This document shows positions 1 through 64,000 of a DNA stretch of 64,000 nt, piece after piece (positions within the stretch are counted from its first letter, which is position 1; each line of letters opens with the position of its first letter). A program made the position numbers and the translations under genes. Location of the stretch: positions 787-64,786 of the forward strand of contig NZ_QUHR01000011.1 in NCBI RefSeq assembly GCF_003479605.1. The letters run 5' to 3'. Source of the stretch: Roseburia sp. AF12-17LB. Lineage in GTDB: Bacteria > Bacillota > Clostridia > Lachnospirales > Lachnospiraceae. The notes beneath the pieces are model-generated. The model saw only the letters and a program-made list of their open reading frames with translations, searched no databases and had not been told where the DNA came from.

Positions 1-29
1 CATACCGATGGTATGTAATAATTTAATAT

Positions 30-103
30 GTGCGTGTAGCTCAGCTGGATAGAGCACTTGGCTACGGACCAAGGTGTCGGGAGTTCGAATCTTCTCACGC
101 ACG
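30..103 (+). tRNA. tRNA-Arg (anticodon ACG)
   Basis: The acceptor strands GTGCGTG (30-36) and CACGCAC (96-102) pair perfectly, with discriminator G at 103. The T-arm carries GTTCGAAT. The anticodon loop CTACGGA gives anticodon ACG, read as inosine-CG for Arg CGN codons. No CCA is encoded. A U-tract hairpin follows at once. Confidence 0.95.
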
Positions 104-111
104 TGGAAAAA

Positions 112-153
112 GGACTTTGAATCTTTGTTTAGCAGAGATTTGGGGTCTTTTTA
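112..153 (+). terminator. Rho-independent terminator after tRNA-Arg
   Basis: GACTTTGAATCT (113-124) pairs with AGATTTGGGGTC (136-147), with some G-U pairs. A T-run follows. It separates tRNA-Arg from the Nudix gene. Confidence 0.6.
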
Positions 154-178
154 TTATATAAAAAAGGGTGGCGCAGGT

Positions 179-1120
179 ATGATACAGGATATTGCACCAA
201 TGAAATTTCACAATGAATATCAACAGAGAGAATGCCGGGATAAGGATATCGTATTTTTATTTTCGGGAAATAAACTCCTGGTAAAAAAAGATTCTAAAAT
301 CAGTTTCTTCTATATAAAAGAGTTTTCAAAAGAACTTATAAAAGAGACAGAACAAGAGGCTGACGGATTCGGTAACAAAAGATTGCAATATCTGTTTTCT
401 ATTGATGATGTACAGTATTATCTGCTGAATGTATGGACAAAGGAAGAAGCAGAAAAAGAGGTAGAAAAGCAGCTTGATGAGCAGGTCAATAGGCAGAGCA
501 AAAAGCAGAACCATAATATTGGAAATATGGAATGGGTTACGATTCGCAGCCTGCGGGAAACAGTTTCAAAGAAAGATTGTTTTGCTGCGGCAACGGCATA
601 TCATTTGTATGTGTGGTATCGGGATAACCGTTATTGTGGCAGATGCGGAAAGGAATTGCAGCCGGATACGAAGGAGCGGATGATGCGTTGTGCATGCTGT
701 GGCAATATGGTTTATCCGAAAATTGCTCCGGCAGTAATTGTGGGAGTAATATACGATAATAAAATATTGATGACAAAATATTCAGACAGGGAATATAAGA
801 AATACGCATTGATTGCAGGTTTTACAGAAATTGGCGAAACTGCGGAAGAGACAGTTCGCAGGGAAGTCATGGAAGAAGTAGGATTGAAAGTAAAGGATAT
901 TGTATACTATAAGAGTCAGCCATGGGGCTTTGATTCCAATCTTCTGATGGGATTTTATGCCAGAGTGGAAGGAACAGATGCCATTACTTTAGATAAGAAT
1001 GAACTTTCACTGGCTGAATGGGTACCAAGAGAACAGGTTGCAGGCATGGATGATAAAATCAGTCTTACCAGGGAGATGATGGAGAATTTCTATCAGAATG
1101 GCGAAAAATGTTTGCAATAA
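179..1120 (+). CDS. nudC: NudC-type Nudix hydrolase (NAD+ diphosphatase family)
   Basis: This is a Nudix hydrolase of the NudC/NADH-pyrophosphatase family, which cleaves NAD(H) and in some bacteria removes NAD caps from RNA. The 313-residue product has a variable N-terminal domain. It then has a four-Cys zinc ribbon (CGRCG and CACCG at about residues 153-175) and a Nudix box at about 214-236 reading GFTEIGETAEE followed by RREVMEEVGL. The NudC-type SQPWGFDSN segment follows, where the family usually has SQPWPFPxS. The frame stays open upstream into the tRNA. I chose the internal ATG at 179, preceded by a purine-rich AGGGTGGCGCAGG, because the longer version would start inside the tRNA. Exact substrate is uncertain. 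Confidence 0.85.
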   Translation: MIQDIAPMKFHNEYQQRECRDKDIVFLFSGNKLLVKKDSKISFFYIKEFSKELIKETEQEADGFGNKRLQYLFSIDDVQYYLLNVWTKEEAEKEVEKQLDEQVNRQSKKQNHNIGNMEWVTIRSLRETVSKKDCFAAATAYHLYVWYRDNRYCGRCGKELQPDTKERMMRCACCGNMVYPKIAPAVIVGVIYDNKILMTKYSDREYKKYALIAGFTEIGETAEETVRREVMEEVGLKVKDIVYYKSQPWGFDSNLLMGFYARVEGTDAITLDKNELSLAEWVPREQVAGMDDKISLTREMMENFYQNGEKCLQ

Positions 1121-1130
1121 CTACATTTTC

Positions 1131-1159
1131 TTGACAGTTTTGCATAAAAAATATATGAT
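1131..1159 (+). promoter_or_regulatory. Sigma-A-type promoter for the 1200 gene
   Basis: TTGACA (1131-1136), a 17-bp spacer and TATGAT (1154-1159). It lies 41 bp before the start codon of the following membrane protein and 10 bp after the Nudix stop, so it probably starts a separate transcript. Confidence 0.75.
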
Positions 1160-1199
1160 ATAGAAGTGAAAAATCTTTTCAGAGAGGACTGATTTATTA

Positions 1200-1808
1200 A
1201 TGAAGAATGAGAGTAAAAAGGCGAATGCAAAGCTTACATCAGTTCTTGCAGCAGTGCTTATTATAGTAGTAGCCATTGTAGCGGTAATTGCTGTAAAGAC
1301 AAAGGATAGTGGAAGTCTTGGAACTTATTCATGTGAAATTATGTCAAGCGATAATTCATCGACTGTTTTTGAAATTACATTTAATGAAAAGAATAATACT
1401 TATAAAGAGAATATCAGTGTGGGAGACAAGGCAGTAGAGCTGGCATCAGGAACATTTGTCATGGATGGAAATAAGCTTACACTGACCTCCGATGGTGGCG
1501 ATGTACAGAATCTTGTAAAACAGGGAAAATACCTGATTGCAAAAGATTATTTATATGAAGGTGAGATACCGGATGGAGATACTTTTGATGCTACCTGTAC
1601 ATTTAAGAATAGTAATAATGTGGTATATTCCATTACCTTTAAAGCGGATGGAACTTATGTACAGGATGATAATGGAGATGTATCGGAAGGAACTTATACG
1701 CGTGACGGAGACTGGATTAAACGTGAGAGCAGTTCTGGCACAAGCGTAGGAATTGATTATTTGATTTATAGCGGAAGAATAACTAATTCCTACTATATAA
1801 AAAAATAA
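1200..1808 (+). CDS. Membrane-anchored protein with two beta-rich repeats
   Basis: The 202-residue protein has a lysine-rich N-terminus and one hydrophobic helix (about residues 12-32, LTSVLAAVLIIVVAIVAVIA). The remainder is extracytoplasmic and built from two related beta-rich stretches. One runs from GTYSCEIMSSD to SGTFVMDGNKLTLTS, the other from ATCTFKNSNN to EGTYTRDGDWIKRE. This suggests a lipocalin-like or DUF4923-like duplicated fold, which is inference. It has its own promoter and lies 39 bp before the HAAS-domain gene. I do not recognise a named family. Confidence 0.7.
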   Translation: MKNESKKANAKLTSVLAAVLIIVVAIVAVIAVKTKDSGSLGTYSCEIMSSDNSSTVFEITFNEKNNTYKENISVGDKAVELASGTFVMDGNKLTLTSDGGDVQNLVKQGKYLIAKDYLYEGEIPDGDTFDATCTFKNSNNVVYSITFKADGTYVQDDNGDVSEGTYTRDGDWIKRESSSGTSVGIDYLIYSGRITNSYYIKK

Positions 1809-1847
1809 AACAAAAAAGTAATGGAATAGAAGAGTTGAGGAAAATAA

Positions 1848-2291
1848 ATGTCAAGAGAGGAATTCCTAACAGAATTAAGAAAGGCTTTGCAGGGAAGGGT
1901 AAGCCAGCAGGCGGTGAATGATAATCTCCGCTATTATGAAGAATATATTCTTACAGAATCTCATAAAGGAAAGACGGAGGCTGAAGTAATTGCAGAATTA
2001 GGAAATCCAAGACTTCTTGCAAAAAGCATAATTGATGCAGAAAATGCAACGGCAGAGAAAACTACAGCAGAACCACAAAAGGGAATGGATGGGCAGGAAA
2101 CAGCTTCCGGAGAGTATTCTTTTAAGAAGATTAAAATTCGAATCTGGCTTATATTAGCGGCAGTATTTCTGTTTGTAATTTTGCTTATAATTCTGCTTGC
2201 ACAGGTAGTTGCATTTTTACTTCCGGTTCTGCTTCCGGTAGCAATCATTTTCTTTTTATTTATAGCAATGGGTATGAACAAAAGATTTTAA
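1848..2291 (+). CDS. DUF1700/HAAS-domain membrane protein
   Basis: The N-terminal 65 residues (MSREEFLTELRKAL, YYEEYI, ELGNPRLLAKSII) match the HAAS/DUF1700 helical domain, usually seen with PadR regulators or DUF4097 proteins. A long C-terminal hydrophobic region (about 102-142) forms one or two membrane helices. No PadR regulator is adjacent here. The start has a good GAGG site. It is probably an accessory envelope-signalling protein; the exact role is unknown. Confidence 0.75.
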   Translation: MSREEFLTELRKALQGRVSQQAVNDNLRYYEEYILTESHKGKTEAEVIAELGNPRLLAKSIIDAENATAEKTTAEPQKGMDGQETASGEYSFKKIKIRIWLILAAVFLFVILLIILLAQVVAFLLPVLLPVAIIFFLFIAMGMNKRF

Positions 2292-2345
2292 TAAGCAAGT
2301 ATAATAAAGTAATTTTAATATAGAAATAACAGAGGAATTGGTGTT

Positions 2346-4715
2346 ATGGCAATGATTAAGGTCCCGGCAGGGAAATGCTTTATCAAGCATGGAACAGCGG
2401 TAAATGCACTGTATATGGTAATTCATGGAACAGTGAGACAGGTGTCTAAGCTGGAAGAAGTGCAGATTGGAAGCGGTAATATAATAGGTCTGATGGATTG
2501 TGCAGAAGAAGAATATATAGCAGATTATGTGGCAGCGGATGATGTAACACTTTATCCGTTTCATTATCATGCTCCGGAGGACTTTGGTAAGATATTTATC
2601 AGTCAGCCGAAATATGCAGCAGCATTTTTATCTGTGGCAATTCGTGAGGCAGACCATATGCTTGGACGAAACCAGAGATTTCAAAACAGTACAGAAAAAT
2701 ATTATAGCTTTGCACTGGCAATGTATCAGAAATATCAGGAGTTATGTAGAAAATATTGCATTCAGGAGAAAAGTTTCCGGAGAATAGAGAGCCTGCAGCC
2801 TTATGTAAGAACCAATATGGCACCGAAATGGGAAGCGGATTATTTCCATGAACTGGCAGAACTTGGGAATAGTGGAACTATGGATTTCTTTCAGCAGAAA
2901 GAGGATTTGCTGACGGGACAGATTATGCAGGCAGCAAGAGCTATGTGCAAAGCGGTAAGAGAGATTGACCATGCAAAAGAATATTTACAGGAGCATGTAA
3001 ATCTGTATCTGGATATCAATCGAATGGATTTATTACAGCTTTATTTTGACATGGCAGCCCGTGCAGCAGCAAGTGGAGCTGACATCGAGGAAATACGACA
3101 GGCAATAGAGCCATTGTTACAGTTTATCAAGGACAACCGTCTGGGAGATGCAGGAGAACGGGACAAACGAATTACGGAATATCAGACTTATGATTTTAGC
3201 AATATAAAGATAAAGGCAGATGCAATATATAACTTTGCAGGAGAACTGATTGGTGAAGTACCAAAGCCGCAGGCAGAGGATAAGCTGGTTCAGGGAACGG
3301 AAGATTTACTGGAACAGGAATATGCGGAAACCGATGGAGAAGAGGAAGAAGAAACAGAGGACTGTCTGGTACATATCTTAGAATATGCAGGAGTGGCAGC
3401 AGAGGATGTACATAAAATTCGAAGCAAAATGCATGAATATGATGCAATTCCGGATAATTTTGATAATGATGAGAAAACGAGAAAACTTCGGAAAGAGTTG
3501 ACAGCATTATTCTATGCTACTTATAAAAATGTATTTAAGCATGCCATGAAAGATGCGGATGACCTAGACCCGGTTATTCAGATGTTTTTGAATTTTGGAT
3601 TTATGGATGTGGGAATGGTAGGAGAAGATACCGCTAATGAACTTTATGATTTGACAGATAAACTGTTCAAGTGTAAAAGCGACCATGTCTATACCATGTT
3701 TGAGTGGCTAAAGAGCATCTATGAAGGAAAGAATGAACCAAGCCGGAATGAATTTGACCTGGATTATAATGGATATCTGGCAGAGCAGAAGCGGATGGGT
3801 AAGCTGGATGCAGCAGGAATGGAGCGGTTGAAAACAGACTGCTGGGAAAAGACCAAATATGAGATGAATAATATGTTTGTGTCAACGAACCGGGCAACTT
3901 ATGGAAAAGTAAGTACCTTCTGTCCGATTCTGAGCAAGCATGACATGGTGCAGGAAACAGAGAAGATGCTGGTGACTGCAGAGCGGATTGAGGAGGCAAT
4001 CAAAAAAGTCCGTGAAGTTGATTATTCGTTGTTCTACCGTGAAGTGATTTTTTCAGATCCGATGCATGGTGTAAATGCTGAACCGGTGCAAAAAGAAGTA
4101 TTTCCAGATGTTATTCTGATGCCGAATGTGGGAATGAAAGCAATGATGTGGCAGGAGACTGCCGGAGTAAAACGTGATACATCCGCCCGATTTGTTTTCC
4201 CGGTTATGACTATCTACAGCCTGCAGGATATGATGATAGAGACCTGCGGAAGATTCCGTTGGGAAATGTGCCGTAAGATACAGGGAATGCGTTGGAATGA
4301 TATTACAGAGAAATCCCTTACTTCAGAATATTGTGATTATATCCAGTACTATCGGAAAAACCGTGATTTATCCACAGAGGCAAAGGAGAAGATTAAGAAT
4401 ACACTCTGGAAGTCAAAGAATAACTATCGTGAAGTATTTATTTCTGATTATATCGGATGGATTAAATACGAGGCAGGCGGCAGTTTCCGCCTGAACCGTG
4501 TAGCAAGGGATATTCTGTTCCGTTATTGTCCGTTTGCCAAGAAATACAGGGATGCATTAGAGGCAAACCCGATGTATCAGGATATGATCAGCCGGTTTAA
4601 AATATTCCAGGAACGTAAACTGCGTCATATCGATGGATTCCGTACCAGATATGAGAAGAACGGCGGCGAGATGAATATGGAACTGCAGGAAAATATGAAT
4701 TTCTATAATATGTAA
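2346..4715 (+). CDS. Large protein with N-terminal cyclic-nucleotide-binding-like domain
   Basis: The 789-residue cytoplasmic protein has no visible signal or membrane helix. Residues 1-120 look like a Crp-type jelly roll (KCFIKHGTAVNALYMVIHGT, GSGNIIGLMDC). The next several hundred residues are helix-rich. An acidic linker lies near residues 325-340 (DGEEEEETEDC). The C-terminal half (FDLDYNGYLAEQKRMG, YREVIFSDPMHG, KYRDALEANPMY) belongs to no family I know. There is no DNA-binding helix-turn-helix at the C-terminus, so it is not an ordinary Crp regulator. It has the start context GAGGAATTGGTGTTATG and a strong downstream hairpin. A signalling or scaffolding role is inference. Confidence 0.75.
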   Translation: MAMIKVPAGKCFIKHGTAVNALYMVIHGTVRQVSKLEEVQIGSGNIIGLMDCAEEEYIADYVAADDVTLYPFHYHAPEDFGKIFISQPKYAAAFLSVAIREADHMLGRNQRFQNSTEKYYSFALAMYQKYQELCRKYCIQEKSFRRIESLQPYVRTNMAPKWEADYFHELAELGNSGTMDFFQQKEDLLTGQIMQAARAMCKAVREIDHAKEYLQEHVNLYLDINRMDLLQLYFDMAARAAASGADIEEIRQAIEPLLQFIKDNRLGDAGERDKRITEYQTYDFSNIKIKADAIYNFAGELIGEVPKPQAEDKLVQGTEDLLEQEYAETDGEEEEETEDCLVHILEYAGVAAEDVHKIRSKMHEYDAIPDNFDNDEKTRKLRKELTALFYATYKNVFKHAMKDADDLDPVIQMFLNFGFMDVGMVGEDTANELYDLTDKLFKCKSDHVYTMFEWLKSIYEGKNEPSRNEFDLDYNGYLAEQKRMGKLDAAGMERLKTDCWEKTKYEMNNMFVSTNRATYGKVSTFCPILSKHDMVQETEKMLVTAERIEEAIKKVREVDYSLFYREVIFSDPMHGVNAEPVQKEVFPDVILMPNVGMKAMMWQETAGVKRDTSARFVFPVMTIYSLQDMMIETCGRFRWEMCRKIQGMRWNDITEKSLTSEYCDYIQYYRKNRDLSTEAKEKIKNTLWKSKNNYREVFISDYIGWIKYEAGGSFRLNRVARDILFRYCPFAKKYRDALEANPMYQDMISRFKIFQERKLRHIDGFRTRYEKNGGEMNMELQENMNFYNM

Positions 4716-4764
4716 AGAACAATAACTACGAGAAATACGTTTTGCGAGCTACTCGTGTAAATAA

Positions 4765-4800
4765 GAAAGCCACATGAATCTTAGGATTCCTGTGGCTTTC
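4765..4800 (+). terminator. Strong hairpin terminator
   Basis: GAAAGCCACATGAATC pairs with GGATTCCTGTGGCTTTC around a TTA loop, with one bulge. It lies 50 bp after the 789-residue gene. The rest of 4716-4990 is AT-rich and shows no gene. Confidence 0.8.
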
Positions 4801-4990
4801 TTGAGGGGAGTATAAATAATTAATAAGGGGTATAACTGTATAAAAAAACAATTCTTATACGAAAAAAATTATAATATAAAAGTTTTTAAAATGCAATGCA
4901 AATGAGAATAATAATAAGAAATTAAGAAATAATATCACTGTATCAGAGAATCAAAAGAAAAAGTATCTGATAAAAAAAGGAGGCGATATT

Positions 4991-5167
4991 ATGGCAAAAA
5001 ATGCAGATAATGCAAAAAACAAAACAAGCAATGTAAACCGCACAATGAATGCTGATAATGACTTTGAAAATGCGGATAACAAAACCGGCAACAAAGCAGG
5101 CAATAGGACCAGCAACAGAAGTGATAACAAGGCGGATAACAAGACATCCAACAAATGCAATTACTAG
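4991..5167 (+). CDS. 58-residue Asn/Asp/Lys-rich repetitive peptide
   Basis: A short ORF sits behind an excellent ribosome site (AAAAAAGGAGGCGATATT) and ends before a clean terminator. The product repeats a D/N-N-K-[AT]-x-N pattern (NADNAKNKTSN, NADNKTGNKAGN, SDNKADNKTSNKCNY) with no hydrophobic core. It is probably disordered. Small Asn-rich, spore-associated peptides occur in Clostridia, but I cannot assign this one. The strong ribosome site and own terminator argue that it is expressed. Confidence 0.7.
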   Translation: MAKNADNAKNKTSNVNRTMNADNDFENADNKTGNKAGNRTSNRSDNKADNKTSNKCNY

Positions 5168-5204
5168 GTCAATCTTATTGAAAAACTGCATATATTAAAA
5201 TAAG

Positions 5205-5241
5205 AAACAGATTACAAGGAACACTTTGTAATCTGTTTTTT
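5205..5241 (+). terminator. Rho-independent terminator
   Basis: AAACAGATTACAA pairs with TTTGTAATCTGTTT, followed by T6. It ends the Asn-rich peptide transcript. Confidence 0.85.
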
Positions 5242-5282
5242 CATAGCAGAAAAAGTCAGGAGATTTTTGGGGGAGATGGCAT

Positions 5283-5573
5283 ATGAGATTTACGGCTATC
5301 AGTGTAGCGGAATTATGGAAACTAAAAGATGATCCACAGATATATATTGTTGATTTGAGAAGCAGGGAGGATTTTCAGGTATTTCATTTGAGAAATGCCC
5401 ATTGTTATCCTTATGATGAGATAGAACACTGGGAGCATAAGCTGCCGAAAAATCGCAAGATACTGCTGTGTTGTGAGTATGGAAATACAAGTATGTATGC
5501 AGCAAAAAGACTGACGCGGCAGGGATATCAGATATATACTCTGATTGGAGGCCTAAATGCACTAAATGGATAG
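5283..5573 (+). CDS. Single-domain rhodanese-like protein
   Basis: The 96-residue protein matches one rhodanese homology domain: YIVDLRSREDF near the N-terminus, then the active-site loop LLCCEYGNTSM (Cys at about residue 64) and the C-terminal GGLNAL segment. Such proteins move sulfane sulfur or sense sulfur/redox state in the cytoplasm. It starts after GGGGGAGATGGCAT and is followed 64 bp later by the RNA methyltransferase, so the two may be cotranscribed. The physiological acceptor is unknown. Confidence 0.85.
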   Translation: MRFTAISVAELWKLKDDPQIYIVDLRSREDFQVFHLRNAHCYPYDEIEHWEHKLPKNRKILLCCEYGNTSMYAAKRLTRQGYQIYTLIGGLNALNG

Positions 5574-5636
5574 AAAAGAACATTGACAGTGTCATTTAGA
5601 ACAGATAAGATAGTAGTGATAATGGAGAAAGAACAT

Positions 5637-6794
5637 ATGAAAACATACGAATTAACAGTGCCATGTCATTTTGGCTTAGAATCAGTTTTGAAAAAAGAAA
5701 TATATGATCTGGGATATGAAATCTCAGAGGTGGAAGATGGAAGAGTGACTTTCATTGGTGATGCAGAGGCAATCTGCCGTGCAAATATTTTCCTGCGTAC
5801 AACGGAGCGTGTGCTGCTTCGGGTAGGAAAATTTAAAGCGGAGACATTTGATGAATTATTTGAAGGAATCAAGGCACTTCCATGGGAAGAGTATATTCCG
5901 GAAAATGGTAAATTCTGGGTCACCAAGGCTTCTTCCATAAAGAGTAAATTGTTCAGTCCGTCAGACATCCAGTCTATTGTTAAGAAGGCAATGGTAGAAC
6001 GGCTGAAACAGAAATATCATACCAATTGGTTTGAAGAAAGTGGTGCATCCTATCCGGTACGAATTTTCCTGTTGAAGGATGAAGTAATGGCAGCATTAGA
6101 TACCTCCGGAGAATCTTTACATAAGAGAGGCTACCGGACTCTTACCAGTAAGGCACCAATCACAGAGACCCTTGCAGCAGCATTGATAATGCTGACACCA
6201 TGGAATAAGGACAGAATTTTAGTAGATCCATTCTGCGGAAGTGGAACATTTCCGATTGAAGCAGCAATGATTGCAGCCAATATAGCACCGGGCATGAACC
6301 GTAGTTTCCTAGCAGAGCAGTGGACAAACCTGATACCGCGTCAGCTCTGGTACGATACAGTAAATGAAGCCCAGGAAATGGTGGATACCAATATTAAGGT
6401 GGATATCCAGGGATATGATATTGATGAAGAAATTGTGCGTGCAGCAAGAGAAAATGCAAAGCGTGCCGGTGTGGATGGCATGATTCATTTCCAGCAGAGA
6501 CCGGTAAGCCAGTTGAACCATCCGAAAAAATACGGTTTTATCATATCCAATCCGCCATATGGTGAGCGATTGGAAGAAAAGGCGGCATTGCCGGAATTAT
6601 ACCGGACAATTGGTGAGGCATACAGAAGGCTGGATTCATGGTCTATGTACCTGATTACCAGCTATGAGAATGCACCAAAGGATATCGGAAGAAAACCGGA
6701 TAAAAACCGCAAGATTTATAATGGAATGTTAAAGACATATTTCTATCAGTTCATGGGACCGAAGCCACCAAAACGGAAAGGGACAAAAGAGTGA
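5637..6794 (+). CDS. THUMP-domain class I RNA methyltransferase (RlmL/YpsC-like)
   Basis: The 385-residue protein has an N-terminal ferredoxin-like/THUMP region (MKTYELTVPCHFGLESVLKK) and a C-terminal Rossmann methyltransferase. The SAM loop is DPFCGSGTFPIEAA and the catalytic motif is SNPPYGERL, which is typical of N2-guanine methylation of 23S rRNA by RlmL-like enzymes. I chose the ATG at 5637, with GGAG nine bases upstream, over earlier in-frame ATGs. The next gene's GTG overlaps its stop by 4 bases, so translation is probably coupled. Confidence 0.88.
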   Translation: MKTYELTVPCHFGLESVLKKEIYDLGYEISEVEDGRVTFIGDAEAICRANIFLRTTERVLLRVGKFKAETFDELFEGIKALPWEEYIPENGKFWVTKASSIKSKLFSPSDIQSIVKKAMVERLKQKYHTNWFEESGASYPVRIFLLKDEVMAALDTSGESLHKRGYRTLTSKAPITETLAAALIMLTPWNKDRILVDPFCGSGTFPIEAAMIAANIAPGMNRSFLAEQWTNLIPRQLWYDTVNEAQEMVDTNIKVDIQGYDIDEEIVRAARENAKRAGVDGMIHFQQRPVSQLNHPKKYGFIISNPPYGERLEEKAALPELYRTIGEAYRRLDSWSMYLITSYENAPKDIGRKPDKNRKIYNGMLKTYFYQFMGPKPPKRKGTKE

Positions 6795-8506
6795 GGGAAA
6801 AAGTACGTTATTCTAAGAGATATGTAGTATTCACGTTACTTTTAGTTCTTGCATTGATACTGAAATTTGCCAATTTTAAGGGTGTAACCGAAGAAATCGG
6901 ACAGTTCCGTGGTGCAGATTTGCAGAGCAGCGACTGGAACCCTCTGATTGCAAAAAGCATCAATGAGAAGAATCTTACGGTAGCGATTGATAATAAAGTA
7001 TATACCAACAAGGACAATGGAATCTATATGGATGAAAATCTGAATCTGATGGTACCATTGGACTTGATCCGGGACAGTTATAACTGCAGCGTGCATCTTT
7101 ACGATGACACGGCTCTTTTGATAGAAAAATATTCAGACAGCTTGTGGATGAGCTTAGATGACCAGGAAGTACAGATAAATGATGAGAAGGAGAAATTTTC
7201 TTCTACATTGACACGGATTGATGACCGTTATTATGTGCCGGCAGAGGTCATTGCCTCGAAGCTTGGTTATTCTTATGCATGGGATGTTAATAAAAATGAA
7301 GCAGTGGTGGTGAATACTTCTTCTGAGACAAGCATTCTGCCATCTCATTATGACTTGCGGGAGAAAGGAAGAGCACCGCAGGTGAAGAACCAGGGAAATA
7401 AGGGAACCTGCTGGGCTGCATCTTCTCTGGCAGCACTGGAATCCATGCTGCTTCCGGAAGAAAATGATATATTTTCCACCGATAACATGAGTCTTGGAAA
7501 CAGTTTTGGCTTAGGACAGAATGATGGTGGGGAGTATACTATGAGTCTGGCATATCTGACTGCATGGCAGGGTCCTGTATTGGAAAAGGACGACCCATAT
7601 GACGGTGAGCTGACAAAGAATTTAGCTCCGGTCAAACATGTGCAGGAAGCACAGATTATTGAAAGCAAGGATTTGGAGAAGATTAAAGAGGCAGTTTTTA
7701 AATATGGTGCAGTCGAGACTTCTATTTACAGTACATTGCAGAATGTCAACAGCCGTTCCGAATATTTTAATCAGGAGACCAATTCTTATTGCTATGTTGG
7801 TTCAGAAAAGCCGAATCATGATGTGGCGATTATTGGCTGGGATGACAGTTATGCGAAAGAGAATTTCCCGGGAGATTTAGAGGGAGACGGTGCATTTATC
7901 TGCCAGAACAGCTGGGGAAAAGATTTTGGAGACAATGGAGTATTCTATGTCTCTTATTATGATACCAATGTAGGAATTCACAATCTGGTTTATACCGGAG
8001 TAGAAGATACCGATAATTATGATATGATTTATCAGTCCGATTTATGTGGCTGGGTCGGTCAGCTGGGATACAACCGTGATACCATTTATGGAGCAAATGT
8101 ATATACAGCGGAAAGCAATGAAAATTTAGAGGCAGCAGGCTTCTATGCAACCGGGAAAAATACGGAATATGAAGTATATGTAGTAAAGGACTATGATGGA
8201 AGGGAAAGTCTGTCCAAACGGCAGAAAGTAGCTTCCGGAAAGTTTGATAATGCAGGTTTCTATACCGTTACTTTTGATAAGAAAATTGCAGTGAACAAGG
8301 GAGAAAAATTTGCCATTGTACTGATGATAAAGACTCCGGATTCCGTGCATCCAATGGCAATTGAATATAAGGCAGATGAATCAACCAGAAACGTAGATCT
8401 TTCCGATGGAGAGGGATATATCAGTACCAACGGCAAAAACTGGGAAAATGTAGAAGAAACCCAGTCTGCAAATCTTTGTATAAAAGCATATGCAAAAGAA
8501 AGGTAA
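6791..8506 (+). CDS. Surface papain-family cysteine protease with lectin-like domain
   Basis: The 571-residue protein starts at GTG and overlaps the previous stop by 4 bases. It has one N-terminal membrane anchor or signal (about 10-25). A copper-amine-oxidase-N-like domain follows at about 60-175 (LMVPLDLIRDSYNCSV, RYYVPAEVIASKLGYS). A C1A papain domain follows, with catalytic Cys in QGNKGTCWAASS (about residue 207), His in NHDVAIIGWDD (about 341) and Asn in ICQNSWGKDFG (about 372). The C-terminal ~170 residues resemble the lectin-like domain often attached to clostridial C1A proteases. All catalytic residues are present. It probably acts outside the cell on wall proteins or peptides. Confidence 0.88.
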   Translation: MREKVRYSKRYVVFTLLLVLALILKFANFKGVTEEIGQFRGADLQSSDWNPLIAKSINEKNLTVAIDNKVYTNKDNGIYMDENLNLMVPLDLIRDSYNCSVHLYDDTALLIEKYSDSLWMSLDDQEVQINDEKEKFSSTLTRIDDRYYVPAEVIASKLGYSYAWDVNKNEAVVVNTSSETSILPSHYDLREKGRAPQVKNQGNKGTCWAASSLAALESMLLPEENDIFSTDNMSLGNSFGLGQNDGGEYTMSLAYLTAWQGPVLEKDDPYDGELTKNLAPVKHVQEAQIIESKDLEKIKEAVFKYGAVETSIYSTLQNVNSRSEYFNQETNSYCYVGSEKPNHDVAIIGWDDSYAKENFPGDLEGDGAFICQNSWGKDFGDNGVFYVSYYDTNVGIHNLVYTGVEDTDNYDMIYQSDLCGWVGQLGYNRDTIYGANVYTAESNENLEAAGFYATGKNTEYEVYVVKDYDGRESLSKRQKVASGKFDNAGFYTVTFDKKIAVNKGEKFAIVLMIKTPDSVHPMAIEYKADESTRNVDLSDGEGYISTNGKNWENVEETQSANLCIKAYAKER

Positions 8507-8517
8507 GTCAGAGCGGG

Positions 8518-9597
8518 ATGGAAGAGAAAGTTATTAAAGCAGCTACCGTGATTATTACTGCCATAAGCATTATTGTGGCAGGAACGCTGCTGTTTTTTCC
8601 ACAACTTCATATCCGGGCAGAGGAAAACAGGGAACTTCGGGCACAGGAAGCCATCGAGCGCAAGGAAAATATGGATGCGCTGGAAATGCTGCAGTATAAT
8701 ACGGCAAATGTAGACAGCCAGGAGGGCATCAGCTTTGACCAGCAGCTTCGTATTGCGTTACCGGAAAATGTGACACCGGAAGATGTCAGCGTAGAAAATG
8801 ACTATCTGACCCAGACCATTATCATTAAAATTCCGGGAGCAGATGAGAATTATCTTTATAACTATCCCATGATAGGAAAGAGCTATCATATAGATAATCT
8901 GACTTATGAAAGTGAGCCGGAATATGGTGTAATTGAGATCTCTTTAGATAGTGTGGTGGAATTACAAAAGACATCTGACGAGCATTATATTTATATGGAT
9001 TTTTTGACACCACATGAAGTCTATGATAAAGTTGTGGTAATAGATGCAGGACATGGTGGAAATGCACCGGGAGCTACAAAGCAGGGCATTAATGAGAAAG
9101 ATATTGACCTTGCTATAGTGCTTAAAGTAAAGGAATTATTTGATGAAGCAGGAGATGAGAGCGTCGGAGTCTACTATACGAGAACGGATGACAGCAATCC
9201 AAGTCTTGAACAGCGTGTAGATATGGCAAATAAAGCCGGGGCAGACCTCTTTATCAGCGTACATAATAATTCTACCAAGAGCGGAAGAATGTCCAGTATC
9301 AACGGAACAGCAGTCATGTATGATGAAGAGAAGGCATCTGAGGAAAATGGAAGTATGCAGTTAGCCCAGATTTGCTTAGAAGAAATGACAGCGGCGTTAG
9401 GAAGTACCAGTAAGGGAATTGTAAAAGGACACGAGATTTATATTATACGAACAGCAGAGATGCCGGTAGCATTGATAGAAGTAGGCTTTATGACAAATCA
9501 GGATGAACTGAACCGGTTGAATGATGAAGCATATCAGAAAGAGGCAGCACAGGCAATTTATAATGCAATTTACCGGGCATTTCAGGAGGGATATTAA
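8518..9597 (+). CDS. N-acetylmuramoyl-L-alanine amidase (Amidase_3)
   Basis: The 359-residue product, from the ATG at 8518, has an N-terminal membrane helix (about 5-25). A beta-rich AMIN-like region follows (about 60-155), then a zinc amidase_3 catalytic domain. Motifs are VVIDAGHGGNAPG (zinc His), the Glu in NEKDIDLAIVLKV, FISVHNNS (zinc His) and ALIEVGFMTN (catalytic Glu). It cleaves the bond between muramic acid and L-Ala in peptidoglycan. It lies 11 bp after the protease, so a joint role in wall remodelling or spore cortex handling is plausible inference. Confidence 0.88.
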   Translation: MEEKVIKAATVIITAISIIVAGTLLFFPQLHIRAEENRELRAQEAIERKENMDALEMLQYNTANVDSQEGISFDQQLRIALPENVTPEDVSVENDYLTQTIIIKIPGADENYLYNYPMIGKSYHIDNLTYESEPEYGVIEISLDSVVELQKTSDEHYIYMDFLTPHEVYDKVVVIDAGHGGNAPGATKQGINEKDIDLAIVLKVKELFDEAGDESVGVYYTRTDDSNPSLEQRVDMANKAGADLFISVHNNSTKSGRMSSINGTAVMYDEEKASEENGSMQLAQICLEEMTAALGSTSKGIVKGHEIYIIRTAEMPVALIEVGFMTNQDELNRLNDEAYQKEAAQAIYNAIYRAFQEGY

Positions 9598-9598
9598 G

Positions 9599-10198
9599 AT
9601 GAATAAAATAATATTTGCAACAGGAAACAAGGACAAGATGAAAGAAATCCGCATGATTTTATCGGATCTTGATGTAGAGATTCTTTCTATGAAAGAAGCC
9701 GGAATCAGTGTGGATATTGAAGAAAATGGAACTACTTTTGAAGAAAATGCACTGATTAAGGCAAATGCTGTGGCAGCATATACAGATGCTATTGTTTTAG
9801 CTGATGATTCTGGTCTGGAAATTGATTATCTGAATAAGGAACCGGGTGTATATTCCGCCCGTTATATGGGAGAAGATACCTCTTATACCATAAAAAACCA
9901 GAATCTTTTGGACCGTCTGAATGGAGTACCAAAGGAACAGCGGACCGCACGCTTTGTATGTGCAATTGCGGCTGTATTACCGGATAAAGAAACACTGGTA
10001 ACCCGTGAGACAATTGAGGGATATATTGGATTTGAGCCTCAGGGTGAAAATGGATTTGGCTATGATCCAATCTTTTATGTGGATGAATATAACTGCTCCA
10101 CAGCAAGCTTGCCACCGGATAAGAAGAATGAAATGAGCCATCGTGGAAAAGCATTACGCGCAATGAAAGAAGCACTCATGGGAAAAGGTTTATCATAA
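9599..10198 (+). CDS. rdgB: XTP/dITP diphosphatase (RdgB/HAM1)
   Basis: The 199-residue product carries the family signature: IIFATGNKDKMKEI at the N-terminus, ADDSGLEID, GVYSARYMGE, and GFGYDPIFY with SHRGKAL near the C-terminus. The enzyme hydrolyses non-canonical purine triphosphates (ITP, XTP) to keep them out of nucleic acids. The chosen start has GGAGG nearby and begins 1 bp after the amidase stop. It is followed 13 bp later by a phosphodiesterase, as in many Firmicutes. Confidence 0.93.
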   Translation: MNKIIFATGNKDKMKEIRMILSDLDVEILSMKEAGISVDIEENGTTFEENALIKANAVAAYTDAIVLADDSGLEIDYLNKEPGVYSARYMGEDTSYTIKNQNLLDRLNGVPKEQRTARFVCAIAAVLPDKETLVTRETIEGYIGFEPQGENGFGYDPIFYVDEYNCSTASLPPDKKNEMSHRGKALRAMKEALMGKGLS

Positions 10199-10211
10199 AG
10201 GAAGATAAAAG

Positions 10212-10721
10212 ATGAGAGTATTGATAGTAAGTGATACCCATAAGAAACATGAAAATCTGATAACGATTATGGAAAAAGAAAGACCTTTTGACCGTATGAT
10301 TCATCTGGGAGATGCAGAAGGTTATGAGGACTATATTGCGGAACTGGCAGGATGTCCACTGGACATTGTGGCAGGAAATAATGACTTTTTCTCTGAACTT
10401 CCGAAAGAAAAGGAAATTGAAATCGGAGGATTAAAGGCATTGATTACCCATGGACATTACTATTATGTTTCTGCCGGCCTGGAGGATATCAAGAAAGAGG
10501 CAAGGGGAAGAGGCATGGATATTGTAATGTTCGGACACACCCACAGACCGCTTATAGAAAAGGATCATGGTGTAGTGGCATTGAATCCGGGCAGCACATC
10601 ATATCCTCGTCAGGATGGACATCTGCCGTCTTATATCGTGATGGAAATCGACGCAAATGGTACTCCGGACTATCAGCTCAAATATCTTTCTGAAGAAGAA
10701 AAATCAAAAAAACCTTTATAA
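10212..10721 (+). CDS. YfcE/MJ0936-type metallophosphoesterase
   Basis: The 169-residue protein has the calcineurin-like metal-site motifs: VSDTHKKHEN, HLGDAEG, VAGNNDF, ITHGHYY and FGHTHRP. It belongs to the small YfcE/MJ0936 phosphodiesterases, which need Mn2+ or another divalent metal. The natural substrate is not established for most members. It closes the 5.3-10.7 kb gene run. Confidence 0.9.
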   Translation: MRVLIVSDTHKKHENLITIMEKERPFDRMIHLGDAEGYEDYIAELAGCPLDIVAGNNDFFSELPKEKEIEIGGLKALITHGHYYYVSAGLEDIKKEARGRGMDIVMFGHTHRPLIEKDHGVVALNPGSTSYPRQDGHLPSYIVMEIDANGTPDYQLKYLSEEEKSKKPL

Positions 10722-10776
10722 ATTGGGGCAAGATTCGGAGTTGTAAAAATTTTTTGAAAAAATTTGAAAATAAATG

Positions 10777-10805
10777 TTGACAATTGGTATATGCTATAAT
10801 ATAAT
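10777..10805 (+). promoter_or_regulatory. Promoter of the tRNA operon
   Basis: Consensus TTGACA (10777-10782), a 17-bp spacer and consensus TATAAT (10800-10805), 40 bp before tRNA-Pro. A second TATAAT overlaps upstream at 10795. Confidence 0.9.
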
Positions 10806-10845
10806 ATGTCTTGCGTCACGGAAAAAGAAATTTAAATAGCGTTGA

Positions 10846-10920
10846 CGGGGTGTGGCTCAGCTTGGCTAGAGCGCCTGGTTTGGGACCAGGAGGTCGCAGG
10901 TTCGAATCCTGTCACCCCGA
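10846..10920 (+). tRNA. tRNA-Pro (TGG)
   Basis: Acceptor CGGGGTG pairs with CACCCCG, discriminator A. The anticodon loop TTTGGGA gives TGG. First gene of the six-tRNA operon. Confidence 0.96.
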
Positions 10921-10926
10921 CTTCAT

Positions 10927-10997
10927 GCGGGTGTAGTTCAATGGTAGAACACCAGCCTTCCAAGCTGGATACGTGGGTTCGATTCCCATCACCCGCT
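10927..10997 (+). tRNA. tRNA-Gly (TCC)
   Basis: Acceptor GCGGGTG pairs with CACCCGC, discriminator T. Anticodon loop CTTCCAA gives TCC. It lies 6 bp after tRNA-Pro. Confidence 0.96.
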
Positions 10998-11019
10998 TTC
11001 TAATTGGAAAATTAGATAT

Positions 11020-11093
<74 letters not shown>

Positions 11094-11138
11094 TTTTCCC
11101 AAGAGGGAAGAGAGACCGCCTGATGGCCGGAATCTTAT

Positions 11139-11213
11139 GGTGGGTATAGCGCAGTTGGTTAGCGCGCCAGATTGTGGCTCTGGAGGCCCAGGGTTCGAAT
11201 CCCTGTATCCACC
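11139..11213 (+). tRNA. tRNA-His (GTG)
   Basis: Acceptor GTGGGTA pairs with TATCCAC, with the His-specific extra G (11139) opposite C at 11213. Anticodon loop TTGTGGC gives GTG. Confidence 0.95.
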
Positions 11214-11249
11214 TTGATGCGATGGTTAGAGCATCTTTTGTAAAATTGA

Positions 11250-11321
11250 TGGGCTATCGCCAAGCGGTAAGGCACAGCACTTTGACTGCTGCATACGTTG
11301 GTTCGAATCCAACTAGCCCAG
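11250..11321 (+). tRNA. tRNA-Gln (TTG)
   Basis: Acceptor TGGGCTA pairs with TAGCCCA, discriminator G. Anticodon loop CTTTGAC gives TTG. Confidence 0.95.
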
Positions 11322-11391
11322 TTAAGCTGTGATGTATCTTGAAGGATTCCAAAAGGATTTGGAAAGAGCACTTATCGAACTAAATATGTAT

Positions 11392-11464
11392 GGGATATTA
11401 GCTCAGTTGGTAGAGCACTTGACTTTTAATCAAGTTGTCCGGGGTTCGAATCCCCGATGTCTCA
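11392..11464 (+). tRNA. tRNA-Lys (TTT), integration target
   Basis: Acceptor GGGATAT pairs with ATGTCTC (G-U pairs allowed), discriminator A. Anticodon loop CTTTTAA gives TTT. Bases 11404-11464 recur exactly at 28836-28896, so the 3' part of this tRNA was supplied by the integrated element and the gene stays intact. Confidence 0.96.
11404..11464 (+). repeat. Left attachment site (attL core), 61-bp direct repeat
   Basis: 61 bases identical to 28836-28896. They run from the D-loop (CAGTTGGTAGAGC) to the last base of tRNA-Lys. The flanks diverge at once on both sides (TTATAT here, GTAGTT at the right copy). This is the normal signature of a tyrosine integrase using a tRNA 3' end. Confidence 0.95.
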
Positions 11465-11475
11465 TTATATGGGAA

Positions 11476-11507
11476 AACTCATTGCTTTTAGTGATGAGTT
11501 TTTTTAT
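11476..11507 (+). terminator. Element-encoded terminator behind tRNA-Lys
   Basis: AACTCAT (11476-11482) pairs with ATGAGTT (11494-11500) and runs into T9. It lies just inside the element, so it replaces the chromosomal terminator now displaced to 28903-28948. Confidence 0.75.
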
Positions 11508-11571
11508 TGTATTCGTATAACCTTCTCACTTAAATTTAGAGGTCAAGCACACAGAAAGTGAGGTTGTTATT

Positions 11572-12507
11572 ATGAAACAAATCCAAATGAACAAATCTAA
11601 AAATTTATCTGTAAATGATGCTTATGATTTATTTATCAGAAAGTGTCGTGTCAAGAATTTATCCCAAGCATCTATTGTGTCATACGAGAATAAGATTCAT
11701 CCGTTTGTAGATTACTGTGAAGGTGGTCTTATCAGTGCGGTTACAATCGACACAGTGGATGGATTTACCAATCATCTTAAAACAGAACATAATGTGAATG
11801 ATGTATCTGTCGTATCTTATTTACGGTCTGTGAGAGCGTTCCTATATTATTGCATGGAATGTAACTACATGACCTCGTTCAAAATTCATCTTCCAAAAGC
11901 ACAGAAGGACATTAAGGAAACTTACTCGAATGAACAGTTGGAGAAATTATTAGCCAAGCCAGACCTCAATAGTTGCTCTTTTACGGAGTTTAAGACATGG
12001 GTGTTTGAAAACTATATGCTTGCTACTGGAAATCGTCTCAGTACGGCTTTAAACGTCCATATCAAGGACATTGACTTTGATAATGGAATGATTATGTTGC
12101 GTAAGACAAAGAACCGTAGACAGCAGTTAATCCCACTCTCAGCGTCTTTATCTGAGATATTGAGAGAGTATCTTGATATTCGTGGTGGAAATCCTGATGA
12201 TTTTCTTTTCTGTAATAACTATGGTGAGCAAGCCAGTAACAGGACATGGCAGACATTGGTATATCGCTACAACATTAAGCATGGTGTCAATGTCACAAGT
12301 ATACATTCATTCCGACATACTTTCGCAAAAAACTGGATTCTCTCAGGTGGTGATATTGTAAGATTAAAGACCATCATGGGACACAGTAATATTGCAGTCA
12401 CGAATGAATATCTTGCTATGTTTGGTCAGGATTTGCAGATGGACTTTGAAAAATTCAATCCATTAGATAATATGAAGAACAAAAACAGAGAACAAATCAG
12501 AATGTAA
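11572..12507 (+). CDS. int: Tyrosine site-specific integrase
   Basis: The 311-residue product has an N-terminal SAM-like core-binding domain (about 15-105) and a catalytic domain with the full set of active-site residues. These are Arg in ATGNRLSTALNV, Lys in RKTKNRRQQLI, His-x-x-Arg in IHSFRHTFAKNW, His in IMGHSNIAVT, and the nucleophile Tyr in NEYLAMF. It begins 108 bp after the tRNA-Lys att site with GAGG before the ATG. The orientation away from tRNA-Lys is usual for tRNA-targeting elements. It would catalyse integration and, with an accessory protein, excision. Confidence 0.95.
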   Translation: MKQIQMNKSKNLSVNDAYDLFIRKCRVKNLSQASIVSYENKIHPFVDYCEGGLISAVTIDTVDGFTNHLKTEHNVNDVSVVSYLRSVRAFLYYCMECNYMTSFKIHLPKAQKDIKETYSNEQLEKLLAKPDLNSCSFTEFKTWVFENYMLATGNRLSTALNVHIKDIDFDNGMIMLRKTKNRRQQLIPLSASLSEILREYLDIRGGNPDDFLFCNNYGEQASNRTWQTLVYRYNIKHGVNVTSIHSFRHTFAKNWILSGGDIVRLKTIMGHSNIAVTNEYLAMFGQDLQMDFEKFNPLDNMKNKNREQIRM

Positions 12508-12521
12508 AGGAGAATATCATA

Positions 12522-12665
12522 ATGAAGAAATGGATTAAGGCAAATAACGGAAGATCAACACAGGTGATTGAATTTAATGATGGCTCAAAGATGGAACTGC
12601 CATTAGATAATCATGGAAATTTAAAATGGTTTGATGATGAATTATTAAGGAAGGAGAATAAATGA
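12522..12665 (+). CDS. Small 47-residue element protein
   Basis: This ORF starts 14 bp after the integrase stop behind AAAGGAGAATATC and ends in an ATGA overlap with the next gene. The product is charged (MKKWIKANNGRSTQVIEF, ending ELLRKENK). It has no recognisable family. The ATGA overlap indicates translational coupling to the Ig-domain protein. It could be an excisionase-sized or minor structural protein; neither is supported by motifs. Confidence 0.65.
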   Translation: MKKWIKANNGRSTQVIEFNDGSKMELPLDNHGNLKWFDDELLRKENK

Positions 12666-13810
12666 ATTATGCGAATGTATTTGGTCGTACCCAGAAACAG
12701 TTTGATATGACCATGAATCGAGAAAAAATCACAGTTGCAGATTTCTTCAACTCTGATATTAAATATAATGTATTCTTCCGTAGGAATCAGCGTAGTACAA
12801 CACCACAGGGCAAGGTTAGATTCTTCTATGCTCAGAGTACACCTATTCATATTGGAACTATCTTTGTACTGAACGGAAGTAATTTTATTGTAACTTCTCA
12901 GGATGGAATTGAGAGTGATATATATTTCACTTCTATTGCAGTCAGAAGTGATATGACCTATAAGGTTAAGACAGATAAGGGTACTGCCAGTATTCCATTT
13001 GTTGTAGTATCTGACAAGTGGACTGTGGCTCATGGAACTATTACACAGTTGTATGGTGCAGTAGCTTTATATACTGGTTATAACAGTGCAGTGGAGAATA
13101 TAAAGGTGAATGATTCGTTTAGAGGATTTGGCAACTATTACAAGGTTGGGAATACCTTTAAGAATAATAATCTGTTCTATATGTATTTGGAGCAGACGCA
13201 AGCACCGATTGACAACTATAAGATGAAATATACTGGTGTAACCTCATTTGATCTGAAGGAGAGCAACACATATCAGTTGACTTATTCCGTGACCAACAAT
13301 GGGAATGTTGTAGAGAATCCACATATATCATATAAATCTTCTAATGTTGAGATTGCTACAGTTGATGATAATGGTCTTATGACTATGCTTCAAGAAGGTT
13401 CAGTTGATATTGTTGCTTCATGCGGTGGTGCTACCTGTACAACAACTATGGCTATTTCAGACACAACACAGAAAGTCAATTATACAACGAGCATATCAAC
13501 ATCTACAGATACTATTAAGATTGGTGGCTCTTATAAGACACTTACTTGTCTGTTTGCTGATAAGAATGGACAGGATATAACAGAAACAGTTGTTGCCGAT
13601 ATGACAACTGCTGACTTTACATGGACTTGTTTCATTGATGGAACTGAATATACAAATGATTCTATGGTCGTTTGGTATAAGGGTTCGTCTACTAATAGCA
13701 AGAGAATGAAGTTGACTTCTGCTGCACAGAGTTATCTTGCACATACAATCACTATCAAGTGTACAGTCAACGGTGTAACAGCAAGTAAAAATTTGGAAAT
13801 GACTGAGTAG
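12662..13810 (+). CDS. Putative virion protein with Ig-like (Big_2) domain
   Basis: The 382-residue protein has no signal peptide. Residues 1-100 (VRFFYAQSTPIHIGTIFVLN, then SNFIVTSQDGIESDIYF) look like a small beta-barrel similar to phage head-closure/stopper proteins. About residues 192-265 form a bacterial Ig-like Big_2 domain (SYKSSNVEIATVDDNGLMTM, EGSVDIVASCGGATC). A further beta-rich domain follows. Ig-like domains are common on phage capsids, necks and tails, where they bind sugars or cell surfaces. The neck assignment is inference from fold-like pattern and from the absence of other neck genes. It is coupled to the 47-residue gene. Confidence 0.65.
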   Translation: MNYANVFGRTQKQFDMTMNREKITVADFFNSDIKYNVFFRRNQRSTTPQGKVRFFYAQSTPIHIGTIFVLNGSNFIVTSQDGIESDIYFTSIAVRSDMTYKVKTDKGTASIPFVVVSDKWTVAHGTITQLYGAVALYTGYNSAVENIKVNDSFRGFGNYYKVGNTFKNNNLFYMYLEQTQAPIDNYKMKYTGVTSFDLKESNTYQLTYSVTNNGNVVENPHISYKSSNVEIATVDDNGLMTMLQEGSVDIVASCGGATCTTTMAISDTTQKVNYTTSISTSTDTIKIGGSYKTLTCLFADKNGQDITETVVADMTTADFTWTCFIDGTEYTNDSMVVWYKGSSTNSKRMKLTSAAQSYLAHTITIKCTVNGVTASKNLEMTE

Positions 13811-14599
13811 AAACACTAAAATGTTCGAAGCAAACATCCCCATTTTTGCCTTATATATCAGGTGATTATGGGGATGTTGGAATAAAAATTCGTTTCCTTT
13901 GAATGTATAGAAGAGAAACGCTTAAATGTTTGAAAAACTCAATCTCGTGAACCCTTGATTTATAAGGCTTTTTGGCATATTTTTACAAAAAATTTGATTT
14001 CCTTAAATGTATAGTAATAAGTGTAAATTAGGAAAAGCTAAAAGTCGTGTAGCCCTTGATTTTACAAGGTTTACAACAACCATGTCCGTTTTTCTTATTA
14101 TGTAAGAGAGAGTATAAATGTTCGATTTAGAAACTCTTATATTTCCTAGCATTTTCAAGCCTTTAAGCACAATTTTATTTTTCTGTATCTTATGGTAGGA
14201 AGATAAGTTTTGCATAAAAATATGAGGTGGTCTACTTTGTTCTTTTATAAACCCTTATAAAATAAGCAAATTTTGGATTTCTCTATTTTGAGAAAATGAC
14301 ATAAAGGGAAGGACGATAAAAGAAGTTTTGCATAAAAATTTTTTATTTTCCTCACCCAATTCCCCAAAACCCTTGCTACATAAGCATTTCAGCGATTTCC
14401 CAAAAATGAGAAAACGGACTAAGGGGGACGAGTAAAAATAAAAAATGTAGTAGCTAGGCTTTTGTTAAAAATTCGACCATAAATATTGGGTTATTATATT
14501 TTATCAAAAAATCCATAGTCCATTGAATATGGTCGAAAAATACCCATCAAATGTTTCTTTTAGGGAAGAGTAAAAAAATAAAATTAGAAAGGACACAAT
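13811..14599 (+). repeat. Untranslated degenerate repeat region, part 1
   Basis: A 789-bp AT-rich stretch without a credible gene. It holds spaced copies of the core CCTTGATTTATAAGG, an imperfect CCTT-N7-AAGG palindrome: 13849 (variant), 13953-13967 (exact), 14054-14069, about 14252 and about 14371. Several are followed by a TTTTTACAAAAAATT stretch and then CTTAAATGTATAG. A second motif, CCATAGTCCATTGAATATGG plus TCGAAAAA, lies at 14513-14540 and recurs in part 2. Spacing is irregular and copies are diverged, so this is not CRISPR. Confidence 0.75.
13834..13878. other. Inverted repeat after the Ig-domain gene
   Basis: ACATCCCCAT (13834-13843) pairs with ATGGGGATGT (13868-13877) around a 24-base loop that holds the first CCTTATATATCAGG core. 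There is no U-tract, so it is not a typical terminator. Confidence 0.5.
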
Positions 14600-14950
14600 A
14601 TGAAGACAATAACACATGATGAAATAATGAAAGAACTTATAGGAGAGATGGAACGTCAGCATATTTCCAAAGTTGAAACAGAATATATAATGCGACATTA
14701 TGAAGACATAGTTAATCGTTATTTAAGAAATACAGATGATAAGGAAGAAGATTTAAAGATAAAAATTATGAGTGGTATTACTTTAGAGCGTCAGTATATT
14801 CCTGAACAGGTGATGCAGAAAGGAATGTTTAAAGGGAAGATTATAAAAGAACATTTTAATATAAAAGCGTCTGTGTCGAAATATCTAAAGGATTTTACGA
14901 ATAAATGGTGCTTTAAAGAAGGATTCCGCAAAGAATGGATAAATAGATAG
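14600..14950 (+). CDS. 116-residue element protein inside the repeat region
   Basis: The ORF has a good AGAAAGGACACAAT ribosome site. The product starts with a helix (THDEIMKELIGEMERQH). A segment follows (KIKIMSGITLERQYIPEQVM, then FKGKIIKEHFNIKASVSKY) that recalls small HU-like or nucleic-acid-binding folds found in Firmicutes phages and plasmids. That resemblance is weak. Its position between two repeat blocks makes binding to those repeats an attractive but unproven idea. Confidence 0.65.
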   Translation: MKTITHDEIMKELIGEMERQHISKVETEYIMRHYEDIVNRYLRNTDDKEEDLKIKIMSGITLERQYIPEQVMQKGMFKGKIIKEHFNIKASVSKYLKDFTNKWCFKEGFRKEWINR

Positions 14951-16339
14951 ATATTGGTAATGTAGACATATCAAATCTTCCATAAATATTGGAATGTGAA
15001 AATCCATTTCTTCTATAAATTATGGAACAAGTTTTGTGGCTATATGGAGAACTGGCAAATAATTGTCATTTTCATCCGCTGTTTATGGAAGAATTTTAAA
15101 TCACATAGGAGAGGGTAATTACAAAAAACATGCAAAATGCGAAATTGAGTAAGTCTTAGATAACGAATTTCGTGACCAAATTTATTTTACATAGGAGAGG
15201 GTAGTTTTCTGGATTTAGCTTATGTCCCACCAGTTGATAATGCCCAAAAATCAATACTTTTAGAAAACCATAGTCCATTATATATGGTCGAAAAAGTAAT
15301 ATCATTTGTGGCTATATGGAGAATAACATATCATGCACAAAAATATTCGGCAACTATGCACGATTATTTTGTTATTGTTTCCCAAAACCCTTGATTTTAT
15401 TGGCTTTCAGGATTTGCTTAACGTCCGTTATATGGAAGGAAGAAAAATTTTTGCGGAACGGAGTTGTTGAAAATGTAGTATTTTCAATAGTTTAATGGGT
15501 ATCAAATGAGGGTGTTATATGGAGACGAAAAAAATTCGCATCCAAAATAGACTATTTTCGTGCAGACATAATTATTTTGACATACAGAAAACATAGCAGT
15601 ATCAATAGTTTTAGAGATTGCCGAAAAGTGAACTTATGAGGAGAAAGAATCTAATAGAAAAGCAGATAAAAAGTATAAAAATAAGATGCGAGAAAATAGA
15701 AAATCCGATTTTTCCTTATAAAATAAGGTTTTATTGGTGTTTTTGTGTAGCTATATATCACTAATGGAAAACAATGAAATCGTCATAAAATAGAAATGGA
15801 CTTGTTTGATTTAGAAAATCCTTATATCTCCTATGGTTTACAAGACTTTACGGCTGTTTTTGCGGTGTTATATATCATATATGGAATACAATGTATATAA
15901 CCACAAATAGAAATAGACTTGTAGCGAAATAGAAATCCTTATATTTCCTACAATTTATAAGGACAAAATGATGTTTTTATGGTGTTATATATCACATATG
16001 GAAAACAATGTGAATGAGAAACGTTAATGTGTGAAGTTTCTTACAACTCCGAAAATCCTTGATACATAAGGTTTTCAAAGTACATTTTCAAAAAAATATG
16101 TTTTTCTTAAATGTATAGAAGAAAGGCGATTTTGGAATAAAAGCCTAATACCCTACAAACCTTGATTTATAAGGCTTTCAAGGTACTTTTTACAAAAAAT
16201 TCGTTTTTCTTAAATGTAGAAAGAAACTAGATTTTGTCGATAAATAGAAAATCTTCAAAATCATTATATATCAATGGTTTTCTGGCATATTTTTATAAAA
16301 AATTAGATTTTCTTAAATGTAGAAAGAAGAAATTATTTA
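14951..16339 (+). repeat. Untranslated degenerate repeat region, part 2
   Basis: A 1.39-kb AT-rich region with at least four repeat families. (1) CCTTGATTTATAAGG-type cores at about 15387, 15714-15728, 16057-16071 and 16160-16174, the last two about 103 bp apart with similar 3' flanks ending CTTAAATGTA. (2) GTGTTATATATCACATATGG-like boxes at about 15750, 15865 and 15980. (3) CATAGGAGAGGGTA at about 15105 and 15191. (4) A second copy of the CCATAGTCCATT box at 15268-15287. No ORF here has a convincing start site. It ends at a UUCG terminator, which suggests it is transcribed to the right. Confidence 0.75.
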
Positions 16340-16367
16340 GGAGCATACTTCGGTATGTTCCTTTTTT
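16340..16367 (+). terminator. UUCG-tetraloop terminator ending the repeat region
   Basis: GGAGCATAC, loop TTCG, then GTATGTTCC, followed by T6. Nine base pairs with one G-U. It is placed 145 bp before the scaffold gene. Confidence 0.9.
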
Positions 16368-16511
16368 GATGAAACAAAGTTGCGTAGATTTGGTGAGTGC
16401 AAAATTTTCGCTCACACCAATTTACATATATAACAAACACACAATGTATTGTGGGGCGTAAACATGAACTCAGTGAGGGCATGATAGAGCAACACAGGAA
16501 GGAGTAATTTA

Positions 16512-17006
16512 ATGGAACTTAATATTGAAGGATTAACACAGGAGCAGATTGAAGCAGTAACAAAGTTAGTACAGTCAGAAACAGATAAGGTCAGAACAAA
16601 GTACAGTTCGGAACTTAAAACTGTCAATGATGAATTAGCACAGTACAAACCTGCGGAGAAATCTGATGCAGAAAAAGCTTTAGAACAGCGTATAGCTAAT
16701 CTTGAAGCAAAGGAAAAGGAAGTAGCCAATAAGGAAAGAGCAATGACGATTGCCGATAAACTTAAAGCTAAAGGACTTCCTAGCGAACTGGCACAGTATC
16801 TTAATGTTGGTGAGGATATTGATGGCTCGATTGATAAGGTAGGTGACGCACTCGGCAACTACTTTCTCGGACAGGTATCAAATCCCAGTGGCAATCACGC
16901 TACCAACAAAGGAATCACCAAAGCCGATTTCGCCAAAATGTCCTACTCTGAAAGAGCAAAACTTTTTCAGGAGAATAATGAACTTTATAAAGCACTTAGT
17001 AAATAA
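16512..17006 (+). CDS. Phage capsid scaffolding protein
   Basis: The 164-residue, strongly helical and charged protein is typical of phage scaffold (GP20/DUF4355-like). It has an N-terminal MELNIEGLTQEQIEAVTKLV, a central coiled coil (KALEQRIANLEAKEKEVANK), and a C-terminal helical segment (KADFAKMSYSERAKLFQENN) of the kind that contacts coat protein. It starts after GGAAGGAG. Only a small putative holin gene separates it from the capsid gene. Confidence 0.85.
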   Translation: MELNIEGLTQEQIEAVTKLVQSETDKVRTKYSSELKTVNDELAQYKPAEKSDAEKALEQRIANLEAKEKEVANKERAMTIADKLKAKGLPSELAQYLNVGEDIDGSIDKVGDALGNYFLGQVSNPSGNHATNKGITKADFAKMSYSERAKLFQENNELYKALSK

Positions 17007-17030
17007 GGACTGTTAAGCAGTTCTTTTTTT
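17007..17030 (+). terminator. Short hairpin with T7 between scaffold and holin-like genes
   Basis: GGACTG (17007-17012) pairs with CAGTTC (17018-17023), then T7 and ATTG. It begins right after the scaffold stop codon. It may attenuate rather than fully stop transcription, because the following genes lack a clear promoter. Confidence 0.65.
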
Positions 17031-17052
17031 ATTGTGCGGAAAGGACTGACAA

Positions 17053-17334
17053 ATGGATGTAAACACAATCCAAACTGCCATAAGTACGCTTGGCTTTCCT
17101 ATCGTGTGTGTTCTTTTCTTGGGTTGGTTCATCTGGAAGATCTGGATGAGTCAGCAAGACCAGAACAAAGAGCGAGAGGATAAGTTATATGAGTATCTTG
17201 GCAAAGCACAGGCGGTCAATGAAGAGTTGACCAAAACTAATTCAGAATTTGTAAACGTATTAAATACATACAAATCTGATTTGGACACTATCAAAAATGA
17301 TGTAACAGAAATTAAACAAAACATGAAAGGTTAA
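17053..17334 (+). CDS. BhlA/UviB-type holin-like small membrane protein
   Basis: The 93-residue protein has one N-terminal membrane helix (about 9-30, STLGFPIVCVLFLGWFIWKI). A charged coiled-coil tail follows (REDKLYEYLGKAQAVNEEL). This architecture is typical of BhlA/UviB holin-like proteins. No endolysin is encoded nearby, and finding it between scaffold and capsid is unusual. It could instead act on membrane potential or release in combination with a helper phage. The ribosome site is GGAAAGGAC. Confidence 0.75.
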   Translation: MDVNTIQTAISTLGFPIVCVLFLGWFIWKIWMSQQDQNKEREDKLYEYLGKAQAVNEELTKTNSEFVNVLNTYKSDLDTIKNDVTEIKQNMKG

Positions 17335-17348
17335 TAAGGTGAATTTAT

Positions 17349-18218
17349 ATGGCAACAATTAACAATACAACAACTAGCGCAGTAAATAAAAACATGATTA
17401 TTCTAGAAGTATACTCAGCACTTGTACAGGAAAAGATTGCAGGAAAGTGCCACGTAGCAAATATGGCAAAGGTACTTGGTGACTTACAGGGTAAGCCGGG
17501 CGAGACACTTACTGTACCTTCAATCGTGTATGATGGAGATGCAACTGATTGGACTCCTGGTACTGCTATGTCAGCAACAAATCTTAAGACAAAGACAAAG
17601 AGCTTTACAATCAAAGCAATCGCAGCACCTGCATATGACATCTATGATTTCGATTCTGAAACTGAGATGTTCAACTCTATTGAGAACGCTTCAAAAAATC
17701 AGTCCACAGCAATCGCAAGAAAAATGGATGCTGACTGTATCACAGAAGCACTTAAAGCTCCATTCAAGGCAACAGTAGCTACAAGCGGTGTGATTACACA
17801 GGATGAGTTACTTGACGCTCTTGGTCTGTTTGGTGACGACAGAAATGTCGAGGACTTCGCAGGAGCAGGTATCGTAGCACATTCTGCTTTTGCTAAGAGC
17901 TTCTACGGCATGGAGTTATTCGTGAAATCAACAACAACAACTGCACAGGCAGGTAATGGTATCGTTCGTGGTGATTGCATTGGTTCATTCCTTGGAATCA
18001 ACGTATACCTCTCTGACAGATGTGTAGAAGCAAGCAAGCCAGTAATGTTTATCATCAAAACTGATGCTCTTGGCATTATTCCAAAAGAGACTCCATTCTC
18101 TGAGGTTGCTCGTGACGCTTCTAAGAGACTTAATACAATTTACTGCTCAGATACATACGCTTGCGGTGTGATTGATGAGTCAGGAATCGTTGTTATTCGT
18201 GAGAAAGTAGGAAAATAA
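17349..18218 (+). CDS. Phage major capsid protein
   Basis: The 289-residue protein fits the HK97-fold coat proteins of the P22/N4-gp56-like type. Features are an N-terminal MATINNTTTSAVNKNMIILE, then ALVQEKIAGKCHVANMAKVL, KPGETLTVPSIVYDG, APAYDIYDFDSETEM, and a C-terminal strand ending CGVIDESGIVVIREKVGK. It comes after scaffold, as in most phages. No prohead protease gene is present, consistent with coat types that mature without cleavage. It is the main evidence that the element can build its own head. Confidence 0.85.
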   Translation: MATINNTTTSAVNKNMIILEVYSALVQEKIAGKCHVANMAKVLGDLQGKPGETLTVPSIVYDGDATDWTPGTAMSATNLKTKTKSFTIKAIAAPAYDIYDFDSETEMFNSIENASKNQSTAIARKMDADCITEALKAPFKATVATSGVITQDELLDALGLFGDDRNVEDFAGAGIVAHSAFAKSFYGMELFVKSTTTTAQAGNGIVRGDCIGSFLGINVYLSDRCVEASKPVMFIIKTDALGIIPKETPFSEVARDASKRLNTIYCSDTYACGVIDESGIVVIREKVGK

Positions 18219-18231
18219 TTTGACTTAGTGG

Positions 18232-18263
18232 GGGTGGTGTCCATTTAGGACACTGCCCTTTTT
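18232..18263 (+). terminator. Terminator after the capsid gene
   Basis: GGGTGGTGTCC (18232-18242) pairs with GGACACTGCCC (18248-18258) around an ATTTA loop, followed by T5. Confidence 0.85.
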
Positions 18264-18280
18264 AAGGAAGGACAAGACAA

Positions 18281-18520
18281 ATGTTAGACGGAACAGTATT
18301 ACAAAGATTAAGAATGAGGTCGGGCAAGACATTAGTGCAAGTGGCTGATTGGTGTAATGTATCTAAGAGGTACATCATTTATATTGAACAGAATAAAGAA
18401 GTGCCAAGCGAAGAAACATATGAAGCTTATCTGAACTGTGTCTACGGTCTTGGAAAGCCACTGCCACATGAGCCACGATGTAATCAGACCTCTAGGAAAA
18501 AGAAGTCGGGTGATGAGTAA
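18281..18520 (+). CDS. Small XRE-type HTH regulator
   Basis: The 79-residue protein is a lone helix-turn-helix of XRE type: VLQRLRMRSGKTLVQVADWC and NVSKRYIIYIEQNKEVPSEE, then a basic tail (TSRKKKSGDE). It starts after AAGGAAGGAC and its stop codon shares one base with the next ATG. It probably regulates element genes; whether it is a Cro-like or antirepressor-like factor cannot be told. Confidence 0.75.
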   Translation: MLDGTVLQRLRMRSGKTLVQVADWCNVSKRYIIYIEQNKEVPSEETYEAYLNCVYGLGKPLPHEPRCNQTSRKKKSGDE

Positions 18521-18987
18521 TGGGATTATTCAGCAGAATTTTTGGCGGTAAGTCAGTCAAATCAGTAGCACAAAACGCATCATTTCTTGGTGCTTATCGT
18601 GAAGCAGGTGGACAATCCTATGACGGTGGTGGATGGGGATTAGACCGATTCAACAGTATCATAGATGCTCACTCTTCCATAGACGATATGATTGAGGAAT
18701 GGGGACTTGCTGATGAAGGTTGTCGGTATCAGTCATTAGATGGATATTCTAATCCGTACACACAAGCGTACCGTGAAGAAAGAGAACGTGCAGAAGAAGA
18801 AGCGGAAATCCTTGCAATGTTCGGAGAAGAGATTAATGTAGAACTCTTAATAGATTGGGACACTGTAGAAGAGAACGCTTATGAGTATGCAGAAGAACTT
18901 GCACAGGCATGGCTTGATGGAGATGAATGGATTCCAGAAGAGATTATGGACTGGGCTTGGTACGACTTGTCAGATCATAATTTATAA
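18520..18987 (+). CDS. Highly acidic 155-residue protein of unknown function
   Basis: The start ATG overlaps the previous stop (TAATG). By eye it has about 36 Asp/Glu against about 9 Lys/Arg. The acidic residues are concentrated in the C-terminal half (REERERAEEEAEILAMFGEE, ELLIDWDTVEENAYEYAEEL). The N-terminus is Gly-rich (AGGQSYDGGGWGLD). I recognise no family. Net charge and position between two HTH genes would suit a DNA mimic or antirepressor partner, which is inference only. Confidence 0.65.
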   Translation: MGLFSRIFGGKSVKSVAQNASFLGAYREAGGQSYDGGGWGLDRFNSIIDAHSSIDDMIEEWGLADEGCRYQSLDGYSNPYTQAYREERERAEEEAEILAMFGEEINVELLIDWDTVEENAYEYAEELAQAWLDGDEWIPEEIMDWAWYDLSDHNL

Positions 18988-19014
18988 GGAACAAAAGGAA
19001 TAGAAGGTGCAACA

Positions 19015-19188
19015 ATGACAGGAAAAGAGTTTCGCATATGGCGAAGATACAAAGAAATTTCTCAACAAGTAGTTGCGTCATTTGCGGAATGTAATAAGAG
19101 CACAATATGTCGTTGGGAAAAGGAACAAATCAATTTATATCCAGACCTATACAACAAGGTCATGGAATTCTATGAAAATCATAAATAA
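19015..19188 (+). CDS. 57-residue HTH protein
   Basis: A short ORF behind AAGGAATAGAAGGTG. The product reads MTGKEFRIWRRYKEISQQ followed by SFAECNKSTICRWEKEQINL, a compact XRE-like helix-turn-helix without extra domains. It is related in pattern to the regulator at 18281. It lies in the putative regulatory segment of the element. Confidence 0.7.
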   Translation: MTGKEFRIWRRYKEISQQVVASFAECNKSTICRWEKEQINLYPDLYNKVMEFYENHK

Positions 19189-19285
19189 TCTTACGCACAA
19201 ATCTGTGCGAAAAAATCACAAAGAAACTGGAAAACGATAACCAGTATAAATAAACGCAGTAACCAAAAACAGGTAGAAAGGAAAG

Positions 19286-19350
19286 GTGAGATAACTTATA
19301 TGATATTTAGTTATTACACCTTCTTCTTTTATCATGGTGAGTTATCTCAC
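19286..19350 (+). promoter_or_regulatory. Inverted repeat spanning a leader ORF and the next gene start
   Basis: GTGAGATAACT (19286-19296) is the exact reverse complement of AGTTATCTCAC (19340-19350). The left arm overlaps the ribosome site of the leader ORF at 19300. The right arm covers the start of the DHH-like gene at 19334. The right arm can also fold alone (GTGAG-TTAT-CTCAC). The layout suggests translational control. Confidence 0.5.
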
Positions 19351-19380
19351 TGTGGTAAACAGAATGAAGGAAGAATATAG
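19300..19380 (+). CDS. Possible 26-residue leader peptide
   Basis: An ATG at 19300 follows a strong GAAAGGAAAGGTGAG site. The peptide MIFSYYTFFFYHGELSHC is hydrophobic and aromatic at its N-terminus and ends at TAG 19378-19380. It overlaps the DHH-like gene in a different frame. That larger gene has no clear ribosome site of its own, so a leader or coupling role is plausible. There is no independent evidence. Confidence 0.35.
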   Translation: MIFSYYTFFFYHGELSHCGKQNEGRI

Positions 19381-20251
19381 ACAGAAATTATTAAAAGGAA
19401 ACGAATGGATTGATGGCACAGATAAATTTGGTCTTACATTAACAGACGATTTAGATTCACTTTTATCATGCGCTATCTTAAAACAGATTAAAGGTTGGAA
19501 CATTGAAAGTGCATTTATATTTAATGACAATAAAGTGCATGAAAAAGATAAGCAGAAACTTGACTGCTATTATAAAATCGCTGATACAGATAATGAACAG
19601 ATTGGTGTAGACTTTGCTAAAGCACAGGGAAAATGTTTCGACAATCATCTTACACAGTTTACATATCACGAAGAAATAAATCCACAAGCAATCAATTTAA
19701 ACAGAGTGCAGAACATTTACAGAGAGAAATACTGCAAGAAGTATAATCTGTCAACTGTATTACTTCTATGGTCTTTATATGATTTACCAAAAGAAAAATT
19801 AACAGATGAACTAATGATGTTGCTCATAGCAATAGATTCAAGTGACGCTGGCTTTTACACAGATAAAAGATGGGTGGGCATACATGAGTATTGGATAAAT
19901 GAGGTACTTGATCTGCCGGAATTATTAGAGTTTGAGCGCAGTCATACAAAGGAAGATTTTAACAAATTTAAAAGAGAGCTAGGCTTAGTAAAAGGTCGTA
20001 GCAAGATTTGGGTAGAAGATAAAAAGTTATGCACTGACATAGACCTTGAAGCAGTAAATGAAATTTTATGGTGGAACACTGACATAGAAATCAAGCTACC
20101 AGAAGTGGACTTCTATCGTAATGGCATATATAAAGACAACATCGTAAACATACAAGGATTTCCAAGTAGTATTAAATCTATTTGTGACAATCCTTTTTCT
20201 TATGCCATGACAAGTAAATATGCAGTAGCAGTTTCAGAACAGGTGATGTAA
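19334..20251 (+). CDS. DHH-phosphoesterase-like protein
   Basis: The 305-residue protein has LTDDLDSLLSCAILKQ (about 32-47), which recalls DHH motif I (DxDS/A). KCFDNHLTQFTYH (about 95-107) lies near the place of the DHH triad, and IAIDSSDAGFY (about 163-173) follows as a further Asp motif. The DHH triad reads DNH here, so the metal site is diverged. DHH enzymes cut nanoRNA, ssDNA or cyclic dinucleotides, so a nuclease or signal-degrading role is possible. Start choice is uncertain: ATG 19334 lacks a ribosome site, and ATG 19367 is an alternative. Confidence 0.55.
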   Translation: MVSYLTVVNRMKEEYRQKLLKGNEWIDGTDKFGLTLTDDLDSLLSCAILKQIKGWNIESAFIFNDNKVHEKDKQKLDCYYKIADTDNEQIGVDFAKAQGKCFDNHLTQFTYHEEINPQAINLNRVQNIYREKYCKKYNLSTVLLLWSLYDLPKEKLTDELMMLLIAIDSSDAGFYTDKRWVGIHEYWINEVLDLPELLEFERSHTKEDFNKFKRELGLVKGRSKIWVEDKKLCTDIDLEAVNEILWWNTDIEIKLPEVDFYRNGIYKDNIVNIQGFPSSIKSICDNPFSYAMTSKYAVAVSEQVM

Positions 20252-20445
20252 TGAATTATTCAAATGAACATAAAACAGAGTGCTATATATTCAGTGGATA
20301 TGTAGCCAATGAATTGCTGAGACGTGGGTACAGAATAACTCACGTCAAGGCAGACAAGAAGAACAAGCAACGCTCAGTATTCTTATTTAAAGTGGAGAAT
20401 AATATAGAAAGAGCTATTGACTCTATTACTGAGCAGATGAATTAG
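20251..20445 (+). CDS. DUF5659-like small protein
   Basis: The 64-residue product starts on the last base of the previous stop (TAATG). Its pattern is YIFSGYVANELLRRGYRITH, then KKNKQRSVFLFKVENNIERA. It matches small phage-borne DUF5659-type proteins, which have a helix, a lysine-rich loop, and a VF-F strand. The function of that family is unknown. A paralogue occurs at 20658. Confidence 0.65.
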   Translation: MNYSNEHKTECYIFSGYVANELLRRGYRITHVKADKKNKQRSVFLFKVENNIERAIDSITEQMN

Positions 20446-20460
20446 CTACCGATTTAGGTA

Positions 20461-20538
20461 GAGTATTTCCATAATACTCCTTAAATTTTTTGCATAGTTA
20501 ATATTTTTTAGACTCTTCTCCATTTGGAGTAGAGTCTA
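20461..20538 (+). other. Two consecutive hairpins between small genes
   Basis: GAGTATT (20461-20467) pairs with AATACTC (20473-20479), followed by a weak T-run. TAGACTCT (20509-20516) pairs with AGAGTCTA (20531-20538), with inner CTCC/GGAG. They probably terminate or process the upstream transcript. Confidence 0.55.
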
Positions 20539-20566
20539 ATCCTCCCAAAAGAAAGGACACAGAAAG

Positions 20567-20743
20567 ATGAATGAATATTTATATGAAATGACAAAGGACT
20601 TAAACAACAGAGAGTTTGAGAAAGTATATAAATCATACAGAAAGGGGAACAAGATTCATGAAAGAGAAAGATACAGTGATAATTTTCACAGCGAAGAAAG
20701 CAAGAACTTTATTGAAGATGGGTTATACGCTTGTGGATATTAA
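20567..20743 (+). CDS. Small 58-residue ORF overlapping the next gene
   Basis: The ATG follows AAAGAAAGGACACAG. The product is charged (MNEYLYEMTKDLNNREFEKV, SDNFHSEESKNF). Its 3' 86 bases overlap the DUF5659-like gene at 20658 in another frame. Both have ribosome sites. No family recognised. Confidence 0.45.
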   Translation: MNEYLYEMTKDLNNREFEKVYKSYRKGNKIHERERYSDNFHSEESKNFIEDGLYACGY

Positions 20744-20822
20744 GCCAGATAAGATGGATGTAGATCATAAGAGAAGTGTATTCGTTTTCAAGAATGAAGA
20801 TGGAATTTTGGAGAATATATAA
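20658..20822 (+). CDS. DUF5659-like small protein (second copy)
   Basis: The ATG at 20658 follows AAAGGGGAACAAG. The 54 residues (VIIFTAKKARTLLKMGYTLV, then DHKRSVFVFKNEDGI) have the same plan as the 20251 product: helix, basic loop and the RSVFxFK strand. The two are diverged duplicates. Function unknown. Confidence 0.65.
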   Translation: MKEKDTVIIFTAKKARTLLKMGYTLVDIKPDKMDVDHKRSVFVFKNEDGILENI

Positions 20823-21024
20823 GTGGCTCAAAATTGAATCAAATTTATCTTTATCACTTAAAGGAATAATCGTCTGCCCTGTCGGGCATCCGTTCCTTGA
20901 AGTAAGAAAGAGAAGTTTGCAATTTTTCACTTGGAAGATACATATTCATTAACTGTCCACTTGCGTGTCCAGTTTTATCACATCTCAACTTACATTTTGA
21001 AACACATTTCTTAATGGAAACCAA

Positions 21025-21228
21025 GTGAAGAAAACAACACAGGCGTATGCCACTCGTACCTACAACTTTCCAAAATCGTCCACTCAGAACACACATATTA
21101 GAGAGAGTAATAGATATGTACTTTCTGACTGGTCGAAAATGGAAAATCAAAATGCGACAAGAGTGAGTGCGTTAGCACGAACTAATCAATATGTCAAACA
21201 AAACACAAAAAGGAGAATTAAAGAATGA
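21025..21228 (+). CDS. Doubtful 67-residue ORF
   Basis: A GTG-started ORF whose stop overlaps the next ATG (ATGA). No good ribosome site is visible. Composition is polar and basic (TKRRIKE at the C-terminus). The ATGA coupling is the only argument for it. If it is not a gene, 20823-21224 is a 400-bp non-coding stretch whose main feature is a hairpin, TGCCC-TGTC-GGGCA, near 20875-20892. Confidence 0.3.
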   Translation: MKKTTQAYATRTYNFPKSSTQNTHIRESNRYVLSDWSKMENQNATRVSALARTNQYVKQNTKRRIKE

Positions 21229-21398
21229 AGACAGTAAAAATTATCAATCCAGTACAAGCAGGTTTTTATTTTGAGAATGGATTAAAGCCATTAGATATTT
21301 ATTTCAGTAGAGGTAAATGGGTTTGGGAGTTTGATAAAGACGAAAGCAATCCATTATTTACTCGTTGGCTGAACAACGAAAACAAAATGAAATATTAA
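21225..21398 (+). CDS. 57-residue phage-type small protein
   Basis: The ATG follows AAAAAGGAGAATTAAAG. The product (VKIINPVQAGFYFENGLKPL, YFSRGKWVWEFDKDESNPLF) matches a recurring phage pattern with a lead Asn-x-x-Q helix, GxKPLDIY, and a VWEFDK strand. Its function is not known. It lies 18 bp before the 413-residue gene. Confidence 0.65.
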   Translation: MKTVKIINPVQAGFYFENGLKPLDIYFSRGKWVWEFDKDESNPLFTRWLNNENKMKY

Positions 21399-21416
21399 CT
21401 TGAAGGAGATTATTAA

Positions 21417-22658
21417 ATGAAGGAAATTATATTAAATACAGAATACACATACAAACAGTTGTGTGAATTATTAGGATGGAAAAATTATTCAGGTGGTAAT
21501 GGCAAGAAAGCACAAATCAAAGAGATAGAATCTTCATTTGAATTTTATCATCCTATAAATAAGAAAACTCACAAGGAGAAGAAGTCATATATCTTTACAA
21601 AGCAGTTGAAAGATTTGGTCGAGCCATCAGTTCAGAACAATGGTGGTAGTAATAATAAGAAGAATATTACACCTATGATGGATTATCTTCTTCGTATTGC
21701 AAGCGAAAAAGAATTTAATGTTGGTACTGATATGACATTAACTCACTGGTTCTGCGGCAGTGCAGGTCTTGACTTAATGGATAGGGATATATATGTTGAA
21801 CAGTTTGGCTCAGATGAAGAGTTAGCGACATTTTGTGCTGAGTATCATATCTCTAAGCCGAGATTATTTCGTGAGTACATGGGAATTATTAGAAAGCATA
21901 CAAAGGATATATTCTTAAAAGCTTTAGAGGTCATGGCTAAGAAAAATTTAGTCAAGTACATAGATGGTTATGAGTTCTATTACAAGATGAATAAACGTGG
22001 TCGCATGGGAAATATATTCACAGATGAGTTGAATGATACAGTGCATGGTCTTGAAGAGAAGTATTGTAATGAACTCAATGATGCTTACAATCTCAGTCAG
22101 AAGATGGCAGGTAGACGATTACTTATGTGTATAAATAGAAAGCCGGAGATTAAGGATGAGTTTGATGATTTTATGAATAATGATTTGAATGTTGTTCCTG
22201 TGTGGGATATTCTCAACGTGCGTATTGATGAAGAATATAAATATAGTTGTCATGTAGATGATGAACATAGTATTCAATCATATTATCGTGCAATCGAAAT
22301 TGATATGATAGAAGATACAATCAATCAGGACTGTGATAAAGACGGTCTTGCAACAGCCGTTACAAATGTTATTCGCAGAGTGAGTCGCCGGGAATTACTC
22401 AATAAGAAGTGGAAAGATAAATATGGAAATGTTCATATGACTTATGACTCTTGGGAAGATGCTACTGATATAGTGGCTATTGAGAAATTATTATTCACAC
22501 ATTTTGATGAGGACTTTGATGATGGAACGTCACTTGATTTAGCGGTACTTGATAATGAATTAAAGGATTTTTTATTGGATGACGTTTCCCAAAATGGAAA
22601 CACTGATGGATTAACGGAAGAAGAAAACAGATTATTTGATAGGGTGTCTATTGCATAG
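21417..22658 (+). CDS. 413-residue element protein, possible replication or DNA-binding protein
   Basis: The N-terminal ~65 residues (TEYTYKQLCELLGWKNYSGG, KKSYIFTKQLKD) match a winged-helix-like module common in Firmicutes phage proteins. It is often followed by variable regions and often linked to replication or regulation. The middle is helical (DELNDTVHGLEEKYCNELND). The C-terminus is acidic (FDEDFDDGTSLDLAVLDNEL). It is the largest protein of the left regulatory block and the best candidate for a replication initiator, by elimination. No helicase or primase motif is present. Confidence 0.5.
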   Translation: MKEIILNTEYTYKQLCELLGWKNYSGGNGKKAQIKEIESSFEFYHPINKKTHKEKKSYIFTKQLKDLVEPSVQNNGGSNNKKNITPMMDYLLRIASEKEFNVGTDMTLTHWFCGSAGLDLMDRDIYVEQFGSDEELATFCAEYHISKPRLFREYMGIIRKHTKDIFLKALEVMAKKNLVKYIDGYEFYYKMNKRGRMGNIFTDELNDTVHGLEEKYCNELNDAYNLSQKMAGRRLLMCINRKPEIKDEFDDFMNNDLNVVPVWDILNVRIDEEYKYSCHVDDEHSIQSYYRAIEIDMIEDTINQDCDKDGLATAVTNVIRRVSRRELLNKKWKDKYGNVHMTYDSWEDATDIVAIEKLLFTHFDEDFDDGTSLDLAVLDNELKDFLLDDVSQNGNTDGLTEEENRLFDRVSIA

Positions 22659-22669
22659 GCATCCTTTTT
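22642..22669 (+). terminator. Terminator overlapping the 413-residue gene stop
   Basis: GGGTGTCTA (22642-22650) pairs with TAGGCATCC (22656-22664), then T5 and CATTG. The stem includes the final codons and stop of the gene. Confidence 0.7.
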
Positions 22670-22724
22670 CATTGCACTCCAATTGGAGTGTATTGGAATA
22701 GTTTTAGAAAGTGAGGAACATAAA

Positions 22725-22874
22725 ATGAGAAAGAAAGATTTAATTGCAGAGAACAAAAAATTAAAAGATGAGGTTGAAGATTTAAAGCGTCAGTTGACAT
22801 ATGCAAAGACACAAATAGATATAAAGGATATTTGCTTGATGCTTAATAAGGAAAGAGAGGTATATCATGACTAA
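22725..22874 (+). CDS. 49-residue coiled-coil protein
   Basis: The ATG at 22725 follows GAAAGTGAGGAAC. The product MRKKDLIAENKKLKDEVEDL plus KRQLTYAKTQIDIK is a continuous heptad coiled coil. It overlaps the start of the small terminase gene by 8 bases. It may be a terminase or scaffold accessory protein; this is inference from position. Confidence 0.55.
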   Translation: MRKKDLIAENKKLKDEVEDLKRQLTYAKTQIDIKDICLMLNKEREVYHD

Positions 22875-23286
22875 GGAAAAGACAATTATGCAAGCATTAA
22901 CAGAGGTTGTTCCTAATTATCTTGCGTCATATCTTTGTTGGTATTACTCTGATCCGAATAAAAGAATCAGTTGGGATGAACTTTGTAAATCAGATGCTAA
23001 CTTTAGAAGTAAAAGCGGTGGGAATAAAACAGAAGATTTTGCAGAACAGAACTGGCTCATTCGTGATGATGTTCAGAAAGCAATGATTATCTATTTGCAG
23101 TATATGAAGCGTTATAACTTTATGAAAAGGTATCAAGAGATGAATAAGAAAGCATTAAGCGGTGACGTGAACAGTGCCAAGTATGTTGATGAGATGGATA
23201 AGATTCTGGACAAGATGAGCGTTGATAAATCTACAGAAGATGAGATTGGTAAGCTCTTACAGGGGGTGAATATCAATGTCAATTAG
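22867..23286 (+). CDS. Putative small terminase subunit (TerS)
   Basis: The 139-residue helical protein is encoded directly before the large terminase and overlaps it by 11 bases. It has an N-terminal helical region (IMQALTEVVPNYLASYLCWY), a central WLIRDDVQKAMIIYLQYMKR and a C-terminal tail (MSVDKSTEDEIGKLL). Size and position match TerS, which recognises the packaging site and feeds DNA to TerL. The sequence itself shows no diagnostic motif. Confidence 0.6.
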   Translation: MTKEKTIMQALTEVVPNYLASYLCWYYSDPNKRISWDELCKSDANFRSKSGGNKTEDFAEQNWLIRDDVQKAMIIYLQYMKRYNFMKRYQEMNKKALSGDVNSAKYVDEMDKILDKMSVDKSTEDEIGKLLQGVNINVN

Positions 23287-24862
23287 TTTAGATACTGCCA
23301 AGAAATTAAATTGGTTATGGAAAGACGAAAACAAGATTGCATGGATAGAAACCTTTATTAAGATTGCTGATAAGGATGGAAATATTGTTCCTTTTATCTT
23401 GACTGATGAACAGAGAAAACTTGTTGAGAATTTGGCTCATCAGAATATCATAAGCAAGTCAAGACAGTTGGGAATTTCTGTAGTAACAGTAGCCCTCAGT
23501 ATTAGGGCATGTGTGGTAAATCCAAATACTAACTGTGTGCTTATATCACATAATCAGTCCAGTACCAATGCCGTGTTTGATAAATTAAAGCAACAGTTCT
23601 ATTCATTACCCGATTGGGTAAGACCTAAATTGATACAGAATAATAGACAGGCACTTACATTTGAGAATGGTTCTTCTATTGTGTGTATGACAGCAGGTAA
23701 CAAGGATTGTGGACGTGGCAGCACGTACTCTGGTGGAATAGTGCATTTATCAGAGTTTGCGTTTTGGAAAGACCAACAGAGACAGTTAAAATCTATTATG
23801 CAGGCGGTTACATCATCATCTACAGTCATAATTGAGTCAACATCAAATGGCTATAATGAATATTCAAATTTATTTTTACAAGCAAGGAATGGGGAGAATG
23901 CGTTTAAACCATTCTTTTTTAATTGGATAAATGGACGTTCATTATTTAAGTCACAGTACGATGAATCAGTGAAATTGTATAAGGCACAACATGGTGGAAA
24001 GATGCTTACTGAGGATGAATACGATGAGGAAGAAAAAGCACTCGCTAAGTTAGGTATGACACCAGAACAAGCAGTGTGGAGAAGAGATAAAATTTCTATT
24101 AGTGGACTTGACGCATTTCATGTGGAATATCCAAGTACACCAGAAGAATCATTTCTTGCTACTGGTTCATCTGTATTTGATAACAATAAGGTCATTAAAT
24201 TACAACAGGCATTAACGAGCCAAAAAATAAGCCCGTTAAAAGTAGATAAGATAGTTGGTCTGCCACAGATACTTAGACCTTATGTACAGAATAAATCACT
24301 TGATATATATAAAGTGCCAAGAGTCGGCATGAAATATTACATAGGTGTGGACGTATCGGAAGGACTTGGAGGTAAACATGACTATTCTACTATGTTTGTA
24401 ATGGATAAGGATGGTGAGCAAGTAGCGGAGTTCCATAATAATAAGGTACAGCCATATCTCTATGCAGATATATGTAATGCAGTCGGACGCTTCTATAATA
24501 AAGCTTTGCTCTGTGTCGAGAAAGCATCAGGCGGTCATTCTGTTATTGAGAGATTGAGATATGAGCATAAGTATATGAACATGGTTAAGTATAAGACCTA
24601 TGATGAATATAATCGTGCTATATGGAAAGTCGGATTCGATACAACGCAGAAGTCAAAAAACATTGCAGTCAATGATGCTCGTGAGTGGTTTGACAAGAGC
24701 ATGGTGCGTATTATGAGCAATAATCTTTTAGAGGAAATGAAAACATTTGTTGCAGAAGAGAATGGTTCATTTAATGCGGTTGTCGGCTGTCATGACGATT
24801 TAGTGTCAGCATTTTGGCTCTGTATTCAGGGCATGAAGAGTGGTTTCTGGTATCCATTCTAA
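23276..24862 (+). CDS. terL: Phage large terminase subunit (TerL)
   Basis: The 528-residue packaging motor has a diverged Walker A (SKSRQLGISVV, about 62-72), a Walker B-like VHLSEFAFW (about 159-167) and the coupling motif IESTSNG (about 184-190). Its C-terminal RNase H-type nuclease has three acidic clusters: GVDVSEGLGGKHD (about 358), CVEKASGG (about 414) and GCHDDLVSAFW (about 505). The ribosome site AGGGGGTG is strong. It drives DNA into preformed heads and cuts it. The motor is complete, which argues for active packaging by the element itself. Confidence 0.93.
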   Translation: MSISLDTAKKLNWLWKDENKIAWIETFIKIADKDGNIVPFILTDEQRKLVENLAHQNIISKSRQLGISVVTVALSIRACVVNPNTNCVLISHNQSSTNAVFDKLKQQFYSLPDWVRPKLIQNNRQALTFENGSSIVCMTAGNKDCGRGSTYSGGIVHLSEFAFWKDQQRQLKSIMQAVTSSSTVIIESTSNGYNEYSNLFLQARNGENAFKPFFFNWINGRSLFKSQYDESVKLYKAQHGGKMLTEDEYDEEEKALAKLGMTPEQAVWRRDKISISGLDAFHVEYPSTPEESFLATGSSVFDNNKVIKLQQALTSQKISPLKVDKIVGLPQILRPYVQNKSLDIYKVPRVGMKYYIGVDVSEGLGGKHDYSTMFVMDKDGEQVAEFHNNKVQPYLYADICNAVGRFYNKALLCVEKASGGHSVIERLRYEHKYMNMVKYKTYDEYNRAIWKVGFDTTQKSKNIAVNDAREWFDKSMVRIMSNNLLEEMKTFVAEENGSFNAVVGCHDDLVSAFWLCIQGMKSGFWYPF

Positions 24863-24909
24863 TCGGAATAATTATTAACAGAATAGGGAATTTAGGACTT
24901 TAATGACGT

Positions 24910-24940
24910 TAGGTATAGATTTATATGCCTAGCTTTTTTT
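24910..24940 (+). terminator. Terminator between terL and portal
   Basis: TAGGTATA (24910-24917) pairs with TATGCCTA (24924-24931), then GC, T7 and ATTG. Confidence 0.75.
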
Positions 24941-24985
24941 ATTGTCTATTTTCCCTATTGTAACAGTAAATAGAAAGGAAGAAAT

Positions 24986-26329
24986 ATGACAATACAAGAA
25001 TATATAGATAAGCAGTATGATGGTTCTGCTACTTGGTTCATGGAAGAAGTTAATCAGAAGAATCATGTGGCTAGAATTGCAGGTGTTGTAGCCAACATGG
25101 ATTATCTTGCAGGACGACATAAAGTATTAAGCAGAGAAGATTGCTATTACAAAGGTAAGGTATTAAGGACACGTAAGACTATATTGAATTATGCTAAGAC
25201 AGTGCTACGATTCCATGATACATTTCTGCTTGGAAAGAAGGTTTCATTAAGCTCAAAGGATAATGAGACAGTTAATACATTCAATGATATTTATAGGCTT
25301 GGTCAGTACGAGACAGTTGACTATCAGATACTTGACAGAGTAAATAAGTTTGGTGACGCATATGAGGTTGTATATATTGATAATGGAGTGATTAAGAGTA
25401 AAGTGCTTGATAGTGCTTGTAGTTATCCTGTGTATGATGAGTTGGGAGAGTATCTTGCTTTCATTGAGCATTGGACAGATGTATTTACAAGTATCACTTA
25501 TTGGAATGTATATTATCCTACATACGTTGAGCATTGGAGTAATGAGGGTGCAGATGAGCATTTAGTATCTACTACTATGGCTATTGGTCTGCCTATCCAC
25601 TATCATAATTTCAGTGATGAAGATTATAATTATGGTATGAGTATGCTTACGGACATTAAACCTATCCTTGACGAATTAGAGGACATTATGAGCAAGATGG
25701 GTGATGCTATTTATGTTAATTCACTCAATCCTATGAATGTAGCTATCGGACAGAGAATAGAGAGTTCAATTCCTGCTGATGCGGTTGGATATGTACTTAA
25801 CTTGGATGCAGGTGACTATAAGGTAGTCAGTGCGTCTATGGATTATAATACGATTAAATTGTATCTGGATAACCTTAAACAGATGCTCAATGATATTAGT
25901 TGTATTCCTAGTGTGTTAGGTTCTAGTACCAATATAGCTAATGTTAGTTCCGTTGCTATGCAGATATTGTATGCTATGGCTCAGGTCAATGCAGATGAGA
26001 CTAAGAAGTGGCTTAATATTGGATTCAGAGAGAGATTTGAGAGATTTAAGAAGATACTGAGTATGCAGGGCATTAGTGTAGAGAGTGACGTTGATGTTAT
26101 CTATAATGTGTCTATGCCAGTTGCTACTACTGAAATGATTGCTAATCTGAAGGCATTGCAGGAAATGGGAGCAATCTCAAAGGAAACAATTATGGAAAAG
26201 AGTGACATTGTCAGTGATGTAGAGGTTGAAAAGAAGAGGTTGAGTGGTGAAAATGTAGTTAGCCTCCAATCGGAGGCAAAGCGCAAAACCACTGATAATG
26301 TGGATAACTCTGTGGATAACTTAGCATAA
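24986..26329 (+). CDS. Phage portal protein (SPP1 gp6-like)
   Basis: The 447-residue protein matches SPP1-type portals. Markers are LAGRHKVLSREDCYYKGKVL near the N-terminus, RVNKFGDAYEVVYID, a wing region with FSDEDYNYGMSMLTDIKPIL, the long helix KLYLDNLKQMLNDISCIPSV, and a C-terminal hydrophilic tail (ERFERFKKILS and beyond). Portals form the dodecameric ring for DNA entry and tail attachment. It starts 123 bp after terL. The last codons contain two of three DnaA boxes. Confidence 0.9.
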   Translation: MTIQEYIDKQYDGSATWFMEEVNQKNHVARIAGVVANMDYLAGRHKVLSREDCYYKGKVLRTRKTILNYAKTVLRFHDTFLLGKKVSLSSKDNETVNTFNDIYRLGQYETVDYQILDRVNKFGDAYEVVYIDNGVIKSKVLDSACSYPVYDELGEYLAFIEHWTDVFTSITYWNVYYPTYVEHWSNEGADEHLVSTTMAIGLPIHYHNFSDEDYNYGMSMLTDIKPILDELEDIMSKMGDAIYVNSLNPMNVAIGQRIESSIPADAVGYVLNLDAGDYKVVSASMDYNTIKLYLDNLKQMLNDISCIPSVLGSSTNIANVSSVAMQILYAMAQVNADETKKWLNIGFRERFERFKKILSMQGISVESDVDVIYNVSMPVATTEMIANLKALQEMGAISKETIMEKSDIVSDVEVEKKRLSGENVVSLQSEAKRKTTDNVDNSVDNLA

Positions 26330-26340
26330 ATTGTGGATAA
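26299..26340. other. Cluster of three perfect DnaA boxes
   Basis: TGTGGATAA (reverse complement TTATCCACA, the DnaA consensus) occurs at 26299-26307, 26311-26319 and 26332-26340, all in the same direction. Two lie in the portal 3' end and one just after it. An AT-rich stretch follows further right (26930-27060). This is a candidate replication origin. Confidence 0.65.
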
Positions 26341-26364
26341 CTTTAGTTGAGTGAAGTTAAATTA

Positions 26365-26414
26365 GCGTCTATATGTGGTATTTCAATATAAATATGCACA
26401 CTATATATAGACGC
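26365..26414 (+). terminator. Long inverted repeat after the portal gene
   Basis: GCGTCTATAT (26365-26374) pairs with ATATAGACGC (26405-26414), with further partial pairing inside. It is followed by ATTTTGC only, so termination strength is unsure. Confidence 0.5.
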
Positions 26415-27303
26415 ATTTTGCTTTACAAACCACTTGGTTTAGTGGCTAAACGCATCAAAACTGGACAAATTGACAAATCCAACAATAAATTCGGTCTGAT
26501 TTGCGATATGACACTGTACTGTGCTAAAGTAATCTGGATTGTAGATACATCAGACACAATTCTATATTCATCAGGCAGAAAAGAGTGGTTAATAGTGTAG
26601 TATTGTACACTGTTCCAAACTGGTGCTACGGTATTTCCACATTTTTCCGTGGGATTAGGGGGTATCAGATGGGGATATAATCAGAAGAAATCTCGATTTC
26701 CTTGGCTTACATTCACTTGACTATCAATCAAGTGAGCGTTTTAGGGGTGATTTGAGCCGATAATGGGGTTAAATGTGACCAGATGTAGGGTGATAGAGCG
26801 TAAAATTGCTCTGTACTAATCCATTGTGCAATATGTACAAAGTGGTGAATAGATGTTCGTTGTGCAATACGGAGAAAATACAGTGCTATTTTTGTGCAAA
26901 GTGACGGAACGATTCAGAGCAAATTTATTTAAAGATTTGTGAATTTCTGAAAAAACTTCAAAACAATTTGGTTTATTGTCAGACAATTAAAATATTAAAT
27001 TTTTGTGAATTTTTTGCGTTACCCCTTGACTTCAAAAATTTTTTTCCTTAATCAGAAAAATCCCCACAGAGCAATTTTAGGGTACACATTATCTGTGTAA
27101 CCTGACACAACCTAAGTCGGCATATCGCCCCCTTTAGGATATGGGGATAATTCAAATCCGAAAGTTTCGGAATTGCCAGAGCCGAATTATTCGGTTCTGC
27201 CAAAAGAAAAAATTTTTACTTTGCCAAAAACATCAAACGACCATCAAGGTTTACCAAATTTGGTGTAAGTCCAAAATAAAATAAGATGCCCGAACAGGAC
27301 ACC
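26415..27303. other. Non-coding, hairpin-rich region (possible origin or structured RNA)
   Basis: This 0.9-kb stretch has no convincing gene; a 75-residue ORF starting at 26373 lacks a ribosome site. It contains many self-complementary segments: TCACTTGA-TCAAGTGA (near 26711-26733), GGTACACA-TGTGTAACC (near 27081-27102), CCGAAAGTTTCGG (near 27158), CAGAGCCG-CGGTTCTG (near 27177-27200) and ACCAAATTTGGT (near 27253). There is also a near-pure AT tract around 26930-27060. The combination of DnaA boxes, AT-rich DNA and hairpins fits a replication origin. A large structured RNA is the alternative. Confidence 0.55.
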
Positions 27304-27594
27304 TTACTTCCTCAACTTATCTACTAACTGTGAAATCAGTTCCACGGATTCATCATCAAGACCAGTAACATCCACATTCCTCTTATCAGTAATTCCTAAG
27401 AGATAATCTGTAGATACATGGAATATACGAGCCAACTTTATCAATGCTTCATATGAAGGATAACGACTGCCTGATTCATAGGAAGATACAGCACTTATGG
27501 CTAATCCTATTCTATCTGCTACTTGCTTTTGAGTTAATTTCTTCTCAGTTCTGAGAGATCGTAGTTTTTCTCCCATATTCACCAACTGTATCAC
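27304..27594 (-). CDS. CI-like XRE repressor
   Basis: The 96-residue protein on the minus strand has a clear N-terminal helix-turn-helix (KLRSLRTEKKLTQKQVADRI, then GLAISAVSSYESGSRYPSYE). A conserved RIFHVSTDYLLGITDKR segment follows, with a short C-terminal helix. There is no peptidase domain, so it is not a LexA-type self-cleaving CI. Internal ATG 27576 is an alternative start. It is the only clear minus-strand gene of the element and faces the lipoprotein gene, as a lysogeny repressor would. Confidence 0.85.
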   Translation of the reverse strand: MIQLVNMGEKLRSLRTEKKLTQKQVADRIGLAISAVSSYESGSRYPSYEALIKLARIFHVSTDYLLGITDKRNVDVTGLDDESVELISQLVDKLRK

Positions 27595-27603
27595 CTACTT
27601 TCA

Positions 27604-27698
27604 CTGATAGTGTATCAATTAGTATTTTTGTTGTGGTGTAATAAAATACACAAATACGGAAATATTGTATTGAAAATGCCTACAGTTAATGGTACAAT
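27604..27698 (+). promoter_or_regulatory. Divergent regulatory region with operator-like palindromes and a promoter
   Basis: The rightward promoter is TTGAAA (27670-27675), a 17-bp spacer and TACAAT (27693-27698). Upstream are GTGTA-N6-TACAC (27636-27651) and GATA-GTG-TATC (27606-27616), plausible repressor sites between the repressor gene and the 27750 gene. Confidence 0.65.
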
Positions 27699-27749
27699 TT
27701 ATATAACATCTAGGAAATTAGTACAGTGATTTGAAAGGGGGCTATTTTT

Positions 27750-27977
27750 ATGAGAAAGAAATTTATCAAAGGAATTGTTCTTACATTAACTTGTTTAGGA
27801 ATGATGGGTTTATTTACGGCATGTTCCAGCGATGATGAGTATAGAGATACTTTGAATAGTGGTCTTGATAAATACTATAATAATGAAGACATGACAAAAC
27901 AAGAACATGATGCTGTTGAAAATTTCAATAATTGGAAAGATAAACAAGGCGAAAAAAAATACAGCGATTGGGACTGA
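27750..27977 (+). CDS. Small lipoprotein
   Basis: The 75-residue product has a basic N-terminus, a hydrophobic segment and a lipobox-like GLFTACSS (Cys at about residue 25). The mature part is polar (DDEYRDTLNSGLDKYYNNED). The start follows GAAAGGGGGC. It is the first gene to the right of the repressor promoter region, so it could be expressed in the integrated state. Superinfection-exclusion lipoproteins occupy such places in some prophages, but there is no sequence proof here. Confidence 0.75.
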   Translation: MRKKFIKGIVLTLTCLGMMGLFTACSSDDEYRDTLNSGLDKYYNNEDMTKQEHDAVENFNNWKDKQGEKKYSDWD

Positions 27978-28001
27978 TTGGTAATAAGGAGATGTAAAAG
28001 T

Positions 28002-28295
28002 ATGAAGATTACACATAATGATGCAGTTGTTTTGGAAGGAATTGTTTGTAATTTATATAATGGAGCACGTCAAGGGTCAATGGGTGGTATTATAGAAGCA
28101 AGTCATTTTGAAAGAAACCCATTTCATGCTGCTCTTATCTGCATTTCTAAATTATATTCTGGAATGTTTGATGATAAGATAGATCAATTCGTATGTACAT
28201 GGGAAACTGTATTTAATTATCCTGATGAAAATCAGGAATATACAATAGAACAGTATATTAAGGAACTTAGAGAATTGATTTCAATATTGAAATAA
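28002..28295 (+). CDS. 97-residue element protein of unknown function
   Basis: The ATG at 28002 follows TAAGGAGATGTAAAAG. The product is mixed helix (KITHNDAVVLEGIVCNLYNG, FHAALICISKLYSGMFDDKI, EYTIEQYIKELRELISILK) with no known motif. It follows the lipoprotein by 24 bp and probably shares its transcript. Confidence 0.6.
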   Translation: MKITHNDAVVLEGIVCNLYNGARQGSMGGIIEASHFERNPFHAALICISKLYSGMFDDKIDQFVCTWETVFNYPDENQEYTIEQYIKELRELISILK

Positions 28296-28320
28296 GAAAA
28301 TAATTGATTATCATAAGAGA

Positions 28321-28350
28321 GGTCTACGGTAAAATGCCGTAGTCCTTTTT
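28321..28350 (+). terminator. Short terminator
   Basis: CTACGG (28324-28329) pairs with CCGTAG (28337-28342), followed by TCC, T5 and ATTG. Confidence 0.7.
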
Positions 28351-28380
28351 TATTGCATATAATAATGAAAGGAGACACAC

Positions 28381-28725
28381 ATGAAAGTATTAGACAGATT
28401 AAAGATGGAGTTATCCAATCAACAGTATTTCTCTGATGAGCAGTATATCCAGTTCCTTACAGAGAACTCATTAACTCAGACAGATGAATATGATAAATCA
28501 ACAATGCAGAAGTCATTGCTATTTACTGTTGTTGATGTACTTGAAGCCGTTACAAATGATATAGATTTAATGACAGGTATCAGTACAGAGTTCTCTAATA
28601 TCGGACAAGCATATGAGTTTTTAGAAGCAAGAATACAACAGGTGAAAGATAAGATTGCAGCCATTCCAGATGAGAATGAGGACTATAATTGTTTCTCACT
28701 GATGTATACGAGAGATAGAATTTAG
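28381..28725 (+). CDS. Putative head-tail adaptor (connector) protein
   Basis: The 114-residue, mostly helical protein (VLDRLKMELSNQQYFSDEQY, SLLFTVVDVLEAVTNDIDLM, AYEFLEARIQQVKDKIAAIP) fits the size and helical plan of phage adaptor proteins that sit under the portal ring. The start follows AAAGGAGACACAC. In the integrated form it is far from the other neck candidate. In the excised circle it would lie just upstream of attP and int. Motif support is modest. Confidence 0.5.
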   Translation: MKVLDRLKMELSNQQYFSDEQYIQFLTENSLTQTDEYDKSTMQKSLLFTVVDVLEAVTNDIDLMTGISTEFSNIGQAYEFLEARIQQVKDKIAAIPDENEDYNCFSLMYTRDRI

Positions 28726-28728
28726 CAG

Positions 28729-28757
28729 TTGACACAGATGGATTTTTAGTGTATTCT
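28729..28757 (+). promoter_or_regulatory. Outward-facing promoter at the right end of the element
   Basis: TTGACA (28729-28734), a 17-bp spacer and TATTCT (28752-28757). It points across the att core. After circularisation it would read into the integrase gene; while integrated it reads into the displaced chromosomal terminator. Confidence 0.7.
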
Positions 28758-28835
28758 ATGGATAAGTCACAGATAGTTATACGAATTATCAATAAAAAAG
28801 TTATATGAGTTTCTTGATTACAAGGGAGTTGCCTA

Positions 28836-28896
28836 CAGTTGGTAGAGCACTTGACTTTTAATCAAGTTGTCCGGGGTTCGAATCCCCGATGTCTCA
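28836..28896 (+). repeat. Right attachment site (attR), truncated tRNA-Lys copy
   Basis: 61 bases identical to 11404-11464. The sequence upstream (GGGAGTTGCCTA) does not complete a tRNA acceptor stem, so this is a 3' fragment and not a working tRNA. Confidence 0.95.
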
Positions 28897-28902
28897 GTAG
28901 TT

Positions 28903-28948
28903 AAAAATGGCGGAAATACTGATAAATACAGTGTTTCCGCCATTTTTG
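28903..28948 (+). terminator. Displaced chromosomal terminator of the tRNA operon
   Basis: AAAAATGGCGGAAATACTG pairs almost perfectly with CAGTGTTTCCGCCATTTTT around ATAAATA. It begins 7 bp beyond attR, so before integration it must have stood directly behind tRNA-Lys. Confidence 0.88.
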
Positions 28949-29063
28949 TGAGTAATCGGAAGCAGTGCTAAGTAAGCCCAAATATTCATCTTCACCACAT
29001 CTTCAAGGGCATTTTTGAATATCTTCGTCTTCATTTCATCTTCAAAAGGAGAAAAAGAAGCGT

Positions 29064-29092
29064 TTGCGTAATTAGGTAGAATGCTTTATGAT
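29064..29092 (+). promoter_or_regulatory. Promoter for the 29168 operon
   Basis: TTGCGT (29064-29069), a 17-bp spacer and TATGAT (29087-29092), 75 bp before the start codon. Confidence 0.55.
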
Positions 29093-29167
29093 TAAGACAA
29101 TGAGGTGTTAGGAAGGCTTTCAAAAATCTTTGGAGAAACATATAAAGATTGAAAGGAAGATGAAATA

Positions 29168-29356
29168 ATGTATTATGGAAAAGAAACAGGTGAATTAAAA
29201 AAAGCAAGAGAAGAGTATGAAGGTATTTTTGGTTATGATCCAAATGGAGAAATGGAATTAGAGTTTAATGAACAAGACGAATATTTAGCAGTTTTATTAC
29301 AGTGTATAGAAGAAAAGAAAGATATGTTTGATGTACTTGGAGGAGAAAAAGCATGA
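29168..29356 (+). CDS. 62-residue acidic protein
   Basis: The ATG follows GAAAGGAAGATGAAATA. The product (ELKKAREEYEGIFGYDPNGE, EYLAVLLQCIEEKKDMFDVL) is acidic and helical. It overlaps the next start by ATGA, so it is coupled to the flavoprotein gene. No family recognised. Confidence 0.7.
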   Translation: MYYGKETGELKKAREEYEGIFGYDPNGEMELEFNEQDEYLAVLLQCIEEKKDMFDVLGGEKA

Positions 29357-29841
29357 CAAGAAGAGAACGTGAAGTAACAGATATAAATGAAATCCTTAAG
29401 ATTATGGATGCCTGCAAGATTGTGCATGTGGGACTTGTGGATGGTGACCAGCCTTATGTGTTACCGATGAATTACGGCTATACCTATGAAGATGGGAAAA
29501 TGGTGATTTACCTTCATGGAGCAAAGAAGGGTTATAAGTATGATTTGATAGAGAAGAATCCGAAGGTATGCTTTGAAATGGAGTGTGATGTGGTGCCATT
29601 TGAAGGAAAGGTGGCATGTCAGTATGGTAATTCCTATTCCTGTGTTATGGGAAAAGGGAAAGCTGTTATCGTAGAGGATGTAAATGAGAAAATGCAGGCA
29701 CTTTCCATTTTGATGAAATGCCAGACCGGAGGCGATTTTACTTTTAATGAAGAACTGGTATCCATTGTCAATGTGATTCGGATTGATGTAAGTGAATTCA
29801 GCGCAAAAAGAAGACCGATTCCGGAAGGATTGAAAAAGTAA
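29353..29841 (+). CDS. Pyridoxamine 5'-phosphate oxidase-like split-barrel flavoprotein (NimA-type)
   Basis: The 162-residue protein has the FMN split-barrel pattern: VHVGLVDGDQPYVLPMNYGY, YLHGAKKGYKYDLIEKNPKV, VCFEMEC, YSCVMGKGKAVIV. It resembles 5-nitroimidazole-reductase/NimA-related proteins. Such proteins bind FMN or F420/heme and reduce small substrates; most have unknown physiological roles. It is coupled to the upstream acidic protein and ends before a terminator. Confidence 0.85.
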   Translation: MTRREREVTDINEILKIMDACKIVHVGLVDGDQPYVLPMNYGYTYEDGKMVIYLHGAKKGYKYDLIEKNPKVCFEMECDVVPFEGKVACQYGNSYSCVMGKGKAVIVEDVNEKMQALSILMKCQTGGDFTFNEELVSIVNVIRIDVSEFSAKRRPIPEGLKK

Positions 29842-29896
29842 CAGAATAACAGAAGATTGAAAAAGAAATATTGACAAAGAAATATTGATAAAGTAG

Positions 29897-29932
29897 AAAG
29901 CAGGATTATGAAAGTGTAATTCCTGCTTTTTT
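29897..29932 (+). terminator. Terminator
   Basis: AAAGCAGGA pairs with TCCTGCTTT (with an inner TTA/TAA), followed by T-rich sequence. Confidence 0.8.
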
Positions 29933-29974
29933 CTATCCTCAATCATTTATCACAAAACTGTGACAATCTATTCG

Positions 29975-30003
29975 TTGCGCGACGTAGGAAGCATTTGTAT
30001 AAT
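29975..30003 (+). promoter_or_regulatory. Promoter of the two-component/ABC operon
   Basis: TTGCGC (29975-29980), a 17-bp spacer and consensus TATAAT (29998-30003), 80 bp before the response regulator. Confidence 0.7.
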
Positions 30004-30083
30004 GAGACATAGGAATGAACCGGGGAAAAGTAGAAAAGAAAAAAACGAATGACAACAGATAAGAAAAAGGATGTTTAGGGAAG

Positions 30084-30752
30084 ATGGATAGAATATTAGT
30101 AGTGGAAGATGACCGGGAACTGAACCAGGGAATTTGCTTTGCACTGCAGCAGGCAGGGTATGAGACAGAAAGTGCCTATTCCATTCAGGAGGCAAAGCTT
30201 GCGGGTTTGCAGCAGGAATATTCGCTTATGATACTGGATGTAAATCTTCCGGATGGAGAGGGCTTTGGCTTTTGTAAATGGATTATGGAGCGCAGGAAAG
30301 TGAAGACCATGTTTCTTACGGCAAGAGATTTGGAAGAAGATGTATTATCCGGGTATGAACTGGGAGCAGAGGATTATGTGACAAAGCCATTTTCCATACA
30401 TATTCTGCTAAAGAAGATAGCGGTCATTTTAAAACGGGAGACGGAAAATCCAAGAAATATTTATGAAGATGGATATCTGCGGATAGACTTTGACCGGGTC
30501 AAGGTAGAAATAGAGGGGAAAGAGTGCATGGTAACACCTACAGAATTTCGGATGTTACGCTTATTTATTGAACATGCAGGACAGCTGCTTTCTTATAATG
30601 TGCTGTTAGAGCAATTGTGGGACTGTGATGAAGCATATGTGGACCGACACACACTGGCAGTCAATGTGAACCGGCTCCGTGGAAAGATAGAGGATGCGGA
30701 ACACAAATATATTTCAAATGTATATGGGATGGGATATCAATGGTTGCGATAG
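30084..30752 (+). CDS. OmpR-family response regulator
   Basis: The 222-residue protein has a receiver domain (ILVVEDDRELNQG with the acidic pair, phospho-acceptor Asp in LMILDVNLPDGEG at about residue 52, Thr in MFLTARD, Lys in VTKPFSI). A winged-helix DNA-binding domain follows (TPTEFRMLRLFIEH, VDRHTLAVNVNRLRGKI). It is followed, with a 13-base overlap, by its kinase. It probably controls the adjacent ABC exporter genes. Confidence 0.93.
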   Translation: MDRILVVEDDRELNQGICFALQQAGYETESAYSIQEAKLAGLQQEYSLMILDVNLPDGEGFGFCKWIMERRKVKTMFLTARDLEEDVLSGYELGAEDYVTKPFSIHILLKKIAVILKRETENPRNIYEDGYLRIDFDRVKVEIEGKECMVTPTEFRMLRLFIEHAGQLLSYNVLLEQLWDCDEAYVDRHTLAVNVNRLRGKIEDAEHKYISNVYGMGYQWLR

Positions 30753-31660
30753 GAATAATAGCAGGCTGTGGCATTGTGATAAGTTATCTTCTAGTCAGAC
30801 TGTATCGGCAGAAGAAGGAAATCTATGATTTTACGGAAGAACTACAGCGGTGTCTGACGCTGATGAAAGCAGGCGAAGACATTGGAAATGAAGCGGAGTT
30901 TAAGGACAGCCTTTGGGATAAGATTTATCAGGATTTGCAGGAGCTTATGGATGTTTGGAACAGGAAGAACCGACAGAGCCATAAGGAAAAAGAACAGATA
31001 AAAGAGTTGATTTCTGATATTTCCCATCAGGGTAGAACGCCAATGGCGAATATTAAAATATATCTGGAAATTTTAGAAGAGGAACAGGAAGATAAGGTGC
31101 GGCGGCAGGAGTGTATTGGAAAGCTGATAAAACAGACAGAACGGCTGGATTTCCTGATGCAGAGTCTGGTGAAGCTTTCGCGCCTGGAAACCGGAATCAT
31201 AGAAATATGTGAAAAGGACACAAAGATTTTTGAAGTGTTAGGACTAGCGGTTGCGGCAGTGGTACCGGGAGCGGAAGCAAAAGAGATTTCTGTCCATGTG
31301 GACTGCCCGGAGACATTGAAACTGTTTTGCGATGCCAAGTGGACACAGGAAGCAATTTTTAATCTTTTAGAGAATGCAGTGAAATATACTCCAAAAGGGG
31401 GAAGCATCTATATTTCAGTAATGGAACAGGAGGTTTTTGGAAAAATCAGCATCCGGGATACCGGAAGGGGAATCCCTGCGGAACATCAGGCACAGATTTT
31501 TCAAAGGTTTTACCGGGAACCGGAAGTCCATGATGAGGATGGAATCGGGATTGGTCTGTATCTGGCACGAAAGATTGTGACGATGCAGGACGGCTATATG
31601 GAAGTGCATTCAGAAAGTGGAAAGGGGGCAGAATTTTGCATTTATCTGCCAATGAAATAA
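30740..31660 (+). CDS. Sensor histidine kinase with minimal sensing part
   Basis: The 306-residue kinase has one N-terminal membrane helix (IGIIAGCGIVISYLLVRLY) and no sizeable extracellular domain. The H-box is ISDISHQGRTPMANI, where SHQxKTPLANI is usual. The N-box is NLLENAVKYTPKGG, G1 is IRDTGRGIPAEHQ and G2 is GIGIGLYLARKIV. Short kinases next to ABC/FtsX exporters usually sense through the transporter. That would suit this gene order (regulator, kinase, ATPase, permease). Confidence 0.9.
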   Translation: MVAIGIIAGCGIVISYLLVRLYRQKKEIYDFTEELQRCLTLMKAGEDIGNEAEFKDSLWDKIYQDLQELMDVWNRKNRQSHKEKEQIKELISDISHQGRTPMANIKIYLEILEEEQEDKVRRQECIGKLIKQTERLDFLMQSLVKLSRLETGIIEICEKDTKIFEVLGLAVAAVVPGAEAKEISVHVDCPETLKLFCDAKWTQEAIFNLLENAVKYTPKGGSIYISVMEQEVFGKISIRDTGRGIPAEHQAQIFQRFYREPEVHDEDGIGIGLYLARKIVTMQDGYMEVHSESGKGAEFCIYLPMK

Positions 31661-32343
31661 AAGAAGTAGTACGGACAGAGGAGTTAAAGAAATATTATCC
31701 GTTGGGAACCCATACGGTAAAGGCCTTAGATGGAGTGAACCTTACCGTAAAAGAGGGAGAATTTGTGGCAATCACCGGAAAGTCCGGAAGCGGGAAAAGT
31801 ACGCTGCTGCATATGTTAGGAGCATTGGATGTGCCAACATCCGGAGAAGTCTATATTGATGGGAAAAGCCTTGCATCAATGACGAGGGAAGAGCAGGCAG
31901 TCTTTCGAAGAAGGAAGGTTGGTGTAGTATTTCAAAGCTATAACCTGATTCCTGATTTGAGTGTGTATGAGAATATTGTGCTGCCCATCGAGCTGGATGG
32001 AGGTTATGTGGACAAGGCATATATAGAAGAATTGTTAAGGCAACTGAAAATAGAAGATAAGCGGGATGCACTGCCGGGTACGTTATCCGGCGGTCAGCAG
32101 CAGAGAACAGCAATTGCCCGGGCATTATCCTATAAGCCGGCTATTCTCTTAGCGGATGAACCCACGGGAAATCTTGATACACAGACCAGCCATGATGTTA
32201 TGGGATTGTTAAAAACAGTGGCACGAAAATATCAGCAGACTACAATTCTGATTACCCATGACATGGACGTGGCGCAGTTGTCAGACCGGATTGTATACAT
32301 GGAAGATGGGAAAATCAGGAAGGAACGAAAGCTCTATGCTTAA
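31636..32343 (+). CDS. ABC transporter ATPase (LolD/MacB/Bce-type)
   Basis: The 235-residue ATPase has Walker A GKSGSGKST, Q-loop VVFQSYNLIPDL, signature LSGGQQQRTAIARAL, Walker B ILLADEPTGNLD and H-loop LITHDMD. It uses a TTG start behind AAAGGGGGCAG and overlaps the kinase gene by 25 bases. It pairs with the FtsX-type permease that starts inside its last codons. Such systems move peptides or lipids or provide antibiotic-peptide resistance. Confidence 0.92.
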   Translation: MHLSANEIKEVVRTEELKKYYPLGTHTVKALDGVNLTVKEGEFVAITGKSGSGKSTLLHMLGALDVPTSGEVYIDGKSLASMTREEQAVFRRRKVGVVFQSYNLIPDLSVYENIVLPIELDGGYVDKAYIEELLRQLKIEDKRDALPGTLSGGQQQRTAIARALSYKPAILLADEPTGNLDTQTSHDVMGLLKTVARKYQQTTILITHDMDVAQLSDRIVYMEDGKIRKERKLYA

Positions 32344-34888
32344 AAATAATAATCAGGCTGTCATCCGTAAGATGGCAGTCCGTTCCATAAGGAGCAACAG
32401 AAAGAAAAACAGCCTGTATCTTGTGGCAATTGTATTGGCGGTGCTGATGCTGTTTACGGTTATGCAGACAGGGGCTTCCTACATGCATATGCAGTATGTC
32501 TGGCGGCTGCATTCTGTGGGGGAACTCTATGATGGAATTCTGATGGGTGGAGTTACAAAGGAGCAGGAAGAAACAGTAAAAGCAGATCCTGGTATTGAGG
32601 TAGTTGGAATTACAGAATTTATGCTGGGAAACATCGGTGAAAAGAATATTTCTATCATATATGAGGATAAAAATTACCGGGAGAAAATGCATCAGCCCGG
32701 CATTCTGCATCAGGAGGGAAGGTATCCTGAGACAGCCGATGAGGTGATGGTTACAAAGACGCTGTTGGAAAAGCGGAAGTTGGAAAATCTTACAATTGGA
32801 GATACGCTGCTTTTAAGCTATCAGAAGAAAGATGGAACCCAGGTAGAAAAGCCCATGAAAATTACGGGCATCATAGATGACTATGAAGAAACTGCCAACT
32901 GTTTCGTGACGGAAGAGGTGTTTGAACAGGCAGGCTACAGCCAGGCAGACTATGGCTGTGGCATTCTCTACTATCAATATCGCTTCTGGTTTGCATCAGA
33001 CCGGATAGAGAACCGGCTGAAAGAAGAATTAAATCTGGAACGGAAGCAGAACATTCAGACAACGTGGGACTGTGATAAGGTAAAGGGAATTTTTCTTGGA
33101 ATGATAGGAATCATTATGTTAACCTGCCTCAGTGCCTATTTACTGATTTACAATATCATGTATTTATCCATAGAAGATAATATCCGCTATTATGGATTGC
33201 TTCGTGCTGTTGGAATGACAGAAAGCCAGATGCACCGGCTGTTGTGGCAGAAACAGATTATTCTAAGTGGAATCGGAATTTTAATGGGAATAGTTTTAGG
33301 ATTTCTGACGTCCTATCTTGTGATTCCCGGAACAATCCGGGTACTGGGACTTCGCTCAGAAAAGATGGCTGTAACGATAAAACCGGAATTTCTGGTGCTG
33401 ACGATTGCTATTATGGCAGTAACCGTCTATATTGCCAGCCGTAAGCCGGTAAGAGTAGCAGAACGCATTTCTGTCATGGAGGCACTGGGATATCAGACTT
33501 CGAAGGTAGTCTATACCGGAAAGAAAAAACGAACCGGGAAAAATATTATTTACCGTCTGGCATGGCAGCAGCTGTGCCGTATGAAGAAGAAAACAATCCT
33601 TGTCATCCTTTCGCTATCAACCAGTCTGACTGTATTTCTATGTGTGGTAACGCTGGCGGGAAGTCAGAGCAAACGGACGGCAGAGTTACAATATATGGAT
33701 GCTGATATGGAACTGACCAATAAGAGTATGGTGGCTGATACATCAGACTGGAAACAGTCTTTCGATGACACATTTTGTGATAAACTTTCCAAAATAGATG
33801 GAGTAAAGGAAATCCACAAATTAGATTACAGTACAATCGTCGTACCCTGGGAGCCGGATTTTTCGGATCAGTGGATGCGTGATTTCTATGACCAGTGGAT
33901 GTATATAAAATATGACGATGTAAGAGAAGAATATCAGCAGAATCCGGAAGATTTTATGGCGCTGGTGGTTGGAATCGATGAAAAAACATTTCATTATATC
34001 AATCAGCAGAACGAAACGGCAATTGATGAAAAATCATTTTTGGAAGGGGAAAGCTGCCTTTTATGCCAGCAATATATGGGATATACCAATGCGGATGTCA
34101 AAAATAAGAAAATAAGCTTTTATTTTCCGGGGCAGGAAACAAAGAAATACAGCACATCTGTTGCAGGGCTGCAGAAGGATGACAGCCCATATCGTGGACC
34201 CAGCGAGGTAAGTTTATCTGTTGCGGGAATACAGGAGGATGACAGTCCGTATCTTGGCCCGAATGCTATGGGACCGACGATTATAATTTTAGTCAGTGAC
34301 TCTTTTTTAGAGGATAAGGCAGAGAGCCTGTGGACATACAAGGTATCGGTGATTTATGACGAGGAATACGATAAGGAAACAGAAAAGAAAGTCAAAGAGC
34401 TGATACAGGAATCTAAGGATGCAAAAAATATTACCTGGAGCAGCAAGTTAAAGGGTATCAAAGAGCAGAAGCCGGCAGAACAGAAGATGTGGCAGCTAGG
34501 AATGGGAATCGCTATAGTTTTGGGATTTATCGGTGTGATGAATTATATTAATACAGAGCTTGGCAGTATATCCGGCAGAAGGCGGGAAATTGCAATATTA
34601 GAAAGCATTGGCATGACCGGAAAACAACAGCGCAGGCTGCTTTTGACAGAAGGGATGTATTATGCGGGAATTTCGCTTTTCCTGACGGCAACGGTGGGAC
34701 TTGGCATTGATGTGCTGTTGTTTCAGCGGATGAATTATCATAAGGTAGCATTTTCCATTCCTGTCATTCCGGTGGTTGTCATGATAGTGACACTGTTTGC
34801 ACTGTGCATTTTCGTACCGTTGGCAGCAGGCAGATTTATGGAAGGAGATGGCACTCTGGTAGAGCGGATTCGTCATGTGGGAGAATAA
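32336..34888 (+). CDS. FtsX-type ABC permease with internal 20-residue tandem repeat
   Basis: The 850-residue permease has two halves, each with FtsX-like membrane helices: N-terminal MAVRSIRSNRKKNSLYLVAI; around 255-370 GMIGIIMLTCLSAYLLIYNI and further helices; and a C-terminal set of three helices after MGIAIVLGFIGVMNYINTEL. Large extracellular parts lie between. The extracellular loop at about 608-647 holds two tandem copies of a 20-residue unit (SVAGLQKDDSPYRGP, then SVAGIQEDDSPYLGP). I chose ATG 32336 behind AAGGAACG; the frame is open further up into the ATPase. Confidence 0.88.
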   Translation: MLKNNNQAVIRKMAVRSIRSNRKKNSLYLVAIVLAVLMLFTVMQTGASYMHMQYVWRLHSVGELYDGILMGGVTKEQEETVKADPGIEVVGITEFMLGNIGEKNISIIYEDKNYREKMHQPGILHQEGRYPETADEVMVTKTLLEKRKLENLTIGDTLLLSYQKKDGTQVEKPMKITGIIDDYEETANCFVTEEVFEQAGYSQADYGCGILYYQYRFWFASDRIENRLKEELNLERKQNIQTTWDCDKVKGIFLGMIGIIMLTCLSAYLLIYNIMYLSIEDNIRYYGLLRAVGMTESQMHRLLWQKQIILSGIGILMGIVLGFLTSYLVIPGTIRVLGLRSEKMAVTIKPEFLVLTIAIMAVTVYIASRKPVRVAERISVMEALGYQTSKVVYTGKKKRTGKNIIYRLAWQQLCRMKKKTILVILSLSTSLTVFLCVVTLAGSQSKRTAELQYMDADMELTNKSMVADTSDWKQSFDDTFCDKLSKIDGVKEIHKLDYSTIVVPWEPDFSDQWMRDFYDQWMYIKYDDVREEYQQNPEDFMALVVGIDEKTFHYINQQNETAIDEKSFLEGESCLLCQQYMGYTNADVKNKKISFYFPGQETKKYSTSVAGLQKDDSPYRGPSEVSLSVAGIQEDDSPYLGPNAMGPTIIILVSDSFLEDKAESLWTYKVSVIYDEEYDKETEKKVKELIQESKDAKNITWSSKLKGIKEQKPAEQKMWQLGMGIAIVLGFIGVMNYINTELGSISGRRREIAILESIGMTGKQQRRLLLTEGMYYAGISLFLTATVGLGIDVLLFQRMNYHKVAFSIPVIPVVVMIVTLFALCIFVPLAAGRFMEGDGTLVERIRHVGE

Positions 34889-34902
34889 AAAATAACTTTC
34901 AC

Positions 34903-34938
34903 TGCAACCGTTTCTTCTGTTATTACAATATATAGGTG
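34903..34938 (+). promoter_or_regulatory. Possible ECF-type promoter before the sigma gene
   Basis: TGCAACCGTTTC at 34903-34914 resembles the AAC-centred -35 element of ECF sigma promoters, with an AT-rich ATATATAGG at the -10 place. Self-regulation by the downstream sigma factor would be usual. Confidence 0.4.
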
Positions 34939-34989
34939 TAAGGGAAACATCCCAAAACAAATGACGGCGCGGTCTGGGAGAATGGAAAC

Positions 34990-35508
34990 ATGAACAAACA
35001 ATTACTGGAACATTACATTGAGGCATACGGAACGGACATCTATTCTTTTTGTATCCGGCTGACACAGAACCGGGAACAGGCAGAAGAACTCTATCAGGAT
35101 ACCTTTCTTGCAATGTGTGAGAAGGAGGACTGGAAGGAAGAGGGAAATGTCAAAAGCTATCTGCTTGGAATTACCATAAAGCTCTGGCAGAACCGGAAGC
35201 GGAAATTTGCCTGGCGAAAGCGAATCGCAGCGGAGATTCCCATATCGAAGGAGCAGGGACTGGAAGCATTTTCGGCAGATGAAAATTTAGAGCAGCATAT
35301 GGTAAGCAAAGAAGAGCAGGAAGCCGTGTGGAAGGCTGTATACAAATTGCCGGAGCAGCTTCGCATCGTGATTCTTCTATATTATATGGAAGATTTCAAG
35401 GTGGCTGAGATTGCAGAAAAGCTGTCCCTCTCTATCAGTAATGTGAAAAGTAAACTGATGCGTGCACGTAGATATCTGAAGCAGGAATTGGAGGATTTTA
35501 TCATATGA
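34990..35508 (+). CDS. ECF-family RNA polymerase sigma factor
   Basis: The 172-residue sigma factor has region 2 (YSFCIRLTQNREQAEELYQD, then TFLAMCE) and region 4 with a helix-turn-helix (LPEQLRIVILLYYMEDFKVA, EIAEKLSLSISNVKSKLMRA). There is no region 3, as in group IV (ECF) sigma factors. It overlaps the next gene by 4 bases (ATGA), which is the usual coupling to an anti-sigma factor. It probably answers envelope stress. Confidence 0.92.
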   Translation: MNKQLLEHYIEAYGTDIYSFCIRLTQNREQAEELYQDTFLAMCEKEDWKEEGNVKSYLLGITIKLWQNRKRKFAWRKRIAAEIPISKEQGLEAFSADENLEQHMVSKEEQEAVWKAVYKLPEQLRIVILLYYMEDFKVAEIAEKLSLSISNVKSKLMRARRYLKQELEDFII

Positions 35509-36440
35509 AACCAACCTTAGATGATTTATTACACAACTCCCTTATAGCAACTGATATTCCCTCGGAAGAACTCAACGAGAGGATTTTAAACCAGTCAACC
35601 CAAAAGGAGGTTGTACCTATGCGGAAGAAAGAAACGAAGAAACCATGGAAAATGGCACAGACAGCAGCGGCTGTGGCACTTCTTGTTTTAGTCACCGGCT
35701 GTGGTGTATATGCGGCAGAGCGGATCCTTGCACAAAAACAGATTGCTATTATTGATAATGAAACGGAATTTATGGAAAATGTCACAGAGACAACGATTCA
35801 TTATGAAGAATTTTCAGGAGAAAATCTTGATTTTGCAGACAGCAAGGTGACCGACCGGACAGAGGAATTTATTCAAACTTCTGATTTCGTTGGAACCGTT
35901 ACCGAAGGAACCAAGGATGATCTATGGAGCTTGAAGGCAGAAGAAAAGATTGATGGCAAAATAGAGGTGGGTTATGTCTATCCGAAATTAAGCGATGCTT
36001 TTAAAGACCAGAATATTGGCATTGACCTTTCTTATATAGAAGCAAATTATCCAACACTCTGGAGTGAAAAAGCCTGTCAGCTTTGCTATGATTCCAGGGA
36101 TGCAGACACTTTTTCCCGGGGAGCATTCTTTGCCAGTTACCGGAAGGGAGACAGTCAGGCGGTGTCTATCCAGTATGAAGTATCGGATATAACAAATGAG
36201 GATGATTATATTTTTAAAGAAGCTTATGACAGCACCGGTACTTATACCACAGCAGATGGTGTGACACTGACCATTACCAGTCAAACAGCAGACAGCGGCT
36301 ATACGATTACCTATGCCCACATGATTACGGAATATAGTGATTTCGTTCTGACATTGCGGGGAGATTTTTCAGAAGAAGAAAGCCATGTGATTTATGACAG
36401 CTTAAATCTTTCTTCTATCTGTGAGACTGGGAAGCAGTAG
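35505..36440 (+). CDS. Membrane-bound anti-sigma factor
   Basis: The 311-residue protein has a short cytoplasmic N-terminus (TLDDLLHNSLIATDIPSEEL), one membrane helix (about 50-67, TAAAVALLVLVTGCGVYA) and a ~235-residue extracytoplasmic domain. That domain ends with AHMITEYSDFVLTLRGDFSE, similar in plan to DUF4367-type anti-sigma sensor domains. No zinc-binding HxxxCxxC motif is visible. It is translationally coupled to the sigma gene and is probably its inhibitor. Confidence 0.8.
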   Translation: MKPTLDDLLHNSLIATDIPSEELNERILNQSTQKEVVPMRKKETKKPWKMAQTAAAVALLVLVTGCGVYAAERILAQKQIAIIDNETEFMENVTETTIHYEEFSGENLDFADSKVTDRTEEFIQTSDFVGTVTEGTKDDLWSLKAEEKIDGKIEVGYVYPKLSDAFKDQNIGIDLSYIEANYPTLWSEKACQLCYDSRDADTFSRGAFFASYRKGDSQAVSIQYEVSDITNEDDYIFKEAYDSTGTYTTADGVTLTITSQTADSGYTITYAHMITEYSDFVLTLRGDFSEEESHVIYDSLNLSSICETGKQ

Positions 36441-36465
36441 TGGAAATACCTGTGAAGGCATAATA

Positions 36466-36499
36466 AAAAACGGTTCAGGATAATTCCTGAACCGTTTTT
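36466..36499. terminator. Bidirectional terminator
   Basis: AAAAACGGTTCAGGA pairs with TCCTGAACCGTTTTT around TAAT. It serves the anti-sigma gene on the plus strand and tRNA-Leu on the minus strand. Confidence 0.9.
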
Positions 36500-36509
36500 G
36501 TGGTTGGAC

Positions 36510-36589
36510 TGCGGGCAACAGGACTTGAACCTGCACGGTCTCCCACTAGAACCTAAATCTAGCGCGTCTGCCAATTCCGCCATGCCCGC
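36510..36589 (-). tRNA. tRNA-Leu (TAG)
   Basis: On the minus strand, acceptor GCGGGCA pairs with TGCCCGC, discriminator A. The anticodon loop TTTAGGT gives TAG. The variable arm is short for a Leu tRNA (GGGAGACC). The anticodon, D-arm and T-arm are regular. Confidence 0.93.
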
Positions 36590-36638
36590 AAGACAAGAAC
36601 TATAATAATATAAAAATGCAGTTCATGTCAAGTGTAGA

Positions 36639-36893
36639 TTAACCCTGAAGCCCCCGTGCCTGACGGTCCATATCTTCTACTACAATGTCATAGATTTCAC
36701 CAAGACCTGCGCAGTATTCTAAGACCTTCCAAGGCTCGTTGGTGTGATAATGAATCTTAATCAGTTCTTCATCACCAACTGCCAGAAGGCAGTCTCCTTT
36801 GAAATTTTCAGTAAAGTAATCATTAATTGCATCCTCGTTTAGATTTTCCCCTTCAATTAAGAGCTGAGTGTCATATCTGAATTCTAACATCAT
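36639..36893 (-). CDS. Small protein resembling the C-terminal part of DAK2/FakA-type kinases
   Basis: The 84-residue protein (FRYDTQLLIEGENLNEDAIN, CLLAVGDEELIKIHYHTNEP) matches the C-terminal segment of YloV/FakA proteins, where GDSLLVVGDDELIKVHVHTN is typical. It stands alone here, with a GAGAGGA ribosome site on the minus strand, so it is a stand-alone small member rather than a broken gene by appearance. Its role is unknown. Confidence 0.7.
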   Translation of the reverse strand: MMLEFRYDTQLLIEGENLNEDAINDYFTENFKGDCLLAVGDEELIKIHYHTNEPWKVLEYCAGLGEIYDIVVEDMDRQARGLQG

Positions 36894-37035
36894 CGAATCC
36901 TCTCTTTCTGTCTATTTCCCTTTTATCAGGAATAAATTTCAAACACAGTATAGCATAACGTGGTAAGAGAAGAAAGTATTTCATAAAGCAGCAGGACTTT
37001 GTTGAGACAGATTAACCAAGTAGAAAGTTTTAGAT

Positions 37036-37119
37036 TTCTTTAAGAACTGCCTAAGCAAAGATTAATGTTCTTTAAGAATTCGTAACTGTGATATTCTTGT
37101 GATTTTATTGTGCTATAGT
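37036..37119 (+). promoter_or_regulatory. dlt promoter with two palindromic operator sites
   Basis: The perfect palindrome TTCTTTAAGAA occurs at 37036-37046 and again at 37068-37078, 32 bp (three helical turns) apart. An extended -10 (TGCTATAGT, 37111-37119) lies downstream, with only a weak -35. This spacing suits an activator dimer pair, probably a response regulator. Confidence 0.6.
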
Positions 37120-37149
37120 TGTCCCTAGAAAAAAGAAAAGAGGGATGAT

Positions 37150-38688
37150 ATGGATATTTTAAAGAACATCAGAGAAACTGCCCTGACACATCCGAAGCGG
37201 TGTGCAGTGCAAAGCAGAGAACAAAAGCTGACTTATGAGGAGTTAGAAGAATATTCCAACCGGCTTGCAGTATGGATTGCGAAGAACAGCCAGAACCGTA
37301 AGCGGCCGGTTATTGTATATGGACATAAGAACCCGTATATGGTGGTATGCTTCCTTGCCTGTGCCAAGGCAGGTAGAAGCTATGTGCCGCAGGATATCTG
37401 CATTCCGGTAAGCCGGGTGGATGAGACGGTATTAAGCGTAGAACCGGAACTGACCTTTGTGGTAGAAGGTGTTTATCAGACAGAAATCGGAATGGTAATC
37501 GGAAAAGAGAAGATAGAAGAAATCGTAAAACAGGAGACAAACGAGACCGATGTGCTACAGCCTCTGGCCAAAGATGAAGTATGGTATATCATATTTACTT
37601 CCGGAAGCACCGGAAAGCCTAAGGGCGTAGAGATTACAAGAGACTGCCTCAGCCATTATCTTGACTGGTCGGTGCAGTTAGGCAGCACCATGGAAGAAAA
37701 GGGCGGTGCCCATTTTATGAATCAGGCACCATTTTCTTTTGATTTATCGGTAATGGATTTATATACTTCCCTGGTCTGTGGCGGAACGCTTTATACCATG
37801 GATAAGAAGATGCAGAGTGACTATAGTGAGATGTTGGGCTTCTTAGAACAGTCAGAAATAGAAATCTGGGTATCGACACCGTCCTTTGCGGATATGTGTC
37901 TGGCAGACCGGAATTTCTGTGGGGAAAAGATCAAAGCCTTAAAACTTTTCTTATTCTGTGGGGAAGTGCTTACTACAGCTACGGTGGAGAAGTTAAAGGA
38001 ACGTTTCCCGGAGGCAGTCATTATCAATACCTATGGCCCGACAGAATCTACGGTGGCAGTCACAGATGTGACCATAACAGAGAAATTATTGCAGGAGACC
38101 ATTGCCCGGGGCAAATCCCTTCCGGTAGGCCATGAAAAGCCAGGAACTTATATCGAAATCTGGGATAAAGCCGGAAAAGTGTTGCCGGAAGGAGAACAGG
38201 GCGAGATTGTTATTATCGGAGATACGGTAAGCTGTGGTTATTATATGAGAGCAGATTTGACAAAGAAGGCATTTTTCCATTGTATCCTTGATGGAAAAGC
38301 TTACCGGGGTTATAAGACCGGAGATGCCGGATATTTAAAAGGCGGGCAGCTTTATTATAATGGAAGAATCGATTTGCAGGTGAAGCTGCATGGATACCGC
38401 ATTGAAATTGAAGATATTGAGAATAACATGGTAAGACTTCCTCAGATTGACCATGCTGTCGTAGTGCCGAATCTGGAAGAAGGAAAGGTAAAGAGCCTGA
38501 CGGCATTTGTGACAGGAGCACAGATGGCAGGAAAGAAAGCATCTGAGATTTCAAGACAGGTAAAAAACGGTCTGAAGGAATTCCTTCCGGTTTATATGAT
38601 CCCAAAGAAAATAAAATATATCGAAACCATGCCAATGAATAACCATGGAAAGGCAGACCGAAAATATCTTGGAGGTCTGGCAGAATGA
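37150..38688 (+). CDS. dltA: D-alanine--D-alanyl carrier protein ligase DltA
   Basis: The 512-residue adenylating enzyme has the acyl-AMP motifs: IIFTSGSTGKPKGVEIT (A3), INTYGPTESTVAVT (A5), YKTGDAGYL (A7), GRIDLQVKLHGYRIE (A8) and a C-terminal NHGKADRKYL lysine loop. It activates D-Ala with ATP and loads it on DltC for D-alanylation of teichoic acids, which lowers surface charge and protects against cationic peptides. First gene of the dlt operon. Its stop overlaps dltB by ATGA. Confidence 0.95.
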   Translation: MDILKNIRETALTHPKRCAVQSREQKLTYEELEEYSNRLAVWIAKNSQNRKRPVIVYGHKNPYMVVCFLACAKAGRSYVPQDICIPVSRVDETVLSVEPELTFVVEGVYQTEIGMVIGKEKIEEIVKQETNETDVLQPLAKDEVWYIIFTSGSTGKPKGVEITRDCLSHYLDWSVQLGSTMEEKGGAHFMNQAPFSFDLSVMDLYTSLVCGGTLYTMDKKMQSDYSEMLGFLEQSEIEIWVSTPSFADMCLADRNFCGEKIKALKLFLFCGEVLTTATVEKLKERFPEAVIINTYGPTESTVAVTDVTITEKLLQETIARGKSLPVGHEKPGTYIEIWDKAGKVLPEGEQGEIVIIGDTVSCGYYMRADLTKKAFFHCILDGKAYRGYKTGDAGYLKGGQLYYNGRIDLQVKLHGYRIEIEDIENNMVRLPQIDHAVVVPNLEEGKVKSLTAFVTGAQMAGKKASEISRQVKNGLKEFLPVYMIPKKIKYIETMPMNNHGKADRKYLGGLAE

Positions 38689-39839
38689 GTTTTTACAGCG
38701 GAGCACCATTCTTTGGCACATTGATTCTGTTATTGCTTTTCGCATTGATTCTTGGCTGTATGGAAAGGAGCCTGCACTGGTATAACCTTATCGTATCCGG
38801 TGTAATGGTTGTCTGCGTGTTAGGCGGAAATCTGACGGCGCTTGCGTATTTCGCAGGATACTTTCTGATTGAATGGATGCTGGTCAGAGGATATGAATGC
38901 ATAAGAAAGAAATATGGAAGAAAGGCAGCATTTTATCGCAGTTTTGTGCTGCTTTCCATCCTGCCACTTGCATTATGTAAACTATGTGACCTTCCATGGT
39001 TAAAGGAGATGAATCTTTTTCAGTTTACCGGAATTTCTTACCTTACGTTCCGGGTGGTGCAGATTATCATTGAACTTTATGATGGCACCATAGAAGAGGT
39101 GAAAATCCTTGATTTTTCAGCATTTTTAATCTTCTTTCCAACCTTTAGCTGCGGACCTATTGACCGAAGCAGAAGATTCTTGGAGGATTATCATAATGTG
39201 CCGGGAAGAAGAGAATATCTTGAGCGGTTTGGAATTGGTTTACAGAAGCTTGTTTTAGGAGCAGCATATAAATTCGTATTTGCGGATTTCTTCTATCAGA
39301 TTATGAATCAGTTCATGAACCGGACAGCAGGGAATATGGTTTGTTATGCATACAGCTATGGTTTTTATATGTTTTTTGATTTTGCGGGATACAGTCTGAT
39401 GGCAGTGGGAACCGGCTATATGCTTGGCATCTGCGTACCGGATAACTTTAAGAAACCGTTTATCAGCCGGGATATGAAAGAATTCTGGGCAAGGTGGCAT
39501 ATTTCCCTGTCCGAGTGGTTTCGGGATTTTGTCTTTTCCAGATTTATGATGTTATCCATGCACAAAAAATGGTTTAAAAGCAGATTAAATGGTGCGGCAG
39601 CAGGCTTTCTTATCAATATGCTGGTGATGGGGGTGTGGCATGGTCTGACGGTGCATTATATTTTGTACGGACTCTATCATGGCATATTGCTGGCAGTTAC
39701 GGAAATCTATCAGAAGAAGTCGAAGTTCTATAAGAAATATAAGAAGAAAACCTGGTATGCACTGGCATCATGGGGAATCACATTAAATCTGGTGATGTTT
39801 GGCTTCCTGATTTTCTCAGGACATTTTATTACAATTTAG
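38685..39839 (+). CDS. dltB: MBOAT-family D-alanyl transferase DltB
   Basis: The 384-residue multi-pass membrane protein has the MBOAT signatures: YLTFRVVQIIIELYDG, FPTFSCGPIDRSRRF, FWARWHISLSEWFRDFVFS, and the catalytic His in LVMGVWHGLTVHYILYGLYH. It takes D-Ala from DltC on the cytoplasmic side and passes it across the membrane. It overlaps dltA by 4 bases. Confidence 0.95.
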   Translation: MSFYSGAPFFGTLILLLLFALILGCMERSLHWYNLIVSGVMVVCVLGGNLTALAYFAGYFLIEWMLVRGYECIRKKYGRKAAFYRSFVLLSILPLALCKLCDLPWLKEMNLFQFTGISYLTFRVVQIIIELYDGTIEEVKILDFSAFLIFFPTFSCGPIDRSRRFLEDYHNVPGRREYLERFGIGLQKLVLGAAYKFVFADFFYQIMNQFMNRTAGNMVCYAYSYGFYMFFDFAGYSLMAVGTGYMLGICVPDNFKKPFISRDMKEFWARWHISLSEWFRDFVFSRFMMLSMHKKWFKSRLNGAAAGFLINMLVMGVWHGLTVHYILYGLYHGILLAVTEIYQKKSKFYKKYKKKTWYALASWGITLNLVMFGFLIFSGHFITI

Positions 39840-39925
39840 GTTATCCCAACTTATATATAGAAGAAAAATTTTAGATGCAGAATCGTTTGCAAAGAAAAAT
39901 AGAAAGAGAAAAAGGAGATTATAAG

Positions 39926-40165
39926 ATGAAAGAAAAGATTTTGGATATTATTGAAAAAGTATGTGAGGATGACAGCATCCGGGAAGACCTTACGATGAAT
40001 CTTTTTGAAGAGGATTTACTGGATTCCTTAAGCTTTGTAGCACTTCTGGTGGAACTTGAGGATAACCTTGGTGTTGTAATTTCACCATCGGAAGTAACAA
40101 GAGAGGATATGGATACACCGGAGAAAATTATCGCACTGGTAGAAGCGAAAGCACAGGAGAAGTAA
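39926..40165 (+). CDS. dltC: D-alanyl carrier protein DltC
   Basis: The 79-residue acyl-carrier-type protein has the phosphopantetheine serine in EDLLDSLSFVALLVELED (Ser about residue 36). The start ATG at 39926 has AAAAGGAG at the right distance; earlier in-frame codons lack a site. It carries D-Ala from DltA to DltB. Confidence 0.95.
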   Translation: MKEKILDIIEKVCEDDSIREDLTMNLFEEDLLDSLSFVALLVELEDNLGVVISPSEVTREDMDTPEKIIALVEAKAQEK

Positions 40166-40167
40166 GC

Positions 40168-41364
40168 ATGAAAACGATAAAAGCATTTGCAGTTTCACTG
40201 CTGTTATGCGCACTTACGATAGTGGGACTGCATTTATACAGCGGCAGAGGTTTTTCGGCAGAGGGAAAAGCAGGCACCTGGGTCAGTGATGCAAAATCCC
40301 AAAACGGCAGTACATTAAAGAAGATGGCAGCCGATGAAAAGGCATTGCTGATATTCGGTTCTTCGGAGCTGCGGCATGGACAGGGCAGCGGATTTCAGGG
40401 AGATACGATTTTTGATGGTGCGGATATGAATCCTGTTTATGTGGGAAAAGCAGGGTATCAGAGCCTGACCCATGCCATTACACTGGGTGCGGTGGGCAGT
40501 CAGGCAGCCAATAAGAAGGCAGTATTAATCGTTTCGCCCCAGTGGTTTAAAGAAAATGGAGTAAAATCCACGGCGTTTGAAGCTGCTTTTTCAGAAGAAG
40601 AATATATTGCATTGCTGGAAAATCCGGATATCAGTCAGGAAACCAAAGATTATATCAATGGCAGACTGCAAAATATCATGGCAGATAATGAAACCATGTC
40701 AGAAAGAGTAAAAAAGGACCGGGAATGGTATCAGCCGAAGGATGATAATACAGCAGAACAACCAGGCTGGCTGGAGCAGAAAAAAGCAGATTTTCATAAG
40801 GTACTGTTGGAAGAAAAGAATAATTATAAAGTGATGGCAGAGGCACTGATGGATGGAATCAGTAATCATAAGAGCAAGGAAAGTGGTGCAAAGCTGTCAC
40901 AGGCTACCTGGGAGCAGCTTCGAAAGGAAGCTGAAACAGAAGGACATAAGCTTTCGGATGGCAACGACTATGGCATGTTTGACAGCGTATATAAAGGAAC
41001 GTACCAGACGCTGATTGCCAATGGAAAACATAAGAATCCGAAGTACACCTTAGATTCCATGGAATTTTCGGATTTGGAATGTTTTCTGTCAATTTGCAGG
41101 GAGGAGGGAATCGAGCCTTTGGTAGTAATCCTTCCTTTTAACGGATACTGGTATGATTATACGGAGCTGACGGCAGAAGAGCGGAGTGTATTTTATGAAA
41201 AGATAAGATGCATAGCAGAAGATTATGGTGTGCAGTGTGCCGATTTGAGTGGAAATGAATATACGGAGTATTACTTTGAGGATAATTCCCATCCAGCATT
41301 GAAAGGACTGGTAGATTTAAATGAAGCGATTTATGAATTTTATTGGAAAGATAAGACAGAATGA
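40168..41364 (+). CDS. dltD: DltD, teichoic-acid D-alanylation protein
   Basis: The 398-residue protein has an N-terminal membrane anchor (AFAVSLLLCALTIVGLHLY). Its SGNH/GDSL-like extracellular domain has LLIFGSSELRHG (nucleophile Ser), a central region with VLIVSPQWF and the C-terminal EDNSHPALKGLVDL with catalytic Asp/His. It performs the final transfer of D-Ala to teichoic acid. It begins 2 bp after dltC. Confidence 0.94.
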   Translation: MKTIKAFAVSLLLCALTIVGLHLYSGRGFSAEGKAGTWVSDAKSQNGSTLKKMAADEKALLIFGSSELRHGQGSGFQGDTIFDGADMNPVYVGKAGYQSLTHAITLGAVGSQAANKKAVLIVSPQWFKENGVKSTAFEAAFSEEEYIALLENPDISQETKDYINGRLQNIMADNETMSERVKKDREWYQPKDDNTAEQPGWLEQKKADFHKVLLEEKNNYKVMAEALMDGISNHKSKESGAKLSQATWEQLRKEAETEGHKLSDGNDYGMFDSVYKGTYQTLIANGKHKNPKYTLDSMEFSDLECFLSICREEGIEPLVVILPFNGYWYDYTELTAEERSVFYEKIRCIAEDYGVQCADLSGNEYTEYYFEDNSHPALKGLVDLNEAIYEFYWKDKTE

Positions 41365-41482
41365 GAAGGCAGTATTTCTTGGTAAAGTGATTTTCTTTTA
41401 CCTGCTGCTGATGATTCTATGGATGCATTTTATGCTGGCAAAGGATTCTGCAGCACCGGCGTTTATTTATGAGCAGTTTTAA
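41321..41482 (+). CDS. dltX: DltX-like membrane peptide
   Basis: A 53-residue ORF overlaps the last 44 bases of dltD in another frame. The peptide has a basic N-terminus (MKRFMNFIGKIRQNEK), one membrane helix (VIFFYLLLMILWMHF) and the C-terminal APAFIYEQF. This closely fits DltX, whose C-terminal FIYNEF-type motif takes part in D-Ala relay to DltD. In most Firmicutes dltX precedes dltA; here it follows dltD. The start could also be the ATG at 41333. Confidence 0.8.
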   Translation: MKRFMNFIGKIRQNEKAVFLGKVIFFYLLLMILWMHFMLAKDSAAPAFIYEQF

Positions 41483-41503
41483 ACTATACCGGTTTGGAAT
41501 GCG

Positions 41504-41526
41504 ATATATAACCTGCGGTTATATAT
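41504..41526 (+). terminator. Hairpin after the dlt operon
   Basis: ATATATAACC (41504-41513) pairs perfectly with GGTTATATAT (41517-41526) around TGC. There is no U-run, so it may stabilise the 3' end rather than terminate. Confidence 0.5.
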
Positions 41527-41696
41527 TAAAATAAATCAACCTAGTAAAATCAATACGTCTTTAGTACTTTAACGCGGTGAAGGGCATGAAAAACCTAGAA
41601 AAATCAAGGAGTAGCAGGGAAAATGAGTATTGCTTTTCAAATTTTCATGTAGTAAGATAAGGCACATGAAACCTAGGAGTTAAAGGAGGAACTATT

Positions 41697-42848
41697 ATGA
41701 AGAAAAAAATAGTCAGTGTAATACTGGTCGCAGCGATGGCAGTTGGATGCCTTGCAGGTTGTGGCTCAAAAGAAGCAAAAAATGAAGATGCATTCTATAT
41801 CGGAGGAATTGGACCGGTTACCGGTGATGCAGCAATTTACGGAACAGCCGTTCAGAACGGTGCACAGATTGCTGTCGATGAGATTAATGAAGCCGGTGGA
41901 ATTAACGGTCATCAGATTGAATATAATTTCCAGGATGATCAGGGAGACCCTGAAAAAGCAGCAAACGCATACAACACCTTAAAAGACTGGGGTATGCAGG
42001 TATTAATGGGAACTGTTACAACAGGTCCTTGTGTATCTGTGGCAGATTTAACTGCAGCAGATAATATGTTCCAGATTACACCATCTGCATCATCTACAGA
42101 TGTAATCAAGAACGACAATGTATTCCAGGTATGCTTTACAGACCCTGCACAGGGAACAAAATCCGCACAGTATATCGGTGAGAATAACCTTGCCAAGAAA
42201 GTGGCAATTATTTACAACAGTTCAGATATCTATTCATCAGGTATCGAAGCAAAATTCGTAGAAGAAGCAGCAAACCAGAACTTTGAGGTAGTTGCAGAAG
42301 AAGCATTTACTGCAGATTCCAAGACAGATTTTTCTACACAGTTACAGAAAGCAAAAGATGCAGAAGCAGATTTGGTATTCCTTCCAATCTACTATACAGA
42401 AGCATCTATTATCTTAACCCAGGCAGATTCTATGGGATATGCACCGACATTCTTCGGATGCGACGGTATGGACGGAATCTTAGGTGTTAAGAACTTTGAT
42501 ACTTCTTTAGCAGAAGGACTTATGTTATTAACACCGTTTGCAGCAGATTCGAAAGATGAAAAAACTGCAAACTTCGTTTCTAAATATGAAGAGAAATATA
42601 AAGATACACCAAACCAGTTTGCAGCTGATGCTTATGATGCAATTTATGCAATCAAAGCAGCATTGGAAGAAGCAAATGCAACACCGGATATGAGTGCTTC
42701 TGATATTTGTGATTTATTGAAAGACGCAATTACAAAAGTCAACATTGATGGTGCAACAGGTAGCGGAATGACATGGTCAGCAACTGGTGAAGTAAACAAA
42801 GATCCTAAAGCGGTTGTAATTCAGAATGGTGAATACGTAGGAATGTAA
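41697..42848 (+). CDS. livK: Branched-chain amino-acid-type ABC transporter binding lipoprotein
   Basis: The 383-residue protein has a lipoprotein signal (MAVGCLAGCGSKEAK; Cys about residue 22) and a periplasmic-binding-fold of LivJ/K type: FYIGGIGPVTGDAAIYGTAV, INEAGGINGHQIEYNFQDDQ, SASSTDVI, and FAADAYDAIYAIKAALEEA. It captures substrate, probably Leu/Ile/Val or related amino acids, for the permease encoded next. The ribosome site is AAAGGAGGAAC. A hairpin after the gene may raise its expression above that of the permease genes. Confidence 0.9.
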   Translation: MKKKIVSVILVAAMAVGCLAGCGSKEAKNEDAFYIGGIGPVTGDAAIYGTAVQNGAQIAVDEINEAGGINGHQIEYNFQDDQGDPEKAANAYNTLKDWGMQVLMGTVTTGPCVSVADLTAADNMFQITPSASSTDVIKNDNVFQVCFTDPAQGTKSAQYIGENNLAKKVAIIYNSSDIYSSGIEAKFVEEAANQNFEVVAEEAFTADSKTDFSTQLQKAKDAEADLVFLPIYYTEASIILTQADSMGYAPTFFGCDGMDGILGVKNFDTSLAEGLMLLTPFAADSKDEKTANFVSKYEEKYKDTPNQFAADAYDAIYAIKAALEEANATPDMSASDICDLLKDAITKVNIDGATGSGMTWSATGEVNKDPKAVVIQNGEYVGM

Positions 42849-42873
42849 TGTATTTTATCAGATAAGCCAAAGA

Positions 42874-42899
42874 GGGGTTGCCAATGGCAGCCCCTTTTA
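42874..42899 (+). terminator. Intercistronic hairpin/attenuator after livK
   Basis: GGGGTTGCC pairs with GGCAGCCCC around AAT, followed by TTTTAT. Such a partial terminator commonly follows binding-protein genes. Confidence 0.75.
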
Positions 42900-42945
42900 T
42901 GTATTATAGAGGTATATATTCTAAGAGAAAGCAAGAGGTGTTGTT

Positions 42946-43821
42946 ATGAGATTCATAACGTATTTAATCAACGGTATCAGCCTTGGCAGCATCTATGCAA
43001 TCATTGCACTGGGTTACACCATGGTGTATGGAATTGCTAAGATGCTGAATTTTGCCCATGGTGATGTTATCATGATTGGCTGCTATGTCGTATTTATGAC
43101 AATGAGCGGCATGAACATGAACCCGCTTTTGAGCGTAATCCTTGCAGTTGTAGTCTGCACTGTGCTTGGCGTGATAATTGAAAAAGTGGCATATAAGCCT
43201 TTGCGTAAGGCATCTCCACTGGCAGTATTGATTACCGCAATTGGTGTCAGCTATTTGTTGCAGAATATTGCATTACTGATATTTGGTGCAGATACCAAAT
43301 CCTTTAGTTCTGTGGTTCCACTGCAGAATATTAAGATTGGCGGAATTACCATAACCGGTGTTACGGTAGTGGCAGTCCTGGCATGTATTGTTATCATGAT
43401 TGGTCTGATGATTTTTATTAAAAAGACAAAAGCAGGACAGGCAATGCTGGCAGTATCCGAGGATAAGGATGCAGCACAGCTTATGGGGGTAAATGTTAAC
43501 GGGACAATTTCACTTACTTTCGCAATTGGTTCCGGACTTGCGGCAATTGCAGGTGTGTTACTGTGTTCAGCATATCCGACACTGACTCCATATACCGGCG
43601 CTATGCCTGGTATCAAAGCATTTACTGCAGCTGTATTTGGTGGAATCGGTTCCATTCCGGGAGCATTTATCGGAGGAATCCTTCTTGGTATTATCGAAAT
43701 CTTAGGAAAAGCTTATATTTCTTCACAGCTTTCCGATGCTATCGTTTTTGCCGTGTTGATTATTGTGTTATTGGTTAAGCCTACCGGTATTCTTGGTAAG
43801 CCAATTCATGAGAAAGTGTAG
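42946..43821 (+). CDS. livH: Branched-chain amino-acid-type ABC permease LivH
   Basis: The 291-residue membrane protein has the LivH pattern: INGISLGSIYAIIALGYTMV, YGIAKMLNFAHGDVIMIGCY, and the EAA-like loop with GIKAFTAAVFGGIGSIPGAF. It forms half of the membrane channel with LivM. It starts after AAGAGGTGTTGTT and is followed at once by livM. Confidence 0.93.
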   Translation: MRFITYLINGISLGSIYAIIALGYTMVYGIAKMLNFAHGDVIMIGCYVVFMTMSGMNMNPLLSVILAVVVCTVLGVIIEKVAYKPLRKASPLAVLITAIGVSYLLQNIALLIFGADTKSFSSVVPLQNIKIGGITITGVTVVAVLACIVIMIGLMIFIKKTKAGQAMLAVSEDKDAAQLMGVNVNGTISLTFAIGSGLAAIAGVLLCSAYPTLTPYTGAMPGIKAFTAAVFGGIGSIPGAFIGGILLGIIEILGKAYISSQLSDAIVFAVLIIVLLVKPTGILGKPIHEKV

Positions 43822-43830
43822 GTGGCAGGA

Positions 43831-44910
43831 ATGAGTAAAATGAATTTAAAAACAATGAAGAAGACAACAAAGAGTAATCTGATTACATATGCTATGGTAA
43901 TCGTCATTTTTGCCGTAGTACAGATTCTGGTAGCAACCGGAAGCATGTCCAGTCTGATGCAGGGACTTTTGGTACCCCTTTGTACTTATTCTATCGTTGC
44001 AATCGGATTGAACCTCTGTGTAGGCTATCTGGGTGAATTAAGTCTTGGTCATGCAGGCTTTATGTGTGTCGGCGCATTTTCCAGTGCTTTCTTTACCAGA
44101 TGTATGGAAAATTCACCGATGAATCCAACCCTGCGTTTTATCATCGCTTTATTAATCGGAACTGCTGTTGCAGCATTCTTTGGATTCTTAATCGGAATTC
44201 CGGTACTTCGTTTAAGAGGTGATTACCTTGCAATCGTAACACTGGCATTTGGAGAGATTATCAAGAATGTCATCAATGTTCTTTATGTAGGCAAAGATGA
44301 AAACGGTCTGCATTTTGCAATCAATGACAACAAGGCTCTTAATATGTCGGGAACCGGAGAAATGATTATCGATGGTGCAAAGGGAATCACCGGAACACCA
44401 AGACAGTCTACTTTCTTAATCGGTGTTATTTTAATTCTGGTTGCATTGTTTGTAGTATTTAATCTGGTTAATTCCAGAAGCGGCCGTGCTATCATGGCAA
44501 TCCGTGATAACCGTATTGCAGCAGAATCCGTTGGCATTAATATTACAAAGTTTAAACTGATGGCATTTACTATTTCAGCAGCAATCGCAGGAGCAGGTGG
44601 AGTGCTTTATGCACATAACCTTTCCAGCCTGATTGCCCAGCCGGCAAACTTTGGATACAATATGTCCATCATGATTCTGGTATTTGTCGTACTCGGTGGA
44701 ATGGGAAGCTTCCGTGGTTCCATTATTGCAGCCGTAGTACTGACCATGCTTCCGGAAGTATTGCGTGGACTGCGTGATTACCGTATGCTGATTTACGCAA
44801 TTGTTCTGATTGCAATGATGCTCTTTAACTGGGCACCGGCAGCAATTACCTGGAGACAGACACATTCTTTGAAGAATTTATTTGCAAAGAAAACGAAGGA
44901 GGTACAATAA
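43831..44910 (+). CDS. livM: Branched-chain amino-acid-type ABC permease LivM
   Basis: The 359-residue permease has typical LivM helices (GLNLCVGYLGELSLGHAGFM) and the EAA region (RDNRIAAESVGINITKFKLM, VVLGGMGSFRGSIIAA). I prefer the ATG at 43831 behind AGGTGG; an in-frame GTG at 43822 is possible. It pairs with LivH. Confidence 0.93.
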   Translation: MSKMNLKTMKKTTKSNLITYAMVIVIFAVVQILVATGSMSSLMQGLLVPLCTYSIVAIGLNLCVGYLGELSLGHAGFMCVGAFSSAFFTRCMENSPMNPTLRFIIALLIGTAVAAFFGFLIGIPVLRLRGDYLAIVTLAFGEIIKNVINVLYVGKDENGLHFAINDNKALNMSGTGEMIIDGAKGITGTPRQSTFLIGVILILVALFVVFNLVNSRSGRAIMAIRDNRIAAESVGINITKFKLMAFTISAAIAGAGGVLYAHNLSSLIAQPANFGYNMSIMILVFVVLGGMGSFRGSIIAAVVLTMLPEVLRGLRDYRMLIYAIVLIAMMLFNWAPAAITWRQTHSLKNLFAKKTKEVQ

Positions 44911-44911
44911 G

Positions 44912-45670
44912 ATGGCAATGTTAGAAGTAAAGAATCTTGGAATTTCCTTCGGTGGACTCCGGGCGGTAGATGGATTTGAAATGCAGATTGAAAAAGGTCA
45001 GTTATACGGACTGATTGGACCGAACGGTGCAGGTAAAACAACCGTATTTAATATGCTTACCGGTGTATACAAACCGGATGATGGAAGCATTGTACTGGAT
45101 GGAAAAGATATTACCGGAAAGAAAACCATAGATATTAATAAAGCCGGAATTGCAAGAACCTTCCAGAATATCCGCCTTTTTAAAGACCAGTCCGTGCTGG
45201 ATAATGTAAAAGTCGGACTGCATAATCATCATACTTATTCTACTTTAACCGGAATTCTAAGACTTCCGAAGTATTTTAAAGTAGAAGCAGAGATGAATGA
45301 AAAGGCAATGGAGCTGTTAAAGGTATTTGGTCTTGAGGATGAAGCAGATTATCTGGCATCCAATCTTCCGTATGGTAAACAGCGTAAACTGGAGATTGCA
45401 AGAGCACTGGCAACTGAACCAAAACTTCTGCTTTTAGATGAGCCGGCAGCCGGCATGAACCCAAATGAAACCAAAGAATTAATGGATACCATCCGCTTTG
45501 TAAGGGATGAATTTGATATGACCATTCTTCTGATTGAACATGATATGAAACTGGTATCCGGTATCTGTGAGAAACTGACTGTATTGAACTTCGGCCAGGT
45601 ACTGGCAAGCGGAAATACCAGTGACGTATTGAATAATCCACAGGTTATCAGGGCATATCTGGGCGAATAG
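44912..45670 (+). CDS. livG: Branched-chain amino-acid-type ABC ATPase LivG
   Basis: The 252-residue ATPase has Walker A GPNGAGKTTVF, the LivG-type IARTFQNIRLF, signature-like LPYGKQRKLEIARAL, Walker B LLLLDEPAAGMNP and H-loop LLIEHDM. The start ATG at 44912 follows AAGGAGGTACAATAAG. It lies 1 bp after livM. Confidence 0.95.
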   Translation: MAMLEVKNLGISFGGLRAVDGFEMQIEKGQLYGLIGPNGAGKTTVFNMLTGVYKPDDGSIVLDGKDITGKKTIDINKAGIARTFQNIRLFKDQSVLDNVKVGLHNHHTYSTLTGILRLPKYFKVEAEMNEKAMELLKVFGLEDEADYLASNLPYGKQRKLEIARALATEPKLLLLDEPAAGMNPNETKELMDTIRFVRDEFDMTILLIEHDMKLVSGICEKLTVLNFGQVLASGNTSDVLNNPQVIRAYLGE

Positions 45671-45683
45671 GAGGGATGATAAA

Positions 45684-46394
45684 ATGGCAATGCTTGAAAT
45701 AAAAGATTTGGAAGTATATTACGGCGTGATTCAGGCAATTAAAGGGATTTCCTTTGATGTCAATGAAGGAGAAGTCATTGCATTAATCGGAGCCAATGGT
45801 GCAGGTAAGACAACTACACTGCAGACAATCACCGGAATGCTCAGTGCCAAAAAGGGAAGCATTCTTTTTGAAGGAACAGATATCACCAAGGTTCCGGGAC
45901 ACAAGATTGTATCCATGGGAATGGCACATGTTCCGGAAGGAAGACGTGTATTTGCAGAGCTTTCTGTATATGAGAACTTAAAGCTGGGTGCATATACCAG
46001 AAAAGATAAGCAGGAAATTGCAGAGTCTTTAGAGCGTGTATACAAGAGCTTTCCAAGATTAAAGGAACGTAAGAATCAGCTGGCTGGAACCTTAAGTGGT
46101 GGCGAACAGCAGATGCTTGCCATGGGTCGGGCGTTGATGAGTAAGCCGAGGATCATCCTTATGGATGAGCCGTCCATGGGATTGTCTCCAATCTTTGTAG
46201 AAGAGATTTTTAACATTATCAAAGAAATATCTGCATCCGGTACAACTGTTCTACTGGTAGAACAGAATGCAAAGAAAGCATTATCGATTGCAGACCGTGC
46301 ATATGTACTGGAAACAGGTAAAATTGTATTGAGCGGTGATGCCAAAGAGCTTATGAATAATGAGTCTATTAAAAAGGCATATTTAGGAGAGTAG
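45684..46394 (+). CDS. livF: Branched-chain amino-acid-type ABC ATPase LivF
   Basis: The 236-residue ATPase has Walker A GANGAGKTTTL, MGMAHVPEGRRVFAELSVYE typical of LivF, signature LSGGEQQMLAMGRAL and Walker B IILMDEPSMGLSP. It completes the importer livKHMGF. Confidence 0.95.
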   Translation: MAMLEIKDLEVYYGVIQAIKGISFDVNEGEVIALIGANGAGKTTTLQTITGMLSAKKGSILFEGTDITKVPGHKIVSMGMAHVPEGRRVFAELSVYENLKLGAYTRKDKQEIAESLERVYKSFPRLKERKNQLAGTLSGGEQQMLAMGRALMSKPRIILMDEPSMGLSPIFVEEIFNIIKEISASGTTVLLVEQNAKKALSIADRAYVLETGKIVLSGDAKELMNNESIKKAYLGE

Positions 46395-46403
46395 GTGTTA
46401 AAT

Positions 46404-47033
46404 ATGAAACATACGGTAATAACCATTGCAAGAAGTTATGGAAGCGGCGGAAGAACGCTGGGTAAGAAGCTGGCAGAAGAACTTGGAATTCATTGCTATG
46501 ACCGTGAGTTAATAAGAATGGCTTCTGATGAAAGCGGAATCAATGAGGCATTGTTTGGAGAGGCAGATGAGAAACTGCGTAAGATGCCACTGTTTCGTAT
46601 TGCGAAGAAAGCATATCATGGGGAAGTGCTTCCACCGGATAGTGATGAGTTTGTATCCAACGACAATCTCTTTAACTATCAGGCGAAAATTATCCGTGAG
46701 GTAGCCAAAGAAGAGTCCTGTATTATTATCGGACGTTGTGCGGATTATGTTTTAAAAGATTGTGATTATGTAAAGAGTCTGTTTTTCTACGCACCGCGTA
46801 AGGACTGCATTGAACGTGTCATGCAGCAGAATGGTGGAACTAAGAAGGATATTGAAAAGAAGATAGACACCATTGATAAGTATCGCGCAGATTATTACAA
46901 ATACTATACCGGCAGGGAGTGGAACGATGCCAGAAATTACGATTTCTGTCTGGACACTACATCCTTAAGTTATGAGAAGCTGGTACAGGTTGTAAAAGCA
47001 TATTTAGAAATCAGTGAGGCAGAGGAGCCTTAG
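46404..47033 (+). CDS. Cytidylate-kinase-like protein
   Basis: The 209-residue protein has a P-loop ARSYGSGGRTLGKKL at its N-terminus and fits the cytidylate_kin2 family (CYDRELIRMASDESGI, ESCIIIGRCADYVLK, RKDCIERVMQQ). The family occurs widely in anaerobes, often beside unrelated transporters, and its substrate is not established. The start ATG at 46404 follows GTAGGTG. It follows livF by 9 bp and ends before a long hairpin. Confidence 0.85.
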   Translation: MKHTVITIARSYGSGGRTLGKKLAEELGIHCYDRELIRMASDESGINEALFGEADEKLRKMPLFRIAKKAYHGEVLPPDSDEFVSNDNLFNYQAKIIREVAKEESCIIIGRCADYVLKDCDYVKSLFFYAPRKDCIERVMQQNGGTKKDIEKKIDTIDKYRADYYKYYTGREWNDARNYDFCLDTTSLSYEKLVQVVKAYLEISEAEEP

Positions 47034-47057
47034 GAACAATATTGTAGCAGAATATGA

Positions 47058-47104
47058 GAAAGAAGAGGTATCTGATGATTCGGGCATCGGATACCTCTTC
47101 TTTC
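47058..47104 (+). terminator. Long terminator hairpin
   Basis: GAAAGAAGAGGTATC (47058-47072) pairs perfectly with GATACCTCTTCTTTC (47090-47104), with extra pairing inside. It separates the liv operon from the convergent potassium-uptake genes. Confidence 0.85.
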
Positions 47105-47161
47105 AATGCTTATGCGGGTAGTGGGAAAACGCTGGACTTGTAAAGAATGTTTTCTGTAGTT

Positions 47162-47812
47162 TTACAGTTTCTTTAAAATTTTATCGATGTCATTTCTGTG
47201 GCCTAATATCATCAGATGGTCCGTGTCTTTAAAAATATAATTGGCATCCGGCAGCAGGCTCATGACACCATCTGTTTTAATACCGATGATATTGGCATGA
47301 TAGCAGGCACGGAAATTTAGATCCTTAATACTCTTTCCAATCCATTCTGGTAATGGCGGAATCTCATAAATGGAGAAGCCACCGCCTAATTCAAAGTAGT
47401 CAAAGACCTGGTCGGCAGAGAAACGGACTGCAGTTTTTTCAGCGATATCCCGGTCAGGGTAGATAACTTCGTCAGCACCGTTCCGCAGCAGAAATTTGGC
47501 ATGAATATCACGGTTTGCTTTGCTGACGACATATCTGGCACCCATTTCCTTAAGCAGGCTTGTAATCTCTAAGCTGCTCTGGAAATTACTTCCGATACAG
47601 ACAAAGCAGACGTCAAAATTGCCAACACCTAAAGTGGCAAGTACTTTTTCATTGGTGCAGTCGCCAATTTTTGCACTGGTGACAAAAGAGAGAACATCTT
47701 CCATTACGGCTTCATTCTCGTCCACAACCATAATCTCATTATCCAGTTTGGATAAGTCTTTGCAAAGGTGAGTGCCAAATCGGCCCAGTCCAATAATTAA
47801 AAATGATTTCAT
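47162..47812 (-). CDS. ktrA: Potassium uptake regulatory subunit (KtrA/TrkA-N family)
   Basis: The 216-residue protein has an N-terminal Rossmann RCK domain (FLIIGLGRFGTHLCKDL with GxGxxG; IMVVDENEAVMEDV) and a C-terminal RCK_C domain (FSIYEIPPLPEWIGKSIKDL, DHLMILGHRNDIDKILKKL). It gates the KtrB channel in response to ATP/ADP and possibly c-di-AMP. It follows ktrB on the minus strand by 33 bp. Confidence 0.9.
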   Translation of the reverse strand: MKSFLIIGLGRFGTHLCKDLSKLDNEIMVVDENEAVMEDVLSFVTSAKIGDCTNEKVLATLGVGNFDVCFVCIGSNFQSSLEITSLLKEMGARYVVSKANRDIHAKFLLRNGADEVIYPDRDIAEKTAVRFSADQVFDYFELGGGFSIYEIPPLPEWIGKSIKDLNFRACYHANIIGIKTDGVMSLLPDANYIFKDTDHLMILGHRNDIDKILKKL

Positions 47813-47845
47813 AGAATCCTCCTAGTATAATCAAGATATTTGATA

Positions 47846-49189
47846 TTAACCGACATTGATTTTTTCTACCGGCTGCATCACATGCGCAATCCTTTTCTTA
47901 TCCGTAAATGATAAGGCAAAGGAAAGGCTTCCCAGTCGTCCTAAATACATTAACAGAATTAGAATGATATGACAGCTGGTACTAAGGCTGCTTGTAATAC
48001 CGGTTGACATTCCGACAGTGTCAAGAGCTGAAAATGCTTCAAAAGCCACATCAATGACTGGATAACCGGAAATAGCAGTAATTGCCAGTGTGGCGCTGAG
48101 TGCCAGCGTCAACTGGAACATAAGGACGACGACTGATTTGGTGATAACAGATTCTTCCAGTCTGCGTCCGAAAATATTTGTTCCGGTAGTACGGGTTAAG
48201 GTGGAACGTACGGATAACAATAGAACAAATATGGTTGTAACCTTTACACCGCCGGCAGTAGAACCCGGGGCACCACCGATAAACATAAATACAATAGAAA
48301 GAAATTTACTGCTTTCGCTTAACGCACCATTATCAACAGCGTTAAAACCGGCAGTTCGTGGGGTAACAGTACAGAAGAAAGAATTCAAAAGCTGTTCTCC
48401 GAAACTCATACCGGCAAATAAGCGGTTATGCTCAAAAAGATAAAAGAGCAGCGTGCCGCCAAAGAGGCAGACTGCAGTAGCACTTAAAACCATTTTGGTC
48501 TGCAGGGCATAGTGGCGGCAATGCAGCCCGTGTTCCCTAAGGTCATTCCATACAAAGAAACCAATACCACCAATCAGGATCAGGGCACTGATGGTAAGAA
48601 TTACTATAGGATCATTGTAGAATCTGGTAATGGATGAAAATGGACTGTAACGCCCCATTAAATCGAATCCTGCATTACAAAAGGCTGAAATAGAATGGAA
48701 GATACCATAATAGATGGCATGTAAAACATCCATGTCTTTCAGAAAACGCAGTGTAAGAATGAATGCACCCGACATTTCAAAAAGAAACGTGCCTCCGATG
48801 ACACGGCGGACAAGCCGCACGACACCGCCGATTTCAAGGGTGTTTAAACTTTCTTTAATAAGACCACGCTGTTTCAGCCCGATTTTCTTGCGTAACATCA
48901 AAGAAACAGTAATACCAATGGTGATAAAACCAAGACCACCAATCTGAATCAGAACTAATAAAACAAGCTGTCCGAAAATGCTCCAGTGGGTAAAGGTGTC
49001 AACCAGAACCAGACCGGTTACACAGGTAGCACTGGTTGAGGTGAAAAGGGCAGTTATAAATGGAGTCCATTCACCATTCCGGCTGGAAACCGGAAGCATC
49101 AGAAGTATGGTTCCGATAAAGATGAGCAATAGAAAACCAAGCGCTATCATCTGTGTACCGGACATACGTTTTTCAAATTTCCCAAACAT
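47846..49189 (-). CDS. ktrB: Potassium uptake membrane subunit (KtrB/TrkH family)
   Basis: The 447-residue membrane protein has repeated pore-loop signatures: TSTSATCVTGLVLVDTFTHW, FCNAGFDLMGRYSPF, TVTPRTAGFNAVDNG and DTVGMSTGIT. These are the four selectivity loops of the SKT family. With KtrA it takes up K+ (often Na+-coupled). Its promoter lies at 49242-49270. I see no c-di-AMP riboswitch in the short leader. Confidence 0.93.
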   Translation of the reverse strand: MFGKFEKRMSGTQMIALGFLLLIFIGTILLMLPVSSRNGEWTPFITALFTSTSATCVTGLVLVDTFTHWSIFGQLVLLVLIQIGGLGFITIGITVSLMLRKKIGLKQRGLIKESLNTLEIGGVVRLVRRVIGGTFLFEMSGAFILTLRFLKDMDVLHAIYYGIFHSISAFCNAGFDLMGRYSPFSSITRFYNDPIVILTISALILIGGIGFFVWNDLREHGLHCRHYALQTKMVLSATAVCLFGGTLLFYLFEHNRLFAGMSFGEQLLNSFFCTVTPRTAGFNAVDNGALSESSKFLSIVFMFIGGAPGSTAGGVKVTTIFVLLLSVRSTLTRTTGTNIFGRRLEESVITKSVVVLMFQLTLALSATLAITAISGYPVIDVAFEAFSALDTVGMSTGITSSLSTSCHIILILLMYLGRLGSLSFALSFTDKKRIAHVMQPVEKINVG

Positions 49190-49241
49190 AATAAAATTCC
49201 TATTCCTGATTTAAATAATTTTCGATAAATCTTATTTATCT

Positions 49242-49270
49242 ATTATAGTAATTTTACTCCGTTTTGTCCA
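49242..49270 (-). promoter_or_regulatory. Promoter of the ktr operon
   Basis: On the minus strand TGGACA (49270-49265), a 17-bp spacer and consensus TATAAT (49247-49242), about 53 bp before the start codon. Confidence 0.7.
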
Positions 49271-49399
49271 TTGCCAAATGGAGAAAGGCAGTGTCCCTTG
49301 CAGGCTTTATCTGCATCCGTACTCGACAGACAGTCCTGTGATTGTGTCAAAGCAACGAAAAGACAGTCTGACAGCAAGAAAAAATTATAGAATGAGTTG

Positions 49400-49428
49400 T
49401 TGTCTTAGCTGGTTTGTTTGAGTATAAT
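49400..49428 (+). promoter_or_regulatory. Promoter for the 49492 gene
   Basis: TTGTCT (49400-49405), a 17-bp spacer and consensus TATAAT (49423-49428). Confidence 0.65.
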
Positions 49429-49491
49429 AAAATAATAGGGTAAACTTGAAAAGAAAAAACTTGAAGAGGATAGAAAAAGGAAGGTTTTTAT

Positions 49492-50019
49492 ATGGGACTT
49501 TTTATTGTATTTATCATTATTATTATATATGTTGCTTTGTCCCAGAGTGTAAAGCAAAGCAATAATCAAAACAGGCGTGGAAATAATCCGGCTATGGGGC
49601 GGCCGCCACAGCAGATATATCGTCCACAGATGAACCAGCCGCAGCGTACATATCAGCAGGTGCCAAACCAGCAGCATACATATCAGCAGACCATGAACCA
49701 GCCACAACGGGCATATCAGCAGGCACCAGTCCAGCCGCATCCCATGTATCAGCAGGCACCTGATCCGCAGATGAACAGACAGCAGGCACAGCAGCAGTTA
49801 AAGAACCGGCTGGCGGGAAAATATCAGTCTGCAGCGGCAGAGGAAATGTCTGCCATGGAAGTAATAGAACCGATGGAATTTACTTATGATATTCCACAAA
49901 GTGATAATATGAAGAAAGTGCAGGAGCTGATGGTAACTGGCTTCAGCGGCAATCTGAATTTTGAAAGAGATTTTGTGGCAGAAGGAATTGAAATGTTAAA
50001 CCGTTTTGAATTACAGTAA
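49492..50019 (+). CDS. Membrane-anchored Gln/Pro-rich repeat protein
   Basis: The 175-residue protein has an N-terminal helix (GLFIVFIIIIIYVAL). A repetitive linker of QPQRTYQQVPNQQHTYQQ type follows (about residues 40-105). The globular C-terminal segment (ELMVTGFSGNLNFERDFVAE) resembles the small domain of DUF5412/SHOCT-like envelope proteins only vaguely. Repeat units are about 9-12 residues with YQQ as anchor. No known function. It may belong with the DUF1653 gene 30 bp downstream. Confidence 0.65.
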   Translation: MGLFIVFIIIIIYVALSQSVKQSNNQNRRGNNPAMGRPPQQIYRPQMNQPQRTYQQVPNQQHTYQQTMNQPQRAYQQAPVQPHPMYQQAPDPQMNRQQAQQQLKNRLAGKYQSAAAEEMSAMEVIEPMEFTYDIPQSDNMKKVQELMVTGFSGNLNFERDFVAEGIEMLNRFELQ

Positions 50020-50048
50020 AGAGCATAGATAAGTGGAGGATGACAGCA

Positions 50049-50603
50049 ATGGAAGGCAGAAGACCGGCAACCGGGGAGATTTACAGACATTTTAAAGGAA
50101 AATTATATCAGATTGTAGCCATAGCAACACACAGCGAAACAAGAGAAGAACTGGTGATTTATCAGGCACTTTACGGAGCTTATAAAGTATATGCAAGACC
50201 GCTTGCCATGTTTGTAAGCGAAGTTGATCATGAGAAATATCCGGCAGCAGAGCAGAAATACAGATTTGAAAAAGTAAAACTGCAGGAAGAAGCAACTCCA
50301 CAGGAAGCGGTAAAGGTTAGTCAGGAGACAACACAGCCGCAGGCAACAGCCCAGCCGCAGGAAACTTCAGAATCCGAAGAACAGGCGAATCCGTTCCTGC
50401 TGCGTTTCTTAGATGCAGATACTTATGAGGAGAAATATAAGATTTTAAATGAGATGGAAAATGATATTACAGACCGTCTGATTAATGATTTTTCCGTAGT
50501 ATTGGATGTGGTGATTCCGGAAGGAGATTTAACCGGCCGTTATATACAGTTAAAGCAGTGCGTGGCAACCATGTGCCGTTATGAGACTACCCGCCTTAGG
50601 TAG
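50049..50603 (+). CDS. DUF1653-domain protein
   Basis: The N-terminal ~70 residues (TGEIYRHFKGKLYQIVAIAT, TREELVIYQALYG, RPLAMFVSEVD) match DUF1653. A Gln/Thr/Pro-rich linker follows (ETTQPQATAQPQ), then a C-terminal helical segment (NPFLLRFLDADTYEEKYKIL) seen in several Lachnospiraceae proteins. ATG 50049 has GGAGG at nine bases; ATG 50040 is too close to it. The 3' end overlaps the convergent CYTH gene by 8 bases. Confidence 0.8.
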   Translation: MEGRRPATGEIYRHFKGKLYQIVAIATHSETREELVIYQALYGAYKVYARPLAMFVSEVDHEKYPAAEQKYRFEKVKLQEEATPQEAVKVSQETTQPQATAQPQETSESEEQANPFLLRFLDADTYEEKYKILNEMENDITDRLINDFSVVLDVVIPEGDLTGRYIQLKQCVATMCRYETTRLR

Positions 50604-51051
50604 GCAGTCCCACACGACTCAAAGTGCTGTTGTGATAATCAGAGGAGAAGGTGACATCTTTCCCAAACCACTTCGGTGGAAGGAAGGATTCAGCTTCTTC
50701 TTTTGTTTCAAATTCCACTTCGGCTAATTTCAACGGAGCAAGGTCTCCTTCGAAAATATCAAGCTCAATGGTCAGCCTGTCAGTCAATGGAATCAGATAG
50801 CGCTTCTTGGAAATGATAATGCCATCGGCTTTTTGAATCAGATGCCGGTAAGCATCTTCATTCAGAGGAAGATTATATTCTTCCCGCACCATAAGACCGG
50901 AGCCTTTGTAAGTAAGAATATATTTGTCATTGGAGCGGCGCACCCGCACTACAGGGTCCGTATTGAGATACCCCTGCTCAATGACTTTGCAGGGATAGTC
51001 TTTTAAATCAAAAGGAATCTCATCAATTAAATATTTGCGTTCAATTTCCAT
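50596..51051 (-). CDS. CYTH-domain protein
   Basis: The 151-residue product starts MEIERKYLI, the ExExK signature of CYTH (triphosphate tunnel) enzymes. IEQGYLNTDPVVRVR, YILTYKG and a C-terminal AEVEFETKEEAESF follow. These enzymes hydrolyse triphosphates, including inorganic triphosphate, in a metal-dependent way. ATG 51051 (minus strand) is preceded by GGAGG; an upstream in-frame ATG lacks a site. Confidence 0.88.
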   Translation of the reverse strand: MEIERKYLIDEIPFDLKDYPCKVIEQGYLNTDPVVRVRRSNDKYILTYKGSGLMVREEYNLPLNEDAYRHLIQKADGIIISKKRYLIPLTDRLTIELDIFEGDLAPLKLAEVEFETKEEAESFLPPKWFGKDVTFSSDYHNSTLSRVGLPT

Positions 51052-51244
51052 AATAGCCTCCATATAGTCAGGAAAATAATGATACATTTATTGTAAAATA
51101 TTTTAAAATCCACTGCAACCATGGAATTGAAAAAGCGCAGTAACCATGCTAACATAAGAGACAGCATAGAAAAATTTCGTGTTAGAAAATTTAATATCAG
51201 AAAAAGTAATATCAGAAGAGAATAGAAAACAGGAGGAAGATAAT

Positions 51245-51796
51245 ATGAAGAAAATCGGAATTTTTATGGCGGATGGCTGTGAAGAGATTGAAGGACTTAC
51301 CGTAGTGGATGTGGTACGCAGAGCAGGAATTGCGATTGATATGATTTCCATTACCGGAAAGAAAGAAGTGGCAGGAGCCCACGGAATTACGTTTGCAGCA
51401 GATGTACTGGCAGAGGAAGCTGATTTTGACAGCTATGATGGAATTGTACTGCCGGGCGGAATGCCTGGAACCTTAAATCTCGGAAAGCATGAAATTGTAA
51501 AGAAAGTGATTACATCTTATGCAGCAGGCGGCAAACTTACTGCAGCAATCTGTGCTGCACCAAGCGTATTGGGTGAGAATGGAATATTAGAGGGTAAACA
51601 TGCAGTCAGCTATCCGGGGTTTGAAGAAAAGCTTCTTGGAGCCAGGGTCGGAGCAGAAAAAGTTGCAGTAGATGGCAACATCGTTACCAGCCGGGGCATG
51701 GGAACAGCCATTGAATTTGCCATGGCTATTGTAAAGTGGCTGGATCCACAGGCAGATATTGATGCGATGGAAGCAAATATCATGTATTTTAAATAA
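51245..51796 (+). CDS. DJ-1/PfpI family protein
   Basis: The 183-residue protein has the DJ-1 fold motifs: IFMADGCEEIEG with the Glu near the active site, DGIVLPGGMPGTLNL, and the nucleophile Cys in TAAICAAPSVLG (about residue 103). Members act as glyoxalase/deglycase-like or redox-stress proteins. The start follows AGGAGGAAGATA. Confidence 0.9.
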   Translation: MKKIGIFMADGCEEIEGLTVVDVVRRAGIAIDMISITGKKEVAGAHGITFAADVLAEEADFDSYDGIVLPGGMPGTLNLGKHEIVKKVITSYAAGGKLTAAICAAPSVLGENGILEGKHAVSYPGFEEKLLGARVGAEKVAVDGNIVTSRGMGTAIEFAMAIVKWLDPQADIDAMEANIMYFK

Positions 51797-51920
51797 AAAT
51801 AACCAGAACTTACCAACATAATTTATTCTCTGGAAGCCATACTAAAAACAGGATAAGCAACCAACAAAAGCTTATCTGAAAATAGATAACAAAGAGAAGA
51901 AACTATGGAGGTAGAAACAA

Positions 51921-52136
51921 ATGAGTGGAACAAACAGTTCTAATTCAAGTAACCAGATGGCAGTGCCACAGGCAAAAGAGGCAATGCACCGTTTTAAACA
52001 GGAGGTTGCATCTGAAATCGGAGTACCTTTAAAAGAGGGCTACAACGGTGACCTGACATCCAGACAGGCTGGCTCTATCGGTGGAGAAATGGTTAAGAAA
52101 ATGATCATGAGACAGGAAGAGCAGATGTCTAAATAA
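51921..52136 (+). CDS. Alpha/beta-type small acid-soluble spore protein
   Basis: The 71-residue protein carries the SASP signature: the GPR cleavage site region (RFKQEVASEIGV) and the DNA-binding YNGDLTSRQAGSIGGEMVKK. These proteins coat spore DNA and protect it from UV and heat. It shows that the organism belongs to an endospore-forming lineage. The ribosome site is ATGGAGGTAG. Confidence 0.95.
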   Translation: MSGTNSSNSSNQMAVPQAKEAMHRFKQEVASEIGVPLKEGYNGDLTSRQAGSIGGEMVKKMIMRQEEQMSK

Positions 52137-52146
52137 GAAGAAAGAC

Positions 52147-52194
52147 AAAAAGCCTTCGGGAAAAGCGCGAAAGTGCATTTCCCGGGGGCTTTTT
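52147..52194 (+). terminator. Terminator after the SASP gene
   Basis: AAAAGCC and CGGGAAA pair with TTTCCCG and GGGGCTTTT to form a long stem followed by T5. Confidence 0.85.
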
Positions 52195-52267
52195 ACATGA
52201 CTGTCACCAATTGAAATCGGGTTAAAATCTTGTACAGAAAAAAAAGCTAGTAATTTTACAAACGGTG

Positions 52268-52276
52268 TGTTATAAT
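52268..52276 (+). promoter_or_regulatory. Extended -10 promoter for tig
   Basis: TGTTATAAT (52268-52276) is an extended -10 with consensus TATAAT. The -35 region is poor. The leader is about 110 bp. Confidence 0.5.
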
Positions 52277-52391
52277 CTCTAAATGACTGTTAGTAGCTCT
52301 AAGTATGCCTATTTTTAGGGAGCAGTCGTAAGATAAGAAAATATTTGTACATGTATATTTTATATATAGTTATAAGGAGGAAGAAACAAGA

Positions 52392-53735
52392 ATGAGTGTA
52401 CAGGTTGAAAATTTAGAGAAAAATATGGTAAAGCTTACAATTGAAGTGGCAGAAGATAAAGTGGCAGAGGCTTTGAAAGCTGCATACAATAAGCAGAAAA
52501 ACAAAATCAGCATCCCTGGATTCCGTAAAGGAAAAGTTCCAATGGCTATGGTAGAGAAAATGTATGGTCCGGAAATCTTCTATGAAGATGCTGCAAATAT
52601 CATGATGCAGGAAGCTTATCCGGCAGCTATCGATGAGAGCGGTGTAGATATCGTTTCCCAGCCAACGGTTGATGTGGTTCAGTTAGAAAAAGGAAAACCA
52701 TTCATCTTCACAGCAGAAGTTGCAAAGAGACCAGAAGTTAAACTTGGCAAATATAATGGTGTAACTGTAACAAAGATCGATACATCCGTATCTGATGAAG
52801 AAGTTGCAGAAGCATTAGAGAGAGAAAGAAATAACAATGCAAGAACTGTAACTGTAACAGACAGACCTGTTGCAGAAGGTGATACAGCAGTTATCGACTA
52901 CGAAGGATTCGTAGACGGTGTCGCATTTGAAGGTGGAAAAGGAGAGAATCATCCATTAGAGATCGGTTCCCATTCCTTCATCGATACATTCGAAGATCAG
53001 TTAGTAGGAAAGAACACTGGCGATGAGGTAGAAGTAAACGTTACATTCCCGAAGGAATATCATGCAGAAGATTTAGCTGGAAAACCAGCAGTATTCAAAG
53101 TTAAGATTAACGAGATTAAGACAAAAGAACTTCCAGAGTTAAACGATGAGTTCGCATCTGATGTTTCTGAGTTCGAAACCTTAGAAGAGTACAAAGAGAG
53201 CGTGAAGAAGAACTTAGAAGAGACCAAAGAGAACAATGCAAAACGTACCAAAGAGGACGAAGCAATCAAGAAGATTATCGAGAAATCTGAGATGGAAATT
53301 CCAGATGCAATGATTGAATCACAGGTACAGAATATGATTCAGGAATTTGCCCAGAGACTTGCACAGCAGGGATTAAGCTTTGACCAGTATATGCAGTTCT
53401 CCGGAATGACTATGGACAAGATGAAAGAACAGGTTCGTCCGGAAGCATTAACAAGAATCCAGAGCAGCTTAGTATTAGAACAGATTGCAAAAGAAGAAAA
53501 CTTCGAGATTACAGAAGATGATGTAAATGCTGAAATCGAGAAGATGGCAAAAGCATACGGAATGGAAGCTGATAAGCTCAAAGAGTATGTTGGCGATGAC
53601 GAGAAAGAATCCATGAAACGTGATATTGCAATTGAAAAAGCAGTTCAGTTCATCATGGACAATGTAAAAGAAAGAGCAAAAGCTAAGACTAAAAAAGAAA
53701 AAGAAGCAGAAGCAGCAGCTAACGCAGAAGCATAA
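52392..53735 (+). CDS. tig: Trigger factor
   Basis: The 447-residue ribosome-bound chaperone has the N-terminal ribosome-binding signature IPGFRKGKVPMAMVEKMYG, a middle FKBP-type prolyl isomerase domain (EGDTAVIDYEGFVDGVAFEG, ITFPKEYHAEDL-like VTFPKEYHAEDLAGK), and a long helical C-terminal domain ending in a Lys/Glu/Ala-rich tail. It precedes clpP and clpX, as in many Firmicutes. Confidence 0.97.
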   Translation: MSVQVENLEKNMVKLTIEVAEDKVAEALKAAYNKQKNKISIPGFRKGKVPMAMVEKMYGPEIFYEDAANIMMQEAYPAAIDESGVDIVSQPTVDVVQLEKGKPFIFTAEVAKRPEVKLGKYNGVTVTKIDTSVSDEEVAEALERERNNNARTVTVTDRPVAEGDTAVIDYEGFVDGVAFEGGKGENHPLEIGSHSFIDTFEDQLVGKNTGDEVEVNVTFPKEYHAEDLAGKPAVFKVKINEIKTKELPELNDEFASDVSEFETLEEYKESVKKNLEETKENNAKRTKEDEAIKKIIEKSEMEIPDAMIESQVQNMIQEFAQRLAQQGLSFDQYMQFSGMTMDKMKEQVRPEALTRIQSSLVLEQIAKEENFEITEDDVNAEIEKMAKAYGMEADKLKEYVGDDEKESMKRDIAIEKAVQFIMDNVKERAKAKTKKEKEAEAAANAEA

Positions 53736-53752
53736 GAGAAGCACGTAAAGAG

Positions 53753-53785
53753 ACAGACTGACTTGGAATCAGGTCGGTCTGTTTT
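53753..53785 (+). terminator. Hairpin between tig and clpP
   Basis: ACAGACTGAC pairs with GTCGGTCTGT (one T-G pair), followed by T4. Confidence 0.7.
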
Positions 53786-53850
53786 ACGCAAACCACTTGA
53801 ACCAGAGATAAAGTTGCAGCAGAATGTATGGTAGAAATGGAGGTTATCAT

Positions 53851-54432
53851 ATGAGTTTAGTACCTTATGTCATTGAACAGACCAGCAGAGGAGAGCGTAG
53901 TTACGACATATACTCCAGATTATTAAAGGATAGAATTATTTTCCTTGGTGAAGAGGTAAATGAGACCACAGCCAGTCTGGTAGTGGCACAGCTTTTATTC
54001 TTAGAGTCCGAAGATCCGGGAAAAGACATTCAGTTATACATCAATTCTCCGGGTGGAATTGTAACAGGCGGATTGGCAATTTATGATACCATGCAGTATA
54101 TCAAATGTGATGTATCTACAATTTGTATCGGACTTGCAGCCAGCATGGGTGCATTCCTGTTGTCTGGTGGAACAAAAGGAAAGAGATTTGCATTACCAAA
54201 TGCAGAGATTATGATACATCAGCCTTCCGGTGGAGCAAAAGGACAGGCAACTGAGATTCAGATTGCAGCAGAGAATATCTTAAAGACCAAGAAACGTTTG
54301 AACGAGATTTTAGCTGCAAATACCGGAAAGCCATATGATGTAATTGCCGCAGATACAGAGCGTGACTATTATATGTCCGCAGAAGAGGCAAAGGAGTATG
54401 GCCTGATTGACGGTGTAATTACAGCAAGATAA
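53851..54432 (+). CDS. clpP: ATP-dependent Clp protease proteolytic subunit
   Basis: The 193-residue serine peptidase has its catalytic Ser in [13 protein letters not shown] (about residue 97), His in [12 protein letters not shown] (about 122) and Asp in [12 protein letters not shown]. The start ATG at 53851 follows GGAGGTTATC. It forms the barrel that degrades proteins delivered by ClpX (next gene) or by ClpC with adaptors such as MecA (63131). Confidence 0.97.
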
Positions 54433-54446
54433 GAGAAATAAGAAAG

Positions 54447-54516
54447 AGGCTGTCTCTGGGCGGATTATCCGAAGCACATATGCGGAATTCGACTACGGGC
54501 AGCCTTTACCTTTTTT
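54447..54516 (+). terminator. Hairpin between clpP and clpX
   Basis: AGGCTG (54447-54452) pairs with CAGCCT (54500-54505), with additional inner pairing, followed by TTACC and T6. It may allow partial readthrough. Confidence 0.5.
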
Positions 54517-54561
54517 ACGAAGGATTTAGAAAAGATAGATGGAAATAATCGAGGTGGAAAG

Positions 54562-55815
54562 ATGGCAGGAAGAAATAGTGAGGACAAAATCAGATGTTCC
54601 TTTTGCGGAAAATCACAGGATCAGGTACGCAAGCTGATTGCAGGACCAAACGGTGCATATATCTGTGATGAATGCGTGGACATCTGTGCAGAAATCATAG
54701 AGGAGGAATTCGAAGATGAGGAGATTTCCGGAAAAGGAAAGGAAGATTTAGAAGAAATCAACCTGATTAAACCGGAAGAGATGAAGAAATTTTTAGATGA
54801 ATATGTAATCGGTCAGGACGAAGCAAAAAAAGTCCTTTCTGTAGCCGTATATAATCACTATAAGAGAATTACTTCTGATGTAGATATGAATGATGTGGAA
54901 TTGCAGAAGAGTAACATTCTGATGTTAGGACCGACCGGTTCCGGTAAGACCCTTCTGGCACAGACACTGGCAAGAGTCTTAAATGTACCGTTTGCCATTG
55001 CAGATGCCACCACATTAACAGAAGCAGGATATGTTGGTGAAGACGTAGAGAATATCCTTCTGAAACTGATTCAGGCAGCAGATTACAATATCGAGCGCGC
55101 CCAGTGCGGAATCATTTACATCGATGAGATTGATAAGATTACGAAGAAATCTGAAAATGTATCTATTACCAGGGATGTGTCCGGTGAAGGTGTACAGCAG
55201 GCATTATTAAAAATCTTAGAGGGAACTGTGGCTTCCGTTCCACCACAGGGTGGAAGAAAGCATCCACAGCAGGAATTAATCCAGATTGATACTACGAATA
55301 TTTTATTTATCTGTGGTGGAGCATTTGATGGATTAGAGAAGATTATCGAGCAGCGTATGGATCAGAAATCCATCGGCTTTAACGCAGATATTGCAGACCG
55401 TACCGAGCGTAATCTGAGCGAAGTCTTAAAGCAGGTACTGCCGGGAGATTTTATTAAATTCGGTCTGATTCCGGAGTTTATCGGACGTGTTCCGGTAAAT
55501 GTATCCTTAGAACAGCTGGATAAGGAAGCGTTAATCCGTATCTTAAAGGAGCCGAAGAATTCCCTGATTAAGCAGTATAAGAAGCTATTTGAAATTGACG
55601 GTGTAGAGCTGGAATTTGAAGATGATGCAGTAGAAGCAATTGCAGAGAAATCTTTAGCCCGTAAGACCGGTGCCCGTGGACTTCGTGCAATTATGGAAGA
55701 TACCATGATGGATTTAATGTATCAGATTCCTTCCGATGAGAGCATTGTAAAATGCACCATTACAAAAGAAACGGTAGAAGACAAGAAAGCGGAGATAGAA
55801 TATCATAACGCATAA
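54562..55815 (+). CDS. clpX: ClpX ATPase subunit
   Basis: The 417-residue AAA+ unfoldase has an N-terminal four-Cys zinc finger ([10 protein letters not shown] and CDECVDIC), Walker [14 protein letters not shown], Walker [10 protein letters not shown], the IGF loop (KSIGFNAD) that docks on ClpP, and sensor-2 [12 protein letters not shown]. It recognises and feeds tagged proteins to ClpP. Confidence 0.97.
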
Positions 55816-55831
55816 ATAAGAGGAGAAAAAG

Positions 55832-58159
55832 ATGAGCAGGACAGTAATTCATTTACCGGCAGTTGCACTTCGTGGAATGACCATTCTGCCGGGAATGGTG
55901 GCTCATTTTGATATTAGCAGGGAACGTTCCATTCATGCCATAGAAGAGGCGATGGTTGGAGACCAGAAAATATTCCTGATTACACAGCAGGATGCTTCCG
56001 TAGAGGAGCCGGTCAGAGATGATTTATATCAGATTGGTGTTATTGCTGAAGTAAAGCAGGTAATAAAGATGCCAAATGAAATCGTGCGTGTTTTGGTAGA
56101 AGGATTGGAAAGAGGCGAGTTAGCCTCTTTTCTGTCACAGGAGAAGTATCTGATGGCAGAAGTCATCCTTTTTGATGAAAAAACGGCAGAAGAGGAAGAA
56201 CTGATGCCGGAAGCGAGGGAAGCAATGCTTCGCTGCATCAGGGAAACCGTACTGAAATATCAAAAAGCCAATGGACATATGAGCAAAGAATTCTTGCGTC
56301 AGGTAGAAGAACAGCAGGACGTTGGAACTTTGATGCAGCAGGTTGCGTACAATCTGCCGCTTTACTACACCCAGAAACAGAAAATCTTAGAGGCAGTAGA
56401 TCTCACTTCCCAGTATGAGACTTTAATGGAAATTCTGCTGAATGAGATCGAAGTGATTTCCTTAAAGAATGAATTTCAGGCGAAGGTGAAAGAACGCGTG
56501 GATAAGAATCAGAAGGAATATCTTTTGCGGGAACAGATGAAACTGATTCGGGAAGAACTAGGTGAGGATAATACACAGTCAGATGCGGAACACTTTTTAG
56601 AGGAAGTAAAGAAACTGAAGGCAGATAAGACGGTTAAAGAGAGAATTAGAAAAGAGATTGAGCGTTTTAAGAATATTGCATCCAGTTCTTCGGAAAGTGC
56701 AGTCAGCAGAGGCTATATTGAGACATTGCTGGAACTGCCATGGAATAAGGCGTCTAAGGATAATAAAGATTTAGCTAATGCAGAGAAAATTTTAGACGAA
56801 GACCACTACGGATTGGAAAAAGTAAAAGAGCGTATGCTGGAATTCTTGGCAGTCCGGAATCTGACTCATAAAGGAGAAAGTCCAATTATCTGTCTGGTGG
56901 GACCTCCTGGAACCGGCAAGACAAGCATTGCCCGTTCTGTGGCAAAAGCATTGAATAAAAAGTATGTCAGAATCTGTCTAGGAGGTGTCCGTGATGAGGC
57001 AGAGATTCGTGGACACAGAAAGACCTATGTGGGGGCAATGCCGGGCAGAATTATCAATGGTTTAAAGAGTGCCGGAGTAAAGAACCCGCTGATGCTTTTA
57101 GATGAGATTGATAAAGTTAGCAGTGATTATAAGGGAGATACATCTTCTGCACTGCTGGAAGTATTGGATAATGAGCAGAACAGCCATTTCAGGGACCACT
57201 ATGTGGAGCTTCCGGTAGATTTGTCTGAGGTATTGTTTATTGCGACAGCCAATTCCGTACAGACAATACCAAGACCTCTGTTAGACCGTATGGAGCTGAT
57301 TGAGGTAAGCAGTTATACGGAAAATGAAAAGGCTCACATTGCAAAAGAACATCTTATAGCAAAGCAGATTGAGAAAAATGGCTTAAAGGAATCAGAGCTT
57401 ACATTCCAGAATGGTGCAATTGAGCAGCTGATTCGCAGCTATACAAGAGAAGCCGGTGTGCGTAACTTAGAACGCAAAATCGGTGAAATTTGCAGAAAAG
57501 CAGCAAGAGAGATTTACGAGGGCAAGAAAAAGAAAGTTACTATAAGCACAAAGAACTTAGAACATTATCTTGGCAAAGAGAAATATACCTTTGATAAGAA
57601 GAATGAGAAGGACGAGGTTGGTATTGTCCGGGGACTGGCATGGACCAGTGTCGGTGGTGATACATTAGAAATTGAAGTAAATGTAATGCCGGGAAAAGGT
57701 GAATTTAAACTGACAGGACAGCTTGGCGATGTCATGAAAGAGTCTGCACAGGCTGGAATCAGTTATATCCGTTCTGTCAGTGAGCAGTATCAGATACCGG
57801 ACGATTTCTTTACCAAACATGATATACATATCCACATTCCGGAAGGAGCCGTACCAAAGGATGGACCGTCCGCCGGTGTTACCATGGCAACCGCAATGCT
57901 TTCTGCCATTACCGGGAAAAAGGTGCGTGCTGATGTTGCCATGACAGGAGAGATTACCCTCCGCGGCAGAGTGCTTCCGATTGGTGGATTAAAAGAGAAA
58001 ACATTAGCAGCGAAAAATGCCGGTATCCGGACAGTCTGTGTGCCGGGAAAAAATGAAAAAGATATCGAGGAACTCTCAGCAGAGATTAAAAAGGATTTAG
58101 AAATTGTCTATGCAGATACCATCGAAGATATCTTAAAGGTTGCTTTTGTAAAAGAGTAG
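55832..58159 (+). CDS. lon: Lon protease
   Basis: The 775-residue protease has an N-terminal substrate domain (VALRGMTILPGMVAHFDISR), AAA+ module with Walker A GPPGTGKTSIA and Walker B LMLLDEIDK, and a C-terminal peptidase with the Ser-Lys dyad (Ser in PKDGPSAGVTMA, about residue 679; Lys in GGLKEKTLAA, about 722). It degrades damaged proteins. It follows clpX by 16 bp. Confidence 0.97.
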   Translation: MSRTVIHLPAVALRGMTILPGMVAHFDISRERSIHAIEEAMVGDQKIFLITQQDASVEEPVRDDLYQIGVIAEVKQVIKMPNEIVRVLVEGLERGELASFLSQEKYLMAEVILFDEKTAEEEELMPEAREAMLRCIRETVLKYQKANGHMSKEFLRQVEEQQDVGTLMQQVAYNLPLYYTQKQKILEAVDLTSQYETLMEILLNEIEVISLKNEFQAKVKERVDKNQKEYLLREQMKLIREELGEDNTQSDAEHFLEEVKKLKADKTVKERIRKEIERFKNIASSSSESAVSRGYIETLLELPWNKASKDNKDLANAEKILDEDHYGLEKVKERMLEFLAVRNLTHKGESPIICLVGPPGTGKTSIARSVAKALNKKYVRICLGGVRDEAEIRGHRKTYVGAMPGRIINGLKSAGVKNPLMLLDEIDKVSSDYKGDTSSALLEVLDNEQNSHFRDHYVELPVDLSEVLFIATANSVQTIPRPLLDRMELIEVSSYTENEKAHIAKEHLIAKQIEKNGLKESELTFQNGAIEQLIRSYTREAGVRNLERKIGEICRKAAREIYEGKKKKVTISTKNLEHYLGKEKYTFDKKNEKDEVGIVRGLAWTSVGGDTLEIEVNVMPGKGEFKLTGQLGDVMKESAQAGISYIRSVSEQYQIPDDFFTKHDIHIHIPEGAVPKDGPSAGVTMATAMLSAITGKKVRADVAMTGEITLRGRVLPIGGLKEKTLAAKNAGIRTVCVPGKNEKDIEELSAEIKKDLEIVYADTIEDILKVAFVKE

Positions 58160-58173
58160 TAAAGGAGCAGAAA

Positions 58174-58767
58174 ATGGTTATAAAAGAAGTAAACTTGGAA
58201 ACGGTGTGTGGTGTTACCAGTAAGCTTCCGGAGAATACATTGCCGGAGGTGGCATTTGCAGGAAAATCCAATGTTGGAAAGTCGTCATTAATTAATGCAC
58301 TGATGAACCGGAAATCCCTTGCAAGAACCTCTGCACAGCCGGGAAAGACACAGACCATTAATTTCTATAATATCAATGATGCCATGTATCTGGTGGATTT
58401 GCCGGGGTATGGTTATGCGAAAGTAGCAGAGAGTGAGAAAGCAAAATGGGGTAAAATGATTGAAAATTATCTGCATACCTCAAAGCAGCTGCGCCGGGTA
58501 TTCTTATTAATTGATATCAGGCATGACCCGTCTGCCAATGATAAACTGATGTATGACTGGATTATCCATCAGGGCTTTGATCCGGTTATTGTGGCAACCA
58601 AGCTGGACAAGCTGAAGAGAAGCCAGGTGCCAAAATGTATCAAGGCAGTAAAAGAAGGTCTGAAAGTAAAACCTGGGACGGTAATTGTTCCGTTTTCTGC
58701 AGTAACCAAGCAGGGCAGGGAAGAAATCTGGCAGATTATGGATGAGGCTGTTGGCTATGAAGAATAA
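58174..58767 (+). CDS. engB: Ribosome biogenesis GTPase EngB/YsxC
   Basis: The 197-residue GTPase has G1 GKSNVGKSSLINAL, G3 DLPGYGYA, G4 TKLDKL and G5 FSAVTKQG. It is needed for assembly of the large ribosomal subunit. The position after lon is conserved in Firmicutes. Its 3' end overlaps the next gene by 11 bases. Confidence 0.96.
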   Translation: MVIKEVNLETVCGVTSKLPENTLPEVAFAGKSNVGKSSLINALMNRKSLARTSAQPGKTQTINFYNINDAMYLVDLPGYGYAKVAESEKAKWGKMIENYLHTSKQLRRVFLLIDIRHDPSANDKLMYDWIIHQGFDPVIVATKLDKLKRSQVPKCIKAVKEGLKVKPGTVIVPFSAVTKQGREEIWQIMDEAVGYEE

Positions 58768-59761
58768 ATATGTATTTGTAACGGTTCTTCTGCTGGTACT
58801 TTTATTGACTGGTGCAGGACTGACACAATTATATGTAAAAGAAGAGACAAAACAGCAGGATAGTGAATTTACGGTAGTAACATCCTTTTATCCGATGTAT
58901 ATTGCAGCAATGAATGTTATCGGAGACACTCCGGGTGTGGATTTGCAGAATCTCAGTGAGCCGCAGACCGGCTGCCTTCACGATTACCAGCTGACTCCGG
59001 CAGACATGAAGCTCCTTTCCGGTGCAGATGTGTTTATTGTAAATGGTGGCGGAATCGAATCTTTTTTATCGGATGTGGCAGCAGATTATAAGAATCTTTC
59101 CATTGTAAATGCCTGCGAGGGACTTAATCTTTTGTCCGAAGAGGATGAAGGAGAGGAACATGCTCACGGAGATGCCCATGAAGATGCTGCAGAGGAGCAT
59201 ATCCACGGAGATACCGAGGATACTCATGAAGATGGGCACAATCACGGAGATGTGAATGCCCATGCATGGATGAGCATTGCGTTATATAAACAGCAGGTGG
59301 AAAATATTTTAGAAGGTCTTTGCAGGATAGATCCGAAGCATCAGGATGCCTATGAAAGCAATGCAAAGGAGTATCTGGCAAAGCTTGAGGATTTAGAGAG
59401 AGAGCAGCAGTCCTTAAAGGAAGAATTATCAGGAAAGCATATTGTTATTTTCCATGAAGCCTATGCCTATGTGGCAGAGGACTACGATATGGAGATTTCC
59501 TATACCATGGATTTGGATGAGGAGCGTCAGGTCAGTGCCGGTGAAGTGGCAGATGTGATGGGAGCCATTGAAAAGAATGATATATCAGTGGTGCTGGCAG
59601 AAGAACTCTATGGCAAAGATATGGGAGATACGGTAGAACGGGAGACCGATGCGAAAGTATGTTATCTTGATACCTTAACCCGCGGGGAGTATGAAAAGGA
59701 CAGCTATCTTGATGCAATGAGACAGAATATGGAACTGCTGAAGGAGGCTTTTACAGAATGA
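58757..59761 (+). CDS. znuA: Zinc/manganese-type ABC binding protein (ZnuA-like)
   Basis: The 334-residue protein has an N-terminal signal/anchor (VFVTVLLLVLLLTGAGL) without a lipobox Cys. The cluster A-1 metal-binding fold reads TVVTSFYPMYIAAMNVIGD, QTGCLHDYQLTPADM (metal His) and NAHAWMS, with a later HEAYAY. A His/Asp-rich loop (about 130-165; HAHGDAHEDAAEEHIHGD) is typical of zinc-binding ZnuA. The ATG 58757 overlaps engB. It delivers metal to the ABC importer encoded next. Confidence 0.88.
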   Translation: MKNKYVFVTVLLLVLLLTGAGLTQLYVKEETKQQDSEFTVVTSFYPMYIAAMNVIGDTPGVDLQNLSEPQTGCLHDYQLTPADMKLLSGADVFIVNGGGIESFLSDVAADYKNLSIVNACEGLNLLSEEDEGEEHAHGDAHEDAAEEHIHGDTEDTHEDGHNHGDVNAHAWMSIALYKQQVENILEGLCRIDPKHQDAYESNAKEYLAKLEDLEREQQSLKEELSGKHIVIFHEAYAYVAEDYDMEISYTMDLDEERQVSAGEVADVMGAIEKNDISVVLAEELYGKDMGDTVERETDAKVCYLDTLTRGEYEKDSYLDAMRQNMELLKEAFTE

Positions 59762-60504
59762 GAAAAATAGTAAAACCATGTGGACTGCATTGTATCCGGA
59801 TTAACCATCTGGGTGTTACCATTGGAGAACAGCAGATATTGTCAGATGTGAATCTGCATATTCATTGTGGAACACTGACAGTATTGATTGGCCGGAACGG
59901 AGCAGGAAAATCAACTCTGATCCGGGCTATTTTAAATGACATTCCACACACGGGAAGCATTGAATTTAAGGACAGGGAAAATGGTCATATCCAGAAGCTT
60001 AAGATTGGTTATGTACCACAGAATCTAAATATCGAGAAATCCACTCCGGTCAGCGTCTATGATATGATTGCAAGCTATCAGTCCAACCGGCCGGTATTTT
60101 TATATAAGAGCAAAAAACTATATCAGGAAATCAAAGAAAGCTTAAAAATGTTTGAAGCCGAGCATTTGATTGACAAGCAGGTATGTAATCTATCCGGTGG
60201 GGAATTACAGCGTGTACTTCTTTCCATGGCAGTGATGGATGAACCGAATCTGCTGCTTTTGGATGAGCCGGTGTCTGGTATTGACCAGAATGGGATGGAG
60301 TTATTTTACCGGAATATCGAATATCTGAAGGAAAATTTTGACCTGGCAGTTTTACTGATTTCCCATGACCTTGATTATGTAAGAAAATATGCAGACCATG
60401 TGGTTCTCATAGATGGCAAAGTGCTGACCCAGGGAACACCGAAGGAAGTCTATGACAGTGATGCTTTTAAACAGGTATTTACAGATATGGAGGTGCGGGG
60501 ATGA
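59758..60504 (+). CDS. znuC: Metal ABC transporter ATPase (ZnuC-like)
   Basis: The 248-residue ATPase has Walker A IGRNGAGKSTLI, the Q-loop GYVPQNLN, signature LSGGELQRVLLSMA, Walker B LLLLDEPVSGID and H-loop LLISHDLDYV. It overlaps both neighbours by 4 bases. Confidence 0.93.
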   Translation: MRKIVKPCGLHCIRINHLGVTIGEQQILSDVNLHIHCGTLTVLIGRNGAGKSTLIRAILNDIPHTGSIEFKDRENGHIQKLKIGYVPQNLNIEKSTPVSVYDMIASYQSNRPVFLYKSKKLYQEIKESLKMFEAEHLIDKQVCNLSGGELQRVLLSMAVMDEPNLLLLDEPVSGIDQNGMELFYRNIEYLKENFDLAVLLISHDLDYVRKYADHVVLIDGKVLTQGTPKEVYDSDAFKQVFTDMEVRG

Positions 60505-61316
60505 TAGAATTTTTTACCGCGTGGTGGTCTTATGGATTTATGCGGAATGCATTTATCGCAATCCTGATTATCACACCATTGTTTGGAATCCTTGGAACCA
60601 TGATTGTAAATAACAAAATGGCATTTTTCTCAGATGCATTAGGTCATTCTGCATTGACGGGAATTGCTCTTGGCGTTGTGATGGGAGTTGCAGATACGAC
60701 CTTATCCATGATTATTTTTGCAGTAATTTTTGCATTATTACTAAACTATATCAGCAGTAAAGCATCGGCATCCAGAGATACGATTATCTCCGTTTTTTCT
60801 TCAGCATGTATTGCTGTGGGACTGGCCATCTTATCGAAAGGTGGCAATTTCAGCAAATATTCCAGTCTTTTGGTAGGTGATGTTTTAAGCATCTCTAAAA
60901 AGGAAATTATTTATCTGATTCTGATTTTTGCGGCAACACTGATTTTCTGGGGCGTGGCATTTAATAAGTTAAATGCAGTAAGCCTGCACCGGGCACTGGC
61001 AAAGAGCCGGGGAATCCGGGTGAAGCTGATAGAAAATATTTTTGCAATTTTTATTGCATTAATTGTAATGCTTTCCATTAAATGGATTGGAATTTTGATC
61101 ATCAATGCACTGCTGATTCTTCCGGCAGCAGCAAGCCGGAATATTTCGGTCAACATGCGGGAATATCATTTATTTTCCGTTATCTTTTCCCTGTTTTCGG
61201 GATTACTCGGATTGATGATTTCCTATTTTACCAATGTTGCAACAGGTCCGATGATTGTGATTGTAGCAGCCATCATTTATTTTGCAACTTATGTATACGG
61301 AAGGAGAAATGCATGA
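60501..61316 (+). CDS. znuB: Metal ABC transporter permease (ZnuB-like)
   Basis: The 271-residue membrane protein matches the ABC-3 family: FGILGTMIVNNKMAFFSDAL, GHSALTGIALGVVMG, and LLILPAAASRNISVNMREYH. It forms the channel for the znuAC importer. Its stop overlaps the start of the following small gene. Confidence 0.93.
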   Translation: MIEFFTAWWSYGFMRNAFIAILIITPLFGILGTMIVNNKMAFFSDALGHSALTGIALGVVMGVADTTLSMIIFAVIFALLLNYISSKASASRDTIISVFSSACIAVGLAILSKGGNFSKYSSLLVGDVLSISKKEIIYLILIFAATLIFWGVAFNKLNAVSLHRALAKSRGIRVKLIENIFAIFIALIVMLSIKWIGILIINALLILPAAASRNISVNMREYHLFSVIFSLFSGLLGLMISYFTNVATGPMIVIVAAIIYFATYVYGRRNA

Positions 61317-61740
61317 TGAGAACCACGAAAAAAGGAAGAAAAGGCGCACTTTTACTTACCTTTCTTCTGGCAGGAAGTTTACTGCAATCCGCTATGAGAA
61401 TGAAAGTAAGAGTTACATTATAGATAAAGGGGCATTTCAGATGCCTTATGGTGAGGATACGACGGTGCAGGCACAGCTTGACGACTGGATTGCACAAGAG
61501 GATGGAAGTTATCTTGTAACGGCCTCCCTCTTAACCTATAGTGATGCAGAGGGAAGCAGTAACAGAACCTTCCAGTTTATATTAAACGATAATGGATATA
61601 AGGATGAACTTCCGGATCCATTATTCTACTATACCATCTCAAACGTCAGTCCGATGGATGATTCTTTTTCGGATCTGACTCAGGAGACGGAAGAAAACTC
61701 CCCCGGACAAGAGCCTTCGACCCAAAACGTTTCCGAATAG
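61309..61740 (+). pseudogene. Small exported-protein gene interrupted by a frameshift
   Basis: The frame starting at ATG 61313, which overlaps the znuB stop, encodes a signal or anchor (RKGALLLTFLLAGSLLQSAM) but stops at 61423. The frame holding the globular part (YENESKSYIIDKGAFQMPYG, EGSSNRTFQFILNDNGYKDE) is open to 61740. In that frame, only an ATG at 61309 with a good AAGGAGAA site gives a start, and it lacks a signal. A single-base shift near 61370-61410 would join the two halves into a ~140-residue exported protein. The 3' end overlaps dinB by 95 bases in opposite direction. A sequencing error is possible. Confidence 0.55.
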
Positions 61741-62965
61741 AATCAATGGCTGCATCCAGTTGCTTTTGCTTATTGGCAGAAGGCATCTGGGTGCAGCTTT
61801 TTTTATTGCCATCTGGGAGCGGACTGCCGGAAGCTGTACTTTCTGTGGAAATCATGGCAGATGCTGATGAATCGGCTGCATAATCAAAAATAGAAAGCTG
61901 CACCGGTGCATCTTCAGGAAGCAGACGGCTGGTACGGATGCCAAGGAGCCGGACAGGTTCCTTATTCCAGAGCTGCTGGAAAAGGGAAACGGCAGTTTTA
62001 TAAAGGGCATCTGTAGTATTTGTGGCTGAGAGGAGACTGCACTGGTGGGAAGTATTGGTAAAATCATGGTAGCGGATTTCTACCGTGATACTCTGGGCTA
62101 ACATTTTTTCTTTCCGAAGGCGCATGGATACAGATTCGGAAAGAGAGAGCAGAACCTTTTTTGCATCTGCTAAGGTGCGGGCGTCCTCCTTTAAAGTGGT
62201 GGAATTGCCAATCCCCTTGGCTTCCCGCTTGGTAGAATGCACATGGTCATCTCCGATTCCATTGGCATATTCCCACATCAGTGTGCCGTGGCTTTTGAAT
62301 TCCTGCCGGAGGTAATCCGGGTCAGTGGCTGCAAGTTCTCCGATGGTACGGATGCCAAGTGCTTTCAACCGGGCAGCACTGGAATGCCCTACCATGTAGA
62401 GATCATCCACCGGAAGCGGCCACATTTTTTTTGCAATTTCATCCGGAAAAAGAGTGTGAATCCGATCCGGCTTGGTAAAATCACTTGCCATCTTCGCCAG
62501 AAGCTTATTTGGAGCAATTCCAATATTAACGGTAAAACCAAATCGTGATTTAATATTTGCAGAAATGATTTTGGCTGCTGCAAGAGGAGATTCATACTGG
62601 TGGGCAATGGGCGTAAAGTCAAGAAAACATTCATCTATGGAAAGCTGCTCGATATCATCGGTGTAGGTATGTAGCAGTTCCATAAGTGCATGGCTTTTTC
62701 TCTGGTACATGGCATGATCCGGCGGAACCAGCATAAGGGTAGGACATTTGCGTAAAGCATTGGCAACCGGTTCGCCGGTGACAATCTTATAGGCTTTGGC
62801 AGGCACAGACTTGGCAAGAACCACACCGTGTCTTGTAGCAGAGTCACCGCCAATAATTGCCGGTATAGCGCGGATATCTAAAGTTTCACCATGCTCTAGG
62901 CGGTCAACAGCACTCCAGCTTAAAAAAGCAGAATTGACATCAATATGAAAGATAATCCGGTGCAT
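61646..62965 (-). CDS. dinB: DNA polymerase IV (Y-family, DinB)
   Basis: The 439-residue lesion-bypass polymerase has IFHIDVNSAFLSWSAV (first catalytic Asp), QLSIDECFLDF (catalytic Asp-Glu), the helix-hairpin-helix GIRTIGELAATDPDYL and a little-finger domain (SITVEIRYHDFTNTSH). The C-terminal ~60 residues are low-complexity (DSSASAMISTESTASGS) before a basic IRKRFGSKAL. It sits on the minus strand facing the znu operon. A ClpP-type beta-clamp motif (QLSIFDYA) is present at about residue 372. Confidence 0.95.
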   Translation of the reverse strand: MHRIIFHIDVNSAFLSWSAVDRLEHGETLDIRAIPAIIGGDSATRHGVVLAKSVPAKAYKIVTGEPVANALRKCPTLMLVPPDHAMYQRKSHALMELLHTYTDDIEQLSIDECFLDFTPIAHQYESPLAAAKIISANIKSRFGFTVNIGIAPNKLLAKMASDFTKPDRIHTLFPDEIAKKMWPLPVDDLYMVGHSSAARLKALGIRTIGELAATDPDYLRQEFKSHGTLMWEYANGIGDDHVHSTKREAKGIGNSTTLKEDARTLADAKKVLLSLSESVSMRLRKEKMLAQSITVEIRYHDFTNTSHQCSLLSATNTTDALYKTAVSLFQQLWNKEPVRLLGIRTSRLLPEDAPVQLSIFDYAADSSASAMISTESTASGSPLPDGNKKSCTQMPSANKQKQLDAAIDSIRKRFGSKALVRGSFLPSPESDPKKNHPSD

Positions 62966-63130
62966 AATGCTCCTCCTTTACCGTATTATGGAATTGCCGG
63001 CTGTTTACGGGCTTAATACCTTGGATACCTATATTATAAAAGCTTTCCGGTTGAAAAGAAAGGGCTTTTAGTGTATAGTAAGGTTACAAATAAGGGAAAA
63101 CGCAGCGAGAATAATGGCAGGTGATTGTTT

Positions 63131-63889
63131 ATGAGATTTAAAAGAATCGATGTGGATACGGTGCGCTGTATTATTTCAGAAGAAGAATTAATGGAAAATG
63201 GGCTGGAAGTAGATGATTTTCTGCAGAATGACGGAAGAACAGAATCGTTTCTGCGTAAGATTATTTCCATGGCAGAAGAAGAGGTCGGATATAAAGTACA
63301 GGGTGGAAATATTACCATTCAGGTTGCAGTACTGCCGGAGCATACGCTGGCACTTACTTTTTCGGAGAAGCCGGAGCTTGGCATCAGCAATATGTTGGAA
63401 AATCTGAAGTCTGCAGTAGAAAGTCTGGTTAAGAATGCTCCTGATATTGAAAAGCTGAAACAGACGTCAAAAGAGCTGGCAAATCAGAATCATACGGATG
63501 AAGGCATTGCAGAAATACAGCCGGAGCAGTCAGATTCCAAGGCAGAAGAAAGCACAGATAAGAAACAGTCTACCGGTGGCTTTACACTAAAAGACCGGAA
63601 TTTTTATCAGCTTTGCTTTGCAAGCATGGAACGTGCAATTTGTTATGCCAAGGGCGTCCGTCTGGAACTGCCGATGAAGAGCAGTCTTTATTATCTGACC
63701 AGAGAGGATGCTTATTATCTTTTGCTTGAGAAGGGAGAACTTAGTGATAAACAGCTTTGTCGTCTTTTAAGTGCTTCTTTGGAATTTGCAGATGATATTT
63801 ATGCGCATGGACCGACCCGGGCATATATTATGGAGCATGGAAAATGCATTTTGCCGGAGCAGGCGTTAGAACATTTACAGGAAATTTAG
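63131..63889 (+). CDS. mecA: MecA-type adaptor protein
   Basis: The 252-residue protein has the MecA N-terminal domain (MRFKRIDVDTVRCIISEEEL, FLRKIISMAEEEVGYKVQGG), an acidic linker, and the C-terminal ClpC-binding domain (YYLTREDAYYLLLEKGELSD, EFADDIYAHGPTRAYIMEHG). It targets proteins to ClpCP. The ATG at 63131 follows GGCAGGTGA. Confidence 0.93.
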   Translation: MRFKRIDVDTVRCIISEEELMENGLEVDDFLQNDGRTESFLRKIISMAEEEVGYKVQGGNITIQVAVLPEHTLALTFSEKPELGISNMLENLKSAVESLVKNAPDIEKLKQTSKELANQNHTDEGIAEIQPEQSDSKAEESTDKKQSTGGFTLKDRNFYQLCFASMERAICYAKGVRLELPMKSSLYYLTREDAYYLLLEKGELSDKQLCRLLSASLEFADDIYAHGPTRAYIMEHGKCILPEQALEHLQEI

Positions 63890-63907
63890 ACAGACAGAGG
63901 AATTGGA

Positions 63908-64000
63908 ATGGAAGAATATAAAGATAAAGCATCTTTTGAAGAATTTTTTAAGCAGAACTATGTCCCACTGGATTATAAATCCATTCGGAATGAGATGCGG
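63908..64000 (+). CDS. Start of a gene cut by the window end
   Basis: The frame from ATG 63908 is open for 31 codons to the window end (MEEYKDKASFEEFFKQNYVP). It starts 18 bp after mecA behind AGAGGAATTGG. The visible part does not identify it. Confidence 0.5.
   Translation, partial: MEEYKDKASFEEFFKQNYVPLDYKSIRNEMR

What the first reader, a model, noticed from the sequence alone, without database searches (positions are those of the whole stretch)
11404..28896. A tail-less, capsid-encoding satellite-like element in tRNA-Lys
Seen: 61-bp perfect direct repeats of tRNA-Lys, integrase, TerS candidate, complete TerL, portal, scaffold and coat genes, but no tail, tape-measure, protease, lysin or polymerase gene in 17.4 kb. 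Known: capsid-forming phage-inducible islands in Proteobacteria and Firmicutes make their own small heads and take tails from a helper phage. Inference: this is such a satellite from a gut-type Clostridia lineage, possibly an undescribed family, because gene order, repeats and regulators do not match the layout I know.
Basis: partly seen in the sequence, partly recalled or inferred. Interest (0 to 1): 0.9.

Follow-up and report, generated by a model that had tools for sequence, protein, structure and literature searches.

The report
Tail-less capsid-making element, probably satellite
A stretch of bacterial DNA carries what is needed to build and fill a virus head but nothing recognisable to build a tail, and relatives with the same gene set show that this is a stable kind of mobile element, probably one that borrows tails from other viruses.

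Summary
A 17,432-bp element sits between exact 61-bp copies of the tRNA-Lys 3' end. It encodes integrase, a small-terminase candidate, TerL, SPP1-type portal, DUF4355 scaffold and coat, and no recognised tape measure, tail tube, protease, lysin or polymerase.

It is not a deletion remnant. I assembled 44 members of one family; 24 of 24 single-piece members with all seven head-and-neck genes keep one circular order and strand. Eleven members have defined ends (six att-like repeats, five circular); none has a tape-measure-like gene; ten are 14.8-18.2 kb, one 34.0 kb. Pairwise dN/dS of head genes is 0.08-0.28 in the window's closest trio.

In 50,697 phage records portal reaches only 23%, and c114 (adaptor candidate) and the IGPROT N-terminus (stopper candidate) find nothing.

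Best reading: a capsid-encoding satellite that supplies head and neck and borrows helper tails. It works like a cf-PICI but fails protease, HNH and PF05065 tests. Helper use is inferred. Some relatives are circular; three of 44 carry a tape-measure-like protein and at least one a fibre-like protein.

The parts
11391..11465 (+). intact tRNA-Lys (TTT) gene, integration target; holds attL
   Evidence: ARAGORN; exact repeat
11404..11464 (+). attL, 61-bp exact direct repeat
28836..28896 (+). attR, 61-bp exact direct repeat (3' fragment of tRNA-Lys)
   Evidence: Rfam lower-scoring tRNA
11572..12507 (+). tyrosine integrase, 311 aa
   Evidence: PF00589 7.9e-29; PHROG 1 2.2e-34
12662..13810 (+). IGPROT, 382 aa: N-terminal helix and beta domains then Ig-like (Big_2) domains; neck/stopper candidate
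   Evidence: PHROG 16444 8.5e-12, 11922 'tail protein' 4.1e-6, 215 'structural protein with Ig domain' 3.4e-5; Big_2; model mean pLDDT 86, pTM 0.49; found in 36 of 44 members; fold identity not established
13850..16480 (.). mostly non-coding AT-rich stretch with about 103-bp and 117-bp modular direct repeats
   Evidence: no consensus RNA structure for the 103-bp units
14600..14950 (+). small ORF, 116 aa, unknown
   Evidence: no PHROG or Pfam hit
16512..17006 (+). capsid scaffold, DUF4355/gp46-like, 164 aa
   Evidence: PF14265 4.7e-7; PHROG 172 3.4e-11
17053..17334 (+). small UviB/holin-like membrane protein, 93 aa
   Evidence: PHROG 9829 2.3e-13, PHROG 1625 2.2e-7
17349..18218 (+). major coat protein, 289 aa, no Pfam hit
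   Evidence: PHROG 544 1.1e-31, 267 6.9e-16
18281..18520 (+). HTH regulator, 79 aa, follows coat
   Evidence: HTH_31 1.2e-8
18520..18987 (+). 155-aa protein, unknown
   Evidence: no PHROG or Pfam hit
19015..19188 (+). small HTH protein, 57 aa
   Evidence: PHROG 725 1.2e-4
19334..20251 (+). DHH-phosphoesterase-like conserved protein, 305 aa (motif reading recalled)
   Evidence: 14-member alignment with invariant DDxD, D, NH, D; no PHROG/Pfam hit
21417..22658 (+). 413-aa protein, unknown, at the place where relatives carry primase-like, helicase-like or replication-initiation genes
   Evidence: no hit; relatives: CHC2 finger 23.9 bits, just under Pfam's cut-off, maps and pooled scans
22867..23286 (+). 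TerS candidate, 139 aa
   Evidence: position and conservation in 43 of 44; no family hit
23276..24862 (+). TerL, 528 aa, Terminase_6-type
   Evidence: PF17289 1.5e-10, PF03237 6e-8; PHROG 2 2.8e-31
24986..26329 (+). portal, SPP1 gp6-type, 447 aa
   Evidence: PF05133 2.8e-50; PHROG 64 5.5e-42
27304..27594 (-). CI-type HTH repressor candidate, the only minus-strand gene identified by homology
   Evidence: HTH_3 5.7e-17; PHROG 8 1.5e-24
28381..28725 (+). c114, 114-aa helical protein; head-tail adaptor candidate
   Evidence: found in 39 of 44; five-helix model pLDDT 72, pTM 0.60; no PHROG hit under 0.01, no PDB sequence hit under 0.1

Best explanation
The element is an integrated member of a family of head-and-neck-encoding mobile elements without tail module, and most likely a phage satellite. 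Shown: att-bounded integration at tRNA-Lys; a head-making and packaging set (scaffold, coat, TerS candidate, TerL, portal) kept in one order with two further proteins, c114 and IGPROT; no tape-measure-like gene in the window or in the other ten members with defined ends; purifying selection on these genes. Inferred: after excision, circularisation joins the right-hand c114 with the left-hand integrase and IGPROT; the element replicates with its own or host functions; its terminase packages it into its own capsid; c114 (adaptor) and IGPROT (stopper) close the head and offer a docking surface; tails and lysis come from a co-resident or infecting tailed phage. The minus-strand CI-type repressor may hold it silent.
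For: Exact 61-bp att repeats and intact integrase. 44 family members, some of them fragments or near-copies: TerS 43, TerL 43, portal 42, c114 39, scaffold 36, coat 36, IGPROT 36, integrase 30; 24 of 24 single-piece members with all seven virion genes share one circular order and strand. Eleven members with defined ends, none with a tape-measure-like gene: att-like repeats in window 17,432 bp, G266 16,770, G639 16,607, G820 16,334, L054 16,282, L059 17,144; circular L055 18,198, L056 16,816, L120 17,986, L131 14,754, G436 34,014. NG86 dN/dS among window, L051 and L002: TerS 0.09-0.12, TerL 0.15-0.18, portal 0.13-0.15, scaffold 0.16-0.28, coat 0.08-0.23, integrase 0.01-0.07, IGPROT 0.27-0.37; c114 0.21 (window-L051 only). 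The TerL tree puts the tape-measure-bearing rows in two places, and G424, sister to G018 with 97% TerL identity, lacks that gene. No lysis gene in the window beyond a UviB-like protein. cf-PICIs are described as bringing their own head and depending on helpers for tails, and the MulchRoom satellite as probably using its helper's tail (passages of PMC10690885).
Against: No helper is known. One tape-measure family (PHROG 28) was found in 1 of 5 genomes that carry a member (4 of 14 control genomes), which decides nothing. The neck role of c114 and IGPROT rests on position, predicted secondary structure and weak hits; sequence searches against PDB found only Ig domains for IGPROT and chance-level hits for c114, and fold comparison was not available. 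Three of 44 members carry a tape-measure-like protein; G442 also has a tail protein (PHROG 1887, 1.2e-23), G015 a 98-aa tail-fibre-like fragment (1.4e-23) and G018 a weak tail-fibre hit (0.0015). L055 carries an S74 fibre-like protein. So some members add tail-like parts. Members of 34-41 kb are large for satellites. A few members have split genes: coat of L054, TerL of L125 and L130. No packaging data exist.
Confidence: 0.66

Rival explanations
1. An autonomous lineage of neck-only, tail-less viruses and plasmid-prophages with HK97-type heads: c114 and IGPROT, plus optional devices such as an S74 fibre or a tape-measure-like lytic protein, deliver DNA without any borrowed tail.
For: Members without a tape-measure-like gene occur on every main branch of the TerL tree, some of them fragments, and include a circular 34-kb form; the pooled scan of it and the 38-kb G424 shows Rep3 and actin-like partition domains. 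Nine of 44 carry a candidate YonO/QDE-1-like RNA polymerase. Some carry fibre-like or transglycosylase-containing giant proteins. No tailed close kin of portal, c114 or IGPROT N-terminus among 50,697 phage records.
Against: No lysin, no cell-wall-degrading virion protein and no fibre recognised in the window element. Narrow 14.8-18.2 kb size of ten of eleven members with defined ends is satellite-like. No tail-less dsDNA phage with this type of head and portal is known to me (recalled).
Confidence: 0.15
2. A defective prophage: a tailed temperate phage that lost its tail and lysis genes and is decaying.
For: Gene families are those of tailed phages; three of 44 members carry a tape-measure-like protein; coat or TerL is split in L054, L125 and L130.
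Against: Same virion genes and order in members whose TerL is as little as about 50% identical (L028); circular members; dN/dS well below 1; intact frames and exact att repeats in the window; members without tape measure on every main branch.
Confidence: 0.05
3. A gene-transfer-agent-like or host-serving particle: the capsid packages host DNA, as reported for FpGTA of Faecalibacterium.
For: FpGTA I also combines TerS, TerL, portal, scaffold and coat in gut Bacillota, and its particles showed no identifiable tails (passages of PMC12946183).
Against: Here there is an integrase, att-like sites at different target genes, partition or replication genes in relatives and a patchy distribution (besides the genomes used as centres, 1 of 396 and 2 of 390 sampled genomes), which fit a selfish mobile element. 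FpGTA is described as near-ubiquitous in its genus. Homology with FpGTA was not tested.
Confidence: 0.08

Closest known systems
capsid-forming PICIs (cf-PICI)
   Same: Integrated, similar size (average 14 kb per a passage of PMC10803314), own TerS/TerL, portal and coat, no tail genes, presumed use of helper tails.
   Different: No head-maturation protease and no HNH gene found; coat is PHROG 544 with a DUF4355 scaffold and has no PF05065 hit; portal SPP1-type; circular and 34-41 kb relatives. [quoted passage not shown] PMC10690885 says widely distributed across Bacteria.
cf-PISP satellite-plasmids of Vibrio (PMC13230959)
   Same: Capsid, portal and terminases; maintained as plasmid with ParA; proposed to use helper tails.
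   Different: cf-PISP has a PF05065 coat, protease and HNH, and its authors found it only in Vibrio; here the window copy is integrated, and two of 44 members have a ParA-type gene.
MulchRoom and MiniFlayer satellites of Streptomyces (PMC10690885)
   Same: Terminases, portal, scaffold, coat and head-tail adapter; MulchRoom appears to use a helper tail.
   Different: They share an HNH gene and parasitise virulent phages; no portal match to them above the cut-off in the phage collection (whether these two records are in it was not checked).
FpGTA of Faecalibacterium (PMC12946183)
   Same: TerS, TerL, portal, scaffold, coat block in gut Bacillota; purified capsids without visible tails.
   Different: Two dispersed operons, the second with baseplate, fibre and lysis genes; near-ubiquitous; packages about 9-kb host DNA.
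Siphophages with PHROG 544 type coat (e.g. Staphylococcus phage phiETA)
   Same: Coat family.
   Different: Coat 29% identical; phiETA record is 43 kb and tailed (recalled).

Membership tests
cf-PICI | integrase and att sites | tested here: met
cf-PICI | TerS and TerL | tested here: met
   TerL by Pfam and PHROG; TerS by position and conservation only
cf-PICI | portal and major capsid protein encoded | tested here: met
cf-PICI | coat of the PF05065 family used for the cf-PICI capsid tree in PMC13230959 | tested here: not met
   no Pfam hit at E 0.01 for the coat; other cf-PICI capsid clades not tested
cf-PICI | head maturation protease | tested here: not met
   no protease family in the scanned ORFs; largest unassigned ORF is the 413-aa protein
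cf-PICI | HNH endonuclease | tested here: not met
   no HNH hit in the window element; three ORFs of 57-67 aa were scanned by PHROGs only
cf-PICI | head-tail connectors | tested here: inconclusive
   c114 and IGPROT are candidates by position and predicted secondary structure
cf-PICI | no tail genes | tested here: met
   the Ig part of IGPROT matches one PHROG named tail protein
cf-PICI | own small capsids joined to helper tails, mobilised by a helper | not testable with these tools
   needs induction experiments
cf-PISP | episomal, without integrase | tested here: not met
   window copy is integrated with an integrase; circular relatives L055, L056 and L120 show none
gene transfer agent | packages random host DNA and lacks a mobile-element lifestyle | tested here: inconclusive
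   integrase and att argue against; packaging not testable
defective prophage | decaying frames or relaxed selection | tested here: not met
   dN/dS 0.08-0.28 for head genes in the window-L051-L002 trio, intact frames in the window

The most novel reading that the evidence does not exclude
The family is a lineage of true neck-only viruses: HK97-type heads closed by c114 and IGPROT that deliver DNA with no tail at all, existing as 15-18 kb integrated or circular forms and as 34-41 kb plasmid-like forms with their own RNA polymerase, onto which some members bolt a fibre or a tape-measure-like lytic protein.
Probability: 0.15. Interest if true: 0.92.

Novelty: new variant of a known kind. Interest (0 to 1): 0.72.

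Why it matters
If right, Clostridia including gut Lachnospiraceae host a family of capsid-making elements without tails, built on a scaffold-type head without the protease, HNH and PF05065 coat of the described cf-PICIs, with integrated and circular forms. The c114 marker alone gives 1,324 protein clusters, so it is common, and the few listed hits with names are hypothetical proteins. It would mean that self-made heads with borrowed tails arose again from another head type, and it gives a clean marker set and a short test list for finding which phages lend their tails, with consequences for gene transfer among gut anaerobes.

Tried and rejected
Own-assembly search: not held, so neither a helper in the same strain nor an empty site was looked for. 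Remnant hypothesis: tested by conservation, defined ends, tree and dN/dS, and rejected. RNA in the repeat array: Rfam found only tRNAs above its cut-off (one chance match below it), and RNAalifold predicted no pair on 11 aligned units of the 103-bp family (the 117-bp family was aligned but not folded). PDB sequence searches for c114, the DHH-like protein and the IGPROT N-terminus gave only chance-level hits; for the RNA-polymerase-like protein none. A self-comparison of alignment A8 was a wasted call. A flanking ABC-transporter protein gave close hits without names and named ones only at about 40% (Frisingicoccus, Dorea, Lachnospiraceae), so the host species stays open. Paper searches on satellites with capsids, or in Clostridia or the gut, listed no paper whose title or listed abstract start describes this family; the cf-PICI and SatelliteFinder papers are not held.

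Limits: the pooled PHROG and Pfam scans list only the first 25 families (of 84, 114, 26 and 43), so a tail family hit by one protein could be hidden. G266, G639 and G820 were read with my own HMMs and ORF lengths, not with PHROGs. In G266 the tRNA cluster is duplicated on both sides and gives longer repeats about 18.7 kb apart; I took the 51-bp tRNA-Leu repeat next to the integrase. In G639 a 262-aa ORF outside the element matches my tape-measure HMM. Gene counts are lower bounds: for example tblastn finds c114 in L013, L021 and L025, where my ORF picking missed it. In one search gene pairs at or under 50% amino-acid identity were dropped; over the nine pairs of loci the finite ratios run from 0.01 to 0.37 (TerS of L061-L117 0.37) and several are saturated. 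Left out of the 44: L050 (identical to the window); fragments L009, L014, L019, L022, L029, L030; L032-L049 (TerL about 22-31% identical, taken as other phages); short or unfetched c114 loci L076, L079, L081, L089, L093, L098, L107; and G639 and G820, found later. Near-copies inside the 44: L115/L116, L131/L132.


Full report
THE OBSERVATION. The repeat is exact over 61 bp, 11404-11464 and 28836-28896, giving an element of 17,432 bp. Random 300-nt pieces of the window share at most 13 nt in 300 draws. The left copy is the 3' part of an intact tRNA-Lys, the last of six tRNA genes. The element has 34.9% G+C against 39.8% (left) and 41.9% (right) in the flanks. A public virus record (L050, 17,785 bp) is letter-identical to window 11572-29356, so it adds no independent evidence.

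GENES. Family searches confirm integrase, scaffold, coat, TerL and portal. TerS is a candidate: no family hit, but it overlaps the TerL start and is present in 43 of 44 members. Two further proteins belong to the conserved block: IGPROT (12662-13810), whose Ig part matches structural and one 'tail protein' PHROG, and c114 (28381-28725), with no known family. A CI-type repressor is the only minus-strand gene identified by homology. The longest ORF is TerL, 528 aa, so an ordinary tape measure cannot be encoded. A UviB-like 93-aa protein with weak holin hits is the only lysis-like gene found.

RELATIVES. Scans of IMG/VR with coat, TerL and c114, of GTDB genomes and handle searches gave a family that I analysed as 44 members after merging contig pieces. 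Counts among the 44, lower bounds because of ORF picking and fragments: TerS 43, TerL 43, portal 42, c114 39, scaffold 36, coat 36, IGPROT 36, integrase 30, DHH-like 28, UviB-like 12, RNA-polymerase-like 9, tape-measure-like 3, ParA 2. Twenty-eight hold all seven head-and-neck genes. The 24 of these that lie on one piece all show the same circular order and one strand: scaffold, coat, TerS, TerL, portal, c114, IGPROT. In the integrated window copy c114 lies at the right end and IGPROT at the left next to the integrase, so excision would bring them together; in several relatives they are adjacent. A few genes are split: coat of L054, TerL of L125 and L130.

COMPLETENESS. Because many contigs are fragments, I rely on members with defined ends. 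Six are bounded by direct repeats: window; G266 (51 bp at tRNA-Leu, 16,770 bp; longer repeats of a duplicated tRNA cluster lie about 18.7 kb apart); G639 (63 bp, tRNA-Arg, 16,607 bp); G820 (88 bp, 16,334 bp); L059 (53 bp, tRNA-Arg, 17,144 bp); L054 (17 bp and, one base on, 35 bp at one offset, 16,282 bp). Five are circular by exact terminal repeats: L055, L056 and L120 (127 bp), L131 (99 bp), G436 (53 bp). None of the eleven has a tape-measure-like gene. Ten are 14.8-18.2 kb and one is 34.0 kb. G266, G639 and G820 lie in otherwise ordinary chromosomal surroundings.

TAIL SEARCH. In four members (L054, L055, L056, L059) 72 ORFs, and in 27 small members 113 unassigned ORFs of 85 aa or more, were scanned against PHROGs. 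The first 25 families listed contain no tape measure, terminator or baseplate. 'Major tail protein' and 'minor tail protein' hits (3 of 72 proteins each) I read as Ig domains of IGPROT (inference). Five 'tail fiber' families match 2-3 of the 113 proteins each; one such protein is the 583-aa S74 protein of L055. In the 34- and 38-kb members G436 and G424, 51 ORFs gave no tail family among the first 25 of 43 listed. Against this, G015, G018 and G442 carry a 1,889-2,778-aa tape-measure-like protein (PHROG 4211, 2.5e-50 and 2.4e-43 for the first two; my HMM for G442). G442 has a 422-aa tail protein, G015 a 98-aa tail-fibre-like fragment and G018 a weak fibre hit. I found no tube or terminator gene beside them, though not every ORF there was scanned.

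EVOLUTION. A 40-row TerL tree puts the window in a well-supported 15-row clade without tape measures, with tape-measure rows in two other places; G424, sister of G018 (TerL 97% identical), lacks it. So the large protein looks like a late gain or loss, and its absence is the common state. Pairwise NG86 dN/dS in the window-L051-L002 trio: TerS 0.09-0.12, TerL 0.15-0.18, portal 0.13-0.15, scaffold 0.16-0.28, coat 0.08-0.23, DHH-like 0.07-0.08, IGPROT 0.27-0.37; the finite values of the other pairs stay at or under 0.37 and several pairs are saturated. IGPROT evolves fastest in this trio, as a protein that contacts changing partners would.

DISTANCE FROM KNOWN PHAGES. In 50,697 phage records the best identity among the listed rows is 29% for TerL and 31% for coat; portal matches two records at 23%; c114 and the DHH-like protein match none at E 0.01; the IGPROT N-terminal part none at E 1. 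In 72,556 plasmid records TerL reaches 31% and portal one record at 24%. A c114 profile finds 1,324 protein clusters in 5.8 billion proteins; the 120 listed have no Pfam domain and the few named are hypothetical proteins, with Blautia and Agathobacter among the organisms. Sampled genomes with a TerL hit: 2 of 397 in the family of the Blautia MAG, one being that MAG itself, and 5 of 391 in the class of G266, of which three belong by gene content, one being G266 itself.

MECHANISM. Shown: integration boundaries, gene set, order, selection, lack of a tape measure. Inferred: excision and circularisation, self-packaging, neck role of c114 (five predicted helices, pLDDT 72) and IGPROT (helix and beta domains then Ig domains, pLDDT 86), borrowing of tails and lysis from a helper. 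PHROG 28 tape measures occur in 1 of 5 member-bearing genomes and 4 of 14 controls, which does not decide it. The 34-41 kb forms and the fibre and tape-measure-like additions keep open that some or all members act alone.

COMPARISON. Passages of PMC10690885 define cf-PICIs by coat, protease, portal, connectors, terminases and HNH; PMC10803314 gives their average size and main hosts, Clostridia not among those named; PMC13230959 describes a Vibrio satellite-plasmid; PMC11389934 mentions three capsid radiations; PMC12946183 describes FpGTA (passages only). The window element works like a cf-PICI but fails the protease, HNH and PF05065 features, so I do not file it as one. I rate it a new variant of a known kind.

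Noticed in passing
window 13850-16480; L051 2283-4075; L002 2294-3672: A 2.6-kb mostly non-coding stretch between IGPROT and scaffold holds two families of modular direct repeats with about 103-bp and 110-117-bp spacing; CTTAAATGTA is invariant in 11 aligned units from the window and two relatives. No RNA structure predicted for the 103-bp family; perhaps a protein-binding array (origin, partition or packaging site).
   Followed up: partly
L053 13649-16288, L055 4083-6851, L056 2468-5404, L060 8852-12202 (9 of 44 members by HMM): At the same place some relatives encode an 879-1116-aa protein with an invariant DxDxD triad, similar (24%, 5e-11) to a protein annotated RNA-dependent RNA polymerase in Enterocloster phage PMBT24; likely a YonO/QDE-1-like RNA polymerase.
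   Followed up: partly
window 19334-20251 and 27 relatives: Conserved non-structural protein with invariant DDxD, D, NH and D motifs that recall DHH phosphoesterases (motif reading from memory); no database hit.
   Followed up: partly
L058 3173-11131, L061 2357-10693, L134 6653-12322: Giant tape-measure-like proteins, the first two with transglycosylase-like parts, next to or near TerS (first two) or between TerL and portal (third), without recognised tube or terminator genes.
   Followed up: partly
L055 9556-11307, L056 8611-10236: Two circular members carry a related 541-583-aa protein at the DHH-like position; in L055 it ends in an S74 endosialidase-chaperone domain, as in tail fibres.
   Followed up: partly
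L128/L129 (G436), L117/L118 (G424): 34- and 38-kb relatives without tape measure; the pooled scan of their ORFs shows Rep3 initiator, actin-like partition, HNH, PARP and GHKL-ATPase domains, so plasmid-like forms with cargo.
   Followed up: partly
L143/L144 (G820): This member is bounded by an 88-bp repeat that reads as the 3' end of a spo0A-like gene (recognised from memory), not a tRNA.
   Followed up: partly
members with defined ends: Ten of eleven sizes fall in 14.8-18.2 kb and the other is 34.0 kb, close to twice that; a monomer/dimer headful is conceivable.
   Followed up: no
window 30084-34888: Right of attR lies a response-regulator-like ORF (read by eye) and an ABC-transporter permease (PF02687 in homologues), ordinary chromosomal genes.
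   Followed up: partly
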